A stretch of 64,000 nt of DNA from contig JASSKH010000016.1 in assembly GCA_031763025.1 (NCBI GenBank), positions 5,456,001-5,520,000 of the forward strand. Reading direction: 5' to 3'. The notes below the pieces were generated by a model. It was not told the DNA's origin, made no database searches, and saw only the letters and a program-made list of their open reading frames with translations. Position 1 is the first letter of the stretch. The number at the start of each line of letters is the position of its first letter. Positions 1 through 64,000 of the stretch are shown in pieces. Made by a program: the position numbers and the translations under genes. The stretch comes from Macrocystis pyrifera (Eukaryota; Sar; Phaeophyceae; Laminariales; Laminariaceae).

Positions 1-90
1 CTGCAGGCCCGGTTTTGTGGAGAAACCACTCGAATTATAAGGAGTTTGCGCCCGAAACGGGACTGCAGTCCCTCAATAGTTAACCCCCGT
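1..90. repeat. Palindromic GGGACTGCAG repeat
   Basis: The repeat has a CTGCAGGCCCGGTTTTG left arm, centre ACCACTCGAATTATAAGGAG, and right arm GAAACGGGACTGCAGTCC. Related copies lie at about 3985-4085, 4262-4345, 5935-6015, 9140-9205, 20835-20945, 44100-44185 and 58880-58970. Confidence 0.8.
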
Positions 91-800
91 CCCGTCCCCC
101 ATGTAACACAAATGCGAAAATATGCTCGAGGAAAACCTCGAACCGCTATATACCGTGTACTTTACCGTATACTTCGTATACCACACGGGTGACAAGATAA
201 CACACCTCCTGGGACGATTTTTCCGAGCCTAGTTTCTCCAAAGCATGCCTTAAGGGGGACACACGCAATGAAAATGGTGGGTTTGGAAATATCTCGACGA
301 CAAAATATTTCCATAGACGCATCGCTCGTCGTTTTGCGCCTTCCCCAAAGAATCGACTCACGAAGTTCGTTGGAGAGAGAAGTCTCATTACGCGTGTTGT
401 ACGGCATGAACATAGCTGTTCCCGCTGCGTCGCTGCGTCGTTTTGAAACCCGTTGTATTCCTGTTGCCTGGTCTACTTTTTTTTTTTTTTGCGTTGCCGT
501 GACGGTTACACCGGACCGGTATCGCGCCGCCAGGTCTCTTAACGCCTAATTTTTTGCCGGGTTTGTGCATCGTTTGCGTTGCAGTAGCGGGGGACACCGG
601 TATTGCGCCGCTAGCTTTCCGTGGGGAAGGAATCAACTGAAAGCCGTTACCGGCTTGACAACGGAAGGAGCGGGGCTACATCGACGGCTTGCATCAGCAG
701 CTGCACCAGCGGCAGGAGCGGCTAGAGGCGGCTGGCGGCGACTGCTGGAGAAAGCAGCGAGGGGAGGTAACGGGGGGCGGCAGCTGGAGGGGAAGAGGGA
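61..800. other. Region upstream of the dynamin-like gene
   Basis: No coding sequence that I can support. It should hold the promoter and 5' UTR, but I see no clear TATA box. Downstream of about 650 the sequence becomes GC- and GA-rich before ATG 801. Confidence 0.5.
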
Positions 801-3800
801 ATGTCGGCGGACACTGCTAGCGCGGGGGATGCGGGGGACAGCATCTTCCAGCAGATACATGACAGGTAAAATTACAGGCAGTGATAGTGGATAGATATCA
901 TACACGAAGTTTCGATAGACCAGGTTTCCTATCGGACTTCATGATAGAACGCGTTTTGCCCTCCATCCCCTGGCATCCGCGTTTTTTTTTTTAGCTGGTA
1001 CTGAACGAAACGCATTCACGCGTCGGACAGATCATCTCCAGATAGGTAAGATAGATCAGACAGATCAGATAGATCAGATAGATCAGACAGATCAAGTAGA
1101 TCAGAGAGTCCTAGCCTGCCGGTATTATGAGATGTTGCGCAGGATCTGCCTACTATGGACCAAATATTCTGAGTAAAAATAGGGAAATATAGAGGTTTTT
1201 GTGTGTGTCGTAGGTGCTATTTACCATGGTCCTCCGTAATAGAGGACAGATCCTACCTCGGAAACATGTCCTAGATCCTTGCAGCTTTTTTCAGCTCGCA
1301 TCCGGCGACATGAGGTAGATGATGGTATTGGTCAGCTTGTGGATGCTCTGTCTGAGGTGTGAAACGTTTCGACGTATCGTACGTGTATGTTAACTTAAAA
1401 CACTCGAATAGCTCGGTGTATTCTCCCCCCTCACAGCCCCTTTTCAGCCCGTAACTGCCGATCGAGAATTTTTTGTTTTCCCCGAGTTATTCAAGTTAAA
1501 AACCTTTTTTTTTTTATGTAATAAAACAAACTGAAAAATGATTTTTGGAACTCGAATCTGAATCGGGAGAGGTCAAAACCAATTGGTCAAAACTGAGCGA
1601 GATACAGCAGTCAGCTGCAGCCCTACCACACGTACTTGAAGATAAACATTATCAGATCATACGTAGCACCAAGCACGAAGTACCACCTATTACGGGGGTC
1701 CATAGTTAACAGGACCTATGGTGTACATAAAAACCTAAATATTTGCCTATTTTTACTAACAAAATTTGGTCCCGTTAACTATGGACCCCCGTAGTAGTAC
1801 GTGTAACAAGAAGGGCACAAATCACACCCCGCTCAGTTCAGCTCCCGCTCCGCTCAGCTCAGCCCAGCTCAGCTGAGATCACGGCTGTGCGTTGGTACTG
1901 CTGTGTTTGAGTGTGAGTATGTGTGGGCTTGGAAGTGTATATAGGTGGGTTCGAGTGTGAGCATGTGTAGATTTTTTTGTTTGGTTACATGCACGCTGGT
2001 GTACGCTTGTGTACGTGTGTGGCTATACCAGGCACGTGTGTATTTGGCTGTCTGTTGTTTCCAAATGAAGTCATATGATCTACACTAGTCAAGTGGCCAC
2101 GAGCCCGGCCCCAACAAGTCTGGAGTGGAACAGTTCTACCCCTGGTACAGATCATATAGTAGATCATCTACATATCATTGACTCCCACAGTTGACTATCT
2201 AGATCTTTCAGGGCAGATAGATAGATAGATCCCTGATCTGTATGATCTACAGCTCATGATGCCGGGTAGGAGCCTTACAATCCGCATAATCTATTAAAGT
2301 AGGACATATTTCCTGGGTTGGATCTGTACTTTGCAGATTCTGCACAACCTCTCACAACGGCAGATGAGGAACAACTGTAGATGATCTATCTGTAGATGAT
2401 CTATCTGTAGATGATCTGTCTGCAGATGATCTATGTGTAGATGATCTATATGTAGATGATCTATCTGTCTGACCTGTCCGAGTGTGGAAGAGTAATTCAG
2501 GATGTGGATGTGCTTGAACGTGTGCCGGTATGTAATACGTGATTTGCGTGTACGCACGTGTACGCACGTGTACGCACGTGTTTTTTGTTGTGTGTTTGTG
2601 CTTGTACATGTATACCAGGTACCACGTATATGTTTTTGCACGTGTGTGGACGTGTGTTTTGCGTTTTGCGTAGGTGAAGCGAAGAGGTCATCCCCTACCC
2701 CCCCCTCCCAGCAGTGAAAACGCCTGGCTAGTTTCGGACGAGCTGTCACCCCAATGACCAAACTAAGTAAACCAGGTATATTCTAACGGAACCAAACACC
2801 ACCAGCAAAAATCAAACACCTGCTGGGTACCTGGTACTACAGTATGCCTAAAGGAGACAATACACCCCCCCGAAAAAAACAAATACCAGGTTCAAGTTAT
2901 CCCATCCCCCGCCCCCATGCCTCGCTCCGTCTAATCCCTTCTCTCCCACGGCGCCGTCTGCGATGTTTGTGATGCCCTCCCCGTGTGTTTTCTGACCTTC
3001 TCGGGGTCAACCCTTCGGGATGGGATGGGATGGGATGGGGATGTGGAACGGAAAATGGAATGGAAAACGAAACTGAATCTGGACTTTTGGAATGGTAATG
3101 GGGTGTAACTTGGAATGGAATGGGACGGAAAATGGAATATTGAATCGGGATGGAAAACGGAACGGAAACGATTCCGAATATGGAACGGAATATGGAATGG
3201 AAAATGGAATGGGATGGGATGTGACAGGGATGTGCGACCCTGGCTGGATCTGGTGGACGAACTGCGGGCGCACGGCATTTCGCAAGACCTTCCGTTGCCT
3301 CAGATCGCGGTGATGGGTGATCAGAGCTGCGGGAAGTCGAGCGTTTTAGAGGTGCGAGAGTTGTGTTTAGTGTGCGGTGGCGGGGCGTAGTCAAGCGCTT
3401 CATACGTTGAACAGGTCATGATCGACAGATCGATACATCTGGATCGCGTAGATCATCTTGATCCCATAGCTGCTGTACGTCGAGCGTATGGGAGGTGCTT
3501 TGGTCGTGTGCTGTGTGCGATGCGGGGCGGAGCGCGGCGGGGCGTAGTAGTCACGCGTTTCACACATGCGGAAAGATCACGATCTAAATCATCTAGATAA
3601 TCTATCAATAGATCGTCTATGCCAGCAGATCCTATACCGGGGGGGGGGGGAGAAGAGACGACGCCTGTGACCACGGCTTGTCCAGAAGGTCGCTATTCAT
3701 AGCTGTAAAACCTCATCTTACCAGTTAAGCTGGACAATAAAAGTGATGATAAAAAATGTATATCTATATATACCATGGTGCGCAAGAGCCGTATGCATAT

Positions 3801-6800
3801 ATCAACCAGACCTCCACCCAGCAAAAACATGTGCGTAGGAGCTGTGTATGTACAGATTTCACCAGGAAAAAGATGGTGCAGATGGTACAGATACTGCTGT
3901 AGACAGGTGTATGTATGTACGATCTGTCGGGGGTTGTATGTACGAGTCGCACGTATTTTTTTTTTTGTGAGCCTCGTCGCTTATTAACCCTCTCAGAACT
4001 GCAGTCCCGCTTCTGGGGACAATTTACGTAGAGATTTGACTGTTTCGGCCCTAAAAACGGGACTGCAGTTTTGCCTTCGAACGGGTTAAGGAGCTCCGTG
4101 TATACCTCTCTCACCCAAAACTGACTTGTGATTTTTGGAAAAAAAAAAAAAAATGTACCAGTCTGATCGTAAGTAAAATAGAAGGACCGCTCGGTCTTCA
4201 TGTTAAGGTCTGAACGCTTCTTGTGTTCCCCGCCCAGATTTGTGTGTCTTCACCTTTTTAAGGCCGCAGTCCGGTTTTGGGGACAAAGTACTTGGAATTT
4301 GACTGGTTTGTCCCCGAAACGGGACTGCAGTTTATACTAGAAGGGTTATAACCCGATGATCGATACCATGGCCTTGAGTCTGTAATGACTACTGAATTGT
4401 GCGGCGCGTTTACCGGGCGGTCCCTCAGCAGAGGATTTCCGTCAACCGGAAATATTTTTGGCTAAAAAGTGCTGCGTACGGAAGGACCCCTGTGTTCGTC
4501 TCCCCGAATTCGGAAAATAAATAGTTCGGACACGTCCAAAAAAAAGTTCTCTCGCCTGAACGGGCAGATTTAACGCCAGCTGTAGTACCAGGCTACTGCT
4601 GCTGTACGATTATTTCCGCAGCTGCTGTCTGCTCGTACCTGCCCACTTTCTTTTGTTGTACAGTACCGTGTATGTACGTCGAACGAACGGTGATGTCGTT
4701 CGTGAACTCTCGAATCTCGACGCCTGTACTAATGTTGTGGTATCGGGGTTGTATCTGCCCCGAGAGATGGACGGAAAGGTGATGTCACGTGAGCGTATTA
4801 TTACAGGGGACCATAGTAAATAAGACCTACGGTACACACGAAAAACTATACATTTACCTATTTTTACTAAAACTATGTGGCCCTATTTACTATGGTCCAC
4901 CGTAATAGTAGATGTGCTGTGTGGAGTGGGTGCGGCGTGCTGTGTGATGCACGAGCAGATATTTGAAACATGGAACACAAACTGTGTGTAATCATGGCTC
5001 CTGCTTTTGGGCGTAGCAATGGTGCACGAGCAGGTTTTTAGAACATGCTTGGGGGCGCGGGGCTCTACTCCATGCTAGAGGATGGTGTACTATTAATATC
5101 GTATTACGGGGGTCCATAGTTAATAGGACCTATGGTGTACATAAAAAACTATACATTTACCTATTTTTACTAACAATATTTGGTCCTATTTACTATGGTC
5201 GCCCGTAATAGCAGATTTTTAATCATGGCTGCAATTGTTGGTGCTTGGAGCAGTGCATTAGTCCGGTGCCTGGTATATTGCTGTAGGTATGGTGTATGAG
5301 CAGATTTTGAAAGATGCGTAAAGTTGTGTGTGCTCAAAGATTTTTTAACAATAATTCACAAGCGCCGTCGCCCTCCGTTCCTTCCTCCCTCTCTCCCCTG
5401 TTCCGATGTGGTTTTCCCAGGCTATCTCGGGCATTCCGTTTCCCAGGGGTTCGGGGCTGGTGACTCGTTGCGCCACCCAGCTGATCATGAAGAGCAGCCC
5501 GAAGGGGTCGCCTTGGAAAGCCAGCGCAAGCATTCCCGAGCAGCAGCAACAGCAGCAGCGTAGTCGCTGGAAAGGGATGAGTAGTAGCAGCAGTCTTAGT
5601 GGAAGTGCTGCATCGTCGGGCCCTAGGCATGCGTCCACCCCGGAGGAGCTCACCAAGGTGCGGTGCGGGTGTGTGCGGTATGTGTGTGTGTGTGTGTGTG
5701 TTTTTTTTTTTCGTTTTAGTAGTCCTCCTCCGATGGACGGGTAAAAAATTGCAACTCTGTACGTAAACACAAGGACCTTGTGCATTTGAGTATTTAGTAC
5801 AAACATGCCTTTGGACAGAGTGGTGCGACTATGGCCGTGAATATTATGACCTATTAAAATTGATGTTAAGTGTACTAACGGTCCTTATATTTCCGACCAT
5901 AGTTATATGTACAGTTCAACCCTTTTGTTGATAGCACCGCACTCCCACATATGGGGACAAACTAGTCTAATTTCAAGTAGTTTGTCCCCCAAACGGGACT
6001 GCGGCACTAAATGGGTCAACCCCTTTCGCTACGGCCAAAAAAATGGAATATCACACCGAATACCTGCAGACGGTGCACTGCACTGTACATACACCTATGC
6101 TGTACTCGATGTAGTTCCCAGCGTTTTGTCCCCACACCGGGAGTGCAATGCATAAGGCCTAAGCTGTACATAAACCCAGCTTGTGCTCTAATTCCAGGTG
6201 TTTTGTCCCCGCAACAGGAGTGCAGTCCTTAAGGTCTAAGCTGTACGTACACCTCGACATGACTCTAATCATAAGTACTTTGTCCCTACAACAGGCGTGC
6301 AGTCCTCAAGGCCTAAGCCGTACAAAAACCTTAATTGTACTCTAATTCCAGGTGTTTTGTCCCACAACAGGCGTGCAGTCCTCAAGGCCCAAGCTGTACA
6401 TAAGCCTACATTGTACTCTAATTCCTAGTGTTTTGTCCCCACAACAGAAGTGCAGTCCTTAAGGCCTAAGCTGTACATACACCTAAATTGTACTCTAATT
6501 CCGATTGTTTTGTCCCACAACAGGCGTGTAGTCCTTAAGGCCTAAGCTGTACATAAGCCCACATTTTGTACTCTCATTCCATGTGTTTTATCCCCGTAAC
6601 GGGAGTGCGGTCCTTAAGGTCTAAGGGGCTACCTGAACCTGATTCTAATTCCAAGTGTTTTGCCCCACAACAGGAGTGCAGTCCTTAAGGTCTAAAGGGC
6701 TACCTGAACCTGACTCCAGTTCCAGATGCTTTATCCCCACAACAGGAGTGCAGTCCTTAAGGTCCAAGGAGTCAAGGTCACCGCACTTGTTGTTGTAGTT

Positions 6801-7049
6801 GTTGTAGTTGTTGTTGTTGTGTTGTTGTTGCCTTGTTGCTGTGCTCACATTAAGTAATCGCCAGAAACCTGGCCCGTGGTCAGGACAGGCTGGCGCCAAT
6901 AACTCTGGAGTGAGGTAATATGACACCTCAGTGGAAAAATAACATCTGTGGCGTGTGTCAATTTAACTCTGTTGTACATAGAACACAACGAGGCGCGAGC
7001 GTCGCAAGGCAGAAAGACGGAAGGGGGGGAAGGGAAAGAGGGAGGGAGA

Positions 7050-7089
<40 letters not shown>

Positions 7090-10020
7090 GGGAGGGAGAG
7101 AGAGAAGAAGGGAGGGAGGGAGGGAGTGTCCACAGAGGAGGAGGGAAGGAAGGTTTCACCAAGGAGGAGGGGGCGGGGGGGCAAGCATCGTCGGGCACAA
7201 GGAGGGAAGAAGATATAGAGAGGGGGTCCAAAGGGTTCGAGGCAGGCAGGGATGCACGCAAAGGAGGACGGGGTCAGAGGAAGGGGGTGCAAGCGGCGCA
7301 GGGCAGACAGAGAGGGAGGGGGAGAGGGGCTCACAGAGTAGCAGGGTGGGAGGGACTCACAAAGGAGAAGGGGAGGGGGGGGGGGTTCGGCGGCGGCAGT
7401 TTCATCTTTGTTCCGTTTTTTTGTTTCGTGTTTCTTCTTTTTTTTATCGCCTTACGAAGGTCCAGCAAGGGGATTTTCGGGGGATGAACCTTTTCGGGAT
7501 TTTCGGGTTTTCTATTCTACTTCGTGTAGATATTTTTGGTGTGTGCGTTGACTTGAGGTTGATCATGATGGCGAAAACGGTGATGGCACTGATGAGGACA
7601 AATGACGATAACACGATAACGATGGCGATGAAAGTGATCATGGCACGGATGTAGATTTATGCTGACGCTGTACCGATATTGATGACGGTAACAGCGGTGG
7701 CGAGGAGTCAATGGTAAGGATGTTAACGGTGCTGCCAATGCTGTCCCGCGTCGACGGCAGGTGATCGAGGACCTGCAAGACGCTTTGACCTCCGGAGACC
7801 ACGGGGCATTTTCCACGGAGACCATCTCCGTGCAGGTGAGAGAAAGGGAGAAAAGAGATTGGCTCATGAATATTTGCTTGCTTGTACGAGGTACTCGTGG
7901 CGAAACGAAACGACCGAAACAAAATTCCCTCACGCCAGTAATCGACAGCACTTGATCATTTTTTTAGTTAAGAAAGTTCAGGCTCGAGTTTGTTTGGACG
8001 AACATGAGAATGTGGCCATTCTGACACTATTATTCTGAAAATAGAGTGGGACGCCCTGCCCAACATAGGACTTCGAGTCTGGCCCAAAATACGAGAATAT
8101 TATTAATAGTGTAAATGGTATCGCATACTGTACGAGTACCTGATTTTATGTTTTTGAGATTACAGTATGGAGTTGCCGTTGAGGAAACGGGAGAACTCTC
8201 GGGCGCAAGCAAAGCTTTTTTTGCTCTCGGCTAACTTTCTCTTTCGTTTTTCTTGCGGCCTAGAAGACCTTGGGGTCTAGGGCAGGACGCCAAGGGTGAT
8301 TTTCAGCTCGTCTGGTAGTAGAAAAAGTATTGTTTTAAACACTCGGGATACAGTATAAAATATATATACAATGCCGGTGGAGGCCTCGTTCTCTTCTTCA
8401 GGAAGAGGGAAAAGGCACCTCTGCTGGGCTCCCGCGGCATTTACCGATTCCGAAACCGGAGCCGAAACCGAAACCGGAACCCGTTCTGAAAGGGGAAACT
8501 GAAAGCGAAAAAGAAAAAAAAAATCGGCACCGAAAACGAACAAGAGAACGAATAAAATGAAACTGAAAGCGAAACCGAAGCGGAAACCGAAACCATGCCG
8601 ACACTTGGAACCCAAGCCGAAAATCGATCCGAAACTGAAATGGAAATCGGAACTGCGACCGAAACCGAATTCGAAACAGAAACAGAAACAAAACGAACCA
8701 GTACCAGAGCCAGAACCAAACCCAAAACCGAAAACCAAAACCAACCCTAGAACCAAAAAATCAAAATCCAACTAAACGAAGACGTTAAAACGGAAACCAG
8801 AAAACCGAAAACGCGAGACCGAATCGGCAAGACCCAATCCCGCGAACCAAAAAAATATAATACCGGAACAGGTGCAAGCGCCGGGGCTGCCGGACCTGAC
8901 CCTGATTGACCTTCCGGGCATCGTTCGGACGGCGACGAAGGGGCAGCGGTCAACGGTCATGGCGGAGGTCAACGGTCTCATTCAGCGGTGAGTGTAGGGA
9001 GTGTATGCGCTGCTGTTGGCTGGCGTGGAATGGAACGATGGCGCTTTCGTTGCTGTTGTTGGTGTTGTCGGTGTTGGTGGTGGTGGTGGTCGTGACTTCG
9101 GGTTGTTTCTCGGTGCTTTTAGGACAACGGTTCCGTTTGTGGGCACAAGCCAGTCAAATTCCAAGTAATTTATCCCCAGAATGGGACTGCGGTCCTAGCA
9201 GGGTAATGACTCTTTATACTGTAGTGCTGCGCCGTACATAATGTAAGAATGTGTCTATTTCCTATCAGTACCATGTTTTGTCCTCACAGCGAGACTGCTG
9301 TCCTAGCCGGCTCGTCTCCGTACCGCGTATTTGTTTTTCCCTGTGAATAATACTACTGATAGTTCTAATTTATACTTCTAATAATAGTAGTAGTAATAAT
9401 CTTAAGCATTCTTCTTGCTCTTTCTTGTGCTGTTCCTTTTCGGTTGGTGTTGGATTTGTTTCTCTTCAGGTTTCTCGAGCAGGAGCGGACGATCATTCTG
9501 GCGGTCGTTCCGGCCAATCAGGACGTCGCCACGGTCGATATTCTTGAGAGGGCGAAGATTGTGAGTGTGTGTGTTGTTTTGTCTTTTGCCTTTGTCATGT
9601 CTTCTTTAGTTTTGTTGTTTGTTTTGTTGTTGTGGTATGGCTGCTGCGTCGCAAATGAGGAAGATGATGTTTTGTCGATTCTGCTGTTCGGGTGTTGTTG
9701 TTGTTGTTGTTGTTGTTTTTGTTGGTGCGGCTGTGGTTTAATATGATTGGTGTTCCTTTTGATCGGCCAGGTTGACCCCGAGGGAGACCGCACGATCGGA
9801 GTGCTGACGAAGCCCGACCTGATTGGCCCGGGAAACGAGGATGAGGCGGCGGCCGTTCTAAAGAACGTTCGCAAGCCGCTCAAGCTCGGGTACGTCATGG
9901 TTAAGTGCCGCAGCCAGCGGGACATCGATCAAGGTGAGAGAGTTGTCCGCCTGGCTGTCTGCCTGCCTGTCTGTCTGTTTGTCCGTCTGTCCGTCCGTCC
10001 GTCTGTCTGCCTGCCTGTCT

Positions 10021-10076
<56 letters not shown>

Positions 10077-10394
10077 TTCTGCCTGTCTAGCTCTTGTTAC
10101 ACCTGAGACAATCTGACCGTTTACGATCTTATCTATCCCTACCTTTTTTTTCAATCTCTATCTTGCCTCACCTTTTCTTGTATGTTCTATTATGTCACAC
10201 AATCTTAACCCCACGATACCACCACAGGCATGGACAACAAGGAGGCCCTGAGCTCGGAGGCCGTTTTCTTCCGCCAGCAGCCCGTCTTCAAAAGCCTCCC
10301 TTCCTCCTTCTTCGGCGTGCCAAACCTCACGCGTAGACTCACCGACCTCCTGGTGGGACGCATCAAGGCAGCCCTGCCGAACATCAAGTGGGAG
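801..10394 (+). CDS. GTPase-domain exons 1-8 of the dynamin-like gene
   Basis: Exon 1 starts at ATG 801 and ends in phase 2 at a GTAAAA donor. It joins exon 2 to read [16 protein letters not shown], the usual lead-in to a dynamin G domain. Exon 2 carries G1 (GDQSCGKS, about residues 52-59). Exon 3 carries G2 (PRGSGLVTR), followed by a Gln/Ser-rich insertion of about 50 residues with a run of six glutamines that is longer than in typical Mx proteins. Exon 5 carries G3 (DLPG, about 180-183), exon 7 carries G4 (TKPD, about 249-252) and a G5-type VKCRSQRDI segment. The full set of nucleotide-binding motifs is intact, so the enzyme should bind and hydrolyse GTP. The TKPD and VKCR forms favour an Mx-like over a classical dynamin assignment. 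Confidence 0.92.
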
Positions 10395-13300
10395 GTGAAA
10401 CCCTGGAAACGGTTTTTCATACCATATTAGAATATGGAGTCAACCGCAGGAGAGCGTGTAGCGTGGGTAGGCTCAATCCGACGCGAGTCGACGAGGGAAG
10501 AAAGGGCTGAAGTCTTCTCGCGATGAAAATGCAACCTTACAAGGCAAAACCCGTAGCGGGGAGGGGGGGAGGAGAGAGAGAGAGAGAGCCTGCTGTGTGT
10601 GTGACCCCGGATCTGAGTGACGACTATCAAGAGGAGGGAGAGAGAAAAGAAGGGCAAATATATACAGTATGGACCCGACAACAAGAAACACCGAATAATC
10701 TGGACAAGCCTGAGGGTCTTATTGGGGCGCCATCTTCAAACAACCTTGAGCATAGGCTATTTGTAGAGGATTTGGTGTAGAGTTCACCGCTGAGCCGTTT
10801 TCGCTTTCGCTTCGCTTTCAATTTTTTTCTTTGCGTCACCTATTTTTTCCTGTGCTTCACGTGCCTTTTTTCCTTTACTCTTAGCTTCTCGGCTTTTCTG
10901 TACCTTTCGGCTTTGCTTTACCTTTTAGGCTTTCCTTTTGCTCTGCTTTTTTTTTGCTTGCTTTCTTTGCTTTTCTTTCTCTGTGGCATGGCATGGCGTG
11001 GCGTGGCGTATCAGATTCAGTCGCAGCTGGTGAAGGCGGACGCGCAGCTGAAGCCGATGGTGAAGGGGGTGCCGAGCACCACGGCAGAGTGCCACACCAG
11101 TCTCATGAAGATCGTCAGTGACTACTGCAGACTGCTCAGACAGGTGAGGGTGGGTGCGGCGGGACCTGCTGGACTGAAGGGATTTGTGTCTAACCCCCAC
11201 CCCCACCCTCCGCCACCCGATCCTACACCACCACCACCACCCCTTCCCGGCATTGTAGGGGTGCGAGGGTCTTTGGTCATACGACTACGGCCACGCATGA
11301 TATCGAGTACCCCCCCCCCCCCCCCCCCAACCTCCCATCGAGTACACTCCACCCCACCCTACCCTGCCATCCATAAATGAAGAAAATCCGCCTGAAAAGC
11401 GGTTCTTATTATAGTAGGATGCAGCTCACCCTTCATGCGACTTGCTTAACACCTCACAGCGCTTCGCGCTTGGTGGAAGCAATGTCTGCCTGGTCGGTGA
11501 AAACCCGACGTGCTCCATCCCGGCATTGTAGGGATGCGAGAGTCTATGGTCATACGACTACGGCCATGCATGATGATCTGTACCCCCCCCCCCCCCCCCC
11601 CCCCCTACCCTACCCTACCCTACCCTACTCTGCTATATCCTTCATAGCCTCATCCCACCCGGCCCGACCCGACCCGGGCACCCCCTCCCTCACGCCCACG
11701 CCCACACCCACCCCTCCACCCCCCACTCTACCCTACCTCATTCTACCCACCTCCACCCTCGCCCCCCACCCCCACCCCAACCCACCCTACCCCACCCACC
11801 CCTGCCCCAACCTACCCCACCCTTACCCCCACCCCGCTCCACTGCCTCTTGTTGTTTGCTTGCTTCCTGGTTTTATTCTGTTGCTCGCTTGCTCTCGCAG
11901 TCGGCCAGGGGATACTACCGAGACGATGTCCTCTCGGCCAAGCCCTCCCTGCGTCTGCACGCGGCCAGCCAATCCATCTTCCGTCAGCTGCACCACAACA
12001 TCGCCGCCACGGTGCCCGGGTTCAACGACATCGGGTTCGGGGATCGACTGGGGAGAGAGATCGCGGCCCTCAGGGGCCGAGAGATGCCGGGCTTCTTGAA
12101 CCATCAGGCATGATTGAGAGGGGGGGGGCGGAGGGAGGAAGGGGGAGGGGGGGCGGTGGGATAGGTGGGTGGGCGTGGAAAGGGGGTTTGACACCTCCAA
12201 AGATTGAGAGATGCCGGGTTTATCGAACCATCAGGCATGAGTCGGGGGGGGGGGGGGGGGGGGGGGGGGGTGTGTGTGGGGGGCTGGGATAGGGTGGGTT
12301 TCGTTTGACGGAGGGGGAATGTTGGGTGTGAGGAGGTGAATTCTGGCGCTGTTGTTGTTGCCGGTGTTGTTGATTACCAGTCTGATTGAAAGCATAAGGT
12401 GCTTGTCGATGACCACGATAGGTACAAAATTGCCTTATATTTCTGATCAGACTGGTATGGTGTTATCGCTATTGTTGTAGCTGTAAATACTGCCGTTCTT
12501 CTTGCGGTTGTCGTCGTGTTTTTGTTTGCTCCTGCTGTTGTAGCCTTTCCTCTCTCCCGCTTCCCCGCGCCCCTCAAACAAAAAGCACCACCCTGCATAA
12601 AAAACGCCACCTTCCCCAAAACTCGAACACCTAGTTCCACAACCCCTCCCCTTTCCCTAACCCAAAAGACGTAACCCGTTAAAAAAACGCCACTTTCTTC
12701 TAAACCCGAACACCGATTCCGACCACCCCCCCCCCCCCCCCCCCATCCTCGCGCTCCAGGTGTTTTACGGTTTCATGATCCAGAACGTCGAGACGTGGCG
12801 ACCGGCTGTGGAGTCGTGCCGCACCCAGGCAGCCAACGCCGCCCTCACCGTGGCCTCCTTGTTGGTGGAAACCCTTGCGATTCAGTTCCCGCGGCTGTGC
12901 TCTGCGGTCAGGGATGCTTTGGCGGGTCTCGTGGAGCAGCTTGCTGAGGAAGTTAGCGTGAGGTACGCTTGGTGTTTGTGTGTGTGATGTGTATGGAATG
13001 TACTAATACAAGTATAGTTGTTCGCTGCAGTATATTGGAACTAAAAGCCATTACAATGTACGCATGGTGTGTGTAGGTGTATGCGTGCCTGTATGCGCGT
13101 CTGTATGTGCGCATGCATGTATATATAACGTATGTGCATGCGTGTATGGAGTGCGGGGGCTGTGTGAATGCGTTGGTGTGCCGATGTGCGTTGCGTCTGC
13201 TAACGTAATGCTTTTGGTGGCTGTGGCTGTGCTTGTGTTGCGGTGTGCGTGCGTGTGCGTGCCCTGTGTATGCTTGTGTGCATTCTTGCGCTCCTACGCA

Positions 13301-16300
13301 AGTGTGATGTCGGATATGCGTGTTTGCTTTTTCTTTTTCGTGATATGTGCTCGCCGCTCTGTGGTCTCTGCGCTGCTTGGTGCGCGTGTTTCCACCCGTC
13401 GGATCTGGCACGTCCAGTGTCCGCGCTGATTAGGGTGTCGCGATAATCCAATTTGGTTATATATGCTAGAAAAATATTTGAAACCGACATGCAGGAGGAG
13501 CCGATTGGTTAAACAGGTGAATTCGAAGGCGCTAGCCCAATCAGAAGTTGCCCCCCTTTGCCAACGAACCCACTGAGTTAACCCAACCCAAGAATACTTG
13601 GGGGCAACAAACGTCATTTTGGTCACTTTTTTCCCCCATGGCGATTATTGTTTCGTGGGTTATGATTTGCTGTTCTATTCCGGGAGGAAACAGATTACAA
13701 GAAGCCAACTCAATCAAATTCTTCGCAAGCACCCTATTCTTCGCAATAGAGATACCGTATAGTAACGCGTGTGGTATGATAACTTGCACACCCCCTGGGG
13801 TGATTTTCAGACCCGATTTTCTCGAAAAAACAAAAGACTTATCTCGTCGAGGTCTTTCCGCCGTGTTTGTACTCCTTCCTCACTTTCGTTGTCGATTAAA
13901 AAAAAAAGCAGCTCGGAAATGAATGGTTCGAGGCGGTGTATCATATTTGCGTGTTATGTACTGACTCTGTTCCAAAACGTAAGGAAATTTTGTGTGTTAA
14001 TACCTTTTGCAGAGCAGGGCAAGGGTTGCACTGTTGTTCCCCAGGCGTTTCCGTTTGATCACAACGTTGGGCGGAGGTATGGAAATTATGTCGCGACATA
14101 GATATTTGCTATTAATAGGAATAATTTTACTTGTTTGAATATGCTGCTGTTGCCGCTGTTTATTGTTCCTTTCGTGGGTTTTCAGAAGAAGTGATGGCAG
14201 CAGGAGATACCAGGCATGCTTATACAGTAGACGCTGACCACCCGACCCGAACCCTAACCCGAACCCGAACGCTACGGGGTGACCGATGCTTGGATGCAAA
14301 AAAGGTCCCGCGGGTCGTCGGTATGGACAAGTCAGTAGTATTACTGTTGTCTTGTTTCGACCTGGTCTAGAAGGGTAGGTTGTCTGTCGTCCTTTGTTTT
14401 GTAGGCCGTTGTTGTCGTGGGCCGTTTAACTCTTCGCCGCAGTCGGCCTTTATTTTCTTGGGAATAATTCTTGTTTCCCTTCAGCCTTTCTTCCTGGGGA
14501 TTTTGATGAGCGATGGACGCCGAAACTCTTCCTTCATGCCGCACATTGTCGGATGGGAAATTGCTGGCCTCATTCTATGGAGACTATGGACACTTGATTG
14601 TTGTATTTTTCTACCTGTTGTCTCAGCACAAGACAGCACTACACGCACAACACCCTACACGTACGTGTGCACTTTTTCTACCTGTTCTGTTGTCTCAACA
14701 CAAGACAGCTCTACACGTACAATACCCTACACGAAAGCTACATACATACACGTGCGTGTGCACGTAGAACATCCATTTACACGTACAGCAATAGTCGTAG
14801 TCACGATATTTACCCCCAGTTTTGCGATTTTTTCAATCGTTTTTATTCTTTTTTTGCGACTATCTCGCTCAGTTTGAATTATTTTCCATTTTTTTGGAGT
14901 TTTGATGATCAAATTTTTCGATTTTTTCGCGTGTTTTTTTTTTTCGTTTTCATATATTTTTCGCATTTGTGCCTATTCTTAACGTTATTCCGCAGAGTCT
15001 CGTCCTGCTTTTGTGATTGTTCGTATGCGCGCTCGCAGTACGCAGGAATGATGCAGAATTATTGAAGGGGACGCGCGTAAAGCGCCGCTTGCATATTCGT
15101 GTTCGAAGCGTTCACGACGTGTACCCCATTTTTTTTGCCTTTTTTTAATCGTTTTTATCATTTTTTCGCGATTTTCTTGCTCGGTTTTGTGTTCTTTTTT
15201 TTTTTAGTTATGGTCGATCAATTTTTTCGATTTTTTTTTGGCTTTTTTTCAGTTTTCGTTTTTTTGCCGTTATTTAATGTTTTCCTCGGTTCGTCCGTTT
15301 TTGGTATTTATGTCATTCGTGAGGTACTTGATCAGAAATATGAGTTACGCTTGACTATGCGTATGAGTTGCAGAAGGGGACGCACGTAAAGCACCGCCTA
15401 CATGTTCGTTTTCGAAGAATTTTCGATGTTTACCCCATTTTTGCTATTTTTCGATCGTTTTTTTATCCGTTTTTTTTTTCGCGAATATCTTGCTCAGTTT
15501 TCTTCTTTTTCATTTTTTTCAAGTTTTAGTCAATCAGTTTTTTTTCGTTTTTTTTTTTCTGTATTTTTCGTTTTTGTTTTTTTTGTGTTATTTTGCCGAT
15601 TCTTAACGTTTTTTCTCGGTTACGTCCGTTTTTGCTTTCTTTTCGTCGTTTTTGTCCGTTTTGGGGGAATATTTTGCTCAATTTTGATTATTTTCCATTT
15701 TTTGGGGGATTTTTGGTCGATCATTTTTTTCGATTTTTTTTTCGTTTTCGTTTTTTGCCAAATCTTAACGTTTTCCCTCGATTTTATCCTTTTTTGGTAT
15801 TTTTCTCATTGGTGAAGTATTTTGCTCAGAAATATAAGCTACGCTTGACTATTCGTATGAACACGTACGAAAAAGCGCGGAAAGGAAAAAATCCCCGTCC
15901 CCTCTCATGTAATAATTTTCTGCCTGATTGGAACACCTTGCACCGGTCAAAAAAAAGAAAATCGAACAGCAGAGCTTCTCTGAGCCTCGTACGCCGCCCG
16001 CCCGCCCGCCCGTCTCGCGATCACCTCACCACCGATTCGGTCCGGATAAAACTTTACTCCCTGTCTGCCACAGTGAGCCCCGTCGCCCGCCTCGCGTGAA
16101 GCCCGGTGCTTACCGTGGCCCTCGTTCGCCAGCTCGACGAAGTTGGTGCTCAGACTGCGTCGCTCTCTCTTTGAACTTTAGTATGGTCGCAAGATTAAGC
16201 GCCGCCTGAATTTTATTTTGCATATCAAAAAGACCCTTATATACTTGTACATGGTATAAGCGGAGCCTTACAAAGAGGCCAGATAGCCCATTCGTGCTTT

Positions 16301-19300
16301 CCTCGTGTCTCGAGGCACACGCGGCGCCTAGCCACGAAAACGGCGACCGCGCTCCTTCCAACCCCGCCTCTACCCGCCATCACCGGTTGACACCCGCGAC
16401 GGCGCCGGGCTCGCCCGCGGTGCCGTGCTCTGAGTACACGCACGCGCACGAAACAAAATAAACTTTCTTCAGAAATATAAGCTACGCTTGACTCGTACCT
16501 GGTATGTTCGTATGAATGCGAGTACAAGAATGCGCTTGAATTCGTGAACGCGGTTTTAGTTGTAACTATAAGCCACAACCGACATTGCTTTTTCACCAGA
16601 AAACGGTATACCTTGACATAAAACGTCATATAACTTGGGTTTTTGGTGTGCCCTGATCGCCTGGTTTTCTTTTTTCGTACCGTAAACTGGCAAAAATGCA
16701 CTGGTGTATCGTTATTTGTAATTTTTGCGACTTGGACGGACGAACATGGATGTTTTGCCATAAAACGGTATGCCTTGACAGAAAACGGTATCTAACTTGG
16801 ATTTGGTGTACCCTGATTTCCTGGTTTGAATTTTTTAACCTTGAAAACTGGCAAAAAATCAATAGTGTACCGTTTTTTTTGTCATTTTGTCTGTTGCAAC
16901 AAGTTTTCAATTTTTGCTTCTAGATACCCTAGGTGAACCTAGGGAAATCAAAACGCCCCTCATAGTTTGGGACATAGTGGTGAGAAATGACCGCATCGCA
17001 AATACGGCGCAGTACCGGACACCTAGCCGAGAAAAAGGAAAGCTGCTCCAGGCTGGATTTTTTATTTTGAGAATGGGTGGGGGTCTACACTACCTTCAGT
17101 CTGCCGACTCCATAATTTCTTATTGTTCCTGTAAATGCAAGCCTGGCTTTTTATAGCTCGTTTCTTTAAATAGTAGCTGTCTTGTACTTTAGTCGTGAGG
17201 AGATAGATTGATTAGGCAAAATACAAATCCCCAACGTACTGGATACGGAAAGCACAACATACACCAAGTAAAGCCAGCAAACCAGATTTGTGTATAGATC
17301 TATACTCATTGCCCTGCTAGAAGCGGGAAGGCTATAGAACAGCCACGACAGGCAGGAGAAGGCTCTACGCGGTGCTACGCCAAATCAATGTTTACGACGC
17401 CAGTTACGATAGAGGTGGTCACTTTTGGGCCATTTTTGTTGTTTCTGACGAACTACCCAAATAACGGTTTTTCTTACAAACAAATATTTTTTCGTCACAT
17501 GCCTAAGGTCACATGGCTCGTCGGATTTGGCCCTACAGTTTTTTGTCAAAGTCATGTTGTGAGCGGAGTAGTCAACTCCTCGGGTGCTACAATTAAAAAA
17601 AAATCGGAAAAAAAATCGCGGTGCACCTTTTCCCGTAGCAAGCATCTCGCGTGTGTGTACCCTTCGTAATGCGCATCCTGCGTGAGGTGATACAAAACCC
17701 CTACACACTTGCCTGGTATAGTGCACGCGATCGAAGTATCACACGAAAATGGGTTTCGACGATACCACTCGATCTCACACCTCCTGCATGTTGTTCTATT
17801 CATACAGTTTCTATACCGTGGTGAATAGTAGGTATATTTGTATTATATTATATCGTGTGTACGTTTTGTTGTTTTTGAAAAGTATATTTTTACGTTTGAC
17901 ATCGTATGTGTCTTTATCAGCAGTTGTTTTTGCTCTCCAGGGGTTTGTTTCCTGTGTAAGTATGTTTGCATGCACGATATCATACGTGTGTTTTTGTTGC
18001 TGTTTTTTGTTGGTTCAGGATCGACGAGATTTTCCAGAAGGAGTCGGATCCCTTCACAACGAATGAGGGCATGCTGGAAGTCATCAACACCATCCGCTTC
18101 AGGCACTTCGACAAGGCTGTAGAGGTGAGAAGAGGGGGGGGGGGGGGGGGGGGGAGGGGAGGGGGGGGGAGGGGGGGGGGGGGCGCGGGTACTCGATAGA
18201 AGGGATGTACAGTAGTCGATATCATGCATGGCCGTATTCGTATGACCGTAGACCCTCGCATCCCTACAATGCCGGGGCGGAGCACGTCGGGTTTTCACCG
18301 ACCAGGCAGACATTGCTTGCACCAAGCACGAAGCGCAACGTGAGGGGTCCGGCGAGTCGCATGAAGGGTGAGCTGCATCCTACTAAGTACCGCTTGTGAG
18401 GCGGACTTGCGTACGGATGACAGCTTCAACGAGTTAAACTTAAATTCCTGTGTGGGGGGCAGGAGAAGGCGGAAGGGTAGATGAGGGGGAAAAAAAAATG
18501 TTGATTCCGTTGTTTATCATGCTGCCGTCTTAATGGCGCTCGCTGTGTTTTGAACGCTGTTTTTTTTTCAATATTGTTTTGTTGGATACGAACAGGACGC
18601 CGTCATAATAATGGCGCTCGCTGTGTTTGAACGCTGTTGTTGTTGTTGTTGTTGTTGTTGATTTTTTTTTTTCATACGTACAGGACGCGATGGACGAGGC
18701 GGGAGAGGCGCCTGAGAACATGGAAGCTCTGAGGACTGCAGTCATGGAGAAGCTGGGCGCGTGGTACATGCGGAACCATGGCGTGGGCACGATGGCGAAC
18801 GTGGAGGACATGTGCACGCTGCTGCAGGTGAGAGCAGTAGAGAAGTTGAATACTCCTTGACTTTCACCACTAGCCCTATAGCTAACCTCATAACCCCGAC
18901 CGCCCCTGGGAAATTTCTCGGAATGGAGATGTAGCGAGAAGTTAGTGTGGAATATCAACCATTTTGTGGAAATCCGGGCCTCGGAAAATTCTCGGAACTT
19001 TTGTTCAAAGCTGGGCCTCGGGAATTTCTCGGAATGAATTCGTACGTGGACTTGACATAAAACATTTTGTCGAAGCTGAGCCTGGGAAATTCTTAAAGTG
19101 GGGATGTGATGGAAGGGTTAAGTGAAAACTATCAATCGTTTTGTGGTAGCTGGGCGCTCGGAAATTTCTCGGAATGGACATGTGAGGGGATAGTGTGGAA
19201 TATCGAAGCTAGGTCTCCAATTTTTTTTCGGAATAGAGGTGTAGTGAGGGAAAGTGTATGCAGACTATCAATCATTTTGTGGAAGCTGGTCCTGGAATTT

Positions 19301-22300
19301 TCCCGGAATGGAGATGTAGTGAAGAGTTAGTGTGGACTATCAACCATTTTGTGGAAGCTGGGCCTGGGGAATTTCTCGGAATGGAGATATAGTGAGGACT
19401 TGCAGTAGTGCGACCTATCAACCAATTTGTGGACGCTGTCGTAGGCACGACTGTATGTGGGCTTGGCCGTTCATTGGAATTTCGTCTACTCTCCCCCCCC
19501 CCCCCTCCCCTCCCCTCCCCTCCCCTTCCCCGAAAGCCGGCGTGCACTCGATCAACCAATCAACGGTCAAGATATATAACGATCCATCAGTTCTTTTTTG
19601 AGCAGCCAATCTATTAATAATCAATGCCAGGTATAAAGATATAAAAAAAACACGTCATCGCTCGTGCACCAATAATCAATCTTCGAATCCAGGCGTACTG
19701 GAACGTTGCAACAAAGAGGCTGGTGGACAACGTGTGCATGACCATGGAGCAAGACTTCGTCGTGAAACTGCTCGGCAAGGTGGAGTCGGAGCTGTTCCTG
19801 CTCACGAACCGTTACACCGAGGTGGAGGAACTCTTCGTCGAGGTGCGTTTACGTGGTCGATTATCATGAACCGTCACCTGGTCGGTCCTGGCGAACCGTA
19901 ACATCGAGGTAAAGCAAAACTCCCTTACATCAACCTGGGAGTGGCTCTTCGTCAGGTGTGCGTGTACAGTAGTGATGGTTGTCGCGAACCGTTGTACCCG
20001 TTTTGATGGTTGATTATCACGAGCCGTTACATCGACCGCGAAACGTTACACGGACGTGGAGGAACTTTCCGTCGACAATTGGTTCATTTTTTGCGGTTTC
20101 TCGCGAACCCGTTACAACTCCCGGCACTTGTGCGATGGACCTTGTTGCGCCGTACCGTACCTCACCTCGTTCTCCAAGAAAAAAATGATCCAAGTCGATG
20201 AGTAGTCGAAGCAAGGAACCATTGAGGAGCGCCCCACAGTGCTCGAGATACTATATATATAGTCTTGGTGCGGGTAGCTCAAGTACCGTCAGTACCTGTC
20301 TGTCTTCTGTGAATACGCGGATGAGGCCACCACCGATTTCGGAGCCGTCCTGTTGCGAGGGACCGTACTATTTACGGGGGGTCCATAGTTAATAGGACCA
20401 AATATTGCTAGCAAAAATAGGTAAATATATAGGTTTTTATGTGTACCATAGGTCCTATTAACTATGGACCCCCGTAATAATCAGGACCCGTCGTTCACAC
20501 AAAAACCTACACATTCCAGTATTTTTGTTACGAATATTTTGGTGCTTGATTGCTATGCTCCCCCGGTAAGAAAGTTTTCGGGAAGCGAAAATGATACGAC
20601 GAACAGCATCCTTAATGGGTCACAGCAGTGTCCTCGACGTAAATGTCTCAGCACGCGGCATTTTTTTTTTTTGTCGCAACGGCGTTGAAGTCCGACAGCG
20701 ACGATGGTGCCCCCTGTGCTCGTCGCCTGGCGCGTCTTCATCTGGTCAAGGACGCGGGCATCATCGTCACGGTCAGACTTTTTAACGCTGCTGTGACGAA
20801 TGCCTCAATTGTGCTGGGACATCACGTCAGACCCCTTTTTTGGACTGCACTCCCCCGTCTTGGGGGGGCAAGCCACTCACAGTAGTACAAGTTCAGTGGC
20901 TTGTCCTCGAAACCGGGACTGCAGTCCTGAAAGGCTGAAAGGGTTTTGAGGATTATGCTGTTCTTGCCGTTTTTCGTTTCCTTGATTTTTTTTTTTTTCA
21001 CACTGGGGACAGATCGTCAGTTCCTACCTAGTTGATCTAGACTCGTACTTCGAGGGAAGATATATTCCTGACCTGCTTGATCTAAGATTGTACTTTCCTG
21101 GGTTGGATCTGTGCTCTACAGATCCTGCCCAACGAATCATGACGGCAGGTTGGGATCTAGTTCGTAGATAATGTATAGATATATAGATCATGATGTGTCC
21201 GATGTGTGAGCACGGCTCCGAAATCGGTCGGTGGTCTCATGCGTGTATTTACGGACGACGCAGACGGTGCAGACCGGTAGAGCTTACCACTTGTTCGATA
21301 TTTGACCTGGTTGGCTGAAGAGTCAGGGTTTGTTTTTGCTCTTATTAGCTTAGGGTTAGGGTTAGGACTGATATGATTGGCCTAGGAAGGTCAGGGTTGG
21401 TTTTGCTCTGATTAGCTTAGGGTTAGGGTCAGGACTGATCTGATTGGCGTAGGGTCTGGGTTAGGGTTGATCTGATTGGCTCAGTTAGGGTTAGGGTTAG
21501 TTCTGGTTGTCTCGTACACGGTGTGCGTCAACCATTTTTCTCGAGTAAGTGGTAAGAAACCCCCGCAGTCGGTACTTGAGCTACCCGCACGTGATGGGAC
21601 GGTAGTTGCGCAGCAGGGAGTAGGCCTCTTTGGTCAGGTTTTGAGTGTGTGGGGACACACCAAGATAGGTTGGGTTATGTGGCGTTACCACGACTGTCGA
21701 GGGTGTCGGCAACGAACGTCTTCTCGGAGTGACCCCGCCGAGGAAACTGGATGATGTTGAAGGGGTTTGTGGTGATACTGAGGCGGTGCAACCCAGGGGA
21801 CAGGTCCTGGTATCCACCATTGTAAACTTTGCACACGTCGGGCGGACTGATCATCTAGATCCTTAACCTGCCGTATTAAGATGTTGTGCAAGATCTGTAC
21901 GGTACAGATCCAACCCAAGAAACATGCCCTAGGTCATGCAGGTTGGTACGGGTCCCATCCGGCAACATGAGCTAGATCATAGAGATCATAAAGATCAATA
22001 AGACGTATATATTCCCCGAAATGTCTACCAGCAGGTAGATCATGAAGCGGGACTCGATGATCGGTCCGATGTGTTGAACATTGTAGACTTTTAGGCTTGG
22101 CAAATTTGTGCCACTTTTTTTTTAGCTGAATAATGATGAAATAATTAAAAAAAAACATCTCGACCCCACCCCCCACCCTCTACCCTACCCTACCCTACCC
22201 TACCGCGCAGGACACGAGCGTGGTGGAGAAACGCCGCACCCTGCAGGCGAAGAAGCAACGTCTGCTCAAGGGTTTGGAAACCCTCATGCGCATGGCTCCC

Positions 22301-22449
22301 GACCTCGTGGCCCAGCGGCCAGGCGGCGGAACCGGTGACGATTGGATGTCGACTAGCGGGGCGCAACTGTTGCAGCAGGGCTCGGGAAAGTGAGTGAGCA
22401 CTGAACAGCAACGAAAAGACGGGAATGGAGTTAAGGTGCATGCTATTGT

Positions 22450-22492
<43 letters not shown>

Positions 22493-25400
22493 AAGGGGAG
22501 AGGGAGGTGGTAGCTTAACTTTGTTTCGTGTACGCCGGGTGCCTCTCTGTATGTGTTGGAGGAGAGTATGGTCGAGTGGTTGATACTCAATTTTTCAAGC
22601 TGCATGGTCCATCGGGGGCGCTTGCTCTGTCTTCCATTTACAGTAACGTGTTTTTGCGTTCGACTTTCGATGTAGTAGTTGATGCTCAGTTCACAAGCTG
22701 CATGTATGGTAAGCCGTTCGTATCCGCAGTGCGGCGGAACCGATGACGATTCGACACCCGCGAAAAACGAGTGAGCAGCAAACAAAAATATTGTCACAAA
22801 AACGCGCGAACGGGTTACCCTAAAACGTGCAGCACTGAGTATTTACTAGAACACTGAGTTTTCAACTACTACTACAGCAGATAGTGAGTCGAATACGAGA
22901 ACACCTTATTAATAGTTATAGTATAAACGGAATATAAAAACGAAACGCGCCTGATGTATCACTTGAACTTACGAAGCTGAGTATCGACGACTCCATCGGT
23001 CGAACTCACGGCTATTGTATTCGTAATCATTTTTTGAAGAAAAATACACGAGCCGTGGCGCACTCTTGTGCAACAGTTATCAGAGGAGGCACGATGCGTA
23101 CACTGCACGAAAGCTATGACCCCGCCCACCCTCTCCCCACCACCCCTCGCCCCTCTCCGGAACACAAAGGATAATGTGGAAAACGCGCGAGGTACTTTTC
23201 GCGCAACTTGTAACCTTGTCGGTTTCGTCGTGTCAACCAGGGTATTTAGGCGGAACCGGCGATGGTTGAATGTTCGCGGAAAGCTTTTTTCGAGCAGCAA
23301 CAAAACTATACCTGGTTGTACTATTACGGGGGTCCATAGTTAATAGGACCTATTGTATACATAAAAAATTATATATTTACCTATTTTTAATAACAATGTA
23401 TGGTCCTATTTACTATGGTCCCCCGTAATACTAAACCGCCGAACATAACGAGAACAATGTGGAACTCGCGCGGTCGACGTATCACGCAGCTTTTTTTTTT
23501 CGGTTTCATCTTTGTCGACCCCCTTATCCCCCCCCCCCCACCCTGGTGTGCTGATGTTTGTGGTGTGGTGTGGTGGCGTGGTGCAGGCCGTCCGACGCAC
23601 GAGACGACCCCGCGGAGATGAAGGCTCGCCTCGAGGAAGCCGCGCTGCTGGCACAAGTGAGGGGGGTTGATCGGTCCGGGGGTTGGTTCGTCGGTTGGTT
23701 GGCCGGGTGGTTTGTCGATTGATCATTTTGTTGGTTGGTATGTATTGGTTGGTTGGTTGGTCGGTCTGTTGGGGGGTTGGATGGTTGGTTGGTCGGTCGG
23801 TCGATCTGGTAGTCGGTTGGTTGATTTGTCTCGGTTGGTTGGTTGGTTGGTCGAGCTGTTAGTTGGGTGAGTGGTGGCTGGTTGATTGGTGGATCTATTA
23901 GGTTTGTCGGTTGGTTTTGTTGGTAATCAATTAGTTGGTTTGATGGTCTGTTGGCCGATTTATCAGTTGGATGGGGGGTTGGTTGGTCGGTTTTATTGGT
24001 TGGAATGTTGATTGGCTGATCGATCTATTAGTTGGTTGGTTAGGTTGGTCGATTTGTTGGTTGGTAGGTTGATTGGTAGGTAGGTAGGTAGGTAGGTTGA
24101 TTGGTTGGTGGTCGAATGAGTGGTTGAATGAAGTAGTTGGTTTTGTTAGATGTTGGTTATTCGAGTGGTCTGTTGGTTGCTTAGCTAGTTCTATTTTGAT
24201 GGTTGATCGGTGATATGGTTTGCTATATTTTTTTTTTTGGTGATTTGTTTATTTCCTCCCCCTGGCTGCTCGCCTCAAAAGCGCTTCTCAGCAGAGGATG
24301 CAGCTCACCCTTCTTACGACTCGCCGAACACCTCACGTTTTGCTTCGCGCTTGGTGCTAGCGAAACCTGCCTGGTCGGTCAAAACCCGACGTACGCCGTC
24401 CCGATATTGTAGGGATGCGAGCGGTCATACGGCTACGACCATGCATGATAACGAGTACCCACCCCCACCCCGACTTTCTCTCTCCCTGCTACATCCCTCC
24501 CTCCCTGGCAAACGTAGGCGGAGGGGAGGTCCTCCAGCACAGATTGGAGCAGAACCGCTTGGAGCCGTCCCCCCACCTCCTCTGGTGCTGCTGGTGCTGC
24601 CCCCCCCCTCTGCCCCAGGGCTCGGGGCGCGGCAGTCTTCGGGCGGCAGCGGTTCTCAGCAGCCTGACCACTACGATTTGCCCGTTTAGGCCTCAGCAAG
24701 GAGCGGGGGGGAGAGCAGCGGTGAGAGCTGAGTTTTTTTTTCTTTTTTTTTGGGGGGGGGCGGGGGAGGGGGGGGGGGGGGGGCTGAGTTCACTTGGTTT
24801 TTTTTTGTTGAGGGGAGGGGTTGTCTTGTTTTGGGTTGTTTTGTTTTGTTTTTGCTTGTTTTTCTTTTGCAGGGGTTATTTTGTCTGTTTTGTTTGGGTC
24901 ACGAGGTTTGGCTTTTTTCGATTGGTTTTATGGTTTTGGATTGTTTTTGTTGTTTGATGTAGATCTTTCTTGTTTTTGCAGGCTTGCTTTTAATTTGGTT
25001 TTGTTTTGTTCTGCTTGTTTTGTAAGTATTTGTTTTGGACGTCGGATGTTGTTTGTTGGTTTAGGTTGTTGATTTCAGTCCGGTTTTGGTCCGGGTTTGA
25101 TATGGTTCTGGTTTTGGTCTGATTTTTTTTCTTTTTTTCGTGGATCGGGTCGGGTCGTGCGTGGGCTGTGGGTAGGTGGTGTGCGTCGTGAGTAGATGGT
25201 GCGGTCGTATCTACGTGTTCACTAAAATACAATGGTAGATCAAAAGAGGGTCGATTCTTGGCGTGCTTTTTTTGTGTGCTGTTTGTTTTATCTAGAAAAT
25301 GTCCCTTGAGGTGATTGTTTTTCATTTGTCTGACCAAACTCTTGGTTTGGTGTAAAAATGTGGTGTGCTGTGGTGTGGTCTTCGTTATTGTTTGTTTTTG

Positions 25401-28400
25401 TTCGCTGTTGGTGTTCTCTATCGTGATGTCAGGGTGGCAACAGCGCACCGGCTAGGGGACGAACCGGGCAGCAGGAACAGCCGCGGCGCGACTCGGGGTC
25501 GAGCTCAAACTCGGCTCGGCGGGATCAAGATGTAAGGAAGGGCTCGCGCTTTCCGTGTCTTGAGTTCAGCCCACCCACCCTTCTTTATTCCGTACCAGTA
25601 CCGTATTTCGTGTTCCGTGTTTTTCTGCGCGTGTGTCGTGCATCTACATAGATGTAGTTCGCGCGATCGAAGTATCACTATTACGGGGGACCATAGTAAA
25701 TAGGACCAAATACTGTTCGTAAAAATATAATAATATATAGATTTTTGAGTCTACCGTAGGTCCTATTTACTGTGGACCCCCGTAATAGTATCACACGCAG
25801 CTTGCGAAGATGATGAATTTCGGCAAATTTCGGCAAAACCCTCGATCTCACAGCTGTTGGGTTTAAAATATATTTATTTATGTATATACCGGTTTCGCCA
25901 ACTAACCAGTGACTAGCCGGTAATCCCAACCAACTCACGGCCGTAACGGCTACAGCAATCAACCATCGCGCACACCAAGCAGCCCGGGCTATATACCCCT
26001 TTTAGGTCTGCAGTCGCGTCATGAGGACAAACAACCTACTTATAATTGTATAATATATATATACATTTCAAGTATTGTATACCCAGTACCAGTGTATAGT
26101 GTGTACGTGTCTCACTGCGTTACGGTTCGGACACATTCCCTATATATGCCACCCCTTGTAAGCCTTTTTAGGACTGCAATCCCATTCTGGGGACTAACCA
26201 CTCAAGTTATAAGTAGGTTGTTTGTCCTCATGACGGGACGGCAGACCTAAAAGGGGTATATAGCCCGGGCTGTTTGGTGTGAGCGATGGTTGATTGCTGT
26301 ATAGCCGTCACGGCCGTGAGTTGGCTGGGCTTGCCGGCTAGTCACTGGTTGGCCGGCGAAACCGGACAACTACCACGAGTAACTGACTTTTATCTCGACT
26401 GCGTATACTAATAGGGTGGCGCTATTTTTTATTTTGTTTCACGTACCAAAAAAAAAACACGATGCCATAGATCGCCGAACGGGGCCTTCGACACAGTGCC
26501 ATCGACACCGGCACGGTCGATGAAGATGATGTGTTGATGCGCCATGAGTTCGCAGCAGGTCTCTCGGCTCTGTTCTCTCCCTCTCTCTGGGCGAGCAGTC
26601 TCACGGGAAAATGCGCACCCCGTATGAAAAAGGTCTTCCATATATAAGGAAACCCAAACTAGCCCCATAGTTTGCACGGCTGCAAGTATAATACCGATGT
26701 GCAGTAGGCATCTCATACTTAGCTGGCGACTTTTAGCCATAGCTGTATTAATAGCAATCGTCATTTACGTCCAAGGCGTTTTCCGTCTATACTCTAGTCA
26801 AGTTTATCAAGTTCCAAAAACATTAGTACCGGGTAGACGTTATTTAAGCGCGTGCTTTGTAGGGTACGTACGTGCATACTCTGGGGGATACCCGAGTATT
26901 TATACTCTGGGGGATACCCGGGTATATGGTATGGGGTTACCCGGGTATATGGTATGGGATTAGCCGTGTATACACTCCGATGGGTACCCACCGGGGTACT
27001 ACCCGAGCATGACCGAAACAACCAGACTTACTGTAGTACGTCGGACTCCACCGTGTATTCCGTGCTGAAAACGAGTACATACTGTGGGGTTACCCGAGTA
27101 TATGGTCTGGGATTACCCGGGTATACACTCCGATGGGTACCCACCAGGGTATTAACCGAGCATGACCGAAACAACCAGGCTTACTGCAGTACGTGGGACT
27201 CCACAGTGTATTCCGTACTGAAAACGAGTGATTACAAATATATGCCTGGTATCAGGTACGTCGGGTTTTTTCCCCCCATTTTTATTTTCTTTCCGTTGCT
27301 TTACCGCAACGTGATCGACGTATGCACGCAGCTTGCAGAGATGTTGTTTCGACACGATTTTCTTCGATCCCACAGCTGAGGTGGTATTTGTACCAACTGT
27401 TACCGAAACGCTCAGCACTTCGGACGCGGATAATCGATTCCCAGTTTGGTGATGTAGATATCTCAGGGCAGAATATATCATCTATCCCTGATTGGTATGA
27501 TCTGTATGATCTAGCTCACGTTGCCGGATGCGGGACATATAATGTGCCAAATGTAGGACATGTTTCCGGGGTTGGATCTGTACTAGCGTTCAGATCCTGC
27601 CTTACATTTGAAAACGGCAGTTTAGGGTCTAGATGATTTGTACATGATCTTACATGATCTACTGGAGGTATGACCTGTAGATGATCTGCTGTACAGCGTT
27701 TTCTGTCCGAGGTGTGAACCGTTCACGTCGATTTTGTCCCGGGTTTCTTCGTCTTATCTATAACGCGCAGATTCTAGTCGGAAGGCTGGTAGACATGGGG
27801 TTTTCCAGGCCTCAGGCGGAGGAGGCGTTGATGGCGACCGGGGGAGACGCGGACCTGGCGGCTGAAAGGCTGATGACGCAGGTGAGGAGCAGCCAATGCT
27901 TTGAGAATTTTATCGTAACTCGCTTGATGCGCGCGCAAGCAATACGACCCCGTCTTTAGGTACCAGCAAATAAATTACGGGCATGCCAGGGGAGGCGAAG
28001 GTGAAACGCATTCGATGCGATTTTTTCGATAGTACCAGGTACAGTATTGACTCCCCACCCGTATAATATGTATATATATATTCTTTGAGAAATCTACAGT
28101 TCAGTACGTACGTAGTCTAGTAAATTATAAAATCAAGAAAGTGTGTAGCGCCTATACTAGGCGTTTGCCATCTGTACACGTAAGGAATTGTACACAATCT
28201 ACTCCATTTTTAGCCCCGGCCAGAAGAAGGATGTAGGCCTAGCGGGGTCGATACCGTCTCTAGGTGTAAGGGAATACTTGGAAAACATTCGAAACGGTTC
28301 CCAACAGTTCTGCACCCCTCCCTCCTCCCTTGTGATATTTCTGCGATATAAAATACCGCGACATATTTTCTTCACTTTTATTTTTTGTTGTTGTTCCCCT

Positions 28401-29984
28401 CATCTTGTTTTGTTTTTGTTTTTTGGCCCTTTTTTGTTCCTCTGTTTTTTCCGTTTTGTTCTCCTTTTTAACTGCTTTCTTTTCGTTTTTCCCCCTCATC
28501 ATTTTTGTGTTGTTCTTATTGATTTGATCTGATTTGTTTTCGTTTTTTTTCTTCCCGATTTTTGTTCTCTTTTTGCCTTGTGCTTTCTTGTGTCGTCTGT
28601 TTTTTTTCATTTTTGTTCTGGCAGGGTGGAGGGACTGGTGGTGATGCTGGCGGCGCCGTTTCCTCATCCGCAAGCCAGCCCCGAGCCGCTCCTCCTGTCC
28701 CCCCTCGAGCGGTTCGAGGCCTTCCCGACAACTTTTCGCGGCAGTCTGGACACCCTGCCACATCTTCAGGGACTAGGTATGTTTGTCTTAACCTCTTATG
28801 TACAGCCAGCAGGCTTTCTCCCACCCCGGGGACATTCTCCATGTGTCCCCGGGTGTTGGTTCCAACATTTCTATGTAAGTGCGAATCATCGCGCCCATTG
28901 TGAACCCTATTGAGCCTCTTGCATAAAGTGACCTACAAGTACCTGGCAATCGATGAGTGCGCAGTGCCTTTTTTTTCAGAAGTTGCCTCTTTTTAGCGGC
29001 AGCACAAGTATCGTCATGATGTATACGTGAATGCGCGCGTGTCGTGTCGTGTCGCGTCGCACGTCTCGTTTCCGTCGCACTTCGACGACACATTCCCCTA
29101 TTCTGGGTCCTGTAAGCATAGCAGCCCGGGCCTTTTCTTTCCGCGGCCGATGCCGCACGTAATCGTCACCTCGTTTTGGAACCCTGTTTTTGGAACCTGC
29201 TTTTTGGCGCTTGTTGTCGACGCTTATTTGGGACACCCTCTGTTTTCGACTCTTGGTTTCGGCAGTTTTGTTTTGTTTTATCCCTGAAGTACCAAAGAGG
29301 CGTTAACACCCGATTATTCCCGCACGCACCCGACAGGTCAACTCACTTCTTTGGAGGCGGAGCGGCGCCCGCGCCGGGCGGTAGCGCGGCTAGGGCCAGC
29401 CAATCGCCGCCCCCTCCAGCGGCCACCATGCGGAGAGGCGTCGGTGATGACGATGGAGGGCTGGCAGACTTCTTAACATCCTCCGGACCCGCGCCGAGTC
29501 AGTCGGCTCAAGGTAGAGCTGCTGGTGGTGCTGGTGCAGCAGGAGATGGTTCGGATAGGTACGGGCTGTTCTCGACGACGTCTGGAGCCGCGCCGGCGCG
29601 GTCTCGTGTGTCGCAGTCGAGGGATCGGTATGATACCCTGTTCGGGGAGGAGGTGAGAGCGCCGGACGCTTGAGTTGCTTCCCTCGGGTGTGTGATGACG
29701 TTTGTGTGTCTCCAAGTTCTTTTTTCTTAACTTCACTTGTGCGTTGTCTGTTGTTTGCCTTGCCTTGCTATACCCTACCCTACCCTACCCTACCCTACCC
29801 TGCCCTGCTTTACCCTACGCTACCCTGCCTTACCCTACCGTACCTTACCTTACCTTACCTTACCTTACCTCAACGTCGACAGGAGAGCAAGACCAACGAT
29901 ACCACTACCGCCAGGAGAACCGGCGCAGCAACGAGAAGGAGAACGGACACCTCGTCGCTCTTTGGGGAAGATGGCACGCTGTAG
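801..29984 (+). CDS. Mx-like dynamin-superfamily GTPase with C-terminal UBA domain (21 exons)
   Basis: This is a spliced gene with exons 801-865, 3228-3351, 5421-5657, 7761-7835, 8872-8987, 9470-9560, 9771-9933, 10228-10394, 11015-11143, 11901-12107, 12760-12962, 18019-18124, 18684-18827, 19693-19842, 22211-22389, 23587-23656, 25433-25531, 27771-27881, 28625-28776, 29337-29652 and 29883-29984. The exons total 3006 nt (1001 residues plus TAG), and every donor/acceptor phase agrees. In order the protein has a short N-terminus, GTPase domain (about 20-335), stalk (about 345-640), GED helices (about 610-695), a linker, UBA (776-812) and a low-complexity tail. Dynamins are self-assembling GTPases that remodel membranes; Mx members lack a PH domain and so does this one. 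The UBA domain suggests ubiquitin binding, which is inference. All introns are GT-AG except intron 10, which is GC-AG. The exact ends of exons 1 and 9 are the least certain. Confidence 0.88.
1151..1240. mobile_element. TTACGGGGG MITE, left arm deleted
   Basis: Internal ACCAAATATT, AAAAATAGG and the right arm CATGGTCCTCCGTAATAG match the family. Most of the left arm is missing. It sits inside a GATC-rich repeat copy. Confidence 0.7.
1689..1795. mobile_element. TTACGGGGG palindromic MITE
   Basis: Full-length copy with both arms (ATTACGGGGGTCCATAGTTA and its inverse) and the internal CCTATTTTTACTAACAAAAT. Confidence 0.9.
2376..2472. repeat. 15-bp tandem repeat
   Basis: Six units of TGTAGATGATCTATC with single-base variants. 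Confidence 0.92.
3010..3222. repeat. GGAAT-type purine satellite before exon 2
   Basis: A stretch of about 210 bp is built from GGAAT, GGGAT and GGAAAA units with few pyrimidines other than T. It ends 6 bp before the exon 2 acceptor. Confidence 0.85.
3985..4345. repeat. Two palindromic GGGACTGCAG repeats
   Basis: Copies at about 3985-4085 and 4262-4345 each have a GCAGTCC-type left arm, TTGGGGACAA or TCTGGGGACAA, and AACGGGACTGCAGTTT on the right. Confidence 0.75.
4800..4906. mobile_element. TTACGGGGG palindromic MITE
   Basis: Both arms are present, with TTACAGGGGACC on the left and GGTCCACCGTAA on the right. Confidence 0.88.
5103..5209. mobile_element. TTACGGGGG palindromic MITE
   Basis: Full-length copy in intron 2 of the dynamin-like gene. 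Confidence 0.9.
5935..6770. repeat. Palindromic repeat followed by a 9-unit tandem array
   Basis: A palindromic copy (5935-6015) is followed by units of about 72-79 bp from 6113 to 6770. Each has TTTTGTCCC, CAACAGGAGTGCAGTCCTTA, AAGGCCTAAGCTGTACATA and ACTCTAATTCC. The unit is the right half of the GGGACTGCAG repeat. It lies in intron 3 of the dynamin-like gene. Confidence 0.88.
7018..7395. repeat. Purine tract with long G-run
   Basis: The + strand is almost pure G and A over much of this stretch, including about 38 G at 7051-7088 and many GGGA mirror units. It is in intron 3 of the dynamin-like gene. Confidence 0.9.
8440..8775. repeat. CGAAAC hexamer-like degenerate array
   Basis: Degenerate CCGAAA/CGGAAA/CAGAAA units of about 6 bp run for about 330 bp in intron 4, ending about 100 bp before the exon 5 acceptor. 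Apparent open frames here are artefacts of the period. Confidence 0.85.
9948..10090. repeat. (CCTG)n / (CTGT)n tetranucleotide array
   Basis: The array starts 15 bp after the exon 7 donor and has about 17 perfect CCTG units at 10020-10075. Confidence 0.95.
11015..22389 (+). CDS. Stalk and GED exons 9-15 of the dynamin-like gene
   Basis: Exons 9-13 encode the helical middle/stalk region. Recognisable family landmarks are the GFLNHQ-VF junction (exons 10/11), AVESCR, and [10 protein letters not shown] in exon 12, which matches the position of the conserved E..P.T.N.H segment of Mx and dynamin stalks. Exon 14 opens with [14 protein letters not shown], the signature start of the GTPase effector domain. 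Exon 15 carries [20 protein letters not shown], the last bundle-signalling helix. No PH domain lies between stalk and GED, which separates this protein from classical endocytic dynamins. Exon 11 must end at 12962 in phase 2; the alternative donor at 12957 puts exon 12 into a frame that soon stops. Confidence 0.88.
11240..11605 (+). repeat. C-tailed dispersed repeat, one partial and one full copy
   Basis: The full copy (about 11380-11605) runs from GAAAATCCGCCTGAAAAGCG through ATGCAGCTCACCCTTCATGC, GGTCGGTGAAAACCCGACG and GGCCATGCATGATG to GTAC plus a C-run. The partial copy (about 11245-11330) has only the last third and its own C-run. Both lie in intron 9 of the dynamin-like gene. Confidence 0.8.
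12108..12759 (+). other. GC-AG intron 10 of the dynamin-like gene
   Basis: Exon 10 reads into CATCAG|GCATGA and would stop at TGA two codons later. No GT lies between the conserved FLNHQ and that stop. Joining at CAG|GC to the acceptor CTCCAG|GTG at 12759 restores the conserved GFLNHQ-VFYGFM stalk segment in phase 0. A degenerate copy of the exon end and donor sits at about 12202-12242, inside the intron. The intron also holds G-runs just after the donor and a long C-run just before the acceptor. Confidence 0.8.
14800..15860. repeat. T-rich tandem repeat, about three units of 300-480 bp
   Basis: Each unit has GAAGGGGACGC-CGTAAAGC, TTACCCC, long T-runs broken by CGATTTTT, and TTCTTAACGTT or a variant. 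The unit starts near 14800, 15065 and 15375. Confidence 0.75.
16590..16885. repeat. Tandem duplication of about 170 bp
   Basis: The two copies share AAAACGGTAT-CCTTGACA, AACTTGG-TTTGGTGT-CCCTGAT, CCTGGTTT and AACTGGCAAAAA. Confidence 0.8.
18136..18405 (-). repeat. C-tailed dispersed repeat, reverse copy
   Basis: The repeat is inverted and starts with a G-rich run 11 bp after the exon 12 donor. GTACTCGAT, CATGCATGGCC, GGGTTTTCACCGACC and GTGAGCTGCATCC identify it. Confidence 0.8.
18532..18690. repeat. Duplicated intron end and exon 13 start
   Basis: AATGGCGCTCGCTGTGTTT-GAACGCTG, a T-run, then TACG-ACAGGACGC occur twice (ending at about 18602 and 18689). The first is a decoy acceptor followed by a non-coding copy of the exon start. 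Confidence 0.8.
18900..19440. repeat. Minisatellite of about 75-80 bp in dynamin intron 13
   Basis: About seven degenerate units contain GGGAATTTCTCGGAATGGAG, TAGTGTGGA-TATCAA and CATTTTGTGGAAGCTGGGCC. Confidence 0.85.
19843..20080. repeat. Decayed tandem copies of the end of exon 14
   Basis: At least three degraded copies of GAACCGTTACACCGAGGTGG and CTCTTCGTCGAGGTGCGT follow exon 14. They are interrupted by stops and lack open frames. Confidence 0.7.
20370..20477. mobile_element. TTACGGGGG palindromic MITE, inverted orientation
   Basis: The centre reads in the opposite sense (ACCAAATATTGCTAGCAAAA first). It lies in intron 14 of the dynamin-like gene. Confidence 0.9.
21330..21510. repeat. 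Interstitial TTAGGG-like tract
   Basis: Five short runs of TTAGGGTTAGGG are separated by GATCTGATTGGC-type spacers. Shorter traces occur at 33225-33265. TTAGGG is the telomere repeat of many eukaryotes including stramenopiles. Confidence 0.75.
22441..22498. repeat. Long G-run
   Basis: About 41 consecutive G follow the exon 15 donor by about 60 bp. The exact length is likely uncertain in any assembly. Confidence 0.95.
22555..23300. repeat. Decayed copies of the exon 15 end region
   Basis: GGCGGAACCGATGACGATTC (22730) and AGGCGGAACCGGCGATGGTT (23250) echo the exon 15 coding GGCGGAACCGGTGACGATTG. Each is followed by a GTGAGCAGCA- or CGAGCAGCAAC-like donor region. These copies are not open. Confidence 0.6.
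23323..23429. mobile_element. TTACGGGGG palindromic MITE
   Basis: Full-length copy with TA on both sides, in intron 15 of the dynamin-like gene. Confidence 0.9.
23587..29984 (+). CDS. Tail exons 16-21: linker, UBA domain, LFG-motif low-complexity C-terminus
   Basis: Exon 16 joins exon 15 in phase (AA|G) and encodes an acidic helical linker. Exon 17 is a Gly/Ser/Arg-rich linker. Exon 18 (27771-27881) is a nearly exact single-exon UBA domain: [19 protein letters not shown], then D..LAAERLM, with the diagnostic MGF loop and a hydrophobic third helix. Exons 19-21 are Gly/Ala/Ser/Pro-rich and contain repeated short motifs ([28 protein letters not shown]) before TAG at 29982. The repeated aromatic/LFG motifs look like short linear binding motifs, which is inference. 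A UBA gene separate from the dynamin gene is possible but less likely, because phases agree throughout and no stop or poly(A) context intervenes. Confidence 0.8.
23657..24140. repeat. Degenerate (TTGG)n array after exon 16
   Basis: About 480 bp of TTGG, TCGG and TGGTTGGT units begin immediately at the donor. Confidence 0.9.
24268..24470 (+). repeat. C-tailed dispersed repeat
   Basis: The order is the same (ATGCAGCTCACCC, GGTCGGTCAAAACCCGACG, ACCATGCATGATAACGAGTA), ending in interrupted C-runs. It lies in intron 16 of the dynamin-like gene. Confidence 0.8.
24697..24720 (+). CDS. Possible 24-nt microexon between dynamin exons 16 and 17
   Basis: The segment after CCTCAG and before GTGAGAGC is 24 nt long and encodes eight Gly/Ala-rich residues in phase 0/0. 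Including it would keep the frame and extend the linker to give a 1009-residue protein. The match to splice consensus is good, but there is no independent coding signal. Confidence 0.3.
25680..25786. mobile_element. TTACGGGGG palindromic MITE, inverted orientation
   Basis: Full-length copy in intron 17 of the dynamin-like gene. AGTATCAC abuts both sides of the insertion. Confidence 0.9.
25889..26365. repeat. Inverted repeat, arms about 160 bp, in dynamin intron 17
   Basis: Left arm 25889-26048 and right arm 26203-26365 share GCCCGGGCTATATACCCCTT, GACAAACAACCTACTTATAA and GGCCGTAACGGCTACAGCAA-like blocks in opposite orientation. The inner ends contain GGGACTGCAG-type sequence. It could form a large hairpin in the pre-mRNA. 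Confidence 0.85.
26870..27230. repeat. Tandem duplication of a GGGTA-rich minisatellite
   Basis: Copies at 26967-27076 and 27121-27229 (spacing 154 bp) share GTATACACTCCGATGGGTAC, GAGCATGACCGAAACAACCA and CTGAAAACGAGT. Shorter TACCCGGGTAT units precede them. Related units form the array at 30020-30365. Confidence 0.85.
29768..29872. repeat. CCCTA-type array before exon 21
   Basis: TACCC, TACCT and TTACC pentamers run for about 100 bp and end 10 bp before the acceptor, acting as its pyrimidine tract. Confidence 0.85.
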
Positions 29985-30019
29985 ACGGTAGACGGTCAAG
30001 GATTTCAAGGGCGTGTTAA

Positions 30020-30365
30020 GTAGAGTATATACTCTGGGGTACCCGGGCGCCGTACCTGGTTGTTTTGGTCATACTCGGGTAGATACCCGGTTACCTCCAG
30101 ATTACGTACTGGGGTAGGTACCCAGGTACCCCCAGAGTACATACTCGGGTAGATACCCGGGTACCTCCAGAGTACATACTCGGGTAGGTACCCAGGTACC
30201 CCCAGAGTACATACTAGGGTAGGTACCCGGGTATACCCCCAGAGTACGTACTCGGGTAGGTGCCCGGGTACCCCCAGAGTACATACTAGGGTAGGTACCC
30301 GGGTATACCCCCAGAGTACGTACTCGGGTAGGTGCCCGGGTACCCACAGAGTACGTACTTCAAGC
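30020..30365. repeat. GTACCCGGGTA minisatellite array just 3' of the dynamin-like gene
   Basis: About eight units of roughly 38-42 bp (CAGAGTACATACTCGGGTAG then TACCCGGGTA) begin 36 bp after the stop codon. They would lie in the 3' UTR or just beyond. The units are related, in reverse, to 26870-27230. Confidence 0.88.
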
Positions 30366-31418
30366 CCTACTAAGTGTACTCTTGAAGGGTTGCCCTCCTC
30401 CATCTTGACGGTAAAAAAACGACAACTCTGTCCGAAAAAGTAAAGACGGTTTGCGTAATTTGTATGATTCCGGGGAGGGTGCTAGCAATAAGAACCCACG
30501 ATAAACCCAAGAACCAGGTATTCGTCTATGTTTACACTGCGGGCTTGGTTACGATTGCTACTGTATCTTCCCCCCATAGTAGTGACCGAACGGTCCTTTG
30601 GTTTCCCCACGGAGTGGTACCTAGTAGGCGGTAGGCACAGCAGTCAAATCAATCGGATAAAAAGGAGGAGGTAGGGAGGGAGGGAGGGGAGTGGGGACCA
30701 GGGGGGGGAGGGGGCAGGAGCCGGATCATTTTTGCTTGCCGTAGGCCAAGAAGGCCATTAAATTGGAGGCTCATCCACGGCCGACGGAAAAATGTCAAGG
30801 CTGGCAGGAAGCGCGGAAATTTTATTAGTTCTTTTTTCGCGCTCATTGGGTGTTTTTTTTTTGTGTGTTTTGTCTCGCCTCTTCTTGAGGACGGAAAATT
30901 CTCTGCCTAGCTGAGGTCAAAGGACGAGCTGTGGTGTTTGTTTTTTTTTTGCACCGGCGGCGGATATGTATGTCGGCGTTTTGGGGAGGAGAGAAAAAAA
31001 TACAACGCGTTTTTCGTGGAGGCGGAGGAGGCCGTTTTCAAGCAGAGGTGGCGTTTTGCCCATCTTCTATCGAGCGAAACCAGTTGCTGATTTATATGGA
31101 CGCCTAAAAGACAGAGGTCTCTTTTTATGCTGCTAATACTTGGAAGTTCGCGATCTGAAGTCGGAGATCGGCGAAGTCCGACCAGGGATATCCGAATATC
31201 AACATCGGTTTTTATGCAGCAGTCAAGGTCCCCCTCTATGGTGCCGGTGTGTATGCGCCAGGCAGCAATAAAGCGGCAACCGGCACTAACTACTCCGCAC
31301 ACGGCTACGCTGAGTGAATTCCATCTGTACCAAGGGGTTTCACAGGCACTGCTATACGTAGCGGGCAGCCGGCACTACTCATCTGGCACTATTAGAGGAG
31401 CCACTACTGTACTATATA

Positions 31419-32300
31419 CCGTAATGATGGGAGTAGACGCACCCCTCACGGTTATCGCCCCGGGGCGCTATTTTTAGCGAAAACGGGCAAAATCCGAAGT
31501 AAACGCCACCTGTCAAAAAAAACGAAAATGCGAAAAACGCCCCGGCCTCGCAGTAAAAACGCCCCCCCTATAACTTTTTTGGGTGAACGCCCCGGGGCCG
31601 AGCTGGCAAATATTTTGAGTGTGGGAGATGGAGCTGTTTCCGAAGCGCAGGCAAAGGCGTGGTTTTCATAGGAAACTTCATGCCTGGGATGTGGGTTCGT
31701 CATGTTTTGCGCAACAACAGCAAAACCGACTAAAGTCAGACGCGGACACAGCCCCTGTCCCAGCCCGGTCGCCGCTCCACGGTTTCCCACGAGGCCGCCG
31801 TCGTTGCAGCGGAGGCGGGTGTGGTCGATCACCCTGAGCTTTGTCGCTGTCGAGTAGGAGTGCCGCCCCTTCGGCCCCACTGAACGCTCCAGTTCAAACG
31901 TCGGAGGGTAAACGCGAGGGACTGGTCCGCGCTGTACCACCTGAGCAACAGGCGCGGGAGCTGGGACCGGCGTGCTTCCCCCGTGGGCGCCGCTTCACCA
32001 GGACGACGCAAGCTTCCCCAAGAGTTTGATTGATCGTCAGTGCTTTTATCGATGATGGGTGCCTTGTCGGTGCTGCTGGGTTGCGACATGATCCACACCT
32101 GCTGCTGTCTTGCTGTTGCTGTGTGCGTGTGAGAGGTGTGTGCCTTTTTTCTTCTTTTTTCGTATCGCCCCGGGGGCCAAGAGCCCCGAAATGTTTTTTT
32201 TTCAGAAAACGCCACGGTATCACAGTAAACGCCCCGGGGGCGTCTTTTTACACCTGCAAAATCGTAGCGCCCCGGTGGGCGTTTACTCGCATCATTACGG
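31419..32300. mobile_element. 882-bp DNA transposon with TA target duplication
   Basis: The element begins CCGTAATGATGGGAGTAGAC and ends in the near-perfect inverse, GTTTACTCGCATCATTACGG, with TA on both flanks. Subterminal blocks rich in CGCCCCGGGG are also inverted. TA flanks fit the Tc1/mariner/pogo group. It carries no intact transposase. Confidence 0.72.
31620..32089 (-). pseudogene. Possible transposase N-terminal remnant in the 882-bp element
   Basis: A minus-strand frame starting MSQPSSTDKAPIIDKS at 32089 shifts frame near 31900. It continues as HSYSTATKLRVIDHTR then GNRGAATGLG, which resembles the helix-turn-helix start of pogo/CENP-B-type transposases. It is broken and short, so the family call is tentative. 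Confidence 0.3.
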
Positions 32301-34044
32301 TAGGTGAAGCGGAGGTCGGCCCTGAAAGAAAATGGCCGAGATTAACGATACTGCTGCTGTACTATTAATACGACTCTCCCGTTGCGCGTCCGCTGGATAC
32401 TACTTCCGTAGCATGATACCACTCCGTCTCCGAAATAAAAAGAACGTTTGTGTTGAAAATTACTAATAATATACAAATAGTATTTTGAGGTACGGAGTGG
32501 TAAAGTGCTGTACGTAGCTTGAAACCCTACTTTTTGGAACGTGAGGCGATTTTTTAGTCAACTTTTGTTTTCTTGAAAAATGGCTCATATTTTGCAGAAT
32601 AAGAGACTGGAACAAAAAAAAGCGGAATGTTTATGCTGCCCAAAACGGAGCAATTAGTTCTCTGGGGAAAACCGACGACCAAAAGGATAGGATTCCCGCA
32701 GTTGCGGCCCTCCTTAGTTGTAGTATGATAGTGTTTGTTACCGAACGGTGTGCAGCAACGCAAAAGATAACGCTTGAGTTACTTAGGTGGGTTGTCTTGC
32801 CCATGTAAAAGGCAATCATACTTGAGACACCAAACAGCGTCTACATTTCTGTTTTTTTTCCATCATGCTTTCGGTTCTAGAATCGAAAAGCAGTCAAAAC
32901 TGGGCGAGATAACCGTCCACACACAGGATTCAAGATTAAAAGCCCGAAGAGCAAATTAAAAAACAAAAAAATCGAAAGAAAAACGGAACCCGTATCTGAA
33001 TCGAAAATCAGTCAAAACTGTGAGCGAAATAATAGTCCCTACTACACACATTAACTTCAAGATACCATGTATGGTGGGACGTGCCATATACTGCTGTAGT
33101 CACACTATTAATAAAATAAATGCACAAATAAATGCACAAATCACACGCAGTTCAGCTCAGCAGCGCAGCGCTGCCTTTTTCTTACATATCAGTAATCAGA
33201 TATAGCATCCGAATCACAAATAAGAGGTTTAGGGCTGGGGTTAGGGTTAGGGGTTAGGTTGGGTCTTCGCCCGTACCTTGATCCTAACAGGAACCCAAAT
33301 ACCTGAACAGCCTACCAACCCCAAGATCCGAGCTCACAGATTGTAAAAGGACCTCGAGTAGGTACCCACATATTGTAAAAGGACCTCCACAAAGTTTTAC
33401 TTTTTGCGTTGTGGAGTCTACGATGCCAAGTCGTGAGGTGTCGAAGTTGACTGATGTTTGTCGGGTTTTTTGTTTGACGTGTGGAACCCGGCATGCTTCG
33501 TCCTGCGCCACTAACTATACGAGCTCTTCTTATTGGCGTTTACAAGTCGACCATTTATCCACGTCACAAAACAAGGCGTGTTTTTTCCTGTGCATCTAAA
33601 GTCTTGGCATTCGCAAGTCGCCCATTACGTCACGTCATGAGCATCCTGTCTGCGTCACACTTTGTTCTGTTTTACTTCCTTGAGCGAGCGTATAGCGGGC
33701 GGCGGATAGCCGCTTCGCCGCCCGCGAAGCGGAGCGCCTTGCACCTGGCACAGTTTTTTTAGTGGTATGTACGTGGCGGGAGTGCCCCGGAGATCAACGT
33801 TTGTTTGTTTACGAAGTGGGCGAGATTTAACGAAGCAGTCTCGAAAATAAATATTTTTCGTTATTATATACTTCGAAGTAAGGCGTCTACCTATCTAGGT
33901 ATTTAAGTCAGCCCTCGTTTTTCTCGACAACGGTGTAGTAAGGGTGCTATTAATAATTAATAATAAAGTCGAAAAATGTCTTTTCGTAAGGCTCTCGACC
34001 GACCAGATCTTTCCGAAAACACCCCCTTGAGGGTTGTTTCCTAT

Positions 34045-34167
34045 TGTTAGCACAAACCTTCCCGTTCTGGAAAAACCGAGTGCTGCAAAACGATTGCACC
34101 TCCGTGCGAACTTAACAGGCAAACCTGTGTACTAGAGATACAAAGTTTCTCGACCTTGATCTTAACA
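34045..34167 (+). mobile_element. Possible solo LTR or LTR end related to 46204-46489
   Basis: The last 60 bp (from ACTTAACAGGCAAACCTGTG to TTGATCTTAACA) match the last 60 bp of the LTR at 46204-46489. A TGTTA lies 123 bp upstream and would pair with the terminal TAACA. No target duplication is visible. Confidence 0.4.
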
Positions 34168-35084
34168 CGCACGCAGGGAAACGGTACTACTACAACAGTA
34201 TAATGTAACGGGCTGTACGGATCTGCCTATCCTCTGTTATCTATCAGGTATTTGTCTATCCCAAATGGGATACTATCGGGGAGAAGAGGAGGGGGGTAAG
34301 TGGACAACTCGGAAAGCATAGAACCCACCACATTTTTCCGTCGGTCAATTTGCGGCTTCATAAATCACACAAATCAGCCAATCAGAATACATCAGACATT
34401 TATTTGCGCGACTGCGAACAGCTGTCATGTCTTACAGGGGGCCAAGAAAATCAAATCACTCGAGAGACGCTGCGGCTGACCCCCACGCGCGCCTATCCTC
34501 CAGGACCTCTCCTGCTCTTTCTCCCGCTCCTCGTCCTCTTCCTACAAGTAGTACTGTTTGTTGTACGGCGTGCTACACATTGATCAGTGTCTCCACAACA
34601 AACACTTTTTTATGCCCACATGACGCAGGGAGGGGGTCCCGGTCACCTGCTGTGTAATATAATGTGTAATCTTAATATTACTAGTACTATTCACTAACAA
34701 CATGATGAGTACGGACTTACGTTCGGCTTGAGTCTGTAGCACTTATTTTCTTTCTTGTCTGGGTAGCCAGGAGTACTCGCCAGGTTGTAGGAGCGCGCAG
34801 TCAGTGTTGCTACTCGTATATATACGGCAAGAAGACTGGCAACGGTGATGGTACCAATCAATACCGCAGTCGGCCGGGATCCCCCCTTTTCTTACACATT
34901 GTCGGCGTAAAAGACTCATCATTGTTATTAGACAAACAAGTTGTGCTGGAGACACATTGATTGTTGATTGATTGATTGATTGGGCAATCAGGGTGTGTCG
35001 ACAACTTCTCTCTCAGTCAATCCGGTACTACATGTATGTTGCATTCGTTTTATGTTAGCCACTCACTGCTGTACCGGCGTCCCC

Positions 35085-35195
35085 GGTGGCTTGGTAGCTG
35101 GTCCGCGTGTCTAGTAAGATCATTTTCTTCGTGGGTTCAAGTCTCACCGAGTGCCTACTCTCGTACGTGAGGACTTTTTCTTGCATACAAAATGG
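35085..35195 (+). mobile_element. tRNA-derived SINE-like element
   Basis: It has an A-box-like TGGCTTGGTAGCTGG at 35087 and a B box GGTTCAAGTCT at 35134. The T-arm GTGGG/CTCAC pairs, but there is no matching acceptor stem. It shares a 3' body (TTTTTCTTG then CAAAAT) with the minus-strand copy at 49446. Confidence 0.6.
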
Positions 35196-36493
35196 TTGGT
35201 GGTGTTGTAGCGGAAAGTGCGAGAGCGTGAGTTAGCAACATTCATTCGATGAAAACCGACGAGCAGTGAAGTGGGAATGCTGAACCCTATGCACGATAAA
35301 AATGAAGGCACGCACACCGAGGGGAGAAGGGACAACACCTTCCTCCAGTTGTCACCACGGTTTGTCCAGACGATCGCTGTGAGGGTGAACCTCCTATTAT
35401 AATAAGCTGGAAAGTAAAAGTGGTGGTAGAAAACACACACACACACACCCAGCACACACGAGTTATTGGAGCTTGTGTCCTGTGACCACGAACCGTTCAC
35501 TGCTGTGGCGATGAGTTATTATATATACAGACAGTAGTAGTGGTAATGTGAAAACAATAACGGCAACAACAGCAACATGGTTTATTTAACAACAGTTAAC
35601 GTCTGCACAACACATCTATCTTGTACTCTCGTACCAGGTGTATACTATAACAATACCATTAATTATTAGTATAATACAGCTTCATGCTGCTTGTTGTTGT
35701 TGCTGTTGATGTTTGTTGGTTGGTGGGGTTGTTGAAGTCTGCATGCAGCAGCTGGCTGCACAGCCATGTGTGCTATGTGTATACCAGGTATATGTTATGA
35801 TTATTTCGTCGTCTAGACCAAATCTGATCTACAGAGCAACCAGTAGTAGTAGAACGTACTTACGCACTCTCCCCGACGACATACTCTTCTCGTACTCGTA
35901 CAAACACTCATGACGTGGCGCTTGAGTAACTGTGACCTGCTGTAGTAGCGGCAAGAAGAAAAAGTGAAAAATAGGGGGAAAAAAAAAAAACGTTTCAACA
36001 TTTTGGCGGGAACTCGCAGAAGACAGATCCACAGATACCCAAGACCCAACTGCCAAGACAAGAATCAAACAGCAAAAAGAAGAGAAAGATATGCCCATAC
36101 ATGATACTGGACAGGGCGACCAGTAAAAAATAATTTTCACTGGTTGATAGAAAAGTATCAACTTTTTTTTTAATCAGTCGAACTCACACAGCTGACGTAT
36201 TTTCAGAACGAATTTTATAAAACAAGTTGAAAAAAAAAAAGTTTCAAAACGCTCAATATTCTGAGATACACGCCTCGACCGCCAAGAGCCGATAGCATTT
36301 ATTTCACATCATCACATCATCATTATGAAATTTATGAAATTTTCGTGTTAGTTTTTTTCGGGTAGAAAAGAAATGATGATCACACGATCCAGTCTCATAT
36401 TTTTTTAACCTTTTTCTTGTCCTACTCAATTCATTCATTCGTTGTGTGCTAAGACGATCGATCGCCGTAGGCGAGATAGTAGTATAGTGTGAT

Positions 36494-36639
36494 ATGGTCT
36501 TCAATGCATTGCGAGTGGTGGGGCTTGCGTCGGCGCTGCTCCTGAGACCGACGGACGCGTGCAGCTGCTTCCCGCCAGGGCACCTGTGTGATTACATCCA
36601 GCCGGCGGATGTTGTCTTGCGAGCGACGGCTTTGTCAAG
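36494..36639 (+). CDS. Exon 1: signal peptide and CxC start of NTR domain
   Basis: ATG at 36494 opens 48 codons plus two bases, ending at the donor TCAAG|GTGAGG. The first 22 residues have a hydrophobic core (VVGLASALLL) and end TDA, a good signal-peptidase site. The next residues are CSCFPPGHLCDYIQPADVVL. This matches the start of TIMP/NTR domains in spacing (Cys-X-Cys, a third Cys seven residues later, then ADVV and a basic residue). No other start in frame gives a signal peptide. Confidence 0.7.
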
Positions 36640-39600
36640 GTGAGGTACAGCAGGATGTTGTACGAGAGACGATTTTGTTTTGTGTTATTTTTGGTACGCT
36701 TTGTGTCAAGCGTTATGTAATAGTACTACTTTGCAGCAGCAGAACACAGCAGCTGCAGCACAGCAGCAGCAGCAGCAGCAGAAGAGCAGACATCAGTGAG
36801 AGAGGCTTCTGGCTTGATGCACTTCTGCGATGTACGTAACATAATTTGTGTGGCTTGAGATTGCTCAACTGCACTGTGAGGGTTCTGCAGGTGGCAGCAG
36901 TCTCTCCGTTTGCCTTTGTAAGACCCCACAGAGCAGCAGCAGCAAAACAGCGGAAAGCAGTCAGAGAGGCTGTGCTCGTGCGCTGCTGCCATGTACGTAG
37001 CGTAAGGTGTGGGTCTTGAGATTGCTCAACTAAATTGCGAGGGCTTCAGCAGGTGGCAGCAGTCTCTCCGTTTGCATTCATGAGAGCCCACACAGAGCAG
37101 CAGCAGCAAAATGTGCTGCGCAATGCGACGATGAATTCCCAAAATCAAAACCGATGCAGCTGACTCTACAACAGTACACGTTTACTTTTCAGGCTACCCT
37201 ATACTTCATATGTGAACGAAAATATAATGCACGTTTTGTATGAAAATTTAAATCAAAACGATCATTATATTACCGTTCATAGTTGGTAACGCCTTTTCGT
37301 TCGATCTGAAGTTGCACCTAGGGCCATCGTGGGTGCTAAACCGAAAACGCAAGTCATTTTCCTCACTCTGTGATCGAACCAGGCATTTGTCACATACTTT
37401 TTCATCGTACGCGTACACGTGCGTGAAAAAATACCAAACTTTACTCGTATGCATGATACGAAGTATACGCATAGATCCCGTGTTCCTTACGAGCTGCTGG
37501 CGCTGCTGCTGCTGCTCGTGCTGCTGCTGTTGCTGCTGCTGACGCTGCTGCTGCTATACTCGGAGTTAGCTGCTGTAGCTTTCCAGGTGTATGCATGGAT
37601 GTCGTGTATGTACAGCAGTACCAGGTATTTATTAATAATAGTATTGGTGTAGCTGGAAGTGCAGGATAAAAGACAGCAACCGTTGTTATTAATAGTATCA
37701 ATATAGTGTGGCATATGATCATGACGATGAATGGGTGTGAACCTACAGCAGTACAGTTAGTAAATACTTGGCACACGTGTTCCAGTGTGTTCCTCGTGTT
37801 GATAGGGGTCTCGCTTGTTGTTTGTTCTGCGCAGATGAATGGGTGCAACTGCTGCTCCTGTGTGGTAGTAGCATCAACATGACAACCAAACATGACCCTC
37901 CCGAGTCCCAACACAAACCCGAGAACCTTACACGGCGATGCTAGAGTGGTACCTATTATATATGTACTGCTGTACTCGCAACAAGTCAGCGATAATAAGT
38001 AAATACCAGGTACCTCTGAAGTTGTCTTCCGAAAAATTGACCCAGAATTCGTGCTCCAGGGCGGGCGCCAATCTATAATATTAACGTGGTGGCCTATTAT
38101 TGCTCAGGGGACATAGCACAGGTTTCGTCCATCTTCGTTCAGACTGGACTACCTGGTATAGACGAGTGCTCAACAGCAGCAGTACTGGTCGTAGTGTGGT
38201 GCAGTCTATGTTCCGAATGTACGTACATAAGAGTATTAAGTTCATTGTTCAGGTGATCCTTGTTGGCGGGCCCTTTACTGTTACGGCACATACAAAAGTA
38301 TGATACCCCAGGTAAAACACCGAAGAGAGCACACCCCGGTGATAACATTTTGACCTTGGAAAATACTATCACCGGGTGTGCTCTTGTGGTGTGTGGTACC
38401 TAACGCATCCCTGGCGATAAGCAACATGCGCGGGAGGGAGCCCCGCACCTAGGGTTGGGGTGGCAACGAGGGGGGGGTGGTAGCGAGGGTGTGTGCTAAC
38501 GGTACTGCTGATAGCTAAGGAGCGTTGATAGACCTCGGCCAGACTACAGAGGGCGTGTTGGCAAGGGGATCGACAACAAAGGGGGTGATACCGGCAACAA
38601 CGGGTGTGATAGCGTATGAGAGGCTTTGGTCTGAAACCAGCCTGCTTTTCCATTCCCACGAAATACTGCCGGTAATGGTGAGGTCAACGCCTGATACCGG
38701 AGATGACAGCAAATATAGACAGTAGATCCCCGCCTTGCCAGTTGCTGCAATGCGACAGATCGGTTATCGGTAAGGCATGACCTAGCTCTTGCGCTGGTGC
38801 AACTTCCGGGTTGGAATGTAATGCTGTTTAGCACGACATGGAGGTTTCGCGCCGCTCAACTGCTTTCGCCGCAGGCGAAACCACTACCAGGTATTTAATA
38901 AAATATATTTTGAGGCACCTTTTTCGTTTCGGCTGCTGTGGTCGAAAAAAATGTTTTAAGGTGTCTAAAAACACTTCTTCGAGTGGTTTTCGGGCGTACA
39001 TGAACGAAACTGTCGCATATTTTTTGCCCCCGGCGACCATGGGGTGGGGGTATACGCCTGCGGCGCGTAAGCGCAAGGCGATTTTCAGCTCACGTCAACT
39101 GCGCATCACGGAAGGTGCCGGAGCCCTGAGTGCCGTGTACCCTGGTTACAGACACTACGGTAGGAGTTCATTGATGTCTAAACCCCCGAAAGAGGCACCT
39201 CAGAGGCCCTCGCCCCTTGTCCCTTGCGCCCGCGAAAAGCTGACTCCTGCCGTAATCAGATGAAACCGTTGTTTCTATCATGTACCCAACACCCCGAACA
39301 GCAGTCGTACGCCGTGGCATTGCGCATTGCGCACTGGTTTATTTCCGAGATTAATCTCCAATGACACGCGACGAGTTCCGTGACTTGGCCACAAACCTAC
39401 CACCGGCGCCGGTGGTCGGGGATTAGGGAACGGCAGGAGGAGGTGTGTAGCAGTACTAGTGCTGCGGGTGATTGTGTCCACCAGGGTGGAGGGTGGAGGG
39501 ATAGTTTTGTATTTGGATGCTGTTTTCAGACGCGACTCCTTTGGGGGGTGTGGTATTCAACGTACCCCCGGTGCTAAAGTGACGATTGAAGAACGGACCA

Positions 39601-42600
39601 CCAAGACGCAAATATCACCGGGTTTGCTATTGTGGGGGGGGTTGCTATCTCGGGGGGGGGGGATTCTTTCGTGTTACACGATACACGCTCGAGTAGTATT
39701 ATACGAGTAGTGATGGTAGCAGCACCACCGGTGGTGTACGTGTACGTGTGACTGTAGTATACAGTAGTTGTTATCACGGGGGACCATAGTAAATAGGACC
39801 TACGGTCCACACAAAATCCTATATATTTAACCATTTTTACCTAGAGTATTTGGTCCTATTTACTATGGACCTCCGTAATAGTAGTGTGGCAGTGTCGTGT
39901 ATTGCGAAGCATACCCGGGGAACTGCTGAGACTGCACGCACCCGCGAAGCACGAACCACTGCATAGTAACGTACGACGACATCTGAGTACCAATGTATCT
40001 ACAGCAGTAGTCGCAGATGTGCGGGCATCTTTACCGATATACCTGGTAGCAGTTTTAACATTAGTTTAGTTTTTGTGGAAGGTGGTGAGCCCAACATCGC
40101 ATCGTCTGTGTGATGCCCACTCGTAAACATTTATAAAAAAAAAAGTACAGGTGTGATACTATATATCATATACCTGGTACCCGTATATCATGTTGAGACA
40201 CGTGAAACACGTTTTCGACGACAGCTGACCACAGCGGGAACACAAGAGATGGAGGTGCCTCAATTATCTTTCCCGCCTGCAACGGGTAGAATATGGCCCA
40301 ACAGGTTTTTCGCCTGCGGCGAAAAAGGTAAAGCCTTCTGACGCCCGTTGCGCTAATCGGCATTTAATTTCAACCCGGAAGTTACGCCAGCGCAAGATCT
40401 ATTTCATGCCCTACCGGTTGCCGTTGTGTCGCATTGCAGCGAGGCGGGGATCTTTGCTGTCATCTCCGGTATCAGGCGTGAGTATTTTACCATCACCGGC
40501 AAATACTATACTTGGTAGGAATGGAAAAAGAAGCTGGTTTCAGACCGAAGCCTCTCACATGCTAATACACCCCTTGTTATCTACCACACCCCTTGTTGCC
40601 GGTATCACCTCCTTTGTTGTCGACCCCCTTGCTTGCACACACTCTTGATATGACGCCCTCTGCAGCCTGGCCGAGGTCTATGATTAATAGCGCTCCTTAG
40701 CAATCATTACTGTGCATCGTTAGCACACCCCCTCGTTGTGTCCCCCCCCCCCCCCCCCCCGTTATCACACACCCTGGCTGCGGGGCTCCCGTGCATGTTG
40801 CTTATCACCAAGGATACCCCCACAACGGCACTCCCGGCGATCATATTTCTGGGGGTCAAAAAGTTATCACCGGGGTGTGCTCTCTGTGTTATACGGAAAC
40901 GGTACCAGCTCGACGGTACGTACGTACAGCAGTATTATAGTATTAATGGTACCGGCAGTCTTTCACCCACCACCTGAACGGTGCTTTGCATAAACGTCTT
41001 GGAATATTCTTTCACATATGTACCAGTTATAACGCCATACATTCGTTGTTATTTCATTGTTACGAGGTATGAATACGCACCTTCGTTCGGTAGTACGACC
41101 TGTGCCGGAAATTGAAATTCGGAATTTGGTATTCGAATACGTATTGAGCATTGATCGTAAGAGAACTATCCTTGCCGGAGGTCGGTTCCCTTCCTACTGG
41201 GCGAAGGCACGGGCGTGTACCCAGAGGTTGAAGTGGGATCAATGTACGGACACAGACCAAACCCAACGCGGTGACCCTATGTGATTTTCATTTCTTCCTT
41301 TCTCCGATTGATAAGCCTTATTGAAGGAGTCGTGTGGCGTGGGTGGATGACGAGCCTGCTCTGCTTGTTTCGTACTGTCTGACGCCGAGGGGCCGGGCAT
41401 AGTTGACGAACGCTGGACGATGGTGGCAGACAGGGTAGCAAGGTACCAGGCGGGCCAGCAGGGATACCCTGGCTGTGCTACTCGTACCATAAACTGCTGC
41501 CGCTACCTGGAGCATGCCTTGTGCTTTGTTTGGTTTGACTGTTATTTTACCTTGGTTCTTAGTCTTACTCTGTTGACGACTAGTGGTGTTTTCTTCTTTT
41601 TCTTTTTCTTTTTCCAGCTCGTTCTTTTCAAGTGTCTGCCACGTCCCCTACGTGGGGGTACGATGGTTTGTTGCTATACTGAAGTATATACATATACCAG
41701 GTATATTTTAGTTTCTTTCTTTTTTTTTTTTTTTTTGCTTCTTTTCTCTTTCGAATTGTCTTTGTTTTTGTTTTTGTTTTTTCTCTTTGTTTCGTTTTTG
41801 TTTTTCTAAGTCATGGAATGTGTATGTCGTGCCTGTCGTACGCAGTATGATGACATGGCATTGCATTACATACGTGGCAACGTAGTATCTCTGTGGCGTA
41901 GCTTTGTGACCACAGAACTTGTATCTCTCTAGGTTTGAAGAATCGGCACGGACACTGGTTGTGCTGGATGTCGACGCGTAGAAAGAACGTTTAATGTGAA
42001 GAAAACAACAACAACAACAACATATGTGATTTTCATTTCTTCCTTTCTCCGATTGATAAGCCTTATTGAAGGAGTCGTGTGGCGTGGGTGGATGACGAGC
42101 CTGCTCTGCTTGTTTCGTACTGTCTGACGCCGAGGGGCCGGGCATAGTTGACGAACGCTGGACGATGGTGGCAGACAGGGTAGCAAGGTACCAGGCGGGC
42201 CAGCAGGGATACCCTGGCTGTGCTACTCGTACCATAAACTGCTGCCGCTACCTGGAGCATGCCTTGTGCTTTGTTTGGTTTGACTGTTATTTACCTTGGT
42301 TCTTAGTCTTACTCTGTTGACGACTAGTGGTGTTTTCTTCTTTTTCTTTTTCTTTTTCCAGCTCGTTCTTTTCAAGTGTCTGCCACGTCCCCTACGTGGG
42401 GGTACGATGGTTTGTTGCTATACTGAAGTATATACATATACCAGGTATATTTTAGTTTCTTTTTTTTTTTTTTGCTTCTTTTCTCTTTCGAATTGTCTTT
42501 GTTTTTGTGTTTTTTTGTTTTTTCTCTTTGTTTCGTTTTTGTTTTTCTAAGTCATGGAATGTGTATGTCGTGCCTGTCGTACGCAGTATGATGACATGGC

Positions 42601-45600
42601 ATTGCATTACATACGTGGCAACGTAGTATCTCTGTGGCGTAGCTTTGTGACCACAGAACTTGTATCTCTCTAGGTGTGAAGAATCGGCACGGACACTGGT
42701 TGTGCTGGATGTCGACGCGTAGAAAGAACGTTTAATGTGAAGAAAACAACAACAACAACAACCTCAATACTCGTACGACACTGACCCCAAACCGAACCCA
42801 AACCGGCCCCCAGTGGGCCAGAAGCCGCATCCCTTTTTTTTGTTGTTTTATTCCGAACCTGCGGACCACGATTTTCCCCCCTTACTCTATCAATATTAGT
42901 GACTGTAATTTTCCGGAATTTTCTCGGAATTATCTTACCGAATGAAGTGTGGATACTATTAATAGTGTGTGGGCACCTGGTGATGAGTGACTATTTTTAC
43001 GGAAGTGGGTGTTGCGCTTGGCGCCTAAAGCCGTACCTTTCGACACTCGTCGAACCTTAATAATCCTAGCCCGATTCCTCAGCCAGTGTGATTCAAGCAG
43101 TGGTGGGATGCTGTACTTGGCGGGACTATCAGCAGATGTCCACCGCTACTACTTTCTGTAGACCCAAACCCAATCCTAACTGACCCCAACCCTACCTCAC
43201 AGCCAACACCGGCCAGAAACGCGGCGGCGCCGCATTCGAAATTTTCGGAATATTCCGAACCGCGAGGTTCTGTTTACCTCCTCCCTGGCCGACAACTTGT
43301 AGGGAGTCGTAGAACAGCAGTGAAAGGTAAAAGGCCCCCGACCAGTAGAAAATGGCCTTAGACAGGGCTGTACATTCTTTTTTTCCTCTAGCACGCTTTT
43401 TTTTTTATTTTTTTCAAGTGTCTGCCACATTCCTTGCGGGGAGGCACGACATATTTAGTTTTTCTTTTTTCTTTTTTCCTCTTTCCCTTTCGATTTGTTT
43501 TCTTTTTTTCTTTGTTCTTGTTTTTCGTTGTTTTCTTTCGTTTTCTCTCTTTCATAGAATATATATATATATATATTTGTTATATCAAGTATGAAATGGC
43601 ATTGCATTGTCTACTGCTGTGCTTACTGCATACGTAACATTGTATTACGGGGGACCATATTAAATAGGACCTACGGTACACACAAAAACCTATATATTTC
43701 GCTATTTTTACTAACAATATTTGGTCCTATTTACTATGGTCCCCCGTAATAGTATCTCTTATGTGGCGTAGTTTTGTGACCACAGAATTTTTTATCTCCC
43801 TAGGATTGAGAAATAAGACAGCACGGACACTGGTTGTGCTGGATGTCGACGGGTAGAAAAGAACGGTTTAATATGAAGAACACACACACCCTACACCAGG
43901 GTTATAGACGAGTACGTCTGTCTGTCTCTCCAACCTATTGGACCGTGCTGTATGGCCTTGTCAAGTAGGACGCGTGGGGATTAAGGTTTTTTAGCACTTT
44001 CTCGGCGAAATTTATCTGCGTGGTAGGGGGGGCGTTCAGAAGGTAAAACCCGAAACTAAGAAAAAGGAAACTCCGAATTTCTGAACCCTTTTGAGTATTG
44101 TTAGGACTGCAGTCCCGTTTTGGGGGCAAACCAGTCTAATTCTAAGTAATTTGTCCCTAACACGGCACTGCAGCCCTAAAAGGATTATCTGAAGTGATGG
44201 CGCTCACGTACGTACTGCATGGACACACTGGGTGCGCTGCTATGATACTGCCTTGAATGAGGTTTAAAGCCCGGTCTTTAAAATGCCCATGCCCAAGAAC
44301 CCCACGCAGGTCCGCGCCCTGATGGGCGGCGTGGGATATTATCGCAAATTCCTGCCCGGTCTGTCTAAACGGAGACGTCCTCTCACCGCCCTTCTCCGGA
44401 AGGGGATCAAGTACTTGTTTACGCCGGCTATGGAAGTTATCGTCCCCGATCCTCGGCTGCCACGCCTCCCTCTCACGATTTTTCAGCGTGCTGGAGTCGC
44501 TGGCCACCAGAGCTTGGCCGGCGACCACCTTGCCTACTGCGATTTGGCGACGGACCGCCAGCAGCGCGCGTACGATATCGTTCGCGAACACCACGCCCTC
44601 ACTGTTACTCGCGTGAACCGCCGCAACTCTACCCTCTCCGACGCTCTGCGTCCGGTCCCCAAATTTGACGTGGGCGGTTGGGTGTGGGTGTACAATACGG
44701 CGGCCACCATTCGCCAGGGCGCGAAACCCGATACGGACGCCAAGGTCCTCAAGGCCAACCTCTCACTCAAATGGACGGGCCCCCACAAAGTCCTCGCAGT
44801 TGGCCCCTGCTCCTCAGTGGACACCCCGGACGGATCTTCTCTCGGAGCAAAGGTCCTGTATTTGGATCTTCCTTCCGATATGCCCGGCGCTGAGGCTCTC
44901 CGGCGCGTATCAGTTCAACGCTGCAAGCCCTGTGCCAACCCCCACGACCGTGGCGACATACCGAAGTATTTGCGGGCGGGGTTGACGCAATACGTGCTCA
45001 ACAATTTCTCCAAGCAATTCCCCCCGTATCACGTCACCGAGGACGACGTTTCGACCCCTCTTGAACGACTCGAAGTGGAAAAGATTACTGGACATCAATC
45101 GGTTAGAGGTCGAGGTGGCGTCATCGCGGTGATGTACGAGACGAACTGGACAGGACTATCCCGTCCATCCTGGGAACGGGAAATGGACCTTCAGCTTTCT
45201 CGCCACGAGATTTAGCGCTACTGGGCCGGCACCCCGAACCAACACCGCCAAACCAACCGCCTGCACCGCCGAATGAGAATCGGCGCGGCACAACGGGAGC
45301 TTTTTCGGCGTAACGGCGAGCGGTTTCTGGCACCCGGCTAAAGCTGCGTATCGCTCGCCGATTGGCTTCGCCGATACAGCAACACTGTGCTTCCCAACGG
45401 GCCCCACTTTTGGTACAAGGGCGACGACGGTCTGTGGTGGCTGGGAAAAATCAGCGCGACTACGCCCACGGATGGAGTATATTTGGTTCGATTTTTGGAC
45501 CACCCGGGACCGATCAAGCTTCCCCTTTCTCCGGCGCGCTACACGACTTCGACGAGAGCTGTACGAGGTTCTTGGTGCAAATTCACTTGGCTAGCGCGTT

Positions 45601-48600
45601 TGCACGGGGGGTCCAGCGTAACGTAGATGAATCTCGAGGCGCCGCCGTGGATAGCTGATTTTCGCTTCTTGACTGCACTCGATATATTTTGTTTGTCGCT
45701 TTCCTGGACATGTGAGGGTGGTTTTTTGTACTTCTTGACGTTTTCCGAGTTTTTTTCGGGTCGGGGATGGTTTTTGCGTATTCTGTCCTGCCTACCTCCC
45801 CGCTCAAGTGTCGGGGTTGGTCTGGGTAATCGGGCCACTCATTTGTGGCACAGGGCGCGTTTCCAGAGTTGCGGGCTGGGTTTAGGTGGTTCTTGGCGCC
45901 TTCCGTGTTTTTTTTCTTCACGTTTTTGATATTCACTTTTCGCTTTTCCATGCATCTTCCTCGCCTTCCCCCCGTTGCGGGTGGCATGGCGATGGCTTTC
46001 GTTGACGATTTTTTCCTGTCCCTGAAGGCAGTCTTCCTTTCATTTTATCTTTATGTACTTTGCCGGCTTCGTTGCCTTGCCGTTCAGAGGTGTGGGAGTG
46101 GGGTTTGAGGAGTCGCATCTTCGACTCATGTTTTGGTTCGTGGAATCGGGGCTTCCATGAATTTTCCATAATTCTGCATATACGGCTCATCAGAGTGGGC
46201 TAGTGTTATGATACTGTCTTGAATGAGGTTGAAAACCCGGTAATAACTGGGTTCAGGCGCTGGGATCGTATTTGTAGTACTTGGAAGGCGTATCTAAGGC
46301 GTATCTTAGGTGGAAAACCAGGGGTTTTCCAGGGGGGCACGAGCTTGGTCTCAAGTCTCCGCGTGCACGAACGGAATAAACTGCTCTTCTTCTATCTCTA
46401 AGCAAATAACACACGTGAGTACCAGCGAGTACCGACTTAATAGGCGAACCTGTCCAGGGACACAAAGTGTCCCGACTTTGATCTTAACACTGTCCGTTCG
46501 TTGTGGGCAGGAAGGAGGGACGGAGGGACATACCGGTACAAGACAGCCCAGCCCACGCAGCACACAGACAAACACTGCTTGCTGCGTGTACGTATGATAC
46601 CTTCGTTCTATATACCGCTCTGTCTGGCCGTTAGTATAATGCACGTTTTATGTTGAAATTATAAAGAAAAATGTTACTATATTACCGGCCAGAGTAGTGT
46701 ACTTGTTGCACCACTCTGACCGAAAATATAATCCACATTTGAACTCTGGGGTCAATATCAAACGTTGACTATGTTTCCGGTAAGAGTGACCAACCCTTTT
46801 TGGAACCCATGTGCCGCGATAAAACGTGTTTTTTTTATGTTTCCCCTTTCAGGTTCTTCTGTTTGGGGGTGTTTACGGGTGGTCCATGTTGAAGCACGTG
46901 CATTTTTTCTTTTTTTGTTATCTTTTTTCTTTTTTCCATCACATTCGTTTGTGTCACTCCCTTCTGTCTTTCTCCTGCTTCCTCCTCTACTGGTATGCGT
47001 TAATAGACGTAACTCAGATCCAGGGTCGCGTATGACATGCATATAGCGGGCTTTCACCCCCCCCCCCCCCCCCCGCCGTCCCGACATTGTAGGGATGCGA
47101 GGGTCTATGGTCATACGACTGCGGCCATGCATGATAGTGATGGCATCATACCCCCTCTCCCAGCTATGGCACTAGGCCTTGTATTTTTATCTCGAGAAGG
47201 GAGGGTTTTCACGTTCATCGCTTTTTTTTCCCTCACCGACTCGCGTCGAATTGTGCCTACCCACGCTGCTGCTGCTGCTACCAACTGCTGTATTTGGTGG
47301 CGCTCTCGACAGCAGCAGTTGGTGTCTCGCGAGAATAAAAAGTCCACGCGCTGTCGGATGAGTCAACCATGGTTGCGACTAGGAGTACAGCAGTACGGTC
47401 AAGGTCCCTCCTCTATTCTAAGATTCTAAGCGAAGTGTCGGTATGGGCCAGGCAACAATACCGGCAGCACTATTATAGCGGCAACTGGCACTAATTACTC
47501 CGCACACTATTAATGCCACACTGATTGATTCCGTCTGCTGGTGCCAAGGCACTATGTATATAGCAGTGATGACAATTCCGGCGATTCCGGAATTCGCCAG
47601 AATTGTATCCAGCCGGACGGATTTTTTTTTCCCCGCGGAATTATGGAATTCTCAAGGGGGTCCGCGGTATATATAGACCCCCCTACCTGAGGGTATGGCT
47701 GGGCGGCGTGTACACACACAACAGCAGTCGATGATACAACGTTGGGGGCTTTGTTGGGCTTCATTTGCGCTTTTCCGGAGGCTGTCATGAGGATGCAGAA
47801 GAAAAAACACCCCTAATAACTGAGATACTGAAGCTGCGGGCCCCCCTCGATGTTCCGGGGCCCCCTGTCTGCCGGCCGGAACTGGAATTGCCCAAAACAC
47901 GGAATTCCACGGCCGGAACTAGGTCAAACCGCCAGAATTGCCATCACTGGTATATAGGGCAGCCGGCACTACTCCTCCTGCACTATAGAGGGACCGGCAC
48001 TACTGCTGTTGTACTGCTGTAATGATAGTTCGTGCGCTTTTGTCGTGAACGTGAACGTGCGGCCTATGATTAACGATACCGGTGGTCAATCCGTGCCACG
48101 TACGTGCTGCTGTACGCACATCTCATACCACTCCTTCACACCTCGATCATATCATCTACAGATCATCTACAAATCAACTACAGTCCATCTATGACAGATC
48201 ATCTACAGATCATTGCCCTCCATGATCTAGATATTTCAGGGCAGCTATATACTTGATCTGTATGATCTACAGCTCATGTTGCCCGGTGGGAGCCATTACC
48301 GGCAGGTAGCTTCCGAGATGATCTATCTGATCTATCTGTCGATCAGGATCTATCCGACGTGTGCACTTCTTGCGCTGGAGTTCCGACGTTCAAAGCAGTC
48401 ATCTCAATGCGAGTCGACGAGGGAAGGAAATACCGAAGTCTGCTGCGTGACCACGGATGCGAGTTATGGAGTACGACTATAATCGGAAAGAGAGAAAAAA
48501 AAAAAGTAGGCGAAGATATATGAATGGGATGGTAAGAGAAAAAAGAGAACAGATCTTCATCTAGAGAAAGAAGAGAACACATGTACATATAGCAAAACCC

Positions 48601-51566
48601 CCCGTTCCTTCGTGTGTCTGTTGTTGGAATCTACGTGGGCTACCATACCACTACGAACAGTCGGCTGACCATTATTCGCCGACTATAATAGTTATCGGTT
48701 GGTTAGTTGGCTATGGTGGGTGTTCGTAGCCCGTTTATTACGGGGGGCCATAGTAAACAGGACCAAATTTTGTTAGTAAAAATAGGGAAACATATAGGTT
48801 TTTGTGCGTACCGTAGGTGCTGTTTACTATGGTCCTTCGTAACAATAGTTTGTCCCCCAAAACGGGACTGCGGTCTTAAAAGAGGTATTTTAGTTGCGTG
48901 CGGCAATTTGCAGAGTTCCGGCGTTTTTGTATCTCGCTGGCGCGTTTGTGGCTCGGGTTGTGTGGTTTGTGGTTTGCTATTTTTTTAGTGAATACTAGAA
49001 AGAAAATGCAGTTTTTTAATAAATAGTTGGTATAAATATCCACACCAACAACTACTGCTGTAAAATTCTGTCAACATTAACATTCCTGAAGCCCATCCGG
49101 CCAACTCTTTGTTCGATAAATTTTATTTTTTTCACTCGTACTGCTGTATATGTTCCATTCAATTTATATCTTCGCCCTGCTACGTACTGGCACTTACCAA
49201 AGCCCCCTCCCTCCCCTTCGTGACTGCTGTAATTCAGACACTCCTCCCCCCCAGAAAGGGTGCATTCGCTTGAAGAGGGCACCGTGGTCTTCCATCGTCG
49301 ACTCGCGTTGAACCGTGCATTGCATGCAAACGTAATATTACGGGGGACCATAGTACATAGGACCTACGGTGCACACAAAAACCTATATATTTATCTATAT
49401 TTACTAACAATATTTGGTCCCCCGTAATAGCTGCTGTCTGTCAGTGAAATTTTGCACAAGAAAAACTCCCTAGGGGCGGATTCGAACTCACGCGATCAAC
49501 CTTACTTATTCGTCACGAGGTTAGACCTGTGCCAATGGAAACGCGAAGTCCAAAAGTTTTCTTTCAGAAATATTGCTTTAAAAAAAACAGCCGAAAGTAT
49601 CCTCGTACCGTTGTGTGGGGAAAAAGGGAAAAAAAATGTTGGATTTTTTTTTTTTTTTTTTTCCTAACGGCTGCAGGCGGCGCAAGTTGTTGTTTCTCTC
49701 GTTGCAAATTGTCAACACGCTGATAAAAATCAGGTCATGCGACGATAGATTAGATGCTCGATCTCGATATAGACTCAGCCCACGGCCAACCCGCTTGGTG
49801 CCGGGCAAGGCCAACGAGTATAGATGACGGCATCGAACATAGACAGTGAATTGTCGCCGAAACGGGAGGGGCAGCTGTATGAGTAGTCCGAAAGGGCTCA
49901 TATTTCGGGGGACCTAGAGTAAACAGGACCAAATATTGTTAGTAAAAATAGGTAATCATATGGGTTTTTTGTGTGTGTGTGTGCCGTTGGTCCTGTTTAC
50001 TATGTTCCCCCGTACTAGTAGGCTACTCGAGGCGGGCACGGGTGGTTGGTTCTGCACTCCGCACCTCTGTAAAAAAAATGGCCTCTTTGAGACCTGTTTC
50101 GTTGGCGCAGGAGGCGTATCAGACCAGTCGAATGACGGCTGGTTCGATCGTACATATCGCGAAGTAAAAAAAGCACGAATGCTTCAAAAACCCCTTTTTT
50201 TCAGGGTTGCAGTCCCGCCATGGGGACAAACTATTAGTAATATTGCGCGGGGAGACCATAGTAAATAGGACCTACGGTACACGCCAAAACCTATATGTTT
50301 CCCTATTTTTTTACTAACAATATTTGGTCCTATTTACTATGGCCCCCCGCAATATTATACGGGGGACCATAGCAAATAGGACCTACGGTACACACAAAAA
50401 CCTATATATTACCTATTTTTTACTAACAATATTTGGTCCTATTAACTATGGTCCCCCGTAGTATTATACGGGGGAGCATAGTAAATAGCACCTACGGTAC
50501 ACACAAAAACCTATATATTTATCTATTTTTTACTAACAATATTTGGTCCTATTAACTATGGTCCCCCGTCATTTGAGTGGTTTTGGCCCCCAAAACGGGA
50601 CGGATTTTGGTTGTATTATCCTAGGCGTGAAGGCGTGCAGGCTGGAATCGTCATTCTCAATCTTAATGTTTTCTATTTTCTTTTCCCCCTCTGAAGTCCA
50701 AACAGGCTATATACCAAGTACCATTCTGTCCTAACATATAAGGGTCGTTTGTATAGTATAATTGAATCAAAGAGTCCCTTCTAATTAGAGACAAAGTGGT
50801 AACGTATTTTCAATAGGGCTACTATTAATATAAATATTTATATTACGGCTGTGAGTTGGCTGGACTTGCACGGCAAAATACTTTTACTACTATTGCTGTA
50901 ACTATTTTTTTTTTTTTTAGTGTTTCACTTGGCAGAACGGAAACACATTAGATAATCTGAGACACAGCCAGTCACAAAGTTTAACGTACCAGCAAGATAC
51001 AAAGACGCCAGCACTCAACTTACTAATAATAAGTGCTGTAATAGCAATCTGGACGGAAATATAAGGAACGGTTCGTATTCAGATTAAAGTCCAAACGATC
51101 CTTATGTTAACGCCAAGTTGGACGGAAATGAAGAAGACCGCTTCGTCTTCGTATTTATACCCCAAACGGTCGTTATATTTCCGCCCATCAGAGTTGTCAT
51201 ATCTAGTCGGCGGCTTACTCTAGTCACACAGCCAAGCCAAGCCAAGCCAGGCCAAGCCAACTCACGGACCTACAAAAGGGCCGCAACTTGATAATACAAA
51301 TATACAGATTTCGAGCTTTCGTGATACACCGCCTTCTTAACGCTTTTTAGGGCTGCAGTCCCGCTTCGGGCACAAATGACTCCATTCCCAACTATTACGG
51401 GGGACCATGGTAAGTACGGTATTGCGTAGGCTGTTAATGCATTGCGGTGTGTTGTCTCTGTGTCGTAGTCTGTGACCACGGAGCTCGCATCTTTCTAGGG
51501 TGAAGAATCAGCACGGACACTGGGCTTGCTGGATGTCGACGAGTAGAAGAACGGTTTAATGTGAAG

Positions 51567-51641
<75 letters not shown>

Positions 51642-54600
51642 AGGACCAAATATCGTTATTACGGGGGGGGTCCATAGTTAATAGGACCTATGGTATACAT
51701 AAAAACCTATATATTTACCTATTTTTACTAACAAAATTTGGTCCCGTTAACTATGGACCCCCGTAAATAGTAAAAATAGCGAAATATAAAGGTGCTTTAG
51801 TTTGTGTGTACCGTTTTCCCTATTCACTATTGTGCGTTCCCCCGCAATAGTTTGTCCCCCAGACAGGAAGGACTGACTTGCCCTAAAAGCTGAAAGGGGT
51901 GATCGACTGCAAGTACAACCCTAACCGTAACCTTCAGCCTCAGCCTTGTGGTTCTGAAAGAAGGACCGCAAAACCTATTTATTGCAATAGTCCGACATTC
52001 AAAGCATCCTCCCGTATAGACCTACAGCATAGCTACAGGCAGCAGCAGTATACCAGATATGCGATATAGCAACTGGAATCGTCGCGTGGATGGTTGATGC
52101 TGGAATCTGCATCGGGGGGGCGCGCGCCTGGCTGCTATTATTCTGTCTAGAAATGGCAGTAACACGGCGGTGTGTGTGTGTGTTCTTCACACAAACCTTT
52201 GTTTCTACTCGTCGACATCCAGCGCTTGCCACTTATTCGAGAAAAGGGTGTGGCGGACACTAAACTGTTGTTACTGCTGCTGTGTATCATACCTGGTACG
52301 AGACAAAGGACTGCTTGTAAATGGTGCCAACTATTTATAGTTGTTAATGGGGTCTGATTGGCTGAGACTTATTAAATACCTGGTAGGTTTTAGCGTTGGA
52401 TCTGATTGGCCTCGGACACAGTGCTTCTCAACCATTTTCTCGAATATGTGGTATATAGCCTCCCCTCAAAAATGAAGCACTAATTGCAATCTACACCCTT
52501 GTCATCGGCGTTTTAGTGCTGTAAGACCAACTATTATGGGAAATTTTTGAAGGGGTCTCAGAACTGGCTTTTTTTGCCGAAAAACCGCGATGTACTCAAC
52601 GGGACTGTCAAAAACACCGGTAGACTCCTCAGGATGCCCCCCTTAGTTTTCCGAGAGCTTTCTCGAGCACTTTTCCGTTTCTCCAGAGTCGTCGTAGGAC
52701 TGTTCGTCCATATTTCCAGTTCTGAGGACATCGTGATTTTTCATCAAAAATCCTCGAAGATCCACTATTTCTGGCCCCAGTTCTGACCAACAGCCTTATT
52801 TCTGACCCTCCAGAGAAAAGTGATTGGCAACTCCAAAATTCAAATTAGGACTCTGGAGAAACGGGAAAGTGTTCCTGAAAGCTCGCAAAAAACTACGGGG
52901 AGCATTTTGAGGAGTCTATCGGTGTTTCTGGCTTTCCCGCCAAGTAAAACGCGTATATTCGGCCTAAAACCGCAGTCTGAGAGCTCAGAAATAGTTGGTC
53001 TAATGGTGAAAACGCGTTCTCGGACCAACAGCAACAGACCTGTAGACCACCTCTCAGTCACTAATTGCAACCCACACGTTCTACGTGATCACTGCTCTAC
53101 CTGGTAGTACTTTAGAGTGAACACGAGACGGAAGGAAGGTCTGAAGTCTGAGGTCTTCTCGAAGATAAAATATGCAAGGCACGAAACGTTGTGGGGAGGG
53201 GGGGGGGGGGGGGAGAGCGTGCTGTGTGACCCCGGATCTGAGTTACAACCATTGTTAGTGGGGAGGGAGAAAAGAAGGGCGAAGATACGTAATAAGGGCC
53301 CATCTTATCGAGGACTTTCGGTTCTTTCAAATTGACTTGATTTTTTTTTTTTTCTTACTTAATTTGCATCCGATTGAACGAAATTTAGTGTTCCCCGTTA
53401 AGATGGGCTCTAATAAATGGGAAAAAAAAAATCAAAATGAAAACATAAAAAAAGCGTTGTCGGACCAACCCCAACGTGTACGTATCACCCCCCTTCTTTT
53501 TTTTTTTCAATTGGAACACCCGCACCACCACCGTCCGTCAGTCACCCTGATCCCATCCGGCCGGACCTGACCCCATCTGGCACCCTGCTCCCACTTTGTA
53601 CTGTTGTTACTGTTGTTGGTGCAGAGATATTATTAATAGCAGCCCTCCGCAGGTGCCGCCGGAAGCCGCGAGCTTGAAGCGCGAACCGTAGTCGTGTTGG
53701 TTGCAATTCGTGCTGCAGTTTCTGGAGTTGCAATCAGCTCTGCGCGTGTGGAGTGCTGTAGTGTCTGGCATTGCGATTCATTGGCGCTGCCCGTGAGGAG
53801 TACGTATTTAATATAACGGGAGACCATAGTAAATAGGACCTACTGTACTCACAAAAACCTACCACATTTCCCTATTTTTACTTTCAATATTTGGTCCTAT
53901 TTACTATGGTCCCCCATAATAGTCGGTTTTTTGTTTTTGTTTTTGTTTGATTTGTTTTTTTTCCCCCCCAAGGGTTTTATAAAAAAAAACTAAAAAAGCA
54001 CGTCAGCTGTGAGTTCAACCGGTCGGTCGATACTCAACTTTGCAAGGTGCGTGAACCGTTCGCGCGTTTTCCGTTATTTCCCTCGCGATTGACTATTAAT
54101 AGTGGCGAGTGACTCCCCTGGGTGGCACCAGGGTCGACGAGACGATAATACTTACAGCTGGCTCGATTTCCGATTGATTTCGGCCGGTACAATTTGGCGC
54201 ACTGAAACGGCAGATGGACACGTGAGGGGCCGGGGTACACAAGACAATCGAAAGTTGGTTTGCGGCAGTTCACACGCGACATGCACACACACCAAGACAC
54301 TGGAAATTTTAAATACTCCCTCCCTGTAAATGTTGCAGGAGGTTGTTGACTATAATAATGGTACATACAACTTTCAGTTTTTTCTTGTCGCCCACTATTT
54401 GCCTAGGTGCAAGTACGTACCGCTACTGCTGCAGATATGTACCAGCCCTGGCAAAGAAGAGCCGCAAAAGCTGTCCTTCGTAGACAGCAGCCGGTAGTAC
54501 AGCGTAATATATATGCCAGGTATCGTTCTTCCGCTCGCTCCCTAATTGGTGGAGGCTGTCCTTTTGTGACCACTCACTAGGGTGCGTGGCGATGTTTAAT

Positions 54601-57600
54601 ATTACGGGGGACCATAGCAAATAGGACTCCAGACATTGTGAGTAAAAACAGGTAAATATATAGTTTTTGTGTGTACCACAGTAAATAGGACCTATGGTAC
54701 ACACAAAAACCTATAATTCACTCTAGGTACACACAAAAACCTATATATTTCCCTATTTTTACTAACAAAATTTGGTCCCATTTACTGTGGTCCCCCGTAA
54801 TAAATAGTACCAGGTAGCTGTCTGTTGCGTGTGGCGAAGTTCACCACTCTCTTCGGAAATATGAAGACCGACCAATTCTTTTATATTTTTTCAGCCAGCG
54901 TGACACCACCAGGCACGTCACTGTTTTTTTTGGGGGGTTTCTGTGTTTCCTGTAACAGTTGAAGGCACAAGCCTGCAAGATAGATACGCGAAGACGCCGG
55001 TCTCCGCGAATTTGCCGCACGCGCCTACAGCAGAGTAACTGCCAACACCTTGCCTGTGAAGTCAACTGCTGAGAGCGCGTAGTAGCGTGGGTAGGCGCAT
55101 TTTTTTTTTAATGTAATATGTATATCGTGTCGACGAGGGAAGACAGGGCTTTAAATAAAGTCTTCTCGCGGATAAAAAATGCCAAAGAGGGAACGAACCG
55201 TTTACGTTGTGGGGAGGGGGGCGGAGAAAGAGCCAGCCTGCTTAAATAGTGACCCCGGATCTGAGTCACGACTCTATGGGAGGGAGAAAGAAAAGCAGGG
55301 CGAAGATAGTAAATGCGAAAAGAAAAGAAAAGAAAAGAAAAGAAAAAGAGACAGTCGGCGACGTATGGTCGGCCAGCTCACAGCCCACCCCCCCGTAGGT
55401 ATTACGGGGGACCATAGTAAATAGGACCTACGGTACACGCAAAAACCTATACTTTTCCCTGTTTTTACTAACAGCATTTGGTCCTATTTACTATGGTCCC
55501 CCGTTGGTAGTAAATGTGGGAACATTGGGGCCTGCCTGTCTTGTGACTCACGGGCTACTAATAGATGACGGCGATGAGTTATAAATAGTGTGGGAAAAAC
55601 AGTTACGTTCGTGGGTATGGACAGAATTGTTGGAACCCGTATCTTTTTGCGACTCACGACGGACAAGAGATGACGGCAAGGAGTTGATTTTGAGAACAAC
55701 AGCCACCGACTATTACACCGTGACTGAGACGCGTGCTTCCATGTAAGGGTACTCTTACTCGTATTACGGGGGACCATAGTAAATAGGACCAAATATGTTT
55801 AGTAAAAGTAGGTGAATGTATAGGTTTTTATGTATACCATAGGTTCTATTAACTATGGACCCCCCGTAGTAGCACGTTTTTTCTTCTTCTTCTTCTTCTT
55901 CTTCTTCCGAGACTCTTCACTTTCTTTTTTTGTTCTTTGCTTTTTTTGTTTTTTCCCATCCGAATCATTTTCTTGGCCCTTTTTCTTTCTCGTGCTCCCT
56001 CCCTACTGTAGTCGTAGCTCATATCCGGGATCACATATTAGCAGTAGAAAATCGACTCGTTGACGCTATCATCCGTATGCTAGAAAATCCGCCTCAAAAG
56101 TGGTTCTTGTGGGATGCAGCTCACTCTTCATGCGACCCGCTCAACACCTCACGGCGCTTCGCGCTTGGCGCAAGCTATGCCTGCCTGGTCGGTGAAAAGC
56201 CGACGTGCTCCGTCCCGGCATTGTAGGGATGCGAGGGTCTATGTTTATACGACTACGGCCATGCGTGACAATGAGTACCCCCCCCCCCCCCCCCCCCCCC
56301 TCTCTCCAATGCATTCAACGATGCCATCCATATTCAAGTCCGCCTCACAAGCGGTTTTTAGTAAGATGCAGCTCACCCTTCACTGGACTCGCCGAACACC
56401 TCCCGGCGCGTCACGCTTGGTGCAAGCAACGTTTGCCCTTGCGGTTAGTGAAAACCCGACGACGTGCTCCGTCCCGGCAGTGTAGGTATTCGAGGGTCTA
56501 TGGCAACACGACTACGGCCATGCAGTTACACCCCCCGCCCTCTTCACCCACCCATCCGCTCGGGCCGTGCCGGGCCGGGCCGGAAGGGGCTCATGGATAA
56601 ACGCTCATGATATCAGGACACAAATATTACATGCATATATGTTATCGTGTAGGCATCGAGTATATTTATAGAATGTAGAGTGCACAGGAAGGAAGTCATC
56701 AGCCCGTTATACGACATCTCCCCACAGGAGGAACATGCCCTATTGTCTCTACGCGCTCCCAAATCGTTACGAAAATTAATGACCATCTCGTACAGCTCGT
56801 GCACTCAACACACCCATCCACCAGCCCAACCACCCACCAACCCACCCACCCTCACTCACCCGTCGACCCGCCAATGAATGCACTACGCGCGCACAGAGAC
56901 GCAAACGAAACCGACATCAACGCAGATGCCGTGTACGTTATCCGAGCGGTGGAGGTGTACAAGAGCATCTCCGATCAGGACTACTACGCGGAGGACATGG
57001 CGATCAACATCACCACCTCTGGGAACAGCGCCATCTGCGGCATCTACATGGAAATCGGAGAGGACTACCTCATCGACCTCGACCTCGTTGACAGCGGCTC
57101 TGGGTCGGCGGGAGGTACCCACTTGAAGGCGGTGGGCATTTGCGGGGTGTTTCGCAGCTGGAGCGCTGTGGAGGATTCGGAGGAGGATTTGGCGATTCTT
57201 GAGGAGGGGTGCGACGACTACGACGCCTGCGAAGGAGAGTGCGGGGAGTTTCAGGTGCGGTGCGGGACAATACAATGCGGGCGGATATTGTGGCGCGGGC
57301 GGGCGGGCGGGCGGGCGGGCGCAGGGGGGGGGTGTACTCATTATCATTCATGGCCGTAGTCGTATGATCATAGACCCTCGCATCCCTACAATGCCGGGAC
57401 GGAGCACGTCGGGTTTTCACCGACCAGACAAGACATTGCTTGCACGAAAAACGCGAAACGCGGTGGGGTGTTGGGCGACATGAAGGATGAGCTGCATCCT
57501 GCTAAAAACCGCTTGTGGGGCGGGTTTTCTTGCATATTGATGACAGCAGCAATGGATTGATTCAACCTCTGGTGTGGCCACTTCCAGAGACAGCAATGGG

Positions 57601-60600
57601 TTTACTGTGTAACTGCCTCGTGGGTGCCTCACCATGTACATACTACGTGATACGATCATTCCCCTTGTGCGGAGTAAAGGTTCTCTCCGCACAAAATGAG
57701 CTAACTTGACCGCCAGCCGTGGTAATCGCTAAAAACAACAACAACAACAACAACAAACGACATCCTGGCTGTCTAGCTCACGCTGTGAGAAGTGTTTGTC
57801 AGCGTCGTCGCCAACCGACGCCAGCCCAACCCAACCTATATGGGCGGGGGCAGGGGTGTACTCGATATCATGCATGGCCGTAGTCGCATGGCCATAGACT
57901 TTCTCATCCCTGGAGTGCGAGGACGGAACACGTCGGGTTTTCACCGACCAGGCAGACATTGCTTGTGCGGGACAATACAAAGCGGGGGAATATTGCAGTA
58001 CGGGCGGGCGAGGGGGGGGGGCGGGGGAGGTGCCCGTCTGTTGCTTGCCTTTGTCATTTTGACAATTGACTACGCATCCCTTTCGAGACGGAGCACCCTT
58101 CTTACTCCAAAGAGAGATCGCCTCCAACACTTGGGGGCGCTCATTTTACGTTTCCACCGTTTTGGTATTATTTTCCCCTTCCTGGGATACATTGGGGAGT
58201 AATTCGGTGCGCGGGGTGACGTGGTGCAGGGAAATGGGCTGGGGGGGAGAGGGGGGGGGAGGGTGACAGGGGGGTGGTTAGAGCTTCATGGTGTTGTACC
58301 TATCTGACCCAAAGTAGAAGGGATTCTGAAATGATTGGCCAAATCATGACCCGTTACATTTCTACCGGTTTTGTGCTTTTGGTGGCGCCTGCGTCTACCC
58401 TTTTACCCTACCCTACCCTACCCTACCCTACCCTAGCCTTCCCTTCCCTACCCCTGCCTTACCCTCCCCTACCTCACTTCACTCTACCTTACCCTACCTT
58501 ACTCCCTCCCCCCAACCCACTCCCTCGTTTCGAAAATGAGACAGAATTGCCTGATGGAGATTACCGGGGATGGATACTATTGCGCGGACTCTTGCGACCT
58601 CGGCCCCTGCGAGGACGACGAGGAATGCACGTACTCCCCCGATTCCTCTTGCAAGAGCGGCAATCCGTGCCCCTCCTTAGCAAAGTGCACGACACAGGTA
58701 AGACGGGGGGAAGGGGGTGGGGGGGAGGCGTGGTTCGTGGTTATTGGTCGAGTTAAGGCTTGGGTTGGGATTATTGCTTGTGGGTCGGGGTTGGGTGTGG
58801 TTTGGCGCGAAATCGTGGACACACACACACGAATCATGGGCACACACACAAAAAAGAAACATCGACGCACTCCTTACTCCTCTTGGGACTGCAGTCCCGC
58901 TTTGGGGACAAACCACTAAAAAATTATGTAGATTGTTCCCACGACAGGACTGCGGTACTGAAAGGGTTAGTCGATTAATCGTGAGACACACACATGCCGT
59001 CAAATTTTGGACATTCACACAAAACAACTGATACACGCGCATCGAAAAAATCATGGACACACACCACTTGTTGTGCACGGTAACCTTCGGGAGCCGATGT
59101 TAGGTTTTGGGTTGGGTTTGGGGTCGGGTTTGGTTTGACCCTCGCTTTTTGTTCGGGTGCGAGGAGGGTGCATCAATTTTCCGAAGGCCCCTTCCTCACT
59201 CGAGAGAACCCTACATGAAATATCTCGGCTCAAAAAGTGAATTTGATGAATAAAAAAGTGACAGGCAAATCCGGTGAGCCGTATGTATATATAGGGTGTG
59301 CTGTCGAAGAGTTTCGTTGGAACCAATTCGGTTGGGTTTCTTGTGCTCTGTTTTCTGTGCACAAGTTACCCTAAACCATGGTACCCTCTTCCTGGAAGTT
59401 AACACAGCCCAATGATAATTACGTTGAAAGCGGCGTTTTTGGCCACTTTTTGACACAACCTCAGAAATATCCTAAAATTCCGTGGGTTGCGGTCATTTTT
59501 ATTTACCTATGTACCAGGAAACTCCCAAGAACTAAATTGGTTTCAAACCAAATCCTTCGCGAAACACCCTCATCCTTCACGAAACTCCCTAATGCCGTAC
59601 CTTATTGGTATGTAACTAACAATATGGTTTCAGAGATATACTATTACGGGGGGGGGGCATACAGTAGTAAATAGGACCAAATATTGTTAGTAAAAAAAGG
59701 TAAATATATAGGTTTTTGTGTGTACCGTAGGTCCTATTTACTATGGCCCTCCGTAATACATATTCGGGCAGTTTTGTTAGTCAAGGAGCTCAAGCTTCCG
59801 TCCTTCAGAAAGAAGATGGCCAGAACTGCCTTACTCCTATCATAGCACTACGAGTCCTTCGGGTTTGCTGTGGTTTTTGGATCTTGGGTTAAGTTCAGTG
59901 TTGGGTTTGGGTTTTGGTTGGGGCTGGGTTCGGAGTTGGGTGTGTGCTTGAGGGGTGGGTTTGGCTCGAGTTTCACAAGTATTTTGCGGGGTTTCAAAAG
60001 ATACTTTTGAGATTGTGCGTGGATTCACGAAGAAAGTTTGAGATTTTGTGGGACTTTTTCAAAAGATATTTTGAAGCGGCAAGTTTCTTACACGGGGATA
60101 TATGGACTATACCTGGTATGGTTGAAGGGGCAAGGTTCGAAAGTGTACAGTCACCCTTCTCCGTTCCTTATCCATTCTTCTAATACTGCGTCCCCCTCCT
60201 GCCGTCCCTTCTGCTGTACCAACTCCGCTCCACCGCGCAGGAGGTCTCGATTACGCCAGCACCGGTCCCAGGAACGGTCCTTTTACCGACCCCTCCCCCG
60301 AGAGCGGAGATCGACTCTGCCACCGGTGCTCCAGTCAGGTTGATCGATATTGCTTTGACCCCCCCCCCCCGGGGGCGTCGATAGAGTCGAGCTCGTCGTT
60401 TGACACCGGTGCTCCAAACCTTGGATGGGATATTGCACTGACCCCGCCGCCTGGAGCCTTGGTGGACTCGAGCTCCTCTGGCACGGGCCCTCCGAGCGTT
60501 TCGCTGTCGGCAGATGAGAGCTCGTTGTCTGGCACCCGTGCTCCACCCCACGGGCGTGATGTTGCGACGACCCTCCCTCCAGGAGCGTCAATGGAATCAA

Positions 60601-61504
60601 GCTCGTCTGGCACGAGCGCTCCTAGTGCTGGGAGGGTTATTGCTACCACTCTTCCTCCGGGAGCGTCGATAGATTCGAGCTCGCCGTCTGCTACCGGTGC
60701 TCCAAACCTTGGGCATGATGTTGCTATGACCCCGCCCCCTGGAGCGTCGATGGAGTCGAGCTCGTCGTCTGCTAGGGATGGGAGTGGGGCGTCGACCGAT
60801 GCTGAGGTGCCAACATCGAGTGGTTCGGTGAGTCGCAAGTACAGGTCGATGCCCTGAGATGGCAGAACCTGCCAAGCCCATAGCCCCGCGGCCTCAAAGC
60901 ACACGGACAAAACGCCACGCTTGAATCTGATGTACGAGTGCATAAGGCCATGCATGCTACAGAAATAGGAGGGTACCGGGTTTTGTTTTACCTTTCCTCA
61001 AACGAGGAGTGGCGACTCACAGTACCTCTTCCCCCTCCCCTGCGACTACGGCCATGGATGGTATCTCCCTCCCCTGCCCTCCTGACCTCCTCACCCCCCC
61101 TCCCCCCCCCCCCCCCCCCCCCTCTCCCCCCCGCCCCTGCGCGCTCCCGTCCTCTCCCTTCTCAGACTTTTACCCTCTCCCAGACCCCCACAGCGACCCC
61201 CTCAGCGGGAAATGGAGAGCGAGGGGGCATCGAGATTGTTTCCGCCGCACCTTCTGTTGCTGCCGCCACCAGCACTGCGTCACCCCCAACACTAACTGGC
61301 GACAACGGAAACACCAGTTCACCTACCGCCACGCCGAGCGGAGGTGGGGGTGCTTCCGCCGAGAGCGACGCTTCCAGCGCCTCGGGAAGGTTTAGGGCGG
61401 GTCCCGGTGGCGGCGGGGGTGGTCGCGGCGGCGGTGGTTGGGGTGCTGTCGTGGCGGTAGCTGTGGGGGCCCTAGGGGTGGCTGGTCTTCGTCAACCTTT
61501 CTGA
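36494..61504 (+). CDS. Secreted TIMP/netrin-like (NTR) domain protein with Ser/Pro repeat stalk and GPI-like tail (5 exons)
   Basis: Proposed exons are 36494-36639, 56897-57254, 58545-58697, 60241-60827 and 61166-61504. Phases match at every junction (2/1, then 0/0). The product is about 526 residues once a homopolymer frameshift in exon 4 is allowed for. Predicted order: signal peptide (1-22), NTR domain (23 to about 165) starting Cys-Ser-Cys, Cys-rich module (about 154-219), Ser/Thr/Pro tandem repeats (220-414), and a Gly-rich then hydrophobic C-terminus. TIMPs inhibit metalloproteinases through the free amino group of an N-terminal Cys-X-Cys, and here predicted signal cleavage leaves exactly that. 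The protein is probably at the cell surface or in the cell wall. The 20.3-kb first intron is the weakest link: exon 1 could belong to a different gene. Confidence 0.68.
38838..39263 (+). other. Unrecognised 141-codon open frame inside the foldback element
   Basis: The frame is open but its composition does not look clearly coding, and part overlaps the inverted arm. I recognise no domain. It is listed only because it is the longest frame in the element interior. Confidence 0.15.
39772..39879. mobile_element. TTACGGGGG palindromic MITE nested in the foldback element
   Basis: Full-length copy with a T-to-C change in the left terminus (TTATCACGGG). It lies between the inverted arms at 38299 and 40895. 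Confidence 0.88.
41279..42766. repeat. Recent 744-bp tandem duplication
   Basis: 41279-42022 and 42023-42766 are near-identical. Both run from TGTGATTTTCATTTCTTCC through GACGCCGAGGGGCCGGGCAT to AACAACAACAACAAC. The differences seen are a few T-run length changes and single substitutions, so the duplication is young. A diverged third copy follows at about 43375-43870. Confidence 0.92.
43375..43870. repeat. Diverged third copy of the 744-bp unit, with MITE insertion
   Basis: Shared blocks are TTCAAGTGTCTGCCAC, ATGGCATTGCATT, GTGGCGTAG, GTGACCACAGAA and ACTGGTTGTGCTGGATGTCG. The order is the same as in the tandem copies at 41279-42766. A MITE at 43644-43750 interrupts it. Confidence 0.75.
43644..43750. 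mobile_element. TTACGGGGG MITE with demonstrable TA target duplication
   Basis: It lies in the third 744-bp repeat copy. The empty paralogues read ACGTAGTATCTC, while this copy reads TGTA-TTACGG...CCGTAA-TAGTATCTC. Confidence 0.95.
44100..44185. repeat. Palindromic GGGACTGCAG repeat beside the Ty3 remnant
   Basis: AGGACTGCAGTCCCGTTTTG and its inverse, ending CACTGCAGCCCTAAAAGG. Confidence 0.75.
44238..44278 (+). mobile_element. Truncated 5' LTR fragment
   Basis: About 41 bp (TGCTATGATACTGCCTTGAA onward) match the start of the 286-bp LTR at 46204 with few differences. Sequence identity stops just before the RT remnant, so a deletion removed the rest of the LTR, gag and most of pol. Confidence 0.6.
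44283..45658 (+). pseudogene. Internally deleted Ty3/gypsy polyprotein (RT end fused to integrase C-terminus, chromodomain)
   Basis: The frame opens with PKNPTQVRALMGGVGYYRKF and PLTALLRKG, the region at the end of a Ty3/gypsy reverse transcriptase. It then jumps directly to an integrase C-terminal region with LKWTGPHKVLAVGP, the GPY/F module. A chromodomain-like stretch follows (VEKITGHQ, NWTGLSRPSWEREMDL) and is interrupted by TAG at 45213. It resumes as RYWAGTPNQHRQTN, and a later frame has WYKGDDGLWWLGKIS and YLVRFLDHPGPIKL. RNase H and the integrase zinc finger and catalytic core are missing. The copy cannot be autonomous. It is flanked by LTR-like pieces. Confidence 0.8.
46204..46489 (+). 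mobile_element. 3' LTR of the deleted Ty3/gypsy element
   Basis: The segment begins TGTTATGATACTG and ends GATCTTAACA, so TGTTA/TAACA form 5-bp inverted termini. Its first 40 bp recur at 44238-44278, just before the polyprotein remnant. The flanks do not show a clear target duplication. Confidence 0.6.
47056..47145 (+). repeat. C-tailed dispersed repeat, partial
   Basis: Only the last third is present (CATTGTAGGGATGCGAGGGT to GGCCATGCATGATAG). The C-run here precedes the segment. Confidence 0.7.
47564..47949. mobile_element. 386-bp nonautonomous hAT-type element with 8-bp target duplication
   Basis: The ends are CAGTGATGACAATTCCGGCG and the inverse of a near-identical 20-mer (CGCCAGAATTGCCATCACTG). 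GTATATAG flanks both sides at 47556-47563 and 47950-47957. Eight-bp duplications and CAGTG ends are hAT hallmarks. A related sequence at about 31240-31410 lacks the insert and shows the empty site. No transposase is encoded. Confidence 0.85.
48737..48843. mobile_element. TTACGGGGG MITE, inverted orientation
   Basis: Both arms are present. The right end is mutated (TCCTTCGTAAC). Confidence 0.88.
49337..49429. mobile_element. TTACGGGGG MITE, right arm shortened
   Basis: The TATTTACTATGGT part of the right arm is deleted, so TTTGGTCC joins CCCGTAATAG directly. Confidence 0.85.
49446..49540 (-). mobile_element. tRNA-derived SINE-like element, second copy
   Basis: On the minus strand it reads TGGCACAGGTCTAACC (A box), then GAGTTCGAATCC (B box), then TTTTTCTTGTGCAAAATTTC. 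Layout and 3' body match the copy at 35085. The clover-leaf does not close well, so a live tRNA is unlikely. Confidence 0.6.
49902..50016. mobile_element. TTACGGGGG MITE, diverged
   Basis: Inverted-orientation copy with terminal substitutions and a short GT expansion in the middle. Confidence 0.8.
50242..50570. mobile_element. Tandem trio of TTACGGGGG MITEs
   Basis: Three head-to-tail copies (about 50242-50353, 50354-50463 and 50464-50570) share junctions of the form CCCGTA-TTATACGGGGG. A GGGACTGCAG-type repeat lies on both sides. Confidence 0.92.
51394..51420. mobile_element. Single MITE arm fragment
   Basis: Only the left arm (TTACGGGGGACCATGGTAAG) is present. It is cut by the start of the dispersed repeat that follows. 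Confidence 0.7.
51425..51567. repeat. Dispersed partial copy of the 744-bp unit 3' end
   Basis: It shares TAGTCTGTGACCACGGAGC, CAGCACGGACACTG and CTGGATGTCGACGAGTAGAA with the units at 41279-43870 and leads straight into a long CA repeat. Confidence 0.65.
51568..51640. repeat. (CA)n microsatellite, about 36 units
   Basis: An uninterrupted CA run of about 72 bp directly follows the AACGGTTTAATGTGAAGAA end of the dispersed repeat. Shorter CA runs follow the same sequence at about 43880. Confidence 0.95.
51640..51856. mobile_element. MITE inserted into another MITE (nested pair)
   Basis: An inner full-length copy (51658-51766) splits an outer inverted-orientation copy. TAGGACCAAATATCGTTA lies on the left and TAGTAAAAATAGCG on the right, with a decayed right arm ending CCCCCGCAATAG. 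The outer left arm is missing and abuts the CA repeat. Confidence 0.85.
52170..52235 (-). repeat. Inverted fragment of the same repeat end
   Basis: A GT run followed by GTTCTTCACAC and CTACTCGTCGACATCCAGC is the reverse complement of the 3' end of the 744-bp repeat family. Confidence 0.6.
52490..53090. repeat. Foldback repeat of about 600 bp
   Basis: AACACCGGTAGACTCCTCAG and CTTTCTCGAGCACTTTTCCG on the left are inverted on the right (CTGAGGAG-like TTTTGAGGAGTCTATCGGTG, and GGGAAAGTGTTCCTGAAAGC). The outer AGACCAACTATT/AATAGTTGGTCT also pair. No coding frame is recognisable. Confidence 0.78.
53815..53921. mobile_element. TTACGGGGG palindromic MITE
   Basis: Both arms are present, with a TAACGGGAG left end and a CCCCCATAA right end. 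Confidence 0.85.
54601..54801. mobile_element. Chimeric double MITE
   Basis: An inverted-orientation left half is joined to a duplicated central segment. ACACACAAAAACCTATA occurs twice before a normal right half. This looks like recombination between two adjacent copies. Confidence 0.82.
55318..55347. repeat. (AAAAG)n run
   Basis: Five AAAAG-type units. Confidence 0.9.
55401..55505. mobile_element. TTACGGGGG palindromic MITE
   Basis: Full-length copy. The right terminus has changed to CCCCCGTTGGTAG. Confidence 0.88.
55763..55869. mobile_element. TTACGGGGG palindromic MITE, inverted orientation
   Basis: Full-length copy directly upstream of a (TTC)n run. Confidence 0.88.
56075..56535 (+). 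repeat. C-tailed dispersed repeat, two tandem copies
   Basis: Two copies (about 56075-56302 and 56330-56535), each with the ATGCAGCTCAC, GGTGAAAA-CCGACG and ACGACTACGGCCATGC blocks. The first ends GTAC plus a C-run of about 22. Confidence 0.8.
56897..57254 (+). CDS. Exon 2: body of the TIMP/NTR-like domain
   Basis: The acceptor GCACAG|A supplies one base that completes the split Arg codon of exon 1. The exon encodes the beta-barrel strands (YVIRAVEVYK), then the SAICG motif, EDYLIDLDLV, and GICGVFRSWS. These correspond to the TIMP landmarks S-A-V-C-G, YL-I and the C..F..W segment. Predicted cysteines at about 96, 131 and 154 pair plausibly with 23, 25 and 32, as in TIMP disulfides. A further Cys cluster (EGCDDYDACEGECGEFQ) begins the next module. 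The exon ends CAG|GTGCGG in phase 0. Confidence 0.8.
57300..57535 (-). repeat. C-tailed dispersed repeat, reverse copy
   Basis: Just after the exon 2 donor of the NTR gene, a GGGC/G-run leads into GTACTCATTATC, ATGGCCGTAGTCGTATG, GGGTTTTCACCGACC and GATGAGCTGCATCC. Confidence 0.8.
57845..58030 (-). repeat. C-tailed repeat fragment plus duplicated intron start
   Basis: GTACTCGATATCATGCATGG to CAGGCAGACATTGCTTG is the reverse repeat. It runs into GTGCGGGACAATACAAAGCG, a second copy of the intron 2 start at 57255-57300. Confidence 0.7.
58545..58697 (+). CDS. Exon 3: cysteine-rich module
   Basis: The exon runs from GAGACAG|AAT to ACACAG|GTAAGA, 51 codons in phase 0. It contains nine cysteines (for example CADSCDLGPCEDDEEC), which together with the cluster at the end of exon 2 form a compact disulfide-rich module. 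I do not recognise the fold. A CCCTA pyrimidine array of about 100 bp leads up to the acceptor. Confidence 0.72.
58880..58970. repeat. Palindromic GGGACTGCAG repeat in NTR-gene intron 3
   Basis: GGGACTGCAGTCCCGCTTTG and inverse CACGACAGGACTGCGGTACT. Confidence 0.75.
59643..59758. mobile_element. TTACGGGGG palindromic MITE, inverted orientation
   Basis: Full-length copy in intron 3 of the NTR gene. The G-run is expanded and CATACAG is inserted in the left arm. Confidence 0.88.
60241..60827 (+). CDS. Exon 4: Ser/Thr/Pro tandem-repeat stalk, with homopolymer frameshift
   Basis: The exon runs from CCGCGCAG|GAG to GGTTCG|GTGAGT. It encodes about five degenerate repeats of roughly 30-42 residues built on TGAPNLG-D-A-TPPPGAS-ESSSS. 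In the first repeat a 12-C run at 60359-60370 breaks the frame and leads to a TAG. Ten C (or 13) would keep the repeat motif TPPPGAS intact and make the exon 585 nt, in phase with both neighbours. The repeat is likely an O-glycosylated stalk, which is inference from composition. Confidence 0.68.
61166..61504 (+). CDS. Exon 5: Thr/Ser/Gly-rich region and hydrophobic C-terminus
   Basis: The acceptor CCTTCTCAG|ACT follows a long C-run in phase 0, and the frame stays open for 112 codons to TGA at 61502. The sequence goes from Thr/Pro/Ser-rich to Gly-rich (GPGGGGGG) and ends with WGAVVAVAVGALGVAGL and a few more residues. A small-residue patch, a spacer and a terminal hydrophobic stretch are what a GPI-anchor attachment signal looks like; a single C-terminal membrane helix is the alternative. 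Confidence 0.7.
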   Translation, partial: TFTLSQTPTATPSAGNGERGGIEIVSAAPSVAAATSTASPPTLTGDNGNTSSPTATPSGGGGASAESDASSASGRFRAGPGGGGGGRGGGGWGAVVAVAVGALGVAGLRQPF

Positions 61505-61689
61505 TTTCTGAAAGGGTGGAAGGGAAGCGCTAACACGCAAGCTCGTAGCAGCTAAGTAGGTAACCCTAGCCCTATAGAGGTTATAGCTCTGGCTGCTGTA
61601 GCTTGCTAGCGTTTGAGTTATTTGCTTGTGTTTTTTTTGTGTCCCTCGCTACCACTGCTGCATTGTAGCGCCGCCTTTTTCGCGTGGTA

Positions 61690-61885
61690 CGGCTGCTGCT
61701 GCTGCTGCGTCTGCTGTGGTTGCCTGCGGCTGCGGCTACTGCTGCGGCTACTACTGCTGATTCGGCTACTGCTGTTGCGGCTACTGCTGCAACTGCGGCT
61801 TCTGCTACTGCTGCGGCTACTGAAACTTCTACTGATGCTCTGGCGGCGACTGCTGCGGCTGTTGAGGGTACCGCGGCTGCTTCCG
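61690..61885. repeat. CTG/GGCTACTG compound repeat 3' of the NTR gene
   Basis: GCTGCTGCTG then repeated GCGGCTACTGCT units run about 190 bp. Open frames here are periodic artefacts. Confidence 0.85.
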
Positions 61886-63353
61886 CTGCTGTGTTTCACG
61901 CTTTATATTCTCGAAGGCCAGAAGGTATTTATACCTGGCTGGTCTAGGCGCAGGGGGAAGAAGGCGGAGTAGGGGCTGGAGGGTCTTCTGGGGGGGGGGG
62001 GGCGTTATGCTGAAATTGTACGGGATTTGTTTCTCTCTTCCTCAATTGCACCTCGCACGGTGTTGATATTGAGATTGGTACGTATACAGAAGTAGAAATT
62101 AACTTGAGCTATACGTAAATGACGGGAAATTGTGATGGGTGTGATATGTGCCGGCCGCGACGAGGAGGAGGACGAGCAAGGAGGAGACTTATTTCTTCAT
62201 GGTGCTTTCGCGGGTTGTACATGTGTTTCCGTCCCGTGCTTGCTTTTGCTTGCTTGCTCGGGAGTGGGTGGAGGGAAGAAGCAGCGTGTTGGTGTTGGCG
62301 GTGATGTTAAGCGTTAGCATCGGCGTCGACACGGACGTTGGCATTAGTGTTGGTGCTAGCGTTGGTTCCTTCGAAGCTCTAGAGGAGCGTTCTTTTTTCG
62401 CTGGTGTGTCTTTCGCTGAGGCGCGAACTCATTGATTGATTTGATCGATTCGATCGATTGGTTGGTTGATTGATTGCAGGCTTGCCCGCTTGATTGATGG
62501 AGTGTGCTTGGTTGTTGGATTGGTTGACTCTTGAGCCCAGTCTGCGCTTTTTCTCAGCAGGGCAAACTGTTGTCATTGTCTGGAATTGGGATTGGGATTT
62601 CCACGTTTTCGTGAGATGGATATATATATATGGTTTGGTTTGGTCAAAAAGCTCTGGAGGCAACAAACTCCACACATAAAGTATGTAGATTATCTATGGT
62701 GAGGGTGGTCGAGAAGAAAGTTCTTTCTAGAGGGACAAAAAAAACAAAACAAAATTCTTGTCATGGAGTAATTAGAACTCCTTACGGTCAATAAGTTTTC
62801 ACTATGCTGATAGACGACCAACGTGATTTGTATGTTTTGTGTCAACACTCGCGGAGTTTCGATGAAAAAAAATGTAGCCCGTTTGGTGTTGCAAACCGCT
62901 TGCATGTGCCGGCCACCAGGGTCGAAGGAGGGGACAAAACTAGCTGAAAGCACGAGTGGGGTAATCTCTGCAGCAGAAAAAGGTCCTTCCTGAAGTTACA
63001 GTATGATATCAGGGCGCGCGCGGTCTTCTTGCCCTATGTCGTAGCTGAATGTGGCATGCCATCGTAACGCGCTGTTGCAGAGCGCTGACGCATTCCGTGT
63101 TAGCGGTAGGAGTTCTAGCCGGTGTTGGAGGCGGAACACAAACATTATGCAAAGGGTGGGTGTGTTTGGTAGGGTATATTTTGTTGTATATACACTCTGG
63201 ATCTACACGGGTATCTACCGGAGTTTGACCAACCTAGCCAGATTTGGCTCCCGGGTATTCGCGGGTATTCAAGAGTATACGAGTCAAAATTTGCCTTTTT
63301 TCCCACCGAAAACGTGTTGTCGAAATTTGGCCATGCACCTCTCGAATGTTTGG

Positions 63354-63586
63354 AGTTAGGACCTGAAATTTTGACACGTGATTGAGAAGCTCGCCACAAA
63401 ACGTATGAAAGGACCTTTTGATTTTTTGGATGTTTTTTTTTGTCACTTACTCTCCGATTTTCTATATCCGGAAAACTTTCGGTTGTTCGTATGTCGGCAA
63501 AAAAAAAAAAAAGGTTAAAAGGGTCCAAATGGTATTTCTTTGGCGAGATACTTCTGAATCACATGTTAAAATTTCAGGTCCTAACT
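63354..63586. repeat. Inverted repeat, arms about 75 bp
   Basis: GAGTTAGGACCTGAAATTTT (63354) is matched by AAAATTTCAGGTCCTAACTC (63567) in inverse, with further pairing of the CATGTGATT and GGACC-TTTT blocks. Confidence 0.85.
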
Positions 63587-64000
63587 CAAAAAATTGAGCG
63601 GTGCGTGACGATATTGGTGAGTCCCGGATTTCTTGCCCGGCCCAGCTCGTATGCAGAATTGCACCCTACATTGCTCGGGTAGTACACTGTAGTACGACAA
63701 TAATGTGTGCACCGCGACGAACACGGATGGGTGCTGCGTAGAGGGGGGAAAACAAAAATTGGCGTGGTCTTGGCACGACGGTCGCCAGGAATGTGAACGG
63801 ACGTGCTGTGTAAGCATCAAGGTCTAAAAGATAAGGCAAGTGCATACAGCACCAGTACGTAGTAAGCGTATGAAAAATAAAAATAAAAATGTGGACAGCA
63901 GCGACCTGCATGGTGGATGTATGTGTGTTTTCATAACAAAAAGCAATGGAATGCTTGATATATTTTTGTTGTCGGCGGTCACATCAGGAACGTGCGGGAT

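Follow-up and report, generated by a model that had tools for sequence, protein, structure and literature searches.

A giant kelp gene is homologous to the TIMP/NTR proteins, as established by a profile search, by Pfam matches to its paralogues and by a structure model of its orthologue. The new element of our analysis is an expanded brown-algal TIMP family with a cysteine module of its own, which in this gene is followed by a stalk and a GPI-like tail. We consider it reasonably probable that the product, a brown-algal TIMP-family protein, would block zinc proteases in the cell wall as a tethered inhibitor.

Gene structure

We analysed a 64-kb stretch of genomic DNA, positions 5,456,001 to 5,520,000 of contig C196, referred to here as the window (Table 1). 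The original prediction described a signal peptide ending in TDA, followed by CSCFPP, SAICG, YLIDL and GICGVFRSW; we located all of these peptides on the plus strand and in that order. Exons 1–3 join in frame at GT–AG sites (phase 2, then phase 0) to give a stop-free product of 219 amino acids. The exon 1 donor (CAAG/gtgagg, phase 2) has its position and phase in common with four paralogues from the same genome, and in all four the join to exon 2 falls at the identical place, inside an Arg codon. The join between exons 2 and 3 follows ..(E/K)FQ in phase 0 in the three paralogues for which we set the exon 2 boundary, namely all but G3. These shared splice joins stand in for RNA support of the exon joins.

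We also scored the window with a profile that excluded its own sequence and was built from two Ectocarpus proteins and three kelp paralogues. Exon 2 scored 102.6 bits, exon 1 39.2 bits and exon 3 31.7 bits, and the three exon matches covered successive parts of the profile (4–53, 54–159 and 158–208). With the same profile, the highest score elsewhere in the 64-kb window was 6.4 bits, and 20 dinucleotide shuffles gave at most 9.7 bits; because the exons score far above both, their matches are not due to chance. Across the matched stretch, exon 2 is 48% identical to the Ectocarpus protein P0002.

Table 1 Features of the window and two reprolysin-like exons of the same genome
Feature	Position	Strand	Description
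77-nt array	6115-6762		8.6 tandem copies of a 77-nt unit
TTAGGG-like array	21317-21495		Tandem array, interrupted, contig-internal
Exon 1	36494..36639	+	Signal peptide ending TDA, predicted mature start CSCFPP, first strand ADVVLRATALS
TDACS..CSCFPP	36551-36577	+	Named peptide
Intron 1	36640..56896	+	20,257 nt; ~110-nt palindrome-ended repeat copies, retroelement-like open frame
~110-nt repeat	e.g. 39775, 43646, 48751, 50247-50576, 55403, 55777, 59665	both	Inverted ends
Open frame	44268-45215	+	315 aa; no Pfam match
Exon 2	56897..57254	+	TIMP/NTR domain body (SAICG, YLIDL, GICGVFRSW), end ..CEGECGEFQ, phase 0
SAICG	57027-57041	+	Named peptide
YLIDL	57066-57080	+	Named peptide
GICGVFRSW	57135-57161	+	Named peptide
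Exon 3	58545..58697	+	Cys-rich module, 8 cysteines
Exon 4	60241..60827	+	Ser/Thr/Pro-rich repeat stalk, 587 nt; acceptor by eye (consensus and phase)
C12 run	60359-60370		Frame shift in exon 4
Exon 5	61166..61504	+	Stalk remainder, Gly-rich stretch, hydrophobic C-terminal tail (GPI-signal-like), stop at 61504
Reprolysin-like exons	L043 1540; L044 1546 (C213, C202)		Full metzincin zinc motif HExxHxxGxxHD

Copies of a repeat of about 110 nt with inverted ends (TAGTAAATAGGACCAAAT...) lie in both orientations within intron 1 and elsewhere. The repeat end had 14 matches in the window (at most one mismatch) against none in 100 shuffles. The repeat has the appearance of a small transposon with inverted repeats, copies of which contributed to filling intron 1. 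The same intron contains an open frame of 315 amino acids, a stretch of which resembles retroelement reverse transcriptase/RNase H. Ten open frames of the window, among them this retroelement-like frame and most of the part of the stalk exon that follows the C run, had no Pfam match at E ≤ 0.01, and scans of the window for Rfam families and tRNAs found nothing. Two tandem arrays also lie in the window (Table 1).

Membership in the TIMP family

The original prediction had called for an HMM search of the joined exons against the NTR/TIMP families. A profile of six brown-algal sequences, the window's included, led to TIMPs: all 15 of its PDB matches at E ≤ 1 were TIMPs, the best being TIMP-2 (8.6e-14), with the alignment starting at the mature Cys1. 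Pfam assigned the TIMP family (PF00965) to all four spliced kelp paralogues, at E-values of 4.2e-11 to 6.2e-13 and above the Pfam cut-off, but did not match the window protein alone, nor P0002, P0005 or P0017. The best PDB match of the window sequence alone was likewise TIMP-2, at E 0.043; as single-sequence searches were weak, we used profiles. Since the window protein has no Pfam match itself and none of the five PF00965 matches in its own genome falls on the window exon, its family membership rests on its relatives. The general NTR model of Pfam weakly matched three of the four paralogues, one of them barely above the cut-off (22.0 against 21.9 bits).

The predicted fold was examined in P0005, the Ectocarpus orthologue. 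A model calculated from an alignment without a known animal row takes an NTR/OB fold and matched TIMPs, but it did not single them out: the NTR domains of meteorin, PCOLCE, complement and agrin scored as high. Mean pLDDT of this model was 51.5, and the first 28 residues, including the CxC motif, were below 50. A second model, made with more rows, had lower domain confidence and was left out of the fold searches.

Cysteines and the mature N terminus

The six cysteines of the window's N-terminal domain (23, 25, 32, 96, 131 and 154) stand where the predicted pairs 23/96, 25/131 and 32/154 place them. Five (23, 25, 96, 131 and 154) are shared by all of six aligned sequences, one of which is the window's, and Cys32 is present in five of the six; the paralogue G2 lacks this third cysteine. 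We infer that the domain contains three disulfides paired as in TIMPs, and that the signal peptide, judged by eye as was the GPI signal, is cleaved between Ala22 and Cys23 to give a mature start of Cys-Ser-Cys.

Residue 2 of a TIMP enters the S1' pocket of the protease. We located first exons, assigned via position and strand, for ten of 16 kelp loci, and in the window and the nine others Ala-Cys-X-Cys follows a hydrophobic leader; X is Ser in five, Arg in two, Ala in two and Leu in one. This tally is not independent evidence, because half of the ten (the window and G1–G4) had contributed to the search profile, and matches of this kind are favoured when the profile contains CxC. Two of the ten scored less strongly, at 21.6 and 18.4 bits. 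For five loci, no first exon was found within the stretches searched. A possible eleventh (9.3 bits), in which Tyr precedes the first Cys, belongs to a locus with an in-frame stop; it was set aside as part of a decayed copy and is outside the ten. Matches of 11.7 and 10.6 bits were dismissed as chance.

Cysteine module, stalk and tail

The cysteine-rich module of the original prediction was recovered as exon 3, by its eight cysteines and its match to the window-free profile. Six brown-algal rows, including that of the window, have all eight cysteines in common, and the exon and its homologues follow the pattern CxDxCxPxPC..GExCTLE..C...PCPPxAxC. The module had no Pfam match and no convincing relative in the PDB (best E 0.24).

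The repeat units of the stalk resemble TPPPGASIESSSS..TGAPNLG and are repeated at the DNA level also. For exon 5, we picked the acceptor after 61165 for its pyrimidine tract and phase 0, from among 19 that leave the tail open. The predicted stalk and GPI-like tail are both present as exons, and the same order is found in P0005 (Ectocarpus sp., 388 aa, not marked partial), which has a leader, CSC, an NTR part, a Cys module, an S/T/P stalk and a GPI-like tail; the stalk frame is broken in the window, as discussed below. By eye, the tails of the window gene and P0005 are both hydrophobic and GPI-like, and on this reading of the sequence the window protein is probably tethered at the cell surface.

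Other members end differently. Three paralogues with an exon 3 reach a stop a few codons past the Cys module and have no stalk. In a third form, represented by G3 and P0007 from Laminaria, the readable sequence has a tail rich in Ser, Asn, Gly and Asp where the Cys module would be. In a tree, the window gene paired with P0005 (support 95/94); the tree has 16 rows and long branches, for which reason we used it only for this pairing and drew from it no order of brown algae, animals and bacteria. Given this pairing and the shared architecture, the tethered form is probably an old branch of the family, and the secreted form would be another.

Size and distribution of the family

With the window's exon 2 as query, we found at least 16 loci in the giant kelp genome, 14 of them at E ≤ 1e-3. 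Besides the window, seven lie on C204, five on C191, two on C143 and one on C189. The profile recognised all 16, including L029, which carries an in-frame stop (TGA). TIMP-type loci are clustered at C204:5.02-5.16 Mb, C204:12.35-12.39 Mb and C191:9.07-9.34 Mb, and one copy, L029, is apparently decayed. Such clustering with a decayed copy is the pattern seen when a family grows by local duplication.

Outside giant kelp, the named relatives among the candidates scored came from Ectocarpus, Laminaria digitata and Scytosiphon, followed by a fish TIMP (2e-11). Bacterial-looking CSC proteins matched more weakly (E 7.6e-6 to 2.2). One of these, the bacterial protein P0025, has a leader followed by CSC, scores 23.7 bits against PF00965 (cut-off 23.1) and matches the kelp profile at E 9.3e-5; it has relatives at two loci in the myxobacterium Enhygromyxa salina. 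Our homology searches scored 7,999 and 7,995 candidates that shared the most words with the query, so more distant relatives may have been missed.

Proposed mechanism and alternatives

TIMPs set their N-terminal Cys on the zinc of the protease (PMC9409782). Judged from sequence and, for the fold, from the orthologue model, the kelp protein appears to keep what this requires: an Ala before Cys-Ser-Cys, the partner cysteines and the fold. We propose that cleavage of the signal peptide at Ala22/Cys23 would expose Cys-Ser-Cys at the start of a domain with a TIMP-type NTR/OB fold and three disulfides. Following established TIMP chemistry, Cys1 would then sit on the catalytic zinc of a metzincin through its free amino group and its carbonyl, with residue 2 in the S1' pocket. 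The Cys-rich module, S/T/P stalk and GPI-type tail would anchor the inhibitor to the outer surface of the plasma membrane, within the cell wall, whereas sister genes that end after the Cys module would encode freely secreted forms. Such proteins would most likely act in the cell wall by blocking zinc proteases, their targets being metzincins of the alga itself or of pathogens.

Candidate partners exist in the same genome. Reprolysin_5 matched two exons, at E 3.2e-4 and 6.5e-4 and both above the cut-off; they contain HEFGHNMGCNHD and HEIGHNLGANHD, and the two putative reprolysin-like enzymes are possible partners of the kelp TIMP family. We found no Peptidase_M10 (canonical MMP) exon in this genome, whereas six of 14 control genomes matched. 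Peptidase_M11 matched neither this genome nor any control and is uninformative. Foreign proteases are as likely to be the targets. Oomycete infection of the red alga Pyropia raises the level of a secreted TIMP-domain protein, which has been proposed to block a metalloproteinase of the pathogen (PMC6928737). A secreted inhibitor is also described from oomycete-infected Ectocarpus cDNA, but of the serine-protease type I13 (PMC3174193).

The strongest alternative, which we consider somewhat unlikely, is that the gene encodes a surface protein with the TIMP fold but no inhibitory activity towards proteases: its NTR domain would bind a wall or matrix ligand, or a metzincin would cut and shed the protein. 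NTR domains do other work in agrin, complement C3–C5, PCPE and the Listeria TIMP-like protein. The last of these, a lipoprotein, is a substrate that is cut and released by its own metzincin (PMC8235301), so a TIMP fold is no proof of inhibition. The equal structure scores of non-TIMP domains, the weak matches of three paralogues to the general NTR model and an Arg, Leu or Ala at residue 2 in five of the ten kelp first exons also fit this reading. Against it, the sequence profile picked TIMPs alone in the PDB at E ≤ 1, and Ala-Cys-X-Cys at the likely cleavage site, the feature that serves inhibition, is kept in all ten first exons, albeit in a search whose profile favours it.

It is less probable still that the window holds a decaying copy in the sequenced strain, with an intron stretched by transposons, a frameshifted stalk exon and no full-length tethered protein. 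Exon 4 is not one open frame as assembled, because the frames before and after the C12 run differ, and the repeat-rich intron 1 measures 20,257 nt against 2.7–8.0 kb in four paralogues. The break could be an assembly homopolymer error, a true mutation or a sign of other splicing; as it sits in a homopolymer and the giant kelp assembly was built from PacBio reads (PMC10498591), a length error is plausible. Moreover, no stop interrupts exons 1–3, their splice sites are intact and none of their cysteines is missing, and P0001, a near relative of exon 2 (80% identity over 56% of the query), is an open frame as well. We regard it as very improbable that exon 1 and exons 2–5 are two separate genes that lie 20 kb apart by chance with dense repeats between them, because profile and tblastn searches found no second exon 1 or exon 2 in intron 1 and one match of each in the 64-kb window, because the reading frame continues across the join, which falls at the same codon in four paralogues, and because P0005 is a single database protein with both parts. 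A tethered TIMP-family inhibitor is the reading that we prefer.

Comparison with known systems

TIMPs are presented as proteins of animals, bound up with the animal matrix, both in a review (PMC9409782) and in a survey of the family (PMC10755359), and the main text of the survey has no word starting with 'bacteria', 'algae' or 'protist'. We found no paper on a brown-algal TIMP among the matches listed in the open-access literature, and the available portions of PMC8307928 and PMC9598510 contained nothing on TIMPs. The original prediction placed a TIMP outside animals; this is borne out by a brown-algal gene with Ectocarpus relatives, but it is not a first, because a Pyropia TIMP-domain protein and bacterial TIMP-like proteins have already been published. 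What shifts the animal-only boundary of TIMPs is the set of at least 16 kelp loci with relatives in Ectocarpus, Laminaria and Scytosiphon. We tentatively suggest that native TIMPs, both secreted and tethered through a mucin-like stalk and a GPI anchor, control the wall metzincins of brown algae, which would be a second complex multicellular lineage to regulate its extracellular matrix with TIMPs, and that each copy owes a target of its own to the variable residue that follows Cys1. The family allows a direct test of whether inhibitor control of the extracellular matrix arose, or persisted, in a second multicellular lineage, and it provides candidate defence genes for kelp farming.

Among published proteins, py03343.t1 of Pyropia yezoensis (PMC6928737) is also a secreted seaweed PF00965 protein and a proposed inhibitor of a pathogen metalloproteinase. 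It comes from a red alga, and its description, to which our comparison is limited, does not mention a Cys module, stalk or GPI tail in the parts available. The bacterial P0025 resembles the kelp protein in having CSC after a leader but matches the kelp profile more weakly, and the Listeria protein is TIMP-like in predicted structure rather than in sequence and is a protease substrate (PMC8235301).

Animal TIMPs (PF00965; structures of TIMP-1, TIMP-2 and TIMP-3) have a signal peptide followed directly by Cys-X-Cys, as predicted for the kelp protein, the same motif order in a six-Cys N-domain, and an NTR/OB fold, which on the kelp side is predicted by model. The third Cys is at mature position 10 in kelp and 13 in animal TIMPs. 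Single-domain animal TIMPs exist (PMC9409782); unlike animal TIMPs, the kelp protein is predicted to continue with an 8-Cys module, which is not recognised as the C-domain of a TIMP, and to end in an S/T/P stalk and GPI-like tail.

RECK is a GPI-anchored cell-surface MMP inhibitor of animals; its domains are unrelated to those of the kelp protein and, to our knowledge, it has no TIMP fold. We know of no animal TIMP in which the NTR domain is followed by a Cys module, a stalk and a GPI-like tail in that order. RECK and the kelp gene would nevertheless represent one type, the GPI-tethered surface inhibitor, as predicted on the kelp side.
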